Assembly: GCA_961205875.1 (NCBI GenBank)
Contig: OY540818.1
Span: 2,092,001 to 2,156,000 of the forward strand
DNA from: Sialis fuliginosa
Taxonomy: Eukaryota; Arthropoda; Insecta; Megaloptera; Sialidae
DNA: 64,000 bases
Direction: 5' to 3'
This document shows positions 1 to 64,000 of this stretch, piece after piece. The number at the start of each line of letters is the position of its first letter. Position 1 is the first letter of the stretch. Made by a program: the position numbers and the translations under genes. The notes under the pieces are model-generated. The model saw only the letters and a program-made list of their open reading frames with translations, was not told the DNA's origin and made no database searches.

Positions 1-125
1 CATAAACATAAACATAAACATAAACATAAACATAAACATAAACATAAACATAAACATAAACATAAACATAAACATAAACATAAACATAAACATAAACATA
101 AACATAAACATAAACATAAACATAA
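1..125 (+). repeat. (CATAAA)n array, left arm of island 1
   Basis: Near-perfect head-to-tail CATAAA hexamers, about 21 in the window; the array is cut by the window start, so its true length is unknown. It runs directly into island 1 and is the reverse complement of the array on the other side of that island, so the two could pair as an inverted repeat. Confidence 0.97.
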
Positions 126-390
126 GCATTTAACATAAACTAAATCATACACCTAAATAAACATATAACAACAACTGCAAATCGAATCGATTTGTATTAA
201 ATCGGTCTATTTTGATAATAAACGTCTCGATTCGTACCAATAATTATCGGATCAAATTATTTTCATTCAATTCCATCAGTTTGGATGCTTATCGGAAATT
301 TAGTGTTTAAATGACTAGATTTGACATTATTTGATGTAATTTGAGTCAAATGATGATTTTCGACTCAATTCTTTTTTACAATTAAAAATA
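126..390 (+). repeat. 265-bp island, copy 1
   Basis: Non-satellite sequence of clearly higher GC, beginning GCATTTAAC and ending just before the first ATG of the TTTATG array. It contains a perfect dyad CAAATCGA-A-TCGATTTG at 178-194; this is the only copy with A at the centre, the others having C. It has three ATTTGA motifs exactly 10 bp apart at 319-348, and TTGAGTC/GACTCAA arms at 341-347 and 362-368. It belongs to the type A variants (CGTCTCG, ATAATTATCGG, GACTCAA) and shares GGATGCTT with copy 3. I do not recognise it, and no reading frame inside it looks coding. Confidence 0.95.
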
Positions 391-666
391 ATGTTTATGT
401 TTATGTTTATGTTTATGTTTATGTTTATGTTTATGCTTATGTTTATGTTTATGTTTATGTTTATGTTTATGTTTATGTTTATGTTTATGTTTATGTTTAT
501 GTTTATGTTTATGTTTATGTTTATGTTTATGTTTATGTTTATGTTTATGTTTATGTTTATGTTTATGTTTATGTTTATGTTTATGTTTATGTTTATGTTT
601 ATGTTTATGTTTATGTTTATGTTTATGTTTATGTTTATGTTTATGTTTATGTTTATGTTTATGTTT
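391..666 (-). repeat. (TTTATG)n array, right arm of island 1
   Basis: About 46 hexamers in the orientation opposite to the left arm, with one ATGCTT variant near 435. The long Met-Phe reading frame here is only the translation of the hexamer and is not a gene. Confidence 0.96.
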
Positions 667-821
667 ATATTTATGTTTAAATTTAAGTTTATGTTTTAAT
701 TTATGTTTAAATTTATGTTTATATTTATGCTTAACTTTATGTTTAAAATGTATGTTTAAATTTATCTACATAAATTTAAACATAAATTTAAACATATGTT
801 TAAATTTATGTACATAAATTT
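667..821. repeat. Transition from reversed repeats to forward repeats, copy 1
   Basis: Degenerate reversed dodecamers (TTTAAATTTATG and variants) follow the hexamer arm. Orientation then flips several times within about 65 bp, at an imperfect palindrome around ATCTACAT (758-777), a perfect 32-bp palindrome centred on CATATG (780-811) and a perfect 20-bp palindrome AAATTTATGTACATAAATTT (802-821). From there on the sequence is forward dodecamer. The same arrangement recurs after island 3. Confidence 0.9.
780..811. repeat. 32-bp perfect palindrome at a strand-switch point
   Basis: The sequence is self-complementary about CATATG, with arms running outward through TTTAAATTTATGT. It marks a head-to-head join between forward and reversed dodecamers. 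An identical palindrome lies at 5359-5390. Confidence 0.93.
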
Positions 822-2837
822 AAACATAAATTTAAACATAAATTTAAACTTAAATTTAAGCAAAAATTTAAACATAAATTTAAACATAAATTAAAACATA
901 AACATAAACATAAACATAAATTTAAACATAAATTTAAACATAAATTTAAACATAAATTTAAACTTAAATTTAAGCAAAAATTTAAACATAAATTTAAACA
1001 TAAATTTAAACATGAATTAAAACATAAACTTAAATTTAAACATAAATTTAAATATAAATTTAAACATAAATTAAAACATGAACTTAAATTTAAACATAAA
1101 TTTAAACTTAAATTTAAACATAAATTAAAACATAAACTTAAACATAAACTTAAACATAAATTTAAACATAAATTTAAACATAAATTTAAACATAAATTTA
1201 AACATAAATTTTAACATAAATTTAAACATAAATTAAAACATAAATTTAAACATAAATTTAAACATAAATTTAAACATAAATTAAAACATAAAAAAAAACA
1301 TAAACTTAAATTTAAACATAAATTTAAACATAAATTTAAACATAAATTTAAACATAAATTTAAACATAAATTTAAACATAAATTTAAACATAAATTTAAA
1401 CATAAATTAAAATATAAACATAAATTTTAACATAAATTTAAACATAAATAAAAATATAAACATAAATTTAAACATAAATTTAAACATAAATTTAAGCATA
1501 AATATAAACATAAATTTAAACATAAATTAAAACATAAACTTAAATTTAAACATAAATTTAAACATAAATTAAAACATAAATTAAAACATAAGCATAAACA
1601 TAAACATAAATTTAAACATAAATTTAAACATAAATTTAAACATAAATTTAAACATAAATTTAAACATAAATTTAAACATAAATTAAAACATAAATTAAAA
1701 CATAAACTTAAACATAAACTTAAACATAATCTTAAACATAAATTTAAACATAAATTTAACCATAAATTTAAACATAAATTTAAACATAAATTTAAACATC
1801 AATTTAAACAACAAATTTAAACATAAATTCAAACATAATTTTAAACATAAATTTAAACATAAATTTTAACATAAATTTAAACATAAATTAAAACATAAAT
1901 TTAAACATAAATTTAAACATAAATTTAAACATAAATTAAAACATAAAAAAAAACATAAACTTAAATTTAAACATAAATTTAAACATAAATTAAAATATAA
2001 ACATAAATTTTAACATAAATTTAAACATAAATAAAAATATAAACATAAATTTAAACATAAATTTAAACATAAATTTAAACATAAATTTAAGCATAAATAT
2101 AAACATAAATTTAAACATAAATTAAAATATAAACTTAAATTTAAACATAAATTTAAACATAAATTAAAACATAAATTAAAACATAAACATAAACATAAAC
2201 ATAAACATAAATTTAAACATAAATTTAAACATAAATTTAAACATAAATTTAAACATAAATTTAAACATAAATTTAAACATAAATTTAAACATAAATTAAA
2301 ACATAAATTAAAACATAAACTTAAACATAAACTTAAACATAATCTTAAACATAAATTTAAACATAAATTTAACCATAAATTTAAACATAAATTTAAACAT
2401 AAATTTAAACATCAATTTAAACAACAAATTTAAACATAAATTCAAACATAATTTTAAACATAAATTTAAACATAAATTTTAACATAAATTTAAACATAAA
2501 TTAAAACATAAATTTAAACATAAATTTAAACATAAATTTAAACATAAATTAAAACATAAATTAAAACATAAACTTAAATTTAAACATAAATTTTAACATA
2601 AATTTAAACATAAATTTAAACATAAATTTAAACATAAATTTAAACATAAATTTAAACATAAATTTAAACATAAATTTAAACATAAATTTAAACATAAATT
2701 AAAATATAAACTTAAATTTAAACATAAATTTAAACATAAATTAAATCTTAAACATAAACTTAAACATAAATTTAAACAACAAATTTTAACATAAATTTAA
2801 ACATAAATTAAAACATAAATTTAAACATAAATTTAAA
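822..2837 (+). repeat. Dodecamer satellite array CATAAATTTAAA
   Basis: Forward dodecamers with frequent variants (CATAAATTAAAA, CATAAACTTAAA, CATAAATTTTAA), short runs of three or four plain hexamers (about 897, 1591, 2187) and A8-A9 tracts (about 1290, 1945). Variant order repeats: the block with AATATAAACATAAATTTTAAC near 1409 returns near 1992, and the ACAACAAATTT marker near 1808 returns near 2421, giving a local higher-order period of about 0.6 kb. No gene seen. Confidence 0.95.
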
Positions 2838-3118
2838 CATAAACATAAACATAAACATAAACATAAACATAAACATAAACATAAACATAAACATAAACAT
2901 AAACATAAACATAAACATGAACATAAACATAAACATAAACATAAACATAAACATAAACATAAACATAAACATAAACATAAACATAAACATAAACATAAAC
3001 ATAAACATAAACATAAACATAAACATAAACATAAACATAAACATAAACATAAACATAAACATTAACATAAACATAAACATAAACATAAACATAAACATAA
3101 ACATAAACATAAACATAA
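2838..3118 (+). repeat. (CATAAA)n array, left arm of island 2
   Basis: About 47 hexamers with rare variants (CATGAA near 2917, CATTAA near 3061). This is the only complete unit in which the left arm is longer than the right arm. Confidence 0.96.
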
Positions 3119-3383
3119 GCATTTAACATAAACTAAATCATACACCTAAATAAACATATAACAACAACTGCAAATCGACTCGATTTGTATTAAATCGGTC
3201 TATTTTGATAATAAACGTCTCGATTCGTACCAATAATTATCGGATCAAATTATTTTCATTCAATTCCATCAGTTTGGATACTTATCGGAAATTTAGTGTT
3301 TAAATGACTAGATTTGACATTATTTGATGTAATTTGAGTCAAATGATGATTTTCGACTCAATTCTTTTTTACAATTAAAAATA
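3119..3383 (+). repeat. 265-bp island, copy 2
   Basis: A full-length type A copy (CGTCTCG, ATAATTATCGG, CGGAAATTTAG, GACTCAA). The dyad CAAATCGA-C-TCGATTTG is at 3171-3187. It differs from copies 1 and 3 by GGATACTT in place of GGATGCTT, a state shared with all later copies. No gene-like frame. Confidence 0.95.
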
Positions 3384-3547
3384 ATGTTTATGTTTATGTT
3401 TATGTTTATGTTTATGTTTATGTTTATGTTTATGTTTATGTTTATGTTTATGTTTATGTTTATGTTTATGTTTATGTTTATGTTTATGTTTATGTTTATG
3501 TTTATGTTTATGTTTATGTTTATGTTTATGTTTATGTTTATGTTTAT
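3384..3547 (-). repeat. (TTTATG)n array, right arm of island 2
   Basis: About 27 reversed hexamers, the shortest right arm beside a full-length island. Confidence 0.95.
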
Positions 3548-3766
3548 ATTTATGCTTATATTTATGTTTAAATTTATGTTTAAATTTATGTTTAAATTTA
3601 AGTTTATGTTTTAATTTATTTTTAAATGTATGTTTAAAATGTATGTTTAAATTTATGTTTCAATTTATGTTTAAATTTATGTTTAAATTTATCTACATAA
3701 ATTTAAACATAAATTTAAACATATGTTTAAATTTAAACATATGTTTAAATTTATGTACATAAATTT
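3548..3766. repeat. Transition and strand-switch palindromes, copy 2
   Basis: Reversed dodecamers carry ATGTTTCAATTTATG-type variants and then flip repeatedly: an ATCTACAT near-palindrome, CATATG centres at 3720-3725 and 3738-3743, and the perfect 20-bp palindrome AAATTTATGTACATAAATTT at 3747-3766. The extra CATATG centre relative to copies 1 and 3 suggests a small local duplication. Confidence 0.88.
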
Positions 3767-4567
3767 AAACATAAATTTAAACTTAAATTTAAGCAAAAAT
3801 TTAAACATAAATTTAAACATAAATTTAAACATAAATTAAAACATAAACTTAAATTTAAACATAAATTAAAACATAAACTTAATTTAAACATAAATTAAAA
3901 CATAAACTTAAATTTAAACAAAAATTTAAACATTAATTTAAACTTAAATTTAAACATAAATTTAAACATAAATTTAAACATAAATTTAAACATAAATTTA
4001 AACATAAATTTAAACATAAATTTAAACTTAAATTTAAACATAATTTAAAACATAAACTTAAACATAAACTTAAACATAAATTTAAACATAAATTTAAACA
4101 TAAATTTAAACATAAATTTAAACATAAATTTAAACATAAATTTAAGCATAAATTTAAACATAAATTTAAACATAAATTAAAACATATATTAAAACATAAA
4201 TTAAAACATAAACTTAAACATAAACTTAAAGATAAACTTAAACATAAATTTAAACTTAATTTTAAACATAAATTTAAACATAAATTTAAACATAAATTTA
4301 AACATAAACTTAAACATAAACTTAAACATAAATTTAAACATAAATTTAAACATAAATTAAAACATAAATTTAAACATAAATTTAAACATAAATTTAAACA
4401 TAAATTAAATCTTAAACATAAACTTAAACATAAATTTAAACATAAATTTAAACATAAATTAAAACATAAACTTAAATTTAAACATAAATTTAAACATAAA
4501 TTTAAACAACAAATTTTAACATAAATTTAAACATAAATTAAAACATAAATTTAAACATAAATTTAAA
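3767..4567 (+). repeat. Dodecamer satellite array
   Basis: Forward dodecamers with CTTAAA and TTAAAA variants and an ACAACAAATTTT variant marker near 4507, comparable to the one near 2775. No gene seen. Confidence 0.95.
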
Positions 4568-4698
4568 CATAAACATAAACATAAACATAAACATAAACAT
4601 AAACATAAACATAAACATAAACATAAACATAAACATAAACATAAACATAAACATAAACATAAACATAAACATAAACATAAACATAAACATAAACATAA
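4568..4698 (+). repeat. (CATAAA)n array, left arm of island 3
   Basis: About 22 uninterrupted hexamers. Confidence 0.96.
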
Positions 4699-4963
4699 GC
4701 ATTTAACATAAACTAAATCATACACCTAAATAAACATATAACAACAACTGCAAATCGACTCGATTTGTATTAAATCGGTCTATTTTGATAATAAACGTCT
4801 CGATTCGTACCAATAATTATCGGATCAAATTATTTTCATTCAATTCCATCAGTTTGGATGCTTATCGGAAATTTAGTGTTTAAATGACTAGATTTGACAT
4901 TATTTGATGTAATTTGAGTCAAATGATGATTTTCGACTCAATTCTTTTTTACAATTAAAAATA
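4699..4963 (+). repeat. 265-bp island, copy 3
   Basis: A type A copy with the dyad at 4751-4767 (C at the centre). It shares GGATGCTT and the whole right-flank structure with copy 1, so it is the partner of copy 1 in the roughly 4.6-kb duplication. Confidence 0.95.
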
Positions 4964-5246
4964 ATGTTTATGTTTATGTTTATGTTTATGTTTATGTTTA
5001 TGTTTATGTTTATGTTTATGTTTATGTTTATGTTTATGTTTATGTTTATGTTTATGTTTATGTTTATGTTTATGTTTATGTTTATGTTTATGTTTATGTT
5101 TATGTTTATGTTTATGTTTATGTTTATGTTTATGTTTATGTTTATGTTTATGTTTATGTTTATGTTTATGTTTATGTTTATGTTTATGTTTATGTTTATG
5201 TTTATGTTTATGTTTATGTTTATGTTTATGTTTATGTTTATGTTTA
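4964..5246 (-). repeat. (TTTATG)n array, right arm of island 3
   Basis: About 47 uninterrupted reversed hexamers. It lacks the ATGCTT variant seen in the arm of copy 1. Confidence 0.96.
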
Positions 5247-5400
5247 TATTTATGTTTAAATTTAAGTTTATGTTTTAATTTATGTTTAAATTTATGTTTA
5301 TATTTATGCTTAACTTTATGTTTAAAATGTATGTTTAAATTTATCTACATAAATTTAAACATAAATTTAAACATATGTTTAAATTTATGTACATAAATTT
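5247..5400. repeat. Transition and strand-switch palindromes, copy 3
   Basis: Essentially the same as the segment after island 1: reversed dodecamers with ATATTTATGCTTAAC, an ATCTACAT near-palindrome, a perfect 32-bp palindrome at 5359-5390 and the 20-bp TATGTACATA palindrome at 5381-5400. Confidence 0.9.
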
Positions 5401-7964
5401 AAACATAAATTTAAACATAAATTTAAACTTAAATTTAAGCAAAAATTTAAACATAAATTTAAACATAAATTTAAACATAAATTTAAACTTAAATTTAAGC
5501 AAAAATTTAAACATAAATTTAAACATAAATTTAAACATAAATTAAAACATAAACTTAAATTTAAACATAAATTTAAATATAAATTTAAACATAAATTAAA
5601 ACTTAAACTTAAATTTAAACATAAATTTAAACATAAATTTAAACTTAAATTTAAACATAAATTAAAACATAAACTTAAACATAAACTTAAACATAAATTT
5701 AAACATAAATTTAAACATAAATTTAAACATAAATTTAAACATAAATTTAAACATAAATTAAAACATAAACTTAAATTTAAACTTAAATTTAAACATAAAT
5801 TTAAACATAAAATAAAACATAAATTAAAACATAAACATAAACATAAACATAAATTTAAACATAAATTTAAACATAAATTTAAACATAAATTTAAACTTAA
5901 ATTTAAGCAAAAATTTAAACATAAATTTAAACATAAATTTAAACATGAATTAAAACATAAACTTAAATTTAAACATAAATTTAAATATAAATTTAAACAT
6001 AAATTAAAACATAAACTTTAATTTAAACATAAATTTAAACTTAAATTTAAACATAAATTAAAACATAAACTTAAACATAAACTTAAACATAAATTTAAAC
6101 ATAAATTTAAACATAAATTTAAACATAAATTTAAACATAAATTTTAACATAAATTTAAACATAAATTAAAACATAAATTTAAACATTAATTTAAACATAA
6201 ATTTAAACATAAATTAAAACATAAAAAAAAACATAAACTTAAATTTAAACATAAATTTAAACATAAATTTAAACATAAATTTAAGCATAAATATAAACAT
6301 AAATTTAAACATAAATTAAAACATAAACTTAAATTTAAACATAAATTTAAACATAAATTAAAACATAAATTAAAACATAAGCATAAACATAAACATAAAT
6401 TTAAACATAAATTTAAACATAAATTTAAACATAAATTTAAACATAAATTTAAACATAAATTTAAACATAAATTAAAACATAAATTAAAACATAAATTTAA
6501 ACATCAATTTAAACAACAAATTTAAACATAAATTCAAACATAATTTTAAACATAAATTTAAACATAAATTTTAACATAAATTTAAACATAAATTAAAACA
6601 TAAATTTAAACATAAATTTAAACATAAATTTAAACATAAATTAAAACATAAAAAAAAACATAAACTTAAATTTAAACATAAATTTAAACATAAATTAAAA
6701 TATAAACATAAATTTTAACATAAATTTAAACATAAATAAAAATATAAACATAAATTTAAACATAAATTTAAACATAAATTTAAACATAAATTTAAGCATA
6801 AATATAAACATAAATTTAAACATAAATTAAAATATAAATTAAAATATAAACTTAAATTTAAACATAAATTTAAACATAAATTAAAACATAAATTAAAACA
6901 TAAACATAAACATAAACATAAACATAAATTTAAACATAAATTTAAACATAAATTTAAACATAAATTTAAACATAAATTTAAACATAAATTTAAACATAAA
7001 TTTAAACATAAATTAAAACATAAATTAAAACTTAAACATAAACTTAAACATAATCTTAAACATAAATTTAAACATAAATTTAACCATAAATTTAAACATA
7101 AATTTAAACATAAATTTAAACATCAATTTAAACAACAAATTTAAACATAAATTCAAACATAATTTTAAACATAAATTTAAACATAAATTTTAACATAAAT
7201 TTAAACATAAATTAAAACATAAATTTAAACATAAATTTAAACATAAATTTAAACATAAATTAAAACATAAATTAAAACATAAACTTAAATTTAAACATAA
7301 ATTTTAACATAAATTTAAACATAAATTTAAACATAAATTTAAACATAAATTTAAACATAAATTTAAACATAAATTTAAACATAAATTAAAATATAAACTT
7401 AAATTTAAACATAAATTTAAACATAAATTAAATCTTAAACATAAACTTAAACATAAATTTAAACATAAATTTAAACATAAATTAAAACATAAACTTAAAT
7501 TTAAACATAAATTTAAACATAAATTTAAACTTAAATTTAAACATAAATTAAAACATAAACTTAAACATAAACTTAAACATAAATTTAAACAAAAATTAAA
7601 ACATAAATTAAAACATAAACTTAAATATAAACTTAAACATAAATTTAAACATAAATTTAAACATAAATTTAAACATAAATTTAAACATAAATTTAAACAT
7701 AAATTTAAACATAAATTTAAACATAAATTTTAACTTTAATTTAAACATAAATTTAAACTTTAATTTAAACATAAATTTAAACATAAATTTCAACAAAAAT
7801 TTAAACATAAATTTAAACATAAATCTAAACATAAATTTAAACATAAATTTATACATAAATTTAAACATAAATTTATACATAAAATTAAACATAAATTTAA
7901 ACATAAATTTAAACAAAAATTTAAACATAAATTTAAACATAAATTTAAACATAAATTTATACAT
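5401..7964 (+). repeat. Dodecamer satellite array
   Basis: Forward dodecamers. Up to about 7430 the variant order follows the array after island 1 (hexamer triplets near 5830 and 6380, A8-A9 tracts near 6226 and 6649, ACAACAAATTT markers near 6511 and 7132). From about 7600 a different variant set appears (CATAAATTTATA, TTCAACAAAAATTT, AACTTTAATTT), which is also found in the 55.8-62.9 kb region. No gene seen. Confidence 0.94.
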
Positions 7965-8411
7965 ATGTTTAAGTTTAAGATTATATTTATGTTTATGTTT
8001 AAGTTAATGTTTAAGATTATGTTTTAATTGATGTTTAAATTCATGTTTAAATTTACGTTTAATTTGATGTTTAAGTTTATGTTTAAGATTATGTTTTAAT
8101 TTATGTTTAAATTTATGTATGAATTTATGTTTAATATTTTGTTTATGTTTATGTTTTAATTAATGTTTAAATTTATGTTAAAATTTATGTTTAAATTTAT
8201 GTTAAAATTTATGTTTAAATTTATGTTTAAAAATATGTTTATGTTTATGTTGAAGTTTATATTTAAGTTTATGTTTAAATTTATGTTTAAGTTTATGTTT
8301 TAATGTATGTTTAAATTTATGTTTGAATTTATGTTTAAGTTTATGTTTAAGTTTTTGTTTTAATTTATGTTTAAATTTATGTTTGAATTTATGTTTAAAT
8401 TTAGGTTTAAT
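7965..8411 (-). repeat. Inverted dodecamer block without an island (block R1)
   Basis: Orientation flips at a CATATG centre (7964/7965) and flips back near AGGTTTAATTTAAAC. The interior is degenerate reversed repeat with many private variants (TTAAGATTATG, TTACGTTTAATTTGATG, TTAATATTTTG, TTAGGTTTAA). Blocks of about 449 bp with nearly the same variant order lie at 50518 and 53300. Confidence 0.9.
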
Positions 8412-9360
8412 TTAAACATAAATTTAAATATAAACTTAAACATAAAATTAAACGTAAATTTAAACATAAATTAAAACATAAACTTAAACATAAACTTAAA
8501 CTTAAATTCAAACATAAATTTAAACATAAATTTAAACATAAATTAAATCTTAAACATAAACTTAAACATAAATTTAAACATAAATTTAAACATAAATTTA
8601 AACATAAGTTTAAACTTAAATTTAAGCATAAATTTAAACATAAATTTAAACATAAATTTAAACATAAATTAAAACATAAACTTAAATTTAAACATAAAAT
8701 TAAACATAAATTTAAACATAAATTAAAACATAAACTTAAATCTAAACATAAATTTTAACATAAATTTAAACATAAATTAAAACATAATATAAACTTAAAC
8801 ATAAATTTAAACATAAATTTAAACATAAATTTAAACATAAATTTAAACATAAATTTAAACATAAATTTAAACATAAATTTTAACTTTAATTTAAACATAA
8901 ATTTAACCATAAATTTAAACATAAATTTAAACATAAATTTAAACATCAATTTAAACAACAAATTTAAACATAAATTCAAACATAATTTTAAACATAAATT
9001 TAAACATAAATTTTAACATAAATTTATACATAAATTAAAACATAAATTTAAACATAAATTTAAACATAAATTTAAACATAAATTAAAACACAAATTAAAA
9101 CATAAACTTAAATTTAAACATAAATTTTAACATAAATTTAAACATAAATTTAAACATAAATTTAAACATAAATATAAACATAAATTTAAACATAAATTTT
9201 AACATAAATTTAAACATAAATTAAAACATAAATTTAAACATAAATTTAAACATAAATTTAAACATAAATTTAAACATAAATTTAAACATAAATTTAAACA
9301 TAAATTTAAACATAAATTTAAACATAAATTTAAACATAAATTTAAACATAAATTAAAACA
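8412..9360 (+). repeat. Dodecamer satellite array
   Basis: Forward dodecamers. The first part (AAATATAAACTTAAAC, AAATTAAACGTAAATTT) matches what follows the inverted blocks at 50967 and 53749. The last part is a regular run that ends directly at the truncated island, with no hexamer arm. Confidence 0.94.
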
Positions 9361-9541
9361 TGATAATAATAAACGCCTCGATTCGTACCAATAACAATCG
9401 GATCAAATTATTTTCATTCAATTCAATCAGTTTGGATACTTATCGGAAAATTAGTGTTTAAATGACTAGATTTGACATTATTTGATGTAATTTGAGTCAA
9501 ATGATGATTTTCGACCCAATTCTTTTTTACAATTAAAAATA
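9361..9541 (+). repeat. 265-bp island, copy 4, 5'-truncated
   Basis: Only the 3' two thirds of the island is present. It begins within TGATAATAAACG, so about 87 bp including the CAAATCGA dyad are missing, and the junction carries an extra AAT. It has type B states (CGCCTCG, ATAACAATCGG, GACCCAA) and the ATTCAATCAG state shared with copies 6 and 11. The left flank is dodecamer instead of hexamer array. This is a broken copy. Confidence 0.93.
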
Positions 9542-9604
9542 ATGTTTATGTTTATGTTGTTGTTTATGTTTAAGTTTATGTTTATGTTTATGTTTAAACA
9601 TAAA
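9542..9604 (-). repeat. Vestigial right arm of island 4 and closing palindrome
   Basis: Only about 50 bp of reversed hexamer remain, including the GTTGTTG and TTTAAG interruptions typical of right arms 6-9. They end at an 18-bp perfect palindrome TTTATGTTTAAACATAAA (9587-9604) that restores forward orientation. Confidence 0.9.
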
Positions 9605-12600
9605 TTTAAACATAAATTTAAACATAAATTTAAACATAAATTTAAACATAAATTTAAAAATAAATTTAAATATAAATTAAAACAAACTTAAATTTAAACA
9701 TAAATTTAAACATAAATTTAAACATAAATTTAAACATAAATTAAAACATAAATTTAAACATAAATTTAAACATAAATTTAAACATAAATTTAAACATAAA
9801 TTTAAACATAAATTTAAACATAAATTTAAACATAAATTTAAACATAAATTTAAACATAAATTTAAAAATAAATTTAAACATAAATTAAAACATAAACTTA
9901 AATTTAAACATAAATTTAACCATAAATTTAAACTTAAATTTAAACATAAATTTAAACATAAATTTAAACATAAATTTAAAAGAAATTTAAATTTAAATAT
10001 AAATTTAAACATAAATTTAAACATAAATTTAAACATAAATTTAAACATAAATTTAAACATAAATTTAAACATAAATTTAAACATAAATTTAAACATAAAT
10101 TTAAACATAAATTTAAACATAAATTTAAACATAAATTTAAACATAAATTTAAACATAAATTTAAACAACAAATTTAAACATAAATTCAAACATAATTTTA
10201 AACATAAATTTAAACATAAATTTTAACATAAATTTAAACATAAATTTAAACATAAATTTAAACATAAATTTGAACAACAAATTTAAACATAAATTCAAAC
10301 ATAATTTTAAACATAAATTTAAACATAAATTTTAACATAAATTTAAACATAAATTAAAACATAAATTTAAACATAAATTTAAACATAAATTTAAACATAA
10401 TATAAAACATAAATTAAAACATAAACTTAAATTTAAACATAAATTTAAACATAATATAAAACATAAATTAAAACATAAACTTAAATTTAAACATAAATTT
10501 AAACATAAATTTAAACATAAATTTAAACATAAATTTAAACATAAATTTAAACATAAATTTAAACATAAATTTAAACATAAATTTAAACATAAATTTAAAC
10601 ATAAATTAAAACATAAACTTAAATTTAAACATAAATTTAACCATAAATTTAAACTTAAATTTAAACATAAATTTAAACATAAATTTAAACATAAATGTAA
10701 AGATAAATTTAAATTTAAATATAAATTTAAACGTAAATTTAAACATAAATTTAAACATAAATTTAAACATAAATTTAAACATAAATTTAAACATAAATTT
10801 AAACATATATTTAAACATAAATTTAAACATAAATTTAAACATAAATTTAAACATAAATTTAAACATAAATTTAAACATATATTTAAACAACAAATTTAAA
10901 CATAAATTCAAACCTAATTTTAAACATAAATTTAAACATAAATTTAAACATAAATTAAAACATAAATTTAAACATAAATTTAAACATAAATTTAAATATA
11001 AATTAAAACATAAATTAAAACATAAACTTAAATTTAAACATAAATTAAATCTTAAACATAAACTTAACATAAATTTAAACATAATGTTAAACATAAATTT
11101 AAACATAAATTAAAACAAAAACTTAAATTTAAATATAAATTTAAACATAAATTTAAACTTAAATTTAAACATAAATTAAAACATAAACTTAAACATAAAC
11201 TTAAACATAAACTTAAACATAAATTTAAACATAAATTTAAACATAAATTTAAACATAAATTAAAACATAAATTTAAACATAAATTTAAAAATAAATTTAA
11301 ACATAAATTTAAACATAAATTTAAACATAAATTAAAACATAAATTTAAACATAAATTTAAACATAAATTTAAACATAAATTTAAACATAAATTTAAACAT
11401 AAATTTAAACATAAATTTAAAAATAAATTTAAACATAAATTAAAACATAAACTTAAATTTAAACATAAATTTAACCATAAATTTAAACTTAAATTTAAAC
11501 ATAAATTTAAACATAAATTTAAACATAAATTTAAAAGAAATTTAAATTTAAATATAAATTTAAACATAAATTTAAACATAAATTTAAACATAAATTTAAA
11601 CATAAATTTAAACATAAATTTAAACATAAATTTAAACATAAATTTAAACATAAATTTAAACATAAATTTAAACATAAATTTAAACATAAATTTAAACATA
11701 AATTTAAACAACAAATTTAAACATAAATTCAAACATAATTTTAAACATAAATTTAAACATAAATTTTAACATAAATTTAAACATAAATTTAAACATAAAT
11801 TTAAACATAAATTTGAACAACAAATTTAAACATAAATTCAAACATAATTTTAAACATAAATTTAAACATAAATTTTAACATAAATTTAAACATAAATTAA
11901 AACATAAATTTAAACATAAATTTAAACATAAATTTAAACATAATATAAAACATAAATTAAAACATAAACTTAAATTTAAACATAAATTTAAACATAATAT
12001 AAAACATAAATTAAAACATAAACTTAAATTTAAACATAAATTTAAACATAAATTTAAACATAAATTTAAACATAAATTTAAACATAAATTTAAACATAAA
12101 TTTAAACATAAATTTAAACATAAATTTAAACATAAATTTAAACATAAATTAAAACATAAACTTAAATTTAAACATAAATTTAACCATAAATTTAAACTTA
12201 AATTTAAACATAAATTTAAACATAAATTTAAACATAAATGTAAAGATAAATTTAAATTTAAATATAAATTTAAACGTAAATTTAAACATAAATTTAAACA
12301 TAAATTTAAACATAAATTTAAACATAAATTTAAACATAAATTTAAACATATATTTAAACATAAATTTAAACATAAATTTAAACATAAATTTAAACATAAA
12401 TTTAAACATAAATTTAAACATATATTTAAACAACAAATTTAAACATAAATTCAAACCTAATTTTAAACATAAATTTAAACATAAATTTAAACATAAATTA
12501 AAACATAAATTTAAACATAAATTTAAACATAAATTTAAATATAAATTAAAACATAAATTAAAACATAAACTTAAATTTAAACATAAATTAAATCTTAAAC

Positions 12601-14698
12601 ATAAACTTAACATAAATTTAAACATAATGTTAAACATAAATTTAAACATAAATTAAAACAAAAACTTAAATTTAAATATAAATTTAAACATAAATTTAAA
12701 CTTAAATTTAAACATAAATTAAAACATAAACTTAAACATAAACTTAAACATAAACTTAAACATAAATTTAAACATAAATTTAAACATAAATTTAAACATA
12801 AATTAAAACATAAATTTAAACATAAATTTAAAAATAAATTTAAACATAAACTTAAACATAAACTTAAACATAAATTTAAACATAAATTTAAACATAAATT
12901 TAAACATAAATTTAAACATAAATTTAAACATAAATTTAAACATAAATTAAAACATAAACTTAAATTTAAACATAAATTTAACCATAAATTTAAACTTAAA
13001 TTTAAACATAAATTTAAACATAAATTTAAACATAAATTAAAAGATAAATTTAAATTTAAATATAAATTTAAACATAAATTTAAACATAAATTTAAACATA
13101 AATTTAAACATAAATTTAAACATAAATTTAAACATAAATTTAAACATATATTTAAACATAAATTTAAACATAAATTTAAACATAAATTTAAACATAAATT
13201 TAAACATAAATTTAAACATAAATTTAAACAACAAATTTAAACATTAATTCAAACCTAATTTTAAACATAAATTTAAACATAAATTCAAACATAATTTTAA
13301 ACATAAATTTAAACTTTAATTTAAACATAAATTTAAACATAAATTTAAACAACAAATTTAAACATTAATTCAAACCTAATTTTAAACATAAATTTAAACA
13401 TAAATTTAAACATAAATTAAAACATAAATTTAAACATAAATTTAAACATAAATTTAAATATAAATTAAAACATAAATTAAAACATAAACTTAAATTTAAA
13501 CATAAATTAAATCTTAAACATAAACTTAACATAAATTTAAACATATATTTAAACATAAATTTAAACATAAATTAAAACAAAAACTTAAATTTAAATATAA
13601 ATTTAAACATAAATTTAAACTTAAATTTAAACATAAATTAAAACATAAACTTAAACATAAACTTAAACATAAACTTAAACATAAATTTAAACATAAATTT
13701 AAACATAAATTTAAACATAAATTAAAACATAAATTTAAACATAAATTTAAAAATAAATTTAAACATAAATTTAAACATAAATTTAAACATAAATTAAAAC
13801 ATAAATTTAAACATAAATTTAAAAATAAATTTAAACATAAATTAAAACAAACTTAAATTTAAACATAAATTTAAACATAAATTTAAACATAAATTAAATC
13901 TTAAACATAAACTTAAACATAAATTTAATCATAAATTTAAACATAAATTAAAACATAAACTTAAATTTAAACATAAATTTAAACATAAATTTAAACTTAA
14001 ATTTAAACATAAAATTAAACATAAATTTAAACATAAATTTTAACATAAATTTAAATTTAAATATAAATTTAAACATAAATTTAAACATAAATTTAAACAT
14101 AAATTAAAACAAAAATTAAAACATAAACTTAAACATAAACTTAAACATAAACTTAAACATAAATTTAAACATAAATTTAAACATAAATTTAAACATAAAT
14201 TTAAACATAAATTTAAACATAAATTTAAACAACAAATTTAAACATAAATTCAAACATAATTTTAAACATAAATTAAAACATAAATTTAAACATAAATTTA
14301 AACATAAATTTAAACATAAATTTAAACATAATATAAAACATAAATTAAAACATAAACTTAAATTTAAACATAAATTAAAACATAATATAAAACATAAATT
14401 AAAACATAAACTTAAATTTAAACATAAATTTAAACATAAATTTAAACATAAATTTAAACATAAATTTAAACATAAATTTAAACATAAATTTAAACATAAA
14501 TTTAAACATAAATTTAAACATAAATTTAAACATAAATTAAAATATAAACATAAATTTAAACATAAATTTAAACATAAATTTAATCATAAATTTAAGTATA
14601 AATATAAACATAAATTTAAACATAAATTAAAACATAAACTTAAATTTAAACATAAATTTAAACTTAAATTAAAACATAAATTAAAACATAAACTTAAA
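9605..14698 (+). repeat. Dodecamer satellite array
   Basis: About 5.1 kb of forward dodecamers carrying ACAACAAATTT...CAAACATAATTTT marker blocks at roughly 10166, 10275, 10888, 11709, 11818, 12431, 13229, 13350 and 14230. No gene seen. The apparent frames of up to 222 residues are Asn-Leu-Cys-Leu or Lys-Phe-Met-Phe repeats. Confidence 0.95.
9740..12830 (+). repeat. Tandem duplication, period about 1543 bp
   Basis: Marker sequences recur at a constant offset: 10166 to 11709, 10275 to 11818 and 10888 to 12431 are all 1543 bp. The rare AAAAGAAATTT variant (g at 9982 and 11537) is offset by 1555 bp, so one dodecamer differs within the units. A partial third unit follows: TTAACCATAAATTT recurs near 12975, and the AAAACAAAAACTT marker near 12658 recurs about 919 bp later. 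Confidence 0.88.
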
Positions 14699-14938
14699 CA
14701 TAAACATAAACATAAACATAAACATAAACATAAACATAAACATAAACATAAACATAAACATAAACATAAACATAAACATAAACATAAACATAAACATAAA
14801 CATAAACTTAAACATAAACATAAACATAAACATAAACATAAGCATAAACAAAAACATAAACATAAACATAAATATAAACATAAACATAAACATAAACATA
14901 AACATAAACATAAAACATAAACATAAACATAAACATAA
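14699..14938 (+). repeat. (CATAAA)n array, left arm of island 5
   Basis: About 40 hexamers with scattered variants (CTTAAA, AGCATAAACAAAAAC, AATATAAAC) and one 7-bp unit (CATAAAA) that shifts the phase. The same punctuation appears in left arms 6, 7 and 11, and part of it (the CATAAAA shift, AGCATAAACAAAAAC) in 8 and 9. Confidence 0.95.
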
Positions 14939-15203
14939 GCATTTAACATAAACTAAATCATACACCTAAATAAACATATAACAACAACTGCAAATCGACT
15001 CGATTTGTATTAAATCGGTCTATTTTGATAATAAACGCCTCGATTCGTACCAATAACAATCGGATCAAATTATTTTCATTCAATTCCATCAGTTTGGATA
15101 CTTATCGGAAATTTAGTGTTTAAATGACTAGATTTGACATTATTTGATGTAATTTGAGTCAAATGATGATTTTCGACCCAATTCTTTTTTACAATTAAAA
15201 ATA
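14939..15203 (+). repeat. 265-bp island, copy 5
   Basis: Full length, dyad at 14991-15007. It is a mosaic: CGCCTCG, ATAACAATCGG and GACCCAA are type B, but CGGAAATTTAG is the type A state. A long minus-strand frame (15140-15739) crosses from the right arm into this island; its non-repetitive end is only the island read backwards and is not evidence for a gene. Confidence 0.95.
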
Positions 15204-15712
15204 ATGTTTATGTTTATGTTGTTGTTTATGTTTATGTTTATGTTTATGTTTATGTTTATGTTTATGTTTATGTTTATGTTTATGTTTATGTTTATGTTTA
15301 TGTTTATGTTAATGTTTATGTTTATGTTTATGTTTATGTTTATGTTTATGTTTATGTTTATGTTTATGTTTATGTTTATGTTTATGTTTATGTTTATGTT
15401 TATGTTTATGTTTATGTTTATGTTTATGTTTATGTTTATGTTTATGTTTATGTTTATGTTTATGTTTATGTTTATGTTTATGTTTATGTTTATGTTTATG
15501 TTTATGTTTATGTTTATGTTTATGTTTATGTTTATGTTTATGTTCATGTTCATGTTCATGTTTATGTTTATGTTTATGTTTATGTTTATGTTTATGTTTA
15601 TGTTTATGTTTATGTTTATGTTTATGTTTATGTTTATGTTTATGTTTATGTTCATGTTTATGTTTATGTTTATGTTTATGTTTATGTTTATGTTTATGTT
15701 TATGTTTATGTT
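15204..15712 (-). repeat. (TTTATG)n array, right arm of island 5
   Basis: About 85 reversed hexamers. Variants include a GTTGTTG interruption near 15219, TTAATG near 15310, three consecutive TTCATG units near 15544 and another near 15650. Confidence 0.95.
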
Positions 15713-15862
15713 TAAGTTTATGTTTAAATTTAAGTTCATGTTTTAATTTATGTTTAAATTTATGTTCAAAATGTATGTTTAAATTTATGTTTAAGTTTAT
15801 GTTTAAAGTTATGTTTTAATTCATGTTTCAATTTATGTTTAAATTTATGTTTGAAGTTATGT
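15713..15862 (-). repeat. Reversed dodecamer transition, copy 5
   Basis: Degenerate reversed dodecamers (TTAAGTTCATGTTTTAA, AAAATGTATG, TTCATGTTTCAA) end at the TATGTACATA centre (15862/15863), where the sequence flips to forward. The same order of variants follows islands 6-10. Confidence 0.92.
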
Positions 15863-17022
15863 ACATAAATTTAAACATAAATTTAAACATAAACTTAAAC
15901 ATAAATTTAAACATAAATTTAAACATAAATTTAAACATAAATTTAAACATAAATTTAAACAACAAATTTAAACATAAATTCAAACATAATTTTAAACATA
16001 AATTTAAATATAAATTTAAACATAAATTTAAACATAAATTTAAACATAAATTTAAACATAAATTTAAACATAAATTTTAACATAAATTTAAAAATAAATT
16101 TAAATATAAATTAAAACAAACTAAAATTTAAACATAAATTTAAACATAAATTTAAACATAAATTTAAACATAAATTAAAACATAAATTTAAACATAAATT
16201 TAAACATAAATTTAAACATAAATTTAAACATAAATTTAAACATAAATTTAAACATAAATTTAAACATAAATTTAAACATAAATTTAAACATAAATTTAAA
16301 CATAAATTTAAAAATAAATTTAAACATAAATTTAAACATAAATTTAAACATAAATTTAAACATAAATTTAAACATAAATTTAAACATAAATTTAAACATA
16401 AATTTAAACATAAATTAAAACAAACTTAAATTTAATCATAAATTTAAACATAAATTAAATCTTAAACATATACTTAAACATAAACTTAAACATAAACTTA
16501 AACATAAATTTAAACATAAATTTAAACATAAATTTAAACATAAATTAAAACATAAATTTAAACATAAATTAAAACAAACTTAAATTTAAACATAAATTTA
16601 AACATAAATTTTAACATAAATTTAAACATAAATTAAAACATAAATTTAAGCATAAATTTAAACATAAATTTAAACATAATATAAAACATAAATTAAAACA
16701 TAAACTTAAATTTAAACATAAATTTAAACATAATATAAAACATAAATTAAAACATAAACTTAAATTTAAACATAAATTTAAACATAAATTTAAACATAAA
16801 TTTAAACATAAATTTAAACATAAATTTAAACATAAATTTAAACATAAATTTAAACATAAATTAAAATATAAACATAAATTTAAACATAAATTTAAACATA
16901 AATTTAATCATAAATTTAAGTATAAATATAAACATAAATTTAAACATAAATTAAAACATAAACTTAAATTTAAACATAAATTTAAACTTAAATTAAAACA
17001 TAAATTAAAACATAAACTTAAA
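15863..17022 (+). repeat. Dodecamer satellite array
   Basis: Forward dodecamers with one ACAACAAATTT marker near 15958 and TTAAATCTTAAACATATAC near 16455. The pre-arm segment TTTAATCATAAATTTAAGTAT near 16905 also precedes left arms 5, 7, 10 and 11. No gene seen. Confidence 0.95.
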
Positions 17023-17226
17023 CATAAACATAAACATAAACATAAACATAAACATAAACATAAACATAAACATAAACATAAACATAAACATAAACATAAA
17101 CATAAACATAAACTTAAACATAAACATAAACATAAACATAAACATAAGCATAAACAAAAACATAAACATAAATATAAATATAAACATAAACATAAACATA
17201 AAACATAAACATAAACATAAACATAA
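17023..17226 (+). repeat. (CATAAA)n array, left arm of island 6
   Basis: About 34 hexamers with the same variant punctuation as left arm 5, including the 7-bp CATAAAA phase shift close to the island. Confidence 0.95.
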
Positions 17227-17491
17227 GCATTTAACATAAACTAAATCATACACCTAAATAAACATATAACAACAACTGCAAATCGACTCGATTTGTATTA
17301 AATCGGTCTATTTTGATAATAAACGCCTCGATTCGTACCAATAACAATCGGATCAAATTATTTTCATTCAATTCAATCAGTTTGGATACTTATCGGAAAA
17401 TTAGTGTTTAAATGACTAGATTTGACATTATTTGATGTAATTTGAGTCAAATGATGATTTTCGACCCAATTGTTTTTTACAATTAAAAATA
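17227..17491 (+). repeat. 265-bp island, copy 6
   Basis: Type B, dyad at 17279-17295. It has the ATTCAATCAG state shared with copies 4 and 11, and a private change, ATTGTTTTTTAC in place of ATTCTTTTTTAC near its 3' end. Confidence 0.95.
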
Positions 17492-17904
17492 ATGTTTATG
17501 TTTATGTTGTTGTTTATGTTTAAGTTTATGTTTATGTTTATGTTGATGTTTATGTTTATGTTTATGTTTATGTTTATGTTTATGTTTATGTTTATGTTTA
17601 TGTTTATGTTTATGTTTATGTTTATGTTTATGTTTATGTTTATGTTTATGTTTATGTTTATGTTTATGTTTATGTTTATGTTTATGTTTATGTTTATGTT
17701 TATGTTTATGTTTATGTTTATGTTTATGTTTATGTTTATGTTTATGTTTATGTTTATGTTTATGTTTATGTTTATGTTTATGTTTATGTTTATGTTTATG
17801 TTTATGTTTATGTTTATGTTTATGTTCATGTTTATGTTTATGTTTATGTTTATGTTTATGTTTATGTTTATGTTTATGTTTATGTTTATGTTTATGTTTA
17901 TGTT
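17492..17904 (-). repeat. (TTTATG)n array, right arm of island 6
   Basis: About 69 reversed hexamers with the GTTGTTG, TTTAAG and TTGATG interruptions in the first 60 bp and one TTCATG near 17825. Confidence 0.95.
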
Positions 17905-18054
17905 TAAGTTTATGTTTAAATTTAAGTTCATGTTTTAATTTATGTTTAAATTTATGTTTAAAATGTATGTTTAAATTTATGTTTAAGTTTATGTTTAAAG
18001 TTATGTTTTAATTCATGTTTCAATTTATGTTTAAATTTATGTTTAAAGTTATGT
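17905..18054 (-). repeat. Reversed dodecamer transition, copy 6
   Basis: Same variant order as after island 5, ending at the TATGTACATA flip (18054/18055). Confidence 0.92.
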
Positions 18055-18762
18055 ACATAAATTTAAACATAAATTTAAACATAAACTTAAACATAAATTT
18101 AAACATAACCTTAAACATAAATTTAAACATAAATTTAAACATAAATTTAAACATAAATTTTAACATAAATTTAAACATAAATTTAAACATAAATTTAAAC
18201 ATAAATTTAAACATAAATTTAAACATAAATTAAAACATAAATTTAAACATAAATTTAAACATAAATTTAAACATAAATTTAAACATAAATTTAAACATAA
18301 ATTTAAACATAAATTTAAACATAAATTTAAACATAAATTTAAACATAAATTTAAAAATAAATTTAAACATAAATTTAAACATAAATTTAAACATAAATTT
18401 AAACATAAATTTAAACATAAATAAAAACAAACTTAAATTTAAACATAAATTTAAACATAAATTAAATCTTAAACATATACTTAAACATAAACTTAAACAT
18501 AAACTTAAACATAAATTTAAACATAAATTTAAACATAAATTTAAACATAAATTAAAACATAAATTTAAACATAATTTTAAAAATAAATTTAAACATAAAT
18601 TAAAACAAACTTAAATTTAAACATAAATTTAAACATAAATTTAAACATAAATTAAATCTTAAACATAAACTTAAACATAAATTTAAACATAAATTTAAAC
18701 ATAAATTAAAACATAAACTTAAATTTAAACATAAATTTAAACATAAATTTAAACTTAAATTT
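18055..18762 (+). repeat. Dodecamer satellite array; its 3' part is the left limb of a fold-back
   Basis: Forward dodecamers. The segment from about 18595 to 18720 (AAACAAACTT, TTAAATCTTAAAC, TTAAAACATAAACTT) reappears reverse-complemented, in order, immediately downstream. Confidence 0.93.
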
Positions 18763-19285
18763 AAGTTTATGTTTTAATTTATGTTTAAATTTATGTTTAA
18801 ATTTATGTTTAAGTTTATGTTTAAGATTTAATTTATGTTTAAATTTATGTTTAAATTTATGTTTAAATTTAAGTTTATGTTTTAATTTATGTTTAAATTT
18901 ATGTTTAAATTTATGTTTAAGTTTATGTTTAAGATTTAATTTATGTTTAAATTTATGTTTAAATTTATGTTTAAATTTAAGTTTGTTTTAATTTATGTTT
19001 AAATTTATGTTTAAATTTATGTTTAAATTTATGTTTAAATTTATGTTTAAATTTATGTTTAAATTTATGTTTAAATTTATTTTTAAATTTATGTTTAAAT
19101 TTATGTTTAAATTTATGTTTAAATTTATGTTTAAATTTATGTTTAAATTTATGTTTGAATTTATGTTTAAATTTATGTTTAAATTTAAGTTTAAATTTAT
19201 GTTTAAATTTATGTTTTAATTTATGTTTAAATTTATGTTTAAATTTATGTTTAAATATGTGTTTAAATTTAAGTTTGTATGTTTT
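18763..19285 (-). repeat. Inverted fold-back block without an island
   Basis: The join is an 18-bp perfect palindrome AAACTTAAATTTAAGTTT (18751-18768). About 75 bp right of it (18763-18837) is the exact reverse complement of the segment starting near 18645, and the match continues with a 2-bp difference. The reversed segment then repeats once in tandem (from about 18868), this time with AAGTTTGTTTTAATTTATG, which exactly complements the AAACAAACTT version on the left. Forward orientation resumes near GTTTTAAACATAAA (about 19285). Unlike the other inversions, this one copies its immediate neighbour. Confidence 0.9.
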
Positions 19286-19948
19286 AAACATAAATTAAAT
19301 CTTAAACATAAACTTAAACATAAATTTAAACATAAATTTAAACATAAATTAAAACATAAACTTAATTTTAAACATAAATTTAAACATAAATTTAAACTTA
19401 AATTTAAACATAAATTTAAACATAAATTTAAACATAAATTTAAAGATAAATTTAAATTTAAATATAAATTTAAACATAAATTTAAACATAAATTTAAACA
19501 AAAATTAAAACAAAAATTAAAACATAAACTTAAACATAAACTTAAACATAAATTAAAACATAAATTAAAACATAAACTTAAACATAAACTTAAACATAAA
19601 CTTAAACATAAATTTAAACATAAATTTAAACATAAATTTAAACATAATATAAAACATAAATTAAAACATAAACTTAAATTTAAACATAAATTTAAACATA
19701 AATTTAAACATAAATTTAAACATAAAGTTAAACATAAATTTAAACATAAATTTAAACATAAATTTAAACATAAATTTAAACATAAATTAAAATATAAACA
19801 TAAATTTAAACATAAATTTAAACATAAATTTAATCATAAATTTAAGTATAAATATAAAAATAAATTTAAACATAAATTAAAACATAAACTTAAATTTAAA
19901 TATAAATTTAAACTTAAATTAAAACATAAATTAAAACATAAACTTAAA
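19286..19948 (+). repeat. Dodecamer satellite array
   Basis: Forward dodecamers with many TTAAAACAAAAATT and CTTAAA variants, ending in the same pre-arm segment (TTTAATCATAAATTTAAGTAT) as islands 5, 6, 10 and 11. The 291-residue Lys/His/Phe frame across this region is satellite translation. Confidence 0.95.
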
Positions 19949-20116
19949 CATAAACATAAACATAAACATAAACATAAACATAAACATAAACATAAACATA
20001 AACTTAAACATAAACATAAACATAAACATAAATATAAGCATAAACAAAAACATAAACATAAATATAAATATAAACATAAACATAAACATAAAACATAAAC
20101 ATAAACATAAACATAA
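19949..20116 (+). repeat. (CATAAA)n array, left arm of island 7
   Basis: About 28 hexamers with the shared punctuation (CTTAAA, AATATAAGC, CAAAAA, the 7-bp CATAAAA). Confidence 0.95.
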
Positions 20117-20381
20117 GCATTTAACATAAACTAAATCATACACCTAAATAAACATATAACAACAACTGCAAATCGACTCGATTTGTATTAAATCGGTCTA
20201 TTTTGATAATAAACGCCTCGATTCGTACCAATAACAATCGGATCAAATTATTTTCATTCAATTCCATCAGTTTGGATACTTATCGGAAAATTAGTGTTTA
20301 AATGACTAGATTTGACATTATTTGATGTAATTTGAGTCAAATGATGATTTTCGACCCAATTCTTTTTTACAATTAAAAATA
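20117..20381 (+). repeat. 265-bp island, copy 7
   Basis: Type B, dyad at 20169-20185, with ATTCCATCAG and CGGAAAATTAG. It carries no private change that I noticed, so it is a good reference for the type B family. Confidence 0.95.
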
Positions 20382-20962
20382 ATGTTTATGTTTATGTTGT
20401 TGTTTATGTTTAAGTTTATGTTTATGTTTATGTTGATGTTGATGTTTATGTTTATGTTTATGTTTATGTTTATGTTTATGTTTATGTTTATGTTTATGTT
20501 TATGTTTATGTTTATGTTTATGTTTATGTTTATGTTTATGTTTATGTTTATGTTTATGTTTATGTTTATGTTTATGATTATGTTTATGTTTATGTTTATG
20601 TTTATGTTTATGTTTATGTTTATGTTTATGTTTATGTTTATGTTTATGTTTATCTTTATGTTTATGTTTATGTTTATGTTTATGTTTATGTTTATGATTA
20701 TGTTTATGTTTATGTTTATGTTTATGTTTATGTTTATGTTTATGTTTATGTTTATGTTTATGTTTATGTTAATGTTTGTTTATTTTTATGTTTATGTTTA
20801 TGTTTATGTTTATGTTTATGTTTATGTTTATGTTTATGTTTATGTTTATGTTTATGTTTATGTTTATGTTTATGTTTATGTTCATGTTTATGTTTATGTT
20901 TATGTTTATGTTTATGTTTATGTTTATGTTTATGTTTATGTTTATGTTTATGTTTATGTTTA
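20382..20962 (-). repeat. (TTTATG)n array, right arm of island 7
   Basis: The longest arm in the window, about 97 reversed hexamers. Two TTGATG units lie near 20433, TGATTATG variants near 20577 and 20697, and a distinctive interruption TTAATGTTTGTTTATTTTTA near 20769 that is shared with right arms 8 and 9. Confidence 0.95.
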
Positions 20963-21109
20963 AGTTTATGTTTAAATTTAAGTTCATGTTTTAATTTATG
21001 TTTAAATTTATGTTTAAAATGTATGTTTAAATTTATGTTTAAGTTTATGTTTAAAGTTATGTTTAATTCATGTTTCAATTTATGTTTAAATTTATGTTTA
21101 AAGTTATGT
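20963..21109 (-). repeat. Reversed dodecamer transition, copy 7
   Basis: Same variant order as after islands 5 and 6, with one T missing in ATGTTTAATTCATG near 21060. It ends at the TATGTACATA flip. Confidence 0.92.
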
Positions 21110-23009
21110 ACATAAATTTAAACATAAATTTAAACATAAACTTAAACATAAATTTAAACATAACCTTAAACATAAATTTAAACATAAATTTAAACATAAA
21201 TTTAAACATAAATTTAAATATAAATTTAAACATAAATTTAAACAACAAATTTAAACATAAATTCAAACATAATTTTAAACATAAATTTAAACATAAATTT
21301 AAACATAAATTTAAACATAAATTTAAACATAAATTTAAACATAAATTTAAACATAAATTTAAAAATAAATTTAAATATAAATTAAAACAAACTTAAATTT
21401 AAACATAAATTTAAACATAAATTTAAACATAAATTTAAACATAAATTAAAACATAAATTTAAACATAAATTTAAACATAAATTTAAACATAAATTTAAAT
21501 ATAAATTTAAATATAAATTTAAACATAAATTTAAACATAAATTTAAACATAAATTTAAACTTAAATTTAAACATAAATTTAAACATAAATTAAATCTTAA
21601 ACATATACTTAAACATAAACTTAAACATAAACTTAAACATAAATTTAAACATAAATTTAAACATAAATTTAAACATAAATTAAAACATAAATTTAAACAT
21701 AAATTTAAAAATAAATTTAAACATAAATTAAAACAAACTTAAATTTAAACATAAATTTAAACATAAATTTAAACATAAATTAAAACATAAATTTAAACAT
21801 AAATTAAAACATAAACTTAAATTTAAACATAAATTTAAACATAAATTTAAACTTAAATTTAAACATAAATTTAAACATAAATTTAAACATAAATTTAAAG
21901 ATAAATTTAAATTTAAATATAAACTTAAACATAAATTTAAACATAAATTTAAACATAAATTAAAACAAAAATTAAAACATAAACTTAAACATAAACTTAA
22001 ACATAAATTAAAACATAAATTAAAACATAAACTTAAACATAAACTTAAACATAAACTTAAACATAAACTTAAACATAAATTTAATCATAAATTTAAACAT
22101 TAATTTAAACATTTATTTAAACATAAATTTAAACATAAATTTAAACTTAAATTTAAACATAAATTAAAACATAAACTTAAACATAAACTTAAACATAAAT
22201 TTAAATATAAATTTAAACATAAATTTTAATGTAATTTTGAACATAAATTTAAACATAAATTTAAACATAAATTTAAACATAAATTTAAACATAAATTTAA
22301 ACATAAATTTAAACATAAATTTAAACATAAATTTAAACATAAATTTAAAAATAAATTAAAACATAAATTTAAACATAAATTTAAACATAAATTTAAACAT
22401 AAATTTAAACATAAATTAAAACAAACTTAAATTTAAACATAAATTTAAACATAAATTAAATCTTAAACATATACTTAAACATAAACTTAAACATAAACTT
22501 AAACATAAATTTAAACATAAATTAAAACAAACTTAAATTTAAACATAAATTTAAACATAAATTTAAACATAAATTTAAACATAAATTTAAACATAAATAT
22601 AAACATAAATTTAAACATAAATTTAAACATAAATTTAAACATAAATTAAATCTTAAACATAAACTTAAACATAAATTTAAACATAAATTTAAACTTAAAT
22701 TTAAACATAAATTTAAACATAAATTTAAACATAAATTTAAAGATAAATTTAAATTTAAATATAAATTTAAACATAAATTTAAACATAAATTTAAACATAA
22801 ATTAAAACAAAAATTAAAACATAAACTTAAACATAAACTTAAACATAAACTTAAACATAAATTAAAACATAAATTAAAACATAAACTTAAACATAAACTT
22901 AAACATAAACTTAAACATAAACTTAAACATAAATTTAAACATAAATTTAAACATAAATTTAAACATAAATTTAAACTTAAATTAAAACAAATTAAAACAT
23001 AAACTTAAA
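21110..23009 (+). repeat. Dodecamer satellite array
   Basis: Forward dodecamers. The order of variants, including the rare TTTTAATGTAATTTTGAAC near 22223, returns after island 8 near 25290, so arrays 7 and 8 are related at about 3.07 kb. The 10.15-kb duplicated unit begins within this array, near 21950. No gene seen. Confidence 0.94.
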
Positions 23010-23279
23010 CATAAACATAAACATAAACATAAACATAAACATAAACATAAACATAAACATAAACATAAACATAAACATAAACATAAACATAAACATAAAC
23101 ATAAACATAAACATAAACATAAACATAAACATAAACATAAACATAAACATAAACATAAACATAAACATAAACATAAACATAAACATAAGCATAAACAAAA
23201 ACATAAACATAAACATAAACATAAACATAAACATAAACATAAACATAAACATAAAACATAAACATAAACATAAACATAA
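23010..23279 (+). repeat. (CATAAA)n array, left arm of island 8
   Basis: About 45 hexamers, one more than its duplicate before island 9, with the AGCATAAACAAAAAC variant and the 7-bp CATAAAA shift near the island. Confidence 0.95.
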
Positions 23280-23544
23280 GCATTTAACATAAACTAAATC
23301 ATACACCTAAATAAACATATAACAACAACTGCAAATCGACTCGATTTGTATTAAATCGGTCTATTTTGATAATAAACGCCTCGATTCGTACCTATAACAA
23401 TCGGATCAAATTATTTTCATTCAATTCCATCAGTTTGGATACTTATCGGAAAATTAGTGTTTAAATGACTAGATTTGACATTATTTGATGTAATTTGAGT
23501 CAAATGATGATTTTCGACCCAATTCTTTTTTACAATTAAAAATA
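23280..23544 (+). repeat. 265-bp island, copy 8
   Basis: Type B, dyad at 23332-23348. CCTATAACAATCGG (T where other copies have A) is shared only with copy 9, as expected for a duplicated unit. Confidence 0.95.
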
Positions 23545-24016
23545 ATGTTTATGTTTATGTTGTTGTTTATGTTTAAGTTTATGTTTATGTTTATGTTGAT
23601 GTTTATGTTTATGTTTATGTTTATGTTTATGTTTATGTTTATGTTTATGTTTATGTTTATGTTTATGTTTATGTTTATGATTATGTTTATGTTTATGTTT
23701 ATGTTTATGTATATGTTTATGTTTATGTTTATGTTTATGTTTATGTTTATGTTTATGTTTATGTTTATGTTTATGTTTATGTTTATGTTTATGTTTATGA
23801 TTATGTTTATGTTTATGTTTATGTTTATGTTTATGTTTATGTTTATGTTAATGTTTGTTTATTTTTATGTTTATGTTTATGTTTATGTTTATGTTTATGT
23901 TTATGTTTATGTTTATGTTTGTGTTTATGTTTATGTTTATGTTTATGTTTATGTTTATGTTTATGTTCATGTTTATGTTTATGTTTATGTTTATGTTTAT
24001 GTTTATGTTTATGTTT
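23545..24016 (-). repeat. (TTTATG)n array, right arm of island 8
   Basis: About 79 reversed hexamers with TGATTATG, GTATATG and TTTGTG variants and the TTAATGTTTGTTTATTTTTA interruption near 23848. The array is 12 bp shorter than in its duplicate. Confidence 0.95.
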
Positions 24017-24165
24017 AAGTGTATGTTTAAATTTAAGTTCATGTTTTAATTTATGTTTAAATTTATGTTTAAAATGTATGTTTAAATTTATGTTTAAGTT
24101 TATGTTTAAAGTTATGTTTTAATTCATGTTTCAATTTATGTTTAAATTTATGTTTAAAGTTATGT
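24017..24165 (-). repeat. Reversed dodecamer transition, copy 8
   Basis: Same variant order as after island 6, ending at the TATGTACATA flip (24165/24166). Confidence 0.92.
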
Positions 24166-27100
24166 ACATAAATTTAAACATAAATTTAAACATAAACTTA
24201 AACATAAATTTAAACATAACCTTAAACATAAATTTAAACATAAATTTAAACATAAATTTAAACATAAATTTAAACATAAATTTAAACATAAATTTAAACA
24301 ACAAATTTAAACATAAATTCAAACATAATTTTAAACATAAATTTAAACATAAATTTAAACATAAATTTAAACATAAATTTAAACATATATTTAAACATAA
24401 ATTTAAAAATAAATTTAAATATAAATTAAAACAAACTTAAATTTAAACATAAATTTAAACATAAATTTAAACATAAATTTAAACATAAATTAAAACATAA
24501 ATTTAAACATAAATTTAAACATAAATTTAAACATAAATTTAAATATAAATTTAAACATAAATTTAAACATAAATTTAAACATAAATTTAAACATAAATTT
24601 AAACTTAAATTTAAAATTAAATTTAAACATAAATTAAATCTTAAACATATACTTAAACATAAACTTAAACATAAACTTAAACATAAATTTAAACATAAAT
24701 TTAAACATAAATTTAAACATAAATTAAAACATAAATTTAAACATAAATTTAAAAATAAATTTAAACATAAATTAAAACAAACTTAAATTTAAACATAAAT
24801 TTAAACATAAATTTAAACATAAATTTAAACATAAATTTAAACATAAATTTAAACATAAATTTAAACATAAATTTAAACATAAACTTAAATTTAAACATAA
24901 ATTTAAACATAAATTTAAACTTAAATTTAAACATAAATTTAAACATAAATTTAAACATAAATTTAAAGATAAATTTAAATTTAAATATAAATTTAAACAT
25001 AAATTTAAACATAAATTTAAACATAAATTAAAACAAAAATTAAAACATAAACTTAAACATAAACTTAAACATAAATTAAAACATAAATTAAAACATAAAC
25101 TTAAACATAAACTTAAACATAAACTTAAACATAAACTTAAACATAAATTTAAACATAAATTTAAACATTAATTTAAACATTAATTTAAACATAAATTTAA
25201 ACATAAATTTAAACTTAAATTTAAACATAAATTAAAACATAAACTTAAACATAAACTTAAACATAAATTTAAATATAAATTTAAACATAAATTTTAATGT
25301 AATTTTGAACATAAATTTAAACATAAATTTAAACATAAATTTAAACATAAATTTAAACATAAATTTAAACATAAATTTAAACATAAATTTAAAAATAAAT
25401 TAAAACATAAATTTAAACATAAATTTAAACATAAATTTAAACATAAATTTAAACATAAATTTAAACATAAATTAAAACAAACTTAAATTTAAACATAAAT
25501 TTAAACTTAAATTAAATCTTAAACATATACTTAAACATAAACTTAAACATAAACTTAAACATAAATTTAAACATAAATTTAAACATAAATTAAAACAAAC
25601 TTAAATTTAAACATAAATTTAAACATAAATTTAAACATAAATTTAAACATAAATATAAACATAAATTTAAACATAAATTTAAACATAAATTTAAACATAA
25701 ATTAAATCTTAAACATAAACTTAAACATAAATTTAAACATAAATTTAAACATAAATTAAAACATAAACTTAAATTTAAACATAAATTCAAACATAAATTT
25801 AAACTTAAATTTAAACATAAATTTAAACATAAATTTAAACATAAATTTAAAGATAAATTTAAATTTAAATATAAATTTAAACATAAATTTAAACATAAAT
25901 TTAAACATAAATTAAAACAAAAATTAAAACATAAACTTAAACATAAACTTAAACATAAATTAAAACATAAATTAAAACATAAACTTAAACATAAACTTAA
26001 ACATAAACTTAAACATAAACTTAAACATAAATTTAAACATAAATTTAAACATTAATTTAAACATTAATTTAAACACAAATTTAAACATAAATTTAAACAT
26101 AAATTTAAACATAAATTTAAACATAAATTTAAAAATAAATTAAAACATAAATTTAAACATAAATTTAAACATAAATTTAAACATAAATTTAAACATAAAT
26201 TTAAACATAAATTTAAACATAAATTTAAACATAAATTTAAACATAAATTTAAACATAAATTAAAACAAACTTAAATTTAAACATAAATTTAAACATAAAT
26301 TATATCTTAAACATATACTTAAACATAAACTTAAACATAAACCTAAACATAAATTTAAACATAAATTTAAACATAAATTAAAACAAACTTAAATTTAAAC
26401 ATAAATTTAAACATAAATTTTAACATAAATTTAAACATAAATTTAAACATAAATTTAAACTTAAATTTAAACATAAATTTAAACATAAATTTAAACATAA
26501 ATTAAATCTTAAACATAAACTTAAACATAAATTTAAACATAAATTTAAACATAAATTAAAACATAAACTTAAATTTAAACATAAATTTAAATATAATATT
26601 AAACTTAAATTTAAACATAAATTTAAACATAAATTTAAACATAAATTTAAAGATAAATTAAAACAAAAATTAAAACATAAACTTAAACATAAACTTAAAC
26701 ATAAATTAAAACATAAATTAAAACATAAACTTAAACATAAACTTAAACATAAACTTAAACATAAACTTAAACATAAATTTAAACATAAATTTAAACATTA
26801 ATTTAAACATTAATTTAAACATAAATTTAAACATAAATTTAAACTTAAATTTAAACATAAATTAAAACATAAATTAAAACATAAATTTAAACATAAATTT
26901 AAACATAAATTTAAACATAAATTTAAACATAAATTTAAACATAAATTTAAACATAAATTTAAACATAAATTTAAACATAAATTTAAACATAAATTTAAAC
27001 ATAAATTTAAACATAATTTTAAACATAAATTTAAAAATAAATATAAACATAAATTTAAACATAAATTTAAACATAAATTTAAACATAAATTTAAACATAA

Positions 27101-30100
27101 ATTTAAACATAAATTTAAACATAAATTTAAACATAAATTTTAACAAAAATTAAAACAAACTTAAATTTAAACATAAATTTAAACATAAATTAAATCTTAA
27201 ACATATACTTAAACATAAACTTAAACATAAACTTAAACATAAATTTAAACATAAATTTAAACATAAATTTAAACATAAATTAAAACATAAATTTAAACAT
27301 AAATTTAAAAATAAATTTAAACATAAATTAAAACAAACTTAAATTTAAACATAAATTTAAACATAAATTTAAACATAAATTAAAACATAAACTTAAATTT
27401 AAACATAAATTTAAATATAATATTAAACTTAAATTTAAACATAAATTTAAACATAAATTTAAACATAAATTTAAAGATAAATTAAAACAAAAATTAAAAC
27501 ATAAACTTAAACATAAACTTAAACATAAATTAAAACATAAATTAAAACATAAACTTAAACATAAACTTAAACATAAACTTAAACATAAACTTAAACATAA
27601 ATTTAAACATAAATTTAAACATTAATTTAAACATTAATTTAAACATAAATTTAAACATAAATTTAAACTTAAATTTAAACATAAATTAAAACATAAATTA
27701 AAACATAAATTTAAACATAAATTTAAACATAAATTTAAACATAAATTTAAACATAAATTTAAACATAAATTTAAACATAAATTTAAACATAAATTTAAAC
27801 ATAAATTTAAACATAAATTTAAACATAAATTTAAACATAATTTTAAACATAAATTTAAAAATAAATATAAACATAAATTTAAACATAAATTTAAACATAA
27901 ATTTAAACATAAATTTAAACATAAATTTAAACATAAATTTAAACATAAATTTAAACATAAATTTTAACAAAAATTAAAACAAACTTAAATTTAAACATAA
28001 ATTTAAACATAAATTAAATCTTAAACATATACTTAAACATAAACTTAAACATAAACTTAAACATAAATTTAAACATAAATTTAAACATAAATTTAAACAT
28101 AAATTAAAACATAAATTTAAACATAAATTTAAAAATAAATTTAAACATAAATTAAAACAAACTTAAATTTAAACATAAATTTAAACATAAATTTAAACAT
28201 AAATTTAAACATAAATTTAAACATAAATTAAATCTTAAACATAAACTTAAACATAAATTTAAACATAAATTTAAACATAAATTAAAACATAAACTTAAAT
28301 TTAAACATAAATTTAAACATAAATTTAAACATAAATTTAAACATAAATTTAAACATAAATTTAAACATAAATTTAAACATAAATTTAAACATAAATTTAA
28401 ACATATATTTAAACATAAATTTAAACATAAATTTAAACATAAATTTAAACATAAATTTAAACATAAATTTAAACATAAATTTAAACATAAATTTAAACAT
28501 AAATTTAAACATAAATTAAAACAAACTTAAATTTAAACATAAATTTAAACATAAATTATATCTTAAACATATACTTAAACATAAACTTAAACATAAACCT
28601 AAACATAAATTTAAACATAAATTTAAACATAAATTAAAACAAACTTAAATTTAAACATAAATTTAAACATAAATTTAAACATAAATTTAAACATAAATTT
28701 AAACATAAATTTAAACATAAATTTAAACATAAATTTAAACATAAATTTAAACATAAATTTAAACATAAATTTAAACATAAATTAAATCTTAAACATAAAC
28801 TTAAACATAAATTTAAACATAAATTTAAACATAAATTAAAACATAAACTTAAATTTAAACATAAATTTAAATATAAATTTAAACTTAAATTTAAACATAA
28901 ATTTAAACATAAATTTAAACATAAATTTAAAGATAAATTTAAATTTAAATATAAATTTAAACATAAATTTAAACATAAATTTAGACATAAATTAAAACAA
29001 AAATTAAAACATAAACTTAAACATAAACTTAAACATAAATTAAAACATAAATTAAAACATAAACTTAAACATAAACTTAAACATAAACTTAAACATAAAC
29101 TTAAACATAAACTTAAACATAAATTTAAACATAAATTTAAACATTAATTTAAACATTAATTTAAACATAAATTTAAACATAAATTTAAACTTAAATTTAA
29201 ACATAAATTAAAACATAAATTAAAACATAAATTTAAACATAAATTTAAACATAAATTTAAACATAAATTTAAACATAAATTTAAACATAAATTTAAACAT
29301 AAATTTAAACATAAATTTAAACATAAATTTAAACATAAATTTAAACATAAATTTAAACATAATTTTAAACATAAATTTAAAAATAAATATAAACATAAAT
29401 TTAAACATAAATTTAAACATAAATTTAAACATAAATTTAAACATAAATTTAAACATAAATTTAAACATAAATTTAAACATAAATTTTAACAAAAATTAAA
29501 ACAAACTTAAATTTAAACATAAATTTAAACATAAATTAAATCTTAAACATATACTTAAACATAAACTTAAACATTAACTTAAACATAAATTTAAACATAA
29601 ATTTAAACATAAATTTAAACATAAATTAAAACATAAATTTAAACATAAATTTAAAAATAAATTTAAACATAAATTAAAACAAACTTAAATTTAAACATAA
29701 ATTTAAACATAAATTTAAACATAAATTTAAACATAAATTTAAACATAAATTAAATCTTAAACATAAACTTAAACATAAATTTAAACATAAATTTAAACAT
29801 AAATTAAAACATAAACTTAAATTTAAACATAAATTTAAACATAAATTTAAACATAAATTTAAACATAAATTTAAACATAAATTTAAACATAAATTTAAAC
29901 ATAAATTTAAACATAAATTTAAACATATATTTAAACATAAATTTAAACATAAATTTAAACATAAATTATATCTTAAACATATACTTAAACATAAACTTAA
30001 ACATAAACCTAAACATAAATTTAAACATAAATTTAAACATAAATTAAAAAAACTTAAATTTAAACATAAATTTAAACATAAATTTAAACATAAATTTAAA

Positions 30101-33100
30101 CATAAATTTAAACATAAATTTAAACATAAATTTAAACATAAATTTAAACATAAATTTAAACATAAATTTAAACATAAATTTAAACATAAATTTAAACATA
30201 AATTTAAACATAAATTTAAACATAAATTAAATCTTAAACATAAACTTAAACATAAATTTAAACATAAATTTAAACATAAATTAAAACATAAACTTAAATT
30301 TAAACATAAATTTAAATATAAATTTAAACTTAAATTTAAACATAAATTTAAACATAAATTTAAACATAAATTTAAAGATAAATTTAAATTTAAATATAAA
30401 TTTAAACATAAATTTAAACATAAATTTAGACATAAATTAAAACAAAAATTAAAACATAAACTTAAACATAAACTTAAACATAAATTAAAACATAAATTAA
30501 AACATAAACTTAAACATAAACTTAAACATAAACTTAAACATAAACTTAAACATAAACTTAAACATAAATTTAAACATAAATTTAAACATTAATTTAAACA
30601 TTAATTTAAACATAAATTTAAACATAAATTTAAACTTAAATTTAAACATAAATTAAAACATAAATTAAAACATAAATTTAAACATAAATTTAAACATAAA
30701 TTTAAACATAAATTTAAACATAAATTTAAACATAAATTTAAACATAAATTTAAACATAAATTTAAACATAAATTTTAACAAAAATTAAAACAAACTTAAA
30801 TTTAAACATAAATTTAAACATAAATTAAATCTTAAACATATACTTAAACATAAACTTAAACATAAACTTAAACATAAACTTAAACATAAATTTAAACATA
30901 AATTTAAACATAAATTTAAACATAAATTAAAACATAAATTTAAACATAAATTTAAAAATAAATTTAAACTTAAATTAAAACAAACTTAAATTTAAACATA
31001 AATTTAAACATAAATTTAAACATAAATTTAAACATAAATTTAAACATAAATTAAATCTTAAACATAAACTTAAACATAAATTTAAACATAAATTTAAACA
31101 TAAATTAAAACATAAACTTAAATTTAAACATAAATTTAAACATAAATTTAAACATAAATTTAAACATAAATTTAAACATAAATTTAAACATAAATTTAAA
31201 CATAAATTTAAACATAAATTTAAACATAAATTTAAACATAAATTTAAACATAAATTTAAACATAAATTTAAACATAAATTTAAACATAAATTTAAACATA
31301 AATTTAAACATAAATTTAAACATAAATTTAAACATAAATTTAAACATAAATTTAAACAACAAATTTAAACATAAATTCAAACATAATTTTAAACATAAAT
31401 TTAAACATAAATTTTAACATAAATTTAAACATAAATTTAAACATAAATTAAAACATAAACTTAAATTTAAATATAAATTTAAACATAAATTTAAACTTAA
31501 ATTTAAACATAAATTAAAACATAAACTTAAACATAAACTTAAACATAAATTTAAACATAAATTTAAACATATATTTAAATATAAATTAAAACATAAATTT
31601 AAACATAAATTTAAAATAAAATTTAAACATAAATTAAAACAAACTTAAATTTAAACATAAATTAAAACAAACTTAAATTTAAACATAAATTTAAACATAA
31701 ATTAAATCTTAAACATAAACTTAAACATAAATTTAAACATAAATTTAAACATAAATTAAAACATAAACTTTAATTTAAACATAAATTTAAACATAAATTT
31801 AAACTTAAATTTAAACATAAATTTAAACATAAATTTAAACATAAATTTAAAGATAAATTTAAATTTAAATATAAACTTAAACTTAAACATAAACTTAAAC
31901 ATAAACTTAAACATAAATTTTAACATAAATTTAAACATAAATTTAAACATAAATTTAAACATAAATTTAAACATAAATTTAAACAACAAATTTAAACATA
32001 AATTCAAACATAATTTTAAACATAAATTTAAACATAAATTTTAACATAAATTTAAACATAAATTAAAACATAAATTTAAACATAAATTTAAACATAAATT
32101 TAAACATAAATTAAAACAAAAATTAAAACATAAACTTAAACATAAACTTAAACATAAATTAAAACATAAATTAAAACATAAACTTAAACATAAACTTAAA
32201 CATAAACTTAAACATAAACTTAAACATAAATTTAATCATAAATTTAAACATTAATTTAAACATTTATTTAAACATAAATTTAAACATAAATTTAAACTTA
32301 AATTTAAACATAAATTAAAACATAAACTTAAACATAAACTTAAACATAAATTTAAATATAAATTTAAACATAAATTTTAATGTAATTTTGAACATAAATT
32401 TAAACATAAATTTAAACATAAATTTAAACATAAATTTAAACATAAATTTAAACATAAATTTAAACATAAATTTAAACATAAATTTAAACATAAATTTAAA
32501 AATAAATTAAAACATAAATTTAAACATAAATTTAAACATAAATTTAAACATAAATTTAAACATAAATTAAAACAAACTTAAATTTAAACATAAATTTAAA
32601 CATAAATTAAATCTTAAACATATACTTAAACATAAACTTAAACATAAACTTAAACATAAATTTAAACATAAATTAAAACAAACTTAAATTTAAACATAAA
32701 TTTAAACATAAATTTAAACATAAATTTAAACATAAATTTAAACATAAATATAAACATAAATTTAAACATAAATTTAAACATAAATTTAAACATAAATTAA
32801 ATCTTAAACATAAACTTAAACATAAATTTAAACATAAATTTAAACTTAAATTTAAACATAAATTTAAACATAAATTTAAACATAAATTTAAAGATAAATT
32901 TAAATTTAAATATAAATTTAAACATAAATTTAAACATAAATTTAAACATAAATTAAAACAAAAATTAAAACATAAACTTAAACATAAACTTAAACATAAA
33001 CTTAAACATAAATTAAAACATAAATTAAAACATAAACTTAAACATAAACTTAAACATAAACTTAAACATAAACTTAAACATAAATTTAAACATAAATTTA

Positions 33101-33160
33101 AACATAAATTTAAACATAAATTTAAACTTAAATTAAAACAAATTAAAACATAAACTTAAA
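24166..33160 (+). repeat. Dodecamer satellite array, 9 kb without an island
   Basis: Continuous forward dodecamers with nested higher-order periods (about 0.82 and 1.5 kb between blocks at 26874, 27698 and 29220). Recurring punctuation includes TTAAATCTTAAACATATAC, TTAAAACAAACTT, TTAAAGATAAATTT and ACATTAATTTAAACATTAA. The boundary between the two 10.15-kb units falls near 32105. No gene, RNA gene or unrelated insertion seen. Confidence 0.94.
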
Positions 33161-33424
33161 CATAAACATAAACATAAACATAAACATAAACATAAACATA
33201 AACATAAACATAAACATAAACATAAACATAAACATAAACATAAACATAAACATAAACATAAACATAAACATAAACATAAACATAAACATAAACATAAACA
33301 TAAACATAAACATAAACATAAACATAAACATAAACATAAGCATAAACAAAAACATAAACATAAACATAAACATAAACATAAACATAAACATAAACATAAA
33401 ACATAAACATAAACATAAACATAA
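33161..33424 (+). repeat. (CATAAA)n array, left arm of island 9
   Basis: About 44 hexamers; a duplicate of the arm at 23010 with one hexamer fewer. Confidence 0.95.
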
Positions 33425-33689
33425 GCATTTAACATAAACTAAATCATACACCTAAATAAACATATAACAACAACTGCAAATCGACTCGATTTGTATTAAA
33501 TCGGTCTATTTTGATAATAAACGCCTCGATTCGTACCTATAACAATCGGATCAAATTATTTTCATTCAATTCCATCAGTTTGGATACTTATCGGAAAATT
33601 AGTGTTTAAATGACTAGATTTGACATTATTTGATGTAATTTGAGTCAAATGATGATTTTCGACCCAATTCTTTTTTACAATTAAAAATA
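33425..33689 (+). repeat. 265-bp island, copy 9
   Basis: Appears identical to copy 8, including the CCTATAACAATCGG state. Dyad at 33477-33493. Confidence 0.95.
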
Positions 33690-34172
33690 ATGTTTATGTT
33701 TATGTTGTTGTTTATGTTTAAGTTTATGTTTATGTTTATGTTGATGTTTATGTTTATGTTTATGTTTATGTTTATGTTTATGTTTATGTTTATGTTTATG
33801 TTTATGTTTATGTTTATGTTTATGATTATGTTTATGTTTATGTTTATGTTTATGTATATGTTTATGTTTATGTTTATGTTTATGTTTATGTTTATGTTTA
33901 TGTTTATGTTTATGTTTATGTTTATGTTTATGTTTATGTTTATGTTTATGTTTATGATTATGTTTATGTTTATGTTTATGTTTATGTTTATGTTTATGTT
34001 TATGTTAATGTTTGTTTATTTTTATGTTTATGTTTATGTTTATGTTTATGTTTATGTTTATGTTTATGTTTATGTTTGTGTTTATGTTTATGTTTATGTT
34101 TATGTTTATGTTTATGTTTATGTTCATGTTTATGTTTATGTTTATGTTTATGTTTATGTTTATGTTTATGTT
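33690..34172 (-). repeat. (TTTATG)n array, right arm of island 9
   Basis: About 80 reversed hexamers with the same interruptions as arm 8 but 12 bp longer, the gain lying between the GTATATG and second TGATTATG variants. Confidence 0.95.
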
Positions 34173-34322
34173 TAAGTGTATGTTTAAATTTAAGTTCATG
34201 TTTTAATTTATGTTTAAATTTATGTTTAAAATGTATGTTTAAATTTATGTTTAAGTTTATGTTTAAAGTTATGTTTTAATTCATGTTTCAATTTATGTTT
34301 AAATTTATGTTTAAAGTTATGT
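34173..34322 (-). repeat. Reversed dodecamer transition, copy 9
   Basis: Duplicate of the segment after island 8, ending at the TATGTACATA flip. Confidence 0.92.
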
Positions 34323-37300
34323 ACATAAATTTAAACATAAATTTAAACATAAACTTAAACATAAATTTAAACATAACCTTAAACATAAATTTAAACATAA
34401 ATTTAAACATAAATTTAAACATAAATTTAAACATAAATTTAAACATAAATTTAAACAACAAATTTAAACATAAATTCAAACATAATTTTAAACATAAATT
34501 TAAACATAAATTTAAACATAAATTTAAACATAAATTTAAACATATATTTAAACATAAATTTAAAAATAAATTTAAATATAAATTAAAACAAACTTAAATT
34601 TAAACATAAATTTAAACATAAATTTAAACATAAATTTAAACATAAATTAAAACATAAATTTAAACATAAATTTAAACATAAATTTAAACATAAATTTAAA
34701 TATAAATTTAAACATAAATTTAAACATAAATTTAAACATAAATTTAAACATAAATTTAAACTTAAATTTAAAATTAAATTTAAACATAAATTAAATCTTA
34801 AACATATACTTAAACATAAACTTAAACATAAACTTAAACATAAATTTAAACATAAATTTAAACATAAATTTAAACATAAATTAAAACATAAATTTAAACA
34901 TAAATTTAAAAATAAATTTAAACATAAATTAAAACAAACTTAAATTTAAACATAAATTTAAACATAAATTTAAACATAAATTTAAACATAAATTTAAACA
35001 TAAATTTAAACATAAATTTAAACATAAATTTAAACATAAACTTAAATTTAAACATAAATTTAAACATAAATTTAAACTTAAATTTAAACATAAATTTAAA
35101 CATAAATTTAAACATAAATTTAAAGATAAATTTAAATTTAAATATAAATTTAAACATAAATTTAAACATAAATTTAAACATAAATTAAAACAAAAATTAA
35201 AACATAAACTTAAACATAAACTTAAACATAAATTAAAACATAAATTAAAACATAAACTTAAACATAAACTTAAACATAAACTTAAACATAAACTTAAACA
35301 TAAATTTAAACATAAATTTAAACATTAATTTAAACATTAATTTAAACATAAATTTAAACATAAATTTAAACTTAAATTTAAACATAAATTAAAACATAAA
35401 CTTAAACATAAACTTAAACATAAATTTAAATATAAATTTAAACATAAATTTTAATGTAATTTTGAACATAAATTTAAACATAAATTTAAACATAAATTTA
35501 AACATAAATTTAAACATAAATTTAAACATAAATTTAAACATAAATTTAAAAATAAATTAAAACATAAATTTAAACATAAATTTAAACATAAATTTAAACA
35601 TAAATTTAAACATAAATTTAAACATAAATTAAAACAAACTTAAATTTAAACATAAATTTAAACTTAAATTAAATCTTAAACATATACTTAAACATAAACT
35701 TAAACATAAACTTAAACATAAATTTAAACATAAATTTAAACATAAATTAAAACAAACTTAAATTTAAACATAAATTTAAACATAAATTTAAACATAAATT
35801 TAAACATAAATATAAACATAAATTTAAACATAAATTTAAACATAAATTTAAACATAAATTAAATCTTAAACATAAACTTAAACATAAATTTAAACATAAA
35901 TTTAAACATAAATTAAAACATAAACTTAAATTTAAACATAAATTCAAACATAAATTTAAACTTAAATTTAAACATAAATTTAAACATAAATTTAAACATA
36001 AATTTAAAGATAAATTTAAATTTAAATATAAATTTAAACATAAATTTAAACATAAATTTAAACATAAATTAAAACAAAAATTAAAACATAAACTTAAACA
36101 TAAACTTAAACATAAATTAAAACATAAATTAAAACATAAACTTAAACATAAACTTAAACATAAACTTAAACATAAACTTAAACATAAATTTAAACATAAA
36201 TTTAAACATTAATTTAAACATTAATTTAAACACAAATTTAAACATAAATTTAAACATAAATTTAAACATAAATTTAAACATAAATTTAAAAATAAATTAA
36301 AACATAAATTTAAACATAAATTTAAACATAAATTTAAACATAAATTTAAACATAAATTTAAACATAAATTTAAACATAAATTTAAACATAAATTTAAACA
36401 TAAATTTAAACATAAATTAAAACAAACTTAAATTTAAACATAAATTTAAACATAAATTATATCTTAAACATATACTTAAACATAAACTTAAACATAAACC
36501 TAAACATAAATTTAAACATAAATTTAAACATAAATTAAAACAAACTTAAATTTAAACATAAATTTAAACATAAATTTTAACATAAATTTAAACATAAATT
36601 TAAACATAAATTTAAACTTAAATTTAAACATAAATTTAAACATAAATTTAAACATAAATTAAATCTTAAACATAAACTTAAACATAAATTTAAACATAAA
36701 TTTAAACATAAATTAAAACATAAACTTAAATTTAAACATAAATTTAAATATAATATTAAACTTAAATTTAAACATAAATTTAAACATAAATTTAAACATA
36801 AATTTAAAGATAAATTAAAACAAAAATTAAAACATAAACTTAAACATAAACTTAAACATAAATTAAAACATAAATTAAAACATAAACTTAAACATAAACT
36901 TAAACATAAACTTAAACATAAACTTAAACATAAATTTAAACATAAATTTAAACATTAATTTAAACATTAATTTAAACATAAATTTAAACATAAATTTAAA
37001 CTTAAATTTAAACATAAATTAAAACATAAATTAAAACATAAATTTAAACATAAATTTAAACATAAATTTAAACATAAATTTAAACATAAATTTAAACATA
37101 AATTTAAACATAAATTTAAACATAAATTTAAACATAAATTTAAACATAAATTTAAACATAAATTTAAACATAATTTTAAACATAAATTTAAAAATAAATA
37201 TAAACATAAATTTAAACATAAATTTAAACATAAATTTAAACATAAATTTAAACATAAATTTAAACATAAATTTAAACATAAATTTAAACATAAATTTTAA

Positions 37301-40300
37301 CAAAAATTAAAACAAACTTAAATTTAAACATAAATTTAAACATAAATTAAATCTTAAACATATACTTAAACATAAACTTAAACATAAACTTAAACATAAA
37401 TTTAAACATAAATTTAAACATAAATTTAAACATAAATTAAAACATAAATTTAAACATAAATTTAAAAATAAATTTAAACATAAATTAAAACAAACTTAAA
37501 TTTAAACATAAATTTAAACATAAATTTAAACATAAATTAAAACATAAACTTAAATTTAAACATAAATTTAAATATAATATTAAACTTAAATTTAAACATA
37601 AATTTAAACATAAATTTAAACATAAATTTAAAGATAAATTAAAACAAAAATTAAAACATAAACTTAAACATAAACTTAAACATAAATTAAAACATAAATT
37701 AAAACATAAACTTAAACATAAACTTAAACATAAACTTAAACATAAACTTAAACATAAATTTAAACATAAATTTAAACATTAATTTAAACATTAATTTAAA
37801 CATAAATTTAAACATAAATTTAAACTTAAATTTAAACATAAATTAAAACATAAATTAAAACATAAATTTAAACATAAATTTAAACATAAATTTAAACATA
37901 AATTTAAACATAAATTTAAACATAAATTTAAACATAAATTTAAACATAAATTTAAACATAAATTTAAACATAAATTTAAACATAAATTTAAACATAATTT
38001 TAAACATAAATTTAAAAATAAATATAAACATAAATTTAAACATAAATTTAAACATAAATTTAAACATAAATTTAAACATAAATTTAAACATAAATTTAAA
38101 CATAAATTTAAACATAAATTTTAACAAAAATTAAAACAAACTTAAATTTAAACATAAATTTAAACATAAATTAAATCTTAAACATATACTTAAACATAAA
38201 CTTAAACATAAACTTAAACATAAATTTAAACATAAATTTAAACATAAATTTAAACATAAATTAAAACATAAATTTAAACATAAATTTAAAAATAAATTTA
38301 AACATAAATTAAAACAAACTTAAATTTAAACATAAATTTAAACATAAATTTAAACATAAATTTAAACATAAATTTAAACATAAATTAAATCTTAAACATA
38401 AACTTAAACATAAATTTAAACATAAATTTAAACATAAATTAAAACATAAACTTAAATTTAAACATAAATTTAAACATAAATTTAAACATAAATTTAAACA
38501 TAAATTTAAACATAAATTTAAACATAAATTTAAACATAAATTTAAACATAAATTTAAACATATATTTAAACATAAATTTAAACATAAATTTAAACATAAA
38601 TTTAAACATAAATTTAAACATAAATTTAAACATAAATTTAAACATAAATTTAAACATAAATTTAAACATAAATTAAAACAAACTTAAATTTAAACATAAA
38701 TTTAAACATAAATTATATCTTAAACATATACTTAAACATAAACTTAAACATAAACCTAAACATAAATTTAAACATAAATTTAAACATAAATTAAAACAAA
38801 CTTAAATTTAAACATAAATTTAAACATAAATTTAAACATAAATTTAAACATAAATTTAAACATAAATTTAAACATAAATTTAAACATAAATTTAAACATA
38901 AATTTAAACATAAATTTAAACATAAATTTAAACATAAATTTAAACATAAATTTAAACATAAATTAAATCTTAAACATAAACTTAAACATAAATTTAAACA
39001 TAAATTTAAACATAAATTAAAACATAAACTTAAATTTAAACATAAATTTAAATATAAATTTAAACTTAAATTTAAACATAAATTTAAACATAAATTTAAA
39101 CATAAATTTAAAGATAAATTTAAATTTAAATATAAATTTAAACATAAATTTAAACATAAATTTAGACATAAATTAAAACAAAAATTAAAACATAAACTTA
39201 AACATAAACTTAAACATAAATTAAAACATAAATTAAAACATAAACTTAAACATAAACTTAAACATAAACTTAAACATAAACTTAAACATAAACTTAAACA
39301 TAAATTTAAACATAAATTTAAACATTAATTTAAACATTAATTTAAACATAAATTTAAACATAAATTTAAACTTAAATTTAAACATAAATTAAAACATAAA
39401 TTAAAACATAAATTTAAACATAAATTTAAACATAAATTTAAACATAAATTTAAACATAAATTTAAACATAAATTTAAACATAAATTTAAACATAAATTTA
39501 AACATAAATTTAAACATAAATTTAAACATAAATTTAAACATAATTTTAAACATAAATTTAAAAATAAATATAAACATAAATTTAAACATAAATTTAAACA
39601 TAAATTTAAACATAAATTTAAACATAAATTTAAACATAAATTTAAACATAAATTTAAACATAAATTTTAACAAAAATTAAAACAAACTTAAATTTAAACA
39701 TAAATTTAAACATAAATTAAATCTTAAACATATACTTAAACATAAACTTAAACATTAACTTAAACATAAATTTAAACATAAATTTAAACATAAATTTAAA
39801 CATAAATTAAAACATAAATTTAAACATAAATTTAAAAATAAATTTAAACATAAATTAAAACAAACTTAAATTTAAACATAAATTTAAACATAAATTTAAA
39901 CATAAATTTAAACATAAATTTAAACATAAATTAAATCTTAAACATAAACTTAAACATAAATTTAAACATAAATTTAAACATAAATTAAAACATAAACTTA
40001 AATTTAAACATAAATTTAAACATAAATTTAAACATAAATTTAAACATAAATTTAAACATAAATTTAAACATAAATTTAAACATAAATTTAAACATAAATT
40101 TAAACATAAATTTAAACATATATTTAAACATAAATTTAAACATAAATTTAAACATAAATTATATCTTAAACATATACTTAAACATAAACTTAAACATAAA
40201 CCTAAACATAAATTTAAACATAAATTTAAACATAAATTAAAAAAACTTAAATTTAAACATAAATTTAAACATAAATTTAAACATAAATTTAAACATAAAT

Positions 40301-42541
40301 TTAAACATAAATTTAAACATAAATTTAAACATAAATTTAAACATAAATTTAAACATAAATTTAAACATAAATTTAAACATAAATTTAAACATAAATTTAA
40401 ACATAAATTAAATCTTAAACATAAACTTAAACATAAATTTAAACATAAATTTAAACATAAATTAAAACATAAACTTAAATTTAAACATAAATTTAAATAT
40501 AAATTTAAACTTAAATTTAAACATAAATTTAAACATAAATTTAAACATAAATTTAAAGATAAATTTAAATTTAAATATAAATTTAAACATAAATTTAAAC
40601 ATAAATTTAGACATAAATTAAAACAAAAATTAAAACATAAACTTAAACATAAACTTAAACATAAATTAAAACATAAATTAAAACATAAACTTAAACATAA
40701 ACTTAAACATAAACTTAAACATAAACTTAAACATAAACTTAAACATAAATTTAAACATAAATTTAAACATTAATTTAAACATTAATTTAAACATAAATTT
40801 AAACATAAATTTAAACTTAAATTTAAACATAAATTAAAACATAAATTAAAACATAAATTTAAACATAAATTTAAACATAAATTTAAACATAAATTTAAAC
40901 ATAAATTTAAACATAAATTTAAACATAAATTTAAACATAAATTTAAACATAAATTTTAACAAAAATTAAAACAAACTTAAATTTAAACATAAATTTAAAC
41001 ATAAATTAAATCTTAAACATATACTTAAACATAAACTTAAACATAAACTTAAACATAAACTTAAACATAAATTTAAACATAAATTTAAACATAAATTTAA
41101 ACATAAATTAAAACATAAATTTAAACATAAATTTAAAAATAAATTTAAACTTAAATTAAAACAAACTTAAATTTAAACATAAATTTAAACATAAATTTAA
41201 ACATAAATTTAAACATAAATTTAAACATAAATTAAATCTTAAACATAAACTTAAACATAAATTTAAACATAAATTTAAACATAAATTAAAACATAAACTT
41301 AAATTTAAACATAAATTTAAACATAAATTTAAACATAAATTTAAACATAAATTTAAACATAAATTTAAACATAAATTTAAACATAAATTTAAACATAAAT
41401 TTAAACATAAATTTAAACATAAATTTAAACATAAATTTAAACATAAATTTAAACATAAATTTAAACATAAATTTAAACATAAATTTAAACATAAATTTAA
41501 ACATAAATTTAAACATAAATTTAAACATAAATTTAAACAACAAATTTAAACATAAATTCAAACATAATTTTAAACATAAATTTAAACATAAATTTTAACA
41601 TAAATTTAAACATAAATTTAAACATAAATTAAAACATAAACTTAAATTTAAATATAAATTTAAACATAAATTTAAACTTAAATTTAAACATAAATTAAAA
41701 CATAAACTTAAACATAAACTTAAACATAAATTTAAACATAAATTTAAACATATATTTAAATATAAATTAAAACATAAATTTAAACATAAATTTAAAATAA
41801 AATTTAAACATAAATTAAAACAAACTTAAATTTAAACATAAATTAAAACAAACTTAAATTTAAACATAAATTTAAACATAAATTAAATCTTAAACATAAA
41901 CTTAAACATAAATTTAAACATAAATTTAAACATAAATTAAAACATAAACTTTAATTTAAACATAAATTTAAACATAAATTTAAACTTAAATTTAAACATA
42001 AATTTAAACATAAATTTAAACATAAATTTAAAGATAAATTTAAATTTAAATATAAACTTAAACTTAAACATAAACTTAAACATAAACTTAAACATAAATT
42101 TTAACATAAATTTAAACATAAATTTAAACATAAATTTAAACATAAATTTAAACATAAATTTAAACAACAAATTTAAACATAAATTCAAACATAATTTTAA
42201 ACATAAATTTAAACATAAATTTTAACATAAATTTAAACATAAATTAAAACATAAATTTAAACATAAATTTAAACATAAATTTAAACATAATATAAAACAT
42301 AAATTAAAACATAAACTTAATTTAAACATAAATTTAAACATAAATTTAAACATAAATTTAAACATAAATTTAAACATAAATTTAAACATAAATTAAAATA
42401 TAAACATAAATTTAAACATAAATTTAAACATAAATTTAATCATAAATTTAAGTATAAATATAAACATAAATTTAAACATAAATTAAAACATAAACTTAAA
42501 TTTAAACATAAATTAAACTTAAATTAAAACATAAATTAAAA
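34323..42541 (+). repeat. Dodecamer satellite array, 8.2 kb without an island
   Basis: Duplicate of the array after island 8, including nested blocks at 37031, 37855 and 39401 and the TTTTAATGTAATTTTGAAC marker near 35447. Two extra dodecamers lie between 38.67 and 39.40 kb. After 42288 it changes to the pre-arm segment typical of islands 5-7. No gene seen. Confidence 0.94.
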
Positions 42542-42631
42542 CATAAACATATACATAAACATAAACATAAACTTAAACATAAACATAAACATAAACATAA
42601 ACATAAAACATAAACATAAACATAAACATAA
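42542..42631 (+). repeat. (CATAAA)n array, left arm of island 10
   Basis: The shortest complete left arm, about 15 hexamers, with CATATA, CTTAAA and 7-bp CATAAAA variants. Confidence 0.93.
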
Positions 42632-42896
42632 GCATTTAACATAAACTAAATCATACACCTAAATTAACATATAACAACAACTGCAAATTTACTCGATTTG
42701 TATTAAATCGGTCTATTTTGATAATAAACGCCTCGATTCGTATCAATAACAATCGGATCAAATTATTTTCATTCAATTCCATCAGTTTGGATACTTATCG
42801 GAAAATTAGTGTTTAAATGACTAGATTTGACATTATTTGATGTAATTTGAGTCAAATGATGATTTTCGACCCAATTCTTTTTTACAATAAAAAAAA
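42632..42896 (+). repeat. 265-bp island, copy 10 (most diverged)
   Basis: Type B with several private substitutions: AATTAACATATA; the left dyad arm reads CAAATTTA in place of CAAATCGA (42684-42700), which breaks the dyad and removes a CpG; CGTATCAATAAC; and two T-to-A changes near the 3' end (ACAATAAAAAAA). It is still exactly 265 bp. Confidence 0.95.
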
Positions 42897-43166
42897 ATGT
42901 TTATGTTTATGTTGTTGTTTATGTTTAATTTTATGTTTATGTTTATGTTGATGTTTATGTTTATGTTTATGTTTATGTTTATGTTTATGTTTATGTTTAT
43001 GTTTATGTTTATGTTTATGTTTATGTTTATGTTTATGTTTATGTTTATGTTTATGTTTATGTTTATGTTTATGTTTATGTTTATGTTTATGTTTATGTTT
43101 ATGTTCATGTTTATGTTTATGTTTATGTTTATGTTTATGTTTATTTTTATGTTTATGTTTATGTTT
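42897..43166 (-). repeat. (TTTATG)n array, right arm of island 10
   Basis: About 45 reversed hexamers with GTTGTTG, TTTAATTTTATG, TTGATG and TTCATG variants and one TATTTTTATG near 43143. Confidence 0.94.
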
Positions 43167-43325
43167 AAGTTTATGTTTAAATTTAAGTTCATGTTTTAAT
43201 TTATGTTTAAATTTATGTTTAAAATGTATGTTTAAATTTATGTTTAAGTTTATGTTTAAAGTTATGTTTTAATTCATGTTTCAATTTATGTTAAAATTTA
43301 TGTTTAAATTTATGTACATAAATTT
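43167..43325 (-). repeat. Reversed dodecamer transition, copy 10
   Basis: Same order as after islands 5-9, but it ends in the perfect 20-bp palindrome AAATTTATGTACATAAATTT (43306-43325), which is otherwise seen only after islands 1-3. Copies 5-9 have AAAGTTATG on the left side. Confidence 0.92.
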
Positions 43326-44600
43326 AAACATAAATTTAAACATAAATCTAAACATAAATTTAAACATAAATTTAAACAACAAATTTAAACATAAATTCAA
43401 ACATAATTTTAAACATAAATTTAAACTTTAATTTAAACATTAATTTAAACAACAAATTTAAACATAAATTCAAACATAATTTTAAACATAAATTTAAACA
43501 TAAATTTAAACATAAATTTAAACATAAATTAAAACATAAATTTAAACATAAATTTAAACATAAATTTAAACATAAATTTAAACATAAATTTAAACATAAA
43601 TTTAAACATAAATTTAAACATAAATTTAAACATAAATTTAAACATAAATTAAAACATAAATTTAAACATAAATTTAAAAATAAATTTAAACATAAATTAA
43701 AACAAACTTAAATTTAAACATAAATTTAAACATAAATTTAAACATAAATTTAAACATAAATTAAATCTTAAACATAAACTTAAACATAAATTTAAACATA
43801 AATTTAAACATAAATTAAAACATAAACTTAAATTTAAACATAAATTTAACCATAAATTTAAACTTAAATTTAAACATAAATTTAAACATAAATTTAAACA
43901 TAAATTTAAAGATAAATTTAAATTTAAATATAAATTTAAACATAAATTTAAACATAAATTTAAACATAAATTTAAACATAAATTTAAACATAAATTTAAA
44001 CATAAATTTAAACATAAATTTAAACATAAATTTAAACATAAATTTAAACATAAATTTAAACATAAATTTAAACAACAAATTTAAACATAAATTTAAACAT
44101 AAATTTAAACATAAATTTAAACATAAATTTAAACATAAATTTAAACATAAATTCAAATATAATTTTAAACATAAATTTAAACATAAATTTTAACATAAAT
44201 TTAAACATAAATTAAAACATAAATTTAAACATAAATTTAAACATAAATTTAAATATAAATTAAAACATAAATTAAAACATAAACTTAAATTTAAACATAA
44301 ATTAAATCTTAAACATAAACTTAACATAAATTTAAACATAAATTTAAACATAAATTTAAACATAAATTAAAACAAAAACTTAAATTTAAATATAAATTTA
44401 AACATAAATTTAAACTTAAATTTAAACATAAATTAAAACATAAACTTAAACATAAACTTAAACATAAACTTAAACATAAATTTAATCATAAATTTAAGTA
44501 TAAATATAAACATAAATTTAAACATAAATTAAAACATAAACTTAAATTTAAACATAAATTTAAACTTAAATTAAAACATAAATTAAAACATAAACTTAAA
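43326..44600 (+). repeat. Dodecamer satellite array
   Basis: Forward dodecamers with ACAACAAATTT markers near 43378, 43451 and 44072 and TTAAAGATAAATTT near 43907, ending in the pre-arm segment before island 11. No gene seen. Confidence 0.95.
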
Positions 44601-44828
44601 CATAAACATAAACATAAACATAAACATAAACATAAACATAAACATAAACATAAACATAAACATAAACATAAACATAAACATAAACATAAACATAAACATA
44701 AACATAAACTTAAACATAAACATAAACATAAACATAAACATAAACATAAGCATAAACAAAAACATAAACATAAACATAAATATAAACATAAACATAAACA
44801 TAAAACATAAACATAAACATAAACATAA
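44601..44828 (+). repeat. (CATAAA)n array, left arm of island 11
   Basis: About 38 hexamers with the usual punctuation (CTTAAA, AGCATAAACAAAAAC, AATATAAAC, 7-bp CATAAAA). Confidence 0.95.
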
Positions 44829-45093
44829 GCATTTAACATAAACTAAATCATACACCTAAATAAACATATAACAACAACTGCAAATCGACTCGATTTGTAT
44901 TAAATCGGTCTATTTTGATAATAAACGCCTCGATTCGTACCAATAACAATCGGATCATATTATTTTCATTCAATTCAATCAGTTTGGATACTTATCGGAA
45001 AATTAGTGTTTAAATGACTAGATTTGACATTATTTGATGTAATTTGAGTCAAATGATGATTTTCGACTCAATTCTTTTTTACAATTAAAAATA
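44829..45093 (+). repeat. 265-bp island, copy 11
   Basis: Mosaic: CGCCTCG, ATAACAATCGG and CGGAAAATTAG are type B, but GACTCAA near the 3' end is the type A state. Private change GATCATATTA in place of GATCAAATTA. ATTCAATCAG is shared with copies 4 and 6. Dyad at 44881-44897. This is the last island in the window. Confidence 0.95.
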
Positions 45094-45388
45094 ATGTTTA
45101 TGTTTATGTTGTTGTTTATGTTTAAGTTTATGTTTATGTTTATGTTTATGTTTATGTTTATGTTTATGTTTATGTTTATGTTTATGTTTATGTTTATGTT
45201 TATGTTTATGTTTATGTTTATGTTTATGTTTATGTTTATGTTTATGTTTATGTTTATGTTTATGTTTATGTTTATGTTTATGTTTATGTTTATGTTTATG
45301 TTTATGTTTATGTTTATGTTTATGTTTATGTTTATGTTTATGTTTATGTTTATGTTTATGTTTATGTTTATGTTTATGTTTATGTTTA
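45094..45388 (-). repeat. (TTTATG)n array, right arm of island 11, abruptly ended
   Basis: About 49 reversed hexamers. Unlike every other full-length unit, no reversed dodecamer transition and no TATGTACATA flip follow. The array breaks at TTTATTATATAAATATAAAC straight into forward dodecamers, which suggests a deletion or rearrangement breakpoint. Confidence 0.93.
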
Positions 45389-48300
45389 TTATATAAATAT
45401 AAACATAAATTTAAACATAAATTTAAACATAAATTTAAAGATAAATTTAAATTTAAATATAAACTTAAACATAAACTTAAACATAAACTTAAACATAAAT
45501 TTAAACATAAATTTAAACATAAATTTAAACATAAATTTAAACATAAATTTAAACATAAATTTAAACAACAAATTTAAACATAAATTCAAACATAATTTTA
45601 AACATAAATTTAAACATAAATTTTAACATAAATTTAAACATTAATTAAAACATAAATTTAAACATAAATTTAAACTTAAATATAAATTTAAACATAAATT
45701 AAAACAAAAATTAAAACATAAACTTAAACATAAACTTAAACATAAACTTAAACATAAATTTAAACATAAATTTTAACATAAATTTAAACATAAATTAAAA
45801 CATAAATTTAAACATAAATTTAAACATAAATTTAAACATAAATTAAAACATAAAAAAAAACATAAACTTAAATTTAAACATAAATTTAAACATAAATTTA
45901 AACATTATTTTAAACATAAATTTAAACATAAATTAAAATATAAACATAAATTTTAACATAAATTTAAACATAAATAAAAATATAAACATAAATTTAAACA
46001 TAAATTTAAACATAAATTTAAGCATAAATATAAACATAAATTTAAACATAAATTAAAACATAAACTTAAATTTAAACATAAATTTAAACATAAATTAAAA
46101 CATAAATTAAAACATAAACATAAACATAAACATAAATTTAAACATAAATTTAAATATAAATTTAAACATAAATTTAAACATTAATTTAAACATAAATTTA
46201 AACATAAATTAAAACATAAATTAAAACATAAACTTAAACATAAACTTAAACATAATCTTAAACATAAATTTAAACATAAATTTAACCATAAATTTAAACA
46301 TAAATTTAAACATAAATTTAAACATCAATTTAAACAACAAATTTAAACATAAATTCAAACATAATTTTAAACATAAATTTAAACATAAATTTAAACATAA
46401 ATTTAAACATAAATTTTAACATAAATTTAAACATTAATTAAAACATAAATTTAAACATAAATTTAAACTTAAATATAAATTTAAACATAAATTAAAACAA
46501 AAATTAAAACATAAACTTAAACATAAACTTAAACATAAACTTAAACATAAATTTAAACATAAATTTTAACATAAATTTAAACATAAATTAAAACATAAAT
46601 TTAAACATAAATTTAAACATAAATTTAAACATAAATTAAAACATAAAAAAAAACATAAACTTAAATTTAAACATAAATTTAAACATAAATTTAAACATTA
46701 TTTTAAACATAAATTTAAACATAAATTAAAATATAAACATAAATTTTAACATAAATTTAAACATAAATAAAAATATAAACATAAATTTAAACATAAATTT
46801 AAACATAAATTTAAGCATAAATATAAACATAAATTTAAACATAAATTAAAACATAAACTTAAATTTAAACATAAATTTAAACATAAATTAAAACATAAAT
46901 TAAAACATAAACATAAACATAAACATAAATTTAAACATAAATTTAAATATAAATTTAAACATAAATTTAAACATTAATTTAAACATAAATTTAAACATAA
47001 ATTAAAACATAAATTAAAACATAAACTTAAACATAAACTTAAACATAATCTTAAACATAAATTTAAACATAAATTTAACCATAAATTTAAACATAAATTT
47101 AAACATAAATTTAAACATCAATTTAAACAACAAATTTAAACATAAATTCAAACATAATTTTAAACATAAATTTAAACATAAATTTAAACATAAATTTAAA
47201 CATAAATTTAAACATAAATTTAAACATAAATTAAAACATAAAAAAAAACATAAACTTAAATTTAAACATAAATTTAAACATAAATTTAAACATTATTTTA
47301 AACATAAATTTAAACATAAATTAAAACATAAACTTAAATTTAAACATAAATTTAAACATAAATTTAAACATTATTTTAAACATAAATTAAAACATAAATT
47401 AAAACATAAACTTAAATTTAAACATAAATTTAAACATAAATTTAAACATAAATTTAAACATAAATTTAAACATAAATTTAAACATAAATTAAAATATAAA
47501 CTTAAATTTAAACATAAATTTAAACATAAATTAAATCTTAAACATAAACTTAAACATAAATTTAAACATAAATTTAAACATAAATTAAAACATAAACTTA
47601 AATTTAAACATAAATTTAAACATAAATTTAAACTTAAATTTAAACATAAATTAAAACATAAACTTAAACATAAACTTAAACATAAATTTAAACATAAATT
47701 TAAACATTAATTTAAACATAAATTTAAACATAAATTTAAACATAAATTTAAACAACAAATTTAAACATAAATTCAAACATAATTTTACACATAAATTTAA
47801 ACATAAATTTTAACATAAATTTAAACATAAATTAAAACATAAATTTAAACATAAATTTAAACATAAATTTAAATATAAATTAAAACATAAATTAAAACAT
47901 AAACTTAAATTTAAACATAAATTTAAACATAAATTAAATCTTAAACATAACCTAACATAAATTTAAACATAAATTTAAACATAAATTAAAACATAAACTT
48001 AAATTTAAATATAAATTTAAACATAAATTTAAACTTAAATTTAAACATAAATTAAAACATAAACTTAAACATAAACTTAAACATAAACTTAAACATAAAT
48101 TTAAACATAAATTTAAACATAAATTTAAACATAAATTAAAACATAAATTTAAACATAAATTTAAAAATAAATTTAAACATAAATTAAAACAAACTTAAAT
48201 TTAAACATAAATTAAATCTTAAACATAAACTTAAACATAAATTTAAACATAAATTTAAACATAAATTAAAACATAAACTTAAATTTAAACATAAATTTAA

Positions 48301-50517
48301 ACATAAATTTAAACTTAAATTTAAACATAAATTTAAACATAAATTTAAACATAAATTTAAAGATAAATTTAAATTTAAATATAAACTTAAACATAAACTT
48401 AAACATAAACTTAAACATAAATTTAAACATAAATTTAAACATAAATTTAAACATAAATTTAAACATAAATTTAAACATAAATTTAAACAACAAATTTAAA
48501 CATAAATTCAAACATAATTTTAAACATAAATTTAAACATAAATTTTAACATAAATTTAAACATTAATTAAAACATAAATTTAAACATAAATTTAAACTTA
48601 AATATAAATTTAAACATAAATTAAAACAAAAATTAAAACATAAACTTAAACATAAACTTAAACATAAACTTAAACATAAATTTAAACATAAATTTTAACA
48701 TAAATTTAAACATAAATTAAAACATAAATTTAAACATAAATTTAAACATAAATTTAAACATAAATTAAAACATAAAAAAAAACATAAACTTAAATTTAAA
48801 CATAAATTTAAACATAAATTTAAACATTATTTTAAACATAAATTTAAACATAAATTAAAATATAAACATAAATTTTAACATAAATTTAAACATAAATAAA
48901 AATATAAACATAAATTTAAACATAAATTTAAACATAAATTTAAGCATAAATATAAACATAAATTTAAACATAAATTAAAACATAAACTTAAATTTAAACA
49001 TAAATTTAAACATAAATTAAAACATAAATTAAAACATAAACATAAACATAAACATAAATTTAAACATAAATTTAAATATAAATTTAAACATAAATTTAAA
49101 CATTAATTTAAACATAAATTTAAACATAAATTAAAACATAAATTAAAACATAAACTTAAACATAAACTTAAACATAATCTTAAACATAAATTTAAACATA
49201 AATTTAACCATAAATTTAAACATAAATTTAAACATAAATTTAAACATCAATTTAAACAACAAATTTAAACATAAATTCAAACATAATTTTAAACATAAAT
49301 TTAAACATAAATTTAAACATAAATTTAAACATAAATTTAAACATAAATTTAAACATAAATTAAAACATAAAAAAAAACATAAACTTAAATTTAAACATAA
49401 ATTTAAACATAAATTTAAACATTATTTTAAACATAAATTTAAACATAAATTAAAACATAAACTTAAATTTAAACATAAATTTAAACATAAATTTAAACAT
49501 AAATTTAAACATAAATTTAAACATAAATTTAAACATAAATTTAAACATAAATTAAAATATAAACTTAAATTTAAACATAAATTTAAACATAAATTAAATC
49601 TTAAACATAAACTTAAACATAAATTTAAACATAAATTTAAACATAAATTAAAACATAAACTTAAATTTAAACATAAATTTAAACATAAATTTAAACTTAA
49701 ATTTAAACATAAATTAAAACATAAACTTAAACATAAACTTAAACATAAATTTAAACATAAATTTAAACATTAATTTAAACATAAATTTAAACATAAATTT
49801 AAACATAAATTTAAACAACAAATTTAAACATAAATTCAAACATAATTTTACACATAAATTTAAACATAAATTTTAACATAAATTTAAACATAAATTAAAA
49901 CATAAATTTAAACATAAATTTAAACATAAATTTAAATATAAATTAAAACATAAATTAAAACATAAACTTAAATTTAAACATAAATTTAAACATAAATTAA
50001 ATCTTAAACATAACCTAACATAAATTTAAACATAAATTTAAACATAAATTTAAACATAAATTAAAACATAAACTTAAATTTAAATATAAATTTAAACATA
50101 AATTTAAACTTAAATTTAAACATAAATTAAAACATAAACTTAAACATAAACTTAAACATAAACTTAAACATAAATTTAAACATAAATTTAAACATAAATT
50201 TAAACATAAATTAAAACATAAATTTAAACATAAATTTAAAAATAAATTTAAACATAAATTAAAACAAACTTAAATTTAAACATAAATTTAAACATAAATT
50301 AAATCTTAAACATAAACTTAAACATAGATTTAAACATAAATTTAAACATAAATTAAAACATAAACTTAAATTTAAACATAAATTTAAACATAAATTTAAA
50401 CTTAAATTTAAACATAAATTTAAACATAAATTTAAACATTAATTTAAAGATAAATTTAAATTTAAATATAAACTTAAACATAAACTTAAACATAAACTTA
50501 AACATAAATTTATACAT
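45389..50517 (+). repeat. Dodecamer satellite array
   Basis: Forward dodecamers. A block beginning at the ACAACAAATTT marker recurs at about 45566, 46335 and 47128 (spacing about 769 and 793 bp, the difference being two dodecamers plus small changes). Blocks contain A8-A9 tracts (about 45848, 46647, 47230), hexamer triplets and ACATTATTTTAAAC. No gene seen. Confidence 0.94.
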
Positions 50518-51269
50518 ATGTTTAAGTTTAAGATTATATTTATGTTTATGTTTTAGTTAATGTTTAAGATTATGTTTTAATTGATGTTTAAATTCATGTT
50601 TAAATTTACGTTTAATTTGATGTTTAAGTTTATGTTTAAGATTATGTTTTAATTTATGTTTAAATTTATGTATGAATTTATGTTTAATATTTTGTTTATG
50701 TTTATGTTTTAATTAATGTTTAAATTTATGTTAAAATTTATGTTTAAATTTATGTTAAAATTTATGTTTAAATTTATGTTTAAAATTATGTTTATGTTTA
50801 TGTTGAAGTTTATATTTAAGTTTATGTTTAAATTAATGTTTAAGTTTATGTTTTAATGTATGTTTAAATTTATGTTTGAATTTATGTATAAGTTTATGTT
50901 TAAGTTTTTGTTTTAATTTATGTTTAAATTTATGTTTGAATTTATGTTTAAATTTAGGTTTAATTTAAACATAAATTTAAATATAAACTTAAACATAAAA
51001 TTAAACGTAAATTTAAACATATATTAAAACATAAACTTAAACATAAACTTAAACTTAAATTCAAACATAAATTTAAACATAAATTTAAACATAAATTAAA
51101 TCTTAAACATAAACTTAAACATAAATTTAAACATAAATTTAAACATAAATTTAAACATAAATTTAAACTTATATTTAAGCATAAATTTAAACATAAATTT
51201 AAACATAAATTTAAACATAAATTAAAACATAAACTTAAATTTAAACATAAATTTAAACATAAATTTAAA
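48488..51269 (+). repeat. Tandem 2782-bp higher-order unit, copy 1
   Basis: Landmarks repeat at exactly 2782 bp: CAACAAATTT (48488 and 51270), ATTAATTA (48562 and 51344) and TATACATATG (50511 and 53293). The unit includes inverted block R2. Only scattered single-base differences were noticed (for example CATAGATTT near 50325 and TATGTATAAG near 50885 in this copy). Confidence 0.92.
50518..50966 (-). repeat. Inverted dodecamer block without an island (block R2)
   Basis: Starts at a CATATG centre and ends at AGGTTTAATTTAAAC. Same variant order as R1 at 7965, with small differences such as TGTTTTAGTTAATG in place of TGTTTAAGTTAATG. Confidence 0.9.
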
Positions 51270-53299
51270 CAACAAATTTAAACATAAATTCAAACATAAT
51301 TTTAAACATAAATTTAAACATAAATTTTAACATAAATTTAAACATTAATTAAAACATAAATTTAAACATAAATTTAAACTTAAATATAAATTTAAACATA
51401 AATTAAAACAAAAATTAAAACATAAACTTAAACATAAACTTAAACATAAACTTAAACATAAATTTAAACATAAATTTTAACATAAATTTAAACATAAATT
51501 AAAACATAAATTTAAACATAAATTTAAACATAAATTTAAACATAAATTAAAACATAAAAAAAAACATAAACTTAAATTTAAACATAAATTTAAACATAAA
51601 TTTAAACATTATTTTAAACATAAATTTAAACATAAATTAAAATATAAACATAAATTTTAACATAAATTTAAACATAAATAAAAATATAAACATAAATTTA
51701 AACATAAATTTAAACATAAATTTAAGCATAAATATAAACATAAATTTAAACATAAATTAAAACATAAACTTAAATTTAAACATAAATTTAAACATAAATT
51801 AAAACATAAATTAAAACATAAACATAAACATAAACATAAATTTAAACATAAATTTAAATATAAATTTAAACATAAATTTAAACATTAATTTAAACATAAA
51901 TTTAAACATAAATTAAAACATAAATTAAAACATAAACTTAAACATAAACTTAAACATAATCTTAAACATAAATTTAAACATAAATTTAACCATAAATTTA
52001 AACATAAATTTAAACATAAATTTAAACATCAATTTAAACAACAAATTTAAACATAAATTCAAACATAATTTTAAACATAAATTTAAACATAAATTTAAAC
52101 ATAAATTTAAACATAAATTTAAACATAAATTTAAACATAAATTAAAACATAAAAAAAAACATAAACTTAAATTTAAACATAAATTTAAACATAAATTTAA
52201 ACATTATTTTAAACATAAATTTAAACATAAATTAAAACATAAACTTAAATTTAAACATAAATTTAAACATAAATTTAAACATAAATTTAAACATAAATTT
52301 AAACATAAATTTAAACATAAATTTAAACATAAATTAAAATATAAACTTAAATTTAAACATAAATTTAAACATAAATTAAATCTTAAACATAAACTTAAAC
52401 ATAAATTTAAACATAAATTTAAACATAAATTAAAACATAAACTTAAATTTAAACATAAATTTAAACATAAATTTAAACTTAAATTTAAACATAAATTAAA
52501 ACATAAACTTAAACATAAACTTAAACATAAATTTAAACATAAATTTAAACATTAATTTAAACATAAATTTAAACATAAATTTAAACATAAATTTAAACAA
52601 CAAATTTAAACATAAATTCAAACATAATTTTACACATAAATTTAAACATAAATTTTAACATAAATTTAAACATAAATTAAAACATAAATTTAAACATAAA
52701 TTTAAACATAAATTTAAATATAAATTAAAACATAAATTAAAACATAAACTTAAATTTAAACATAAATTTAAACATAAATTAAATCTTAAACATAACCTAA
52801 CATAAATTTAAACATAAATTTAAACATAAATTTAAACATAAATTAAAACATAAACTTAAATTTAAATATAAATTTAAACATAAATTTAAACTTAAATTTA
52901 AACATAAATTAAAACATAAACTTAAACATAAACTTAAACATAAACTTAAACATAAATTTAAACATAAATTTAAACATAAATTTAAACATAAATTAAAACA
53001 TAAATTTAAACATAAATTTAAAAATAAATTTAAACATAAATTAAAACAAACTTAAATTTAAACATAAATTTAAACATAAATTAAATCTTAAACATAAACT
53101 TAAACATAAATTTAAACATAAATTTAAACATAAATTAAAACATAAACTTAAATTTAAACATAAATTTAAACATAAATTTAAACTTAAATTTAAACATAAA
53201 TTTAAACATAAATTTAAACATTAATTTAAAGATAAATTTAAATTTAAATATAAACTTAAACATAAACTTAAACATAAACTTAAACATAAATTTATACAT
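50967..53299 (+). repeat. Dodecamer satellite array
   Basis: Forward dodecamers that include the start of the second 2782-bp unit. Punctuation is the same as at 48.5-50.5 kb (A9 tract near 52150, hexamer triplet near 51827, TTACACATAAA near 52630). No gene seen. Confidence 0.94.
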
Positions 53300-54047
53300 A
53301 TGTTTAAGTTTAAGATTATATTTATGTTTATGTTTTAGTTAATGTTTAAGATTATGTTTTAATTGATGTTTAAATTCATGTTTAAATTTACGTTTAATTT
53401 GATGTTTAAGTTTATGTTTAAGATTATGTTTTAATTTATGTTTAAATTTATGTATGAATTTATGTTTAATATTTTGTTTATGTTTATGTTTTAATTAATG
53501 TTTAAATTTATGTTAAAATTTATGTTTAAATTTATGTTAAAATTTATGTTTAAATTTATGTTTAAAATTATGTTTATGTTTATGTTGAAGTTTATATTTA
53601 AGTTTATGTTTAAATTAATGTTTAAGTTTATGTTTTAATGTATGTTTAAATTTATGTTTGAATTTATGTTTAAGTTTATGTTTAAGTTTTTGTTTTAATT
53701 TATGTTTAAATTTATGTTTGAATTTATGTTTAAATTTAGGTTTAATTTAAACATAAATTTAAATATAAACTTAAACATAAAATTAAACGTAAATTTAAAC
53801 ATATATTAAAACATAAACTTAAACATAAACTTAAACTTAAATTCAAACATAAATTTAAACATAAATTTAAACATAAATTAAATCTTAAACATAAACTTAA
53901 ACATAAATTTAAACATAAATTTAAACATAAATTTAAACATAAATTTAAACTTATATTTAAGCATAAATTTAAACATAAATTTAAACATAAATTTAAACAT
54001 AAATTAAAACATAAACTTAAATTTAAACATAAATTTAAACATAAATT
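51270..54047 (+). repeat. Tandem 2782-bp higher-order unit, copy 2
   Basis: Near-identical continuation of the preceding unit. Similarity ends near 54047, where AAATTTCAACATAAATTAAAAC replaces the ACAACAAATTT that opens a unit. Confidence 0.9.
53300..53748 (-). repeat. Inverted dodecamer block without an island (block R3)
   Basis: Copy of R2 within the second 2782-bp unit; same CATATG entry and AGGTTTAATTTAAAC exit. Confidence 0.9.
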
Positions 54048-57000
54048 TCAACATAAATTAAAACATAAACTTAAATCTAAACATAAATTTAAACATAAAT
54101 TTAAACATAAATTAAAACATAATATAAACTTAAACATAAATTTAAACATAAATTTAAACATAAATTTAAACATAAATTTAACCATAAATTTAAACATAAA
54201 TTTTAACATAAATTTAAACAAAAATAAAACATAAATTTAAACATAAATTTAAACATAAATTTAAACATAAATTAAAACATAAAAAAAAAACATAAATTAA
54301 AACTTAAAAAAAAACATAAATTTAAATTTAAACATAAATTTAAACATAATTTTAAACATAAATTTAAACATAAATTTAAACATAAATTAAAATATAAACA
54401 TAAATTTTAACATAAATTTAAACATAAATAAAAATATAAACATAAATTTAAACATAAATTTAAACATAAATTTAAACATAAATTTAAACATAAATTTAAG
54501 CATAAATATAACCATAAATTTAAACATAAATTAAAACATAAACTTAAATTTAAACATAAATTTAAACATAAATAAAAACATAAATTAAAACATAAACATA
54601 AACATAAACATAAATTTAAACATAAATTTAAACATAAATTTAAACATAAATTTAAACATAAATTTAAACATAAATTTAAACATAAATTTAAACATAAATT
54701 TATACATAAATTAAAACATAAATTAAAACATAAACTTAAACATAAACTTAAACATAATCTTAAACATAAATTTAAACATAATATTAACCATAAATTTAAA
54801 TATAAATTTAAACATAAATTTAAACATCAATTTAAACAACAAATTTAAACATAAATTCAAACATAATTTTAAACATAAATTTAAACATAAAATTTAACAT
54901 CAATTTAAACATAAATTAAAACATAAATTTAAACATAAATTTAAACATAAATTTAAACATAAATTAAAACATAAATTAAAACATAAACTTAAATTTAAAC
55001 ATAAATTTAAACATAAATTTAAACATAAATTAAAATATAAACTTAAATTTAAACATAAATTTAAACATAAATTAAATCTTAAACATAAACTTAAACATAA
55101 ATTTAAACATAAATTTAAACATAAATTAAAACATAAACTTAAATTTAAACATAAATTTAAACATAAATTTAAACTTAAATTTAAACATAAATTAAAACAT
55201 AAACTTAAACATAAACTTAAACAAAAATTTAAACATAAATTTAAACATAAATTTAAACATAAATTAAAACATAAACTTAAATTTAAACTTAAATTTAAAC
55301 ATAAACTTAAACATAAATTTAAAAATAAATTTAAACATAATTTAAAACAAACTTAAATTTAAACATAAATTTAAACATAAATTAAATCTTAAACATAAAC
55401 TTAAACATAAATTTAAACATAAATTTAAACATAAATTTAAACATAAATTTAAACATAAATTTAAACATAAATTTAAACTTAAATTTAAGCATAAATTTAA
55501 ACATAAATTTAAACATAAATTTAAACATAAATTAAAACATAAACTTAAATTTAAACATAAATTTAAACATAAATTTAAACATAAATTAAAACATAAACTT
55601 AAATTTAAAAATTAACTTAAAAATAAATTTAAACATTATTTAAAACAAAAATTTAAACATAAATTTAAACATAAATTAAAAACATAAATTTAAACATAAA
55701 TTAAAACATAAATTTAAACAATAATTTAAACATAAATTTAAACATAATTTAAACATAAATTTAAACATAAATTAAAACATAAACTGAAATTAAAACATAA
55801 ATTTAAACATAAATTCAAACATAAATTTAAACATAAATTAAAACATAAATTAAAACATAAATTAAAATATAAACTTAAATTTAAACATAAATTTAAATAT
55901 AAATTTAAACATAAATTTAAACATAAATTTAAACATAAATTTAAACATAAATTTAAACATAAATTTAAACATAAATTTTAACTTTATTTTAAACATAAAT
56001 TTAAACTTAAATTTAAACATAAATTTAAACATAAATTTAAACATAAATTTCAACAAAAATTTAAACATAAATTTAAACATAAATCTAAACATAAATTTAA
56101 ACATAAATTTATACATAAATTTAAACATAAATTTATACATAAATTTAAACATAAATTTATACATAAAATTAAACATAAATTTAAACATAAATTTAAACAA
56201 AAATTTAAACATAAATAAAAACATAAATTAAAACATAAACATAAACATAAACATAAATTTAAACATAAATTTAAACATAAATTTAAACATAAATTTAAAC
56301 ATAAATATAAACATAAATTTAAACATAAATTTAAACATAAATTTAAACATAAATTTTAACTTTATTTTAAACATAAATTTAAACTTTAATTTAAACATAA
56401 ATTTAAACATAAATTTAAACATAAATTTCAACAAAAATTTAAACATAAAGTTAAACATAAATCTAAACATAAATTTAAACATAAATTTATACATAAATTT
56501 AAACATAAATTTATACATAAAATTAAACATAAATTTAAACTTAAATTTAAACATAAATTTAAACATAAATAAAAACATAAATTAAAACATAAACATAAAC
56601 ATAAACATAAATTTAAACATAAATTTAAACATAAATTTAAACATAAATTTAAACATTAATTTAAACATAAATTTAAACATAAATTAAAACATAAATTAAA
56701 ACATAAACTTAAACATAAACTTAAACATAATCTTAAACATAAATTTAAACATAAATTTAACCATAAATTTAAATATAAATTTAAACATAAATTTAAACAT
56801 AAATTTAAACATAAATTAAAATATAAACTTAAATTTAAACATAAATTTAAACATAAATTAAATCTTAAACATAAACTTAAACATAAATTTAAACATAAAT
56901 TTAAACATAAATTAAAACATAAACTTAAATTTAAACATAAATTTAAACATAAATTTAAACATAAATTTAAACATAAATTAAAATATAAACTTAAATTTAA

Positions 57001-60000
57001 ACATAAATTTAAACATAAATTAAATCTTAAACATAAACTTAAACATAAATTTAAACATAAATTTAAACATAAATTAAAACATAAACTTAAATTTAAACAT
57101 AAATTTAAACATAAATTTAAACTTAAATTTAAACATAAATTAAAACATAAACTTAAACATAAACTTAAACAAAAATTTAAACATAAATTTAAACATAAAT
57201 TTAAACATAAATTAAAACATAAACTTAAATTTAAACTTAAATTTAAACATAAACTTAAACATAAATTTAAAAATAAATTTAAACATAATTTAAAACAAAC
57301 TTAAATTTAAACATAAATTTAAACATAAATTAAATCTTAAACATAAACTTAAACATAAATTTAAACATAAATTTAAACATAAATTTAAACATAAATTTAA
57401 ACATAAATTTAAACATAAATTTAAACTTAAATTTAAGCATAAATTTAAACATAAATTTAAACATAAATTTAAACATAAATTAAAACATAAACTTAAATTT
57501 AAACATAAATTTAAACATAAATTTAAACATAAATTAAAACATAAACTTAAATTTAAAAATTAACTTAAAAATAAATTTAAACATTATTTAAAACAAAAAT
57601 TTAAACATAAATTTAAACATAAATTAAAAACATAAATTTAAACATAAATTAAAACATAAATTTAAACAATAATTTAAACATAAATTTAAACATAATTTAA
57701 ACATAAATTTAAACATAAATTAAAACATAAACTGAAATTAAAACATAAATTTAAACATAAATTCAAACATAAATTTAAACATAAATTAAAACATAAATTA
57801 AAACATAAATTAAAATATAAACTTAAATTAAAACATAAATTTAAATATAAATTTAAACATAAATTTAAACATAAATTTAAACATAAATTTAAACATAAAT
57901 TTAAACATAAATTTAAACATAAATTTTAACTTTATTTTAAACATAAATTTAAACTTTAATTTAAACATAAATTTAAACATAAATTTAAACATAAATTTCA
58001 ACAAAAATTTAAACATCAATTTAAACATAAATCTAAACATAAATTTAAACATAAATTAAAACATAAACTTAAATTTAAACTTAAATTTAAACATAAACTT
58101 AAACATAAATTTAAAAATAAATTTAAACATAATTTAAAACAAACTTAAATTTAAACATAAATTTAAACATAAATTAAATCTTAAACATAAACTTAAACAT
58201 AAATTTAAACATAAATTTAAACATAAATTTAAACATAAATTTAAACATAAATTTAAACATAAATTTAAACTTAAATTTAAGCATAAATTTAAACATAAAT
58301 TTAAACATAAATTTAAACATAAATTAAAACATAAACTTAAATTTAAACATAAATTTAAACATAAATTTAAACATAAATTAAAACATAAACTTAAATTTAA
58401 AAATTAACTTAAAAATAAATTTAAACATTATTTAAAACAAAAATTTAAACATAAATTTAAACATAAATTAAAAACATAAATTTAAACATAAATTAAAACA
58501 TAAATTTAAACAATAATTTAAACATAAATTTAAACATAATTTAAACATAAATTTAAACATAAATTAAAACATAAACTGAAATTAAAACATAAATCTAAAC
58601 ATAAATTCAAACATAAATTTAAACATAAATTAAAACATAAATTAAAACATAAATTAAAATATAAACTTAAATTTAAACATAAATTTAAATATAAATTTAA
58701 ACATAAATTTAAACATAAATTTAAACATAAATTTAAACATAAATTTAAACATAAATTTAAACATAAATTTTAACTTTATTTTAAACATAAATTTAAACTT
58801 AAATTTAAACATAAATTTAAACATAAATTTAAACATAAATTTCAACAAAAATTTAAACATAAATTTAAACATAAATCTAAACATAAATTTAAACATAAAT
58901 TTATACATAAATTTAAACATAAATTTATACATAAATTTAAACATAAATTTATACATAAAATTAAACATAAATTTAAACATAAATTTAAACAAAAATTTAA
59001 ACATAAATAAAAACATAAATTAAAACATAAACATAAACATAAACATAAATTTAAACATAAATTTAAACATAAATTTAAACATAAATTTAAACATAAATAT
59101 AAACATAAATTTAAACATAAATTTAAACATAAATTTAAACATAAATTTTAACTTTATTTTAAACATAAATTTAAACTTTAATTTAAACATAAATTTAAAC
59201 ATAAATTTAAACATAAATTTCAACAAAAATTTAAACATAAAGTTAAACATAAATCTAAACATAAATTTAAACATAAATTTATACATAAATTTAAACATAA
59301 ATTTATACATAAAATTAAACATAAATTTAAACTTAAATTTAAACATAAATTTAAACATAAATAAAAACATAAATTAAAACATAAACATAAACATAAACAT
59401 AAATTTAAACATAAATTTAAACATAAATTTAAACATAAATTTAAACATAAATTTAAACATAAATTTAAACATAAATTAAAACATAAATTAAAACATAAAC
59501 TTAAACATAAACTTAAACATAATCTTAAACATAAATTTAAACATAAATTTAACCATAAATTTAAATATAAATTTAAACATAAATTTAAACATAAATTTAA
59601 ACATAATTTAAAATATAAACTTAAATTTAAACATAAATTTAAACATAAATTAAATCTTAAACATAAACTTAAACATAAATTTAAACATAAATTTAAACAT
59701 AAATTAAAACATAAACTTAAATTTAAACATAAATTTAAACATAAATTTAAACATAAATTTAAACATAAATTAAAATATAAACTTAAATTTAAACATAAAT
59801 TTAAACATAAATTAAATCTTAAACATAAACTTAAACATAAATTTAAACATAAATTTAAACATAAATTAAAACATAAACTTAAATTTAAACATAAATTTAA
59901 ACATAAATTTAAACTTAAATTTAAACATAAATTAAAACATAAACTTAAACATAAACTTAAACAAAAATTTAAACATAAATTTAAACATAAATTTAAACAT

Positions 60001-63000
60001 AAATTAAAACATAAACTTAAATTTAAACTTAAATTTAAACATAAACTTAAACATAAATTTAAAAATAAATTTAAACATAATTTAAAACAAACTTAAATTT
60101 AAACATAAATTTAAACATAAATTAAATCTTAAACATAAACTTAAACATAAATTTAAACATAAATTTAAACATAAATTTAAACATAAATTTAAACATAAAT
60201 TTAAACATAAATTTAAACTTAAATTTAAGCATAAATTTAAACATAAATTTAAACATAAATTTAAACATAAATTAAAACATAAACTTAAATTTAAACATAA
60301 ATTTAAACATAAATTTAAACATAAATTAAAACATAAACTTAAATTTAAAAATTAACTTAAAAATAAATTTAAACATTATTTAAAACAAAAATTTAAACAT
60401 AAATTTAAACATAAATTAAAAACATAAATTTAAACATAAATTAAAACATAAATTTAAACAATAATTTAAACATAAATTTAAACATAATTTAAACATAAAT
60501 TTAAACATAAATTAAAACATAAACTGAAATTAAAACATAAATTTAAACATAAATTCAAACATAAATTTAAACATAAATTTAAACATAAATTAAAACATAA
60601 ACTTAAATTTAAACTTAAATTTAAACATAAACTTAAACATAAATTTAAAAATAAATTTAAACATAATTTAAAACAAACTTAAATTTAAACATAAATTTAA
60701 ACATAAATTAAATCTTAAACATAAACTTAAACATAAATTTAAACATAAATTTAAACATAAATTTAAACATAAATTTAAACATAAATTTAAACATAAATTT
60801 AAACTTAAATTTAAGCATAAATTTAAACATAAATTTAAACATAAATTTAAACATAAATTAAAACATAAACTTAAATTTAAACATAAATTTAAACATAAAT
60901 TTAAACATAAATTAAAACATAAACTTAAATTTAAAAATTAACTTAAAAATAAATTTAAACATTATTTAAAACAAAAATTTAAACATAAATTTAAACATAA
61001 ATTAAAAACATAAATTTAAACATAAATTAAAACATAAATTTAAACAATAATTTAAACATAAATTTAAACATAATTTAAACATAAATTTAAACATAAATTA
61101 AAACATAAACTGAAATTAAAACATAAATTTAAACATAAATTCAAACATAAATTTAAACATAAATTAAAACATAAATTAAAACATAAATTAAAATATAAAC
61201 TTAAATTAAAACATAAATTTAAATATAAATTTAAACATAAATTTAAACATAAATTTAAACATAAATTTAAACATAAATTTAAACATAAATTTAAACATAA
61301 ATTTTAACTTTATTTTAAACATAAATTTAAACTTTAATTTAAACATAAATTTAAACATAAATTTAAACATAAATTTCAACAAAAATTTAAACATCAATTT
61401 AAACATAAATCTAAACATAAATTTAAACATAAATTTATACATAAATTTAAACATAAATTTATACATAAAATTAAACATAAATTTAAACATAAATTTAAAC
61501 AATAATTTAAACATAAATTTAAACATAATTTAAACATAAATTTATACATAAATTAAAACATAAACTGAAATTAAAACATAAATTTAAACATAAATTCAAA
61601 CATAAATTTAAACATAAATTAAAACATAAATTAAAACATAAATTAAAATATAAACTTAAATTTAAACATAAATTTAAATATAAATTTAAACATAAATTTA
61701 AACATAAATTTAAACATAAATTTAAACATAAATTTAAACATAAATTTAAACATAAATTTTAACTTTATTTTAAACATAAATTTAAACTTAAATTTAAACA
61801 TAAATTTAAACATAAATTTAAACATAAATTTCAACAAAAATTTAAACATAAATTTAAACATAAATCTAAACATAAATTTAAACATAAATTTATACATAAA
61901 TTTAAACATAAATTTATACATAAAATTAAACATAAATTTAAACATAAATTTAAACAAAAATTTAAACATAAATAAAAACATAAATTAAAACATAAACATA
62001 AACATAAACATAAATTTAAACATAAATTTAAACATAAATTTAAACATAAATTTAAACATAAATTTAAACATAAATTTAAACATAAATTTAAACATAAATT
62101 TAAACATAAATTTTAACTTTATTTTAAACATAAATTTAAACTTTAATTTAAACATAAATTTAAACATAAATTTAAACATAAATTTCAACAAAAATTTAAA
62201 CATAAAGTTAAACATAAATCTAAACATAAATTTAAACATAAATTTATACATAAATTTAAACATAAATTTATACATAAAATTAAACATAAATTTAAACATA
62301 ATTTAAACATAAATTTAAACATAAATAAAAACATAAATTAAAACATAAACATAAACATAAACATAAATTTAAACATAAATTTAAACATAAATTTATACAT
62401 AAAATTAAACATAAATTTAAACATAAATTTAAACAAAAATTTAAACATAAATAAAAACATAAATTAAAACATAAACATAAACATAAACATAAATTTAAAC
62501 ATAAATTTAAACATAAATTTAAACATAAATTTAAACATAAATTTAAACATAAATTCAAACATAAATTTAAACATAAATTTAAACATAAATTTAAACATAA
62601 ATTTAAACATAAATTTAAACATAAATTTTAACTTTATTTTAAACATAAATTTAAACTTTAATTTAAACATAAATTTAAACATAAATTTAAACATAAATTT
62701 CAACAAAAATTTAAACATAAAGTTAAACATAAATCTAAACATAAATTTAAACATAAATTTATACATAAATTTAAACATAAATTTATACATAAAATTAAAC
62801 ATAAATTTAAACTTAAATTTAAACATAAATTTAAACATAAATAAAAACATAAATTAAAACATAAACATAAACATAAACATAAATTTAAACATAAATTTAA
62901 ACATAAATTTAAACATAAATTTAAACATAAATTTAAACATAAATTTAAACATAAATTAAAACATAAATTAAAACATAAACTTAAACATAAACTTAAACAT

Positions 63001-64000
63001 AATCTTAAACATAAATTTAAACATAAATTTAACCATAAATTTAAATATAAATTTAAACATAAATTTAAACATAAATTTAAACATAAATTAAAATATAAAC
63101 TTAAATTTAAACATAAATTTAAACATAAATTAAATCTTAAACATAAACTTAAACATAAATTTAAACATAAATTTAAACATAAATTAAAACATAAACTTAA
63201 ATTTAAACATAAATTTAAACATAAATTTAAACATAAATTTAAACATAAATTAAAATATAAACTTAAATTTAAACATAAATTTAAACATAAATTAAATCTT
63301 AAACATAAACTTAAACATAAATTTAAACATAAATTTAAACATAAATTAAAACATAAACTTAAATTTAAACATAAATTTAAACATAAATTTAAACTTAAAT
63401 TTAAACATAAATTAAAACATAAACTTAAACATAAACTTAAACAAAAATTTAAACATAAATTTAAACATAAATTTAAACATAAATTAAAACATAAACTTAA
63501 ATTTAAACTTAAATTTAAACATAAACTTAAACATAAATTTAAAAATAAATTTAAACATAATTTAAAACAAACTTAAATTTAAACATAAATTTAAACATAA
63601 ATTAAATCTTAAACATAAACTTAAACATAAATTTAAACATAAATTTAAACATAAATTTAAACATAAATTTAAACATAAATTTAAACATAAATTTAAACTT
63701 AAATTTAAGCATAAATTTAAACATAAATTTAAACATAAATTTAAACATAAATTAAAACATAAACTTAAATTTAAACATAAATTTAAACATAAATTTAAAC
63801 ATAAATTAAAACATAAACTTAAATTTAAAAATTAACTTAAAAATAAATTTAAACATTATTTAAAACAAAAATTTAAACATAAATTTAAACAATAATTTAA
63901 ACATAAATTTAAACATAATTTAAACATAAATTTAAACATAAATTAAAACATAAACTGAAATTAAAACATAAATTTAAACATAAATTCAAACATAAATTTA
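53749..64000 (+). repeat. Dodecamer satellite array, 10.2 kb to the window end
   Basis: Forward dodecamers throughout, with no island, no inverted block and no pure hexamer array longer than about four units. Rich in CATAAATTTATA, TTCAACAAAAATTT, AACTTTATTTT and CTGAAATTAAAAC variants. The array continues past the window edge. No gene seen. Confidence 0.94.
55300..63990 (+). repeat. Higher-order repeat, main period about 2792 bp
   Basis: The marker AATTAACTTAAAAATAAATT occurs with its ATTAACTT core near 55611, 57559, 58403, 60351, 60937 and 63831; 55611 to 58403 and 57559 to 60351 are both 2792 bp. Two long repeat frames at 55862-56224 and 56228-56578 recur with identical translations 2792 bp later (58654 and 59020). 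Further partial copies near 61643, 61985 and 62464 show shortened and rearranged units. Confidence 0.88.

Follow-up and report, generated by a model that had tools for sequence, protein, structure and literature searches.

The 64,000-nucleotide stretch of DNA analyzed here, referred to as the window, harbors a recurrent sequence, the “island”, which is non-satellite sequence located at the inversion point between a (CATAAA)n and a (TTTATG)n array. The island and its two inverted arms probably constitute a foldback-shaped composite satellite unit that was amplified by local duplication, rather than an active transposon. Two elements of an earlier note on this DNA, i.e., the foldback shape and the satellite unit, are retained in this reading, but the third, a mobile element, is not, given the placement of the listed copies in four blocks, the coherent orientation and the shared flanks.

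Ten full islands are found in the window, each 268 bp long by alignment and all on the + strand, with (CATAAA)n on the left and (TTTATG)n on the right, which is the order and orientation described earlier. The earlier note had counted ten islands of 265 bp; the number holds for full copies, but the length does not, and there is an eleventh, truncated island. The features are listed below, where w denotes strict wraparound alignment, b blastn and alignment, a alignment, and s orientation segmentation.

1..125, +, left arm of island 1, (CATAAA)n, truncated by the window edge (w)
126..393, +, island 1, 268 bp, group A (b)
394..679, -, right arm of island 1, (TTTATG)n, then inverted 12-mers to about 768
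768..64000, +, background satellite, 12-mer ACATAAATTTAA (= CATAAA+TTTAAA; Tandem Repeats Finder, 84% matches to consensus)
2834..3118, +, left arm of island 2 (w)
3119..3386, +, island 2, group A (b)
3387..3570, -, right arm of island 2 (w)
4564..4698, +, left arm of island 3 (w)
4699..4966, +, island 3, group A (b)
4967..5258, -, right arm of island 3 (w)
7960..8412, -, island-less inverted satellite segment (s)
9366..9544, +, truncated island, no left arm, first 89 bases missing
9545..9596, -, right arm of the truncated island, only 52 bp (w)
14684..14938, +, left arm of island 14939 (w)
14939..15206, +, island 14939, group B (b)
15207..15726, -, right arm of island 14939, then inverted 12-mers to about 15866
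17008..17226, +, left arm of island 17227 (w)
17227..17494, +, island 17227, group B (b)
17495..17918, -, right arm of island 17227 (w)
18764..19290, -, island-less inverted satellite segment (s)
19934..20116, +, left arm of island 20117 (w)
20117..20384, +, island 20117, group B (b)
20385..20974, -, right arm of island 20117 (w)
22995..23279, +, left arm of island 23280 (w)
23280..23547, +, island 23280, group B, identical to island 33425 (a)
23548..24017, -, right arm of island 23280 (w)
33146..33424, +, left arm of island 33425 (w)
33425..33692, +, island 33425, group B, within a segmental duplication (a)
33693..34174, -, right arm of island 33425 (w)
42539..42631, +, left arm of island 42632 (w)
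42632..42899, +, island 42632, group B (b)
42900..43179, -, right arm of island 42632 (w)
44586..44828, +, left arm of island 44829 (w)
44829..45096, +, island 44829, group B (b)
45097..45389, -, right arm of island 44829, ending abruptly in + satellite
50519..50968, -, island-less inverted satellite segment, family of 7960-8412 (99%)
53299..53748, -, island-less inverted satellite segment, family of 7960-8412 (100% in the final 100 bp)

The islands and inverted segments are embedded in the background satellite of 768..64000. The end of the island-less segment at 7960-8412 resembles the right-arm end of a unit on contig 5 (94.6% identity in the final 100 bp; 81-95% for other pairs).

By strict delimitation, the left arms of the ten full copies are 93-285 bp long, with that of the first copy limited to 125 bp by the start of the window, and the right arms are 184-590 bp long; the lengths differ from copy to copy. 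The arms score 72-271 against CATAAA and 163-495 against TTTATG, compared to best scores of 30 and 17, respectively, at 3,000 random satellite positions. A pure hexamer stretch of thirty bases occurs 568 times, compared to 0 in 100 shuffles. In the window, pure runs of at least six hexamers are found beside islands only, and the longest such run elsewhere comprises five CATAAA or two TTTATG units, i.e., the earlier statement that long pure arrays occur nowhere else is correct. The same applies to the reverse complementarity of the arms, where 90-275 bases pair in the best alignment between the two arms of a full copy and the longest exact stem is 34-143 bp. The arms also extend beyond the hexamers into related satellite. 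To the left of the islands, the + satellite is a dimer of the arm hexamer, CATAAA+TTTAAA, with 2 of 12 bases off, while the right arm often continues into more inverted 12-mers before the orientation reverts. The right arm mostly spans 0.1-1 kb and the left side up to 9 kb.

Long inverted termini composed of short tandem repeats, which characterize foldback elements, are thus present in all ten full window copies, and also in 55 of the 56 units across the assembly for which both flanks were read, with CATAAA to the left of the island and TTTATG to its right; the one remaining unit is a partial island that lacks its right half. The loci read were mostly the best-scoring matches to a 42-base island core, i.e., a sample that favors full and similar copies.

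This anatomy is consistent with a fossil foldback transposon, a possible though doubtful origin in which a hexamer-ended element would have inserted once, its arms would have seeded the 12-mer satellite, and the island would be a remnant of the middle domain of an element that moves no longer. In support of such an origin, the long inverted arms of short tandem repeats surround a middle without any recognized domain, and the satellite 12-mer corresponds to a dimer of the arm hexamer with some divergence, with an intermediate dimer, CATAAACTTAAA, at the edge of the array on contig 10. There are also precedents in Tetris (PMC4079207) and in the (AAACAT)n satellite of Drosophila (D.) mauritiana, derived from the DM412B LTR retrotransposon (PMC8794474). 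However, none of the copies seen has defined outer ends, a target-site duplication or a transposase, and the hexamer array could equally predate the island. A fossil element is compatible with amplification by local duplication, from which it differs in origin only, and the probabilities of the two readings overlap.

The first 51 bases of the island match the satellite, but the rest of the island does not at E 0.001. Known RNAs and coding sequence were considered as identities of the island and rejected. The stretch 50-450 gave no Rfam match at gathering scores (four weak ones fell below), a tRNA search using the bacterial code found none, and none of five reading frames matched a Pfam family above the curated cutoff; the best domain match was that of a 24-residue frame to VTC (E 0.0074, 16.3 bits, cutoff 23). 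Exact island patterns of 28 and 26 bases had no match in viral_contigs or genome_contigs, no plasmid matched at E 0.1, and matches to phage were 22-41 bases long with E 0.3-0.9.

The distribution of the island was determined in the 392-Mb assembly from which the window originates. The 42-base core has 769 matches at up to three mismatches and, among the matches listed, these form one block each on contigs 1, 5, 9 and 10 (C1, C5, C9 and C10); two full match sets lie on C1, C9 and C10 only (21/21 and 70/70). This placement refers to the matches listed, and further copies may be found on contigs after C10. A 28-base core has 1,626 matches, i.e., about 850 more copies, which could lie outside the satellite and to that extent argue against local duplication. 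A diverged island subtype at the left edge of C10 was considered as the source of these extra copies and rejected, because it has 13 matches, all at that edge. The island search in the source genome, proposed in the earlier note, thus placed all listed copies within four satellite blocks. Confinement to the satellite, which according to that note would speak against mobility, is nearly what is seen for these listed copies, with about 850 further copies beyond those placed.

Listed islands maintain one orientation over tens to hundreds of kilobases. On C9, 66 of 66 are on +. On C10, 14 of 14 are on - from 1.817 to 1.871 Mb and, among the matches listed, 37 of 38 are on + from 1.874 to 2.201 Mb. 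On C1, from 32.112 to 32.260 Mb, 31 of 31 listed matches are on -, followed by 4 of 4 on +. Inversions at the level of blocks are seen on C1 and C5. The lone exception to the orientation of the listed islands, C10:2087461, is a flipped unit whose end is the reverse complement of the junction where the right arm of its left neighbor stops, and the whole period was therefore apparently inverted, as opposed to a new element being inserted. On C10, four islands have the opposite orientation to their own background, which is not a product of plain duplication and counts against that reading.

A foldback transposon that is still mobile and prefers insertion into this satellite would account for these four islands and for the blocks on four contigs; it would also accommodate the foldback shape and the further copies detected with the 28-base core. 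Such an element is nevertheless very unlikely, because the orientation of an inserting foldback would be independent of that of its neighbors, while here it is near-uniform over long blocks, and because identical copies are neighbors that tend to share flanks. Furthermore, the 392 Mb yielded no exact island end adjacent to a non-arm base: an exact right end was never followed by a base other than T (one base, exact ends, no denominator), and an exact left end of the C10-type allele was never preceded by a base other than A (also no denominator). The lone flip at C10:2087461 also resembles inversion of a period. All listed copies are within the four blocks, and target-site duplications would be unrecognizable within a 6/12-bp repeat.

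Local duplication is supported by the relation between similarity and distance. Distances and variable columns were obtained from 49 copies, after omission of five truncated or cut rows (C10 1916936, 2073516, 2079760, 2085997 and 2101366). On C10, island distance increases with physical distance (n = 43, Spearman 0.30, reached in 3 of 5000 permutations); 41 of 155 pairs less than 20 kb apart are identical, compared to 0 of 411 pairs more than 100 kb apart, and all identical C10 islands are within 100 kb of each other. Among complete matches, in the alignment as it stood before this omission, flank identity is predicted by island identity (left, 0.275, 7/1000 permutations; right, 0.298, 0/1000). 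For identical islands, the 300-bp right flanks have a median identity of 100% (28 of 51 pairs at least 95%) and the left flanks 91% (14 of 50 pairs at least 95%). A segmental duplication within the window, where 21110-32332 recurs at 31224-42500 with 98.3% identity over 11.3 kb, includes island and flanks together. Over all pairs, however, flank sequence outside the arms shows no greater similarity than random satellite stretches do (left 0.887, right 0.807, null median 0.893), which speaks against local duplication; co-duplication is therefore visible only among close copies. The right-flank value is lowered because orientation switches occur at different points, and this all-pairs test is powerless because an identity of 89% is already reached between random stretches of the satellite.

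From the above observations, the unit probably had a single origin and then multiplied together with the surrounding satellite. Segmental duplication and unequal exchange would have generated the blocks on at least four contigs, while the pure hexamer arms probably change length independently, as do microsatellites. Pairing of the inverted arms plausibly promotes local inversions, by recombination or template switching.

Window islands are 95-100% identical to the first copy (blastn, alignment), with 17 of 268 columns variable among the ten full ones, and islands of different contigs diverge by about 3-5% (15 chosen copies). This similarity, together with the pairing of the arms, would also be expected if the unit were a selected structure of the (peri)centromere, where the arms extrude a hairpin or cruciform and the island is a protein-bound loop retained by the arrays. 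The presence of one block per contig, among the places listed on four contigs, hints at such a position, for which the blocks are candidates, and a similar role was proposed for inversion sites in Tribolium (PMC13081366). This alternative is rather unlikely: homogenization alone could account for the similarity, there is no sign of extra constraint, with variable columns evenly distributed over the island halves (25/134 and 21/134, Fisher p = 0.63, 49 copies), RNA folding is no better than that of shuffles (z -1.17, -0.38), and the CENP-B-box core occurs 0 times in the window. Because satellite arrays are difficult to assemble, collapsed or mis-joined reads could in principle have produced the inverted structures, but such an artefact is highly improbable as the same anatomy is found with contig-specific island alleles in four separate contigs and the arm lengths vary by copy.

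TTAGG telomere repeats and 20 contigs set the genome studied here apart from that of Tribolium. The nearest described case is the macro-dyad satellite organization of Tribolium (PMC13081366). In both, satellite subarrays lie in opposite orientations about an inversion site that is highly conserved and occurs in very many copies, with the potential to form long hairpins, in an insect and on several chromosomes (PMC13081366); here, the inverted subarrays are seen in the orientation segmentation and the C1 and C5 block inversions, and the recurrence in the core matches. In T. madens, TmSat1 inversion sites are 98-99% conserved and their loops were suggested as protein-binding targets (PMC13081366). 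The two systems differ in that Tribolium inversion sites are degenerate satellite subunits, as opposed to a 268-bp sequence without satellite match beyond base 51, and in that the symmetries of Tribolium extend over kilobases and tend to be balanced, as opposed to the short right and long left sides seen here. TmSat4/(AC)n of T. madens similarly combines a fixed sequence with microsatellite runs that regularly separate its copies and vary in length, but there the microsatellite is a spacer, while here it forms inverted arms whose hexamer is common to the satellite (PMC13081366).

Tetris and the Drosophila foldbacks share long inverted repeats containing tandem repeats and a variable non-coding middle, and Tetris arm repeats became satellite arrays in heterochromatin (PMC4079207). 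Tetris, however, has a defined flanking domain, target-site duplications of 8-10 bp, copies on all chromosomes and an arm repeat of about 220 bp, compared to 6 bp here (PMC4079207); neither target-site duplications nor dispersed copies were found here among the copies placed. Among the literature matches listed for TTTATG/AAACAT satellites, only (AAACAT)n of D. mauritiana is relevant, a Y satellite of 764 copies that expanded from a small number of copies within a mobile element (PMC8794474). AAACAT is a rotation of CATAAA, i.e., the hexamer is common to that satellite and the arms, but the available text mentions no island or inverted arms (PMC8794474). Two other AAACAT papers contain the string in primers only, and longer strings retrieved only a Plasmodium vivax paper, which is not relevant.

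According to its authors in 2026, mirror-image satellite symmetries were documented in Tribolium only (PMC13081366). The present data extend this organization to probably another insect, and add to the available description (PMC13081366) a non-satellite loop at each inversion point. At its most far-reaching, and with low probability, the system would be a (peri)centromeric satellite of a non-Tribolium insect with many hundreds, perhaps more than 1,000, foldback-shaped units, where the same 268-bp loop is conserved and recognized by protein and the arms act as an engine of inversion and amplification. The islands, which number in the hundreds and carry contig-specific alleles, provide markers inside sequence that is otherwise too uniform, and as a consequence array growth, exchange between chromosomes and inversion become traceable copy by copy. 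The system thereby offers a clear case in which to ask whether foldback-shaped units give rise to satellites, or satellites acquire a foldback shape.

The window (2092001-2156000 of contig C10) consists of satellite over its full length; the 12-mer ACATAAATTTAA matches 84% across positions 768-64000, and the G+C content outside the islands is about 10%. The islands, i.e., the recurrent 268-bp sequences between a (CATAAA)n left arm and a (TTTATG)n right arm, are present in ten full copies and one truncated copy (9366-9544), all on the + strand. The description in the earlier note of a recurring island with inverted hexamer arms is borne out: all ten full copies carry a (CATAAA)n arm on one side and a (TTTATG)n arm on the other, and in the window pure hexamer runs of at least six units adjoin islands only. 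Measured strictly, the left arms of the full copies span 93-285 bp (the window edge cuts that of the first copy at 125 bp) and the right arms 184-590 bp. Aligned arm to arm at their best, these copies pair 90-275 bases; their longest exact stems measure 34-143 bp.

Because the 12-mer is composed of CATAAA and TTTAAA, the long + satellite to the left of each island reads as the left arm continued in diverged form. To the right, the hexamers are often followed by inverted 12-mers, after which the strand reverts. Four inverted segments of the window (near 7960, 18764, 50519 and 53299) contain no island. The ends (last 100 bp) of three of these are 93.6-94.6% like the right side of a unit on contig C5, where other unrelated ends are 81% to 95% alike in the same comparison; from this resemblance, the three segments may perhaps be units that lost their island. 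Ends are 96-100% alike among the units of seven of the full window islands (group B) and identical in the two compared from the remaining group (group A, islands 126, 3119 and 4699). A TTGTTG interruption of the inner right arm is common to C10 (window 15207-15240) and contig C1 (positions 450-490 of stretch L044), such that island and innermost arm seem to be inherited as one, with turnover in the outer hexamers.

The assembly comprises 392 Mb in 20 contigs, of which C9 starts with TTAGG-type telomere repeats and contig 20 (15,590 bp) holds reading frames of ND3, COX3, ATP6 and COX2 (invertebrate mitochondrial code; names assigned by eye); these features make an insect likely. A 42-base island core gave 432 forward and 337 reverse matches in this assembly at up to 3 mismatches (reversed control, 0), and a 44-base core from the opposite island end gave 329 and 292. 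One search scored the best 40 of 1,445 candidates, and each of the 42-, 44- and 28-base cores has about 100 locations listed; among the matches listed, all islands lie on C1, C5, C9 or C10, and contigs after C10 may carry others. Two match lists are complete, one with 21 of 21 (C1 5, C9 2, C10 14) and one with 70 of 70 (C1 4, C9 66). The 28-base core gave 916 and 710 matches (1,626 in total; control 1 and 0), i.e., roughly 850 unplaced matches more than the 769 of the 42-base core. Divergence or truncation of copies may lie behind them, and a subtype search accounts for 13. Since a 118 kb array sample (the window and ten stretches, several picked for containing an island) holds 24 copies of the 28-base core and 21 of the 42-base core, most of these extra matches probably come from places outside the sampled array.

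At about 1,809,400 the C10 array sets in abruptly with a CATAAACTTAAA version of the 12-mer, a form intermediate between the core 12-mer CATAAATTTAAA and the pure hexamer; it is as if the array edge retained an older state of the satellite. Over its final 18.6 kb (45390-64000) the window holds continued satellite but no islands; C10 stretches at 2.230-2.240 Mb and 2.260-2.264 Mb are island-free too. Within the final part of the window, 48170-56105 displays an island-free higher-order period of ~2.79 kb (48170-53300 against 50962-56105, 93.9%). A partial island at C1:32689506 (L044:1441-1660) breaks mid-island into + satellite, the mirror case of the left-truncated window island at 9366.

The order CATAAA-island-TTTATG in + coordinates was found in 55 of the 56 units with two readable flanks, among 60 sampled on four contigs (the majority being best-scoring matches of the best 40 of 1,445 candidates); the one unit that departs from it, on C1, has a partial island. 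Orientation is + for 66/66 islands on C9 and - for 14/14 at C10 1.817-1.871 Mb, both from complete lists. Among the matches listed, it is + for 37 of 38 at C10 1.874 to 2.201 Mb, - for 31/31 at C1 32.112-32.260 Mb and then + for 4/4, and - for all at C5 32.441-32.622 Mb and then + for 7/7. Identical-island pairs on C10 are found in 41/155 at <20 kb, 8/337 at 20-100 kb and 0/411 beyond, and island distance follows physical distance (Spearman 0.30; reached in 3 of 5000 permutations). Island similarity predicts flank similarity: identical islands have median flank identities of 100% on the right and 91% on the left, the latter near the satellite's own 89%. An 11.3-kb block of the window, island included, is duplicated at 98.3%. 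In one-base tests without denominator, the genome yielded no exact island right end with anything but T after it, and no exact left end of the C10 type with anything but A before it. Taken together, order, orientation, neighbour identity, co-duplication and end tests indicate that the islands multiplied as satellite repeats spread, rather than by transposon-style insertion, although the all-pairs test, where flanks are no more similar than random satellite stretches, counts against this reading. With near-uniform orientation, identical islands as neighbours and co-duplicated flanks, the proposal that the unit is a mobile element is unsupported for every placed copy.

In the arrays at C1 32.11-32.70 Mb and C5 32.44-32.83 Mb, islands among the matches listed have - orientation on the left side and + orientation on the right side, and in the sampled - units (one from each contig) the background is inverted along with the island. 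Four C10 islands (1851743, 1857933, 1870459 and 2087461) are instead - against a + background, which for 1870459 was judged from 158 bp of the left side. The lone - island at 2087461 carries an allele common to its + neighbours, and its end repeats, in reverse complement, the junction where the left neighbour's arm stops on the right; one entire period thus seems to have been inverted there.

The composite unit would have arisen a single time and then been copied with the satellite through duplication and unequal exchange, slippage would have altered arm lengths, and recombination or template switching between the inverted arms would account for the inversion step. In eight C10 copies (2050240 to 2064486) left arms range from 64 to 471 bp and the islands agree at 45/45 columns compared. 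Island alleles are contig-specific (C9 vs C10, C1 vs C5), which suggests that exchange occurs mainly within chromosomes. Variable island columns are evenly spread and no test shows constraint; homogenisation can explain the similarity of the islands.

In shape and fate the unit resembles foldback elements and most of all Tetris, in which repeats of the arms turned into satellite (PMC4079207). By orientation it does not qualify as a foldback element, and by insertion sites and transposase membership is unproven. The organisation closest to it is that of the Tribolium macro-dyad symmetries (PMC13081366); in contrast to these, the inversion-site sequence is here without match to the satellite and the arms are strongly unequal. 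The unit is filed as a variant form of inverted-orientation satellite organisation that may or may not descend from a foldback element.
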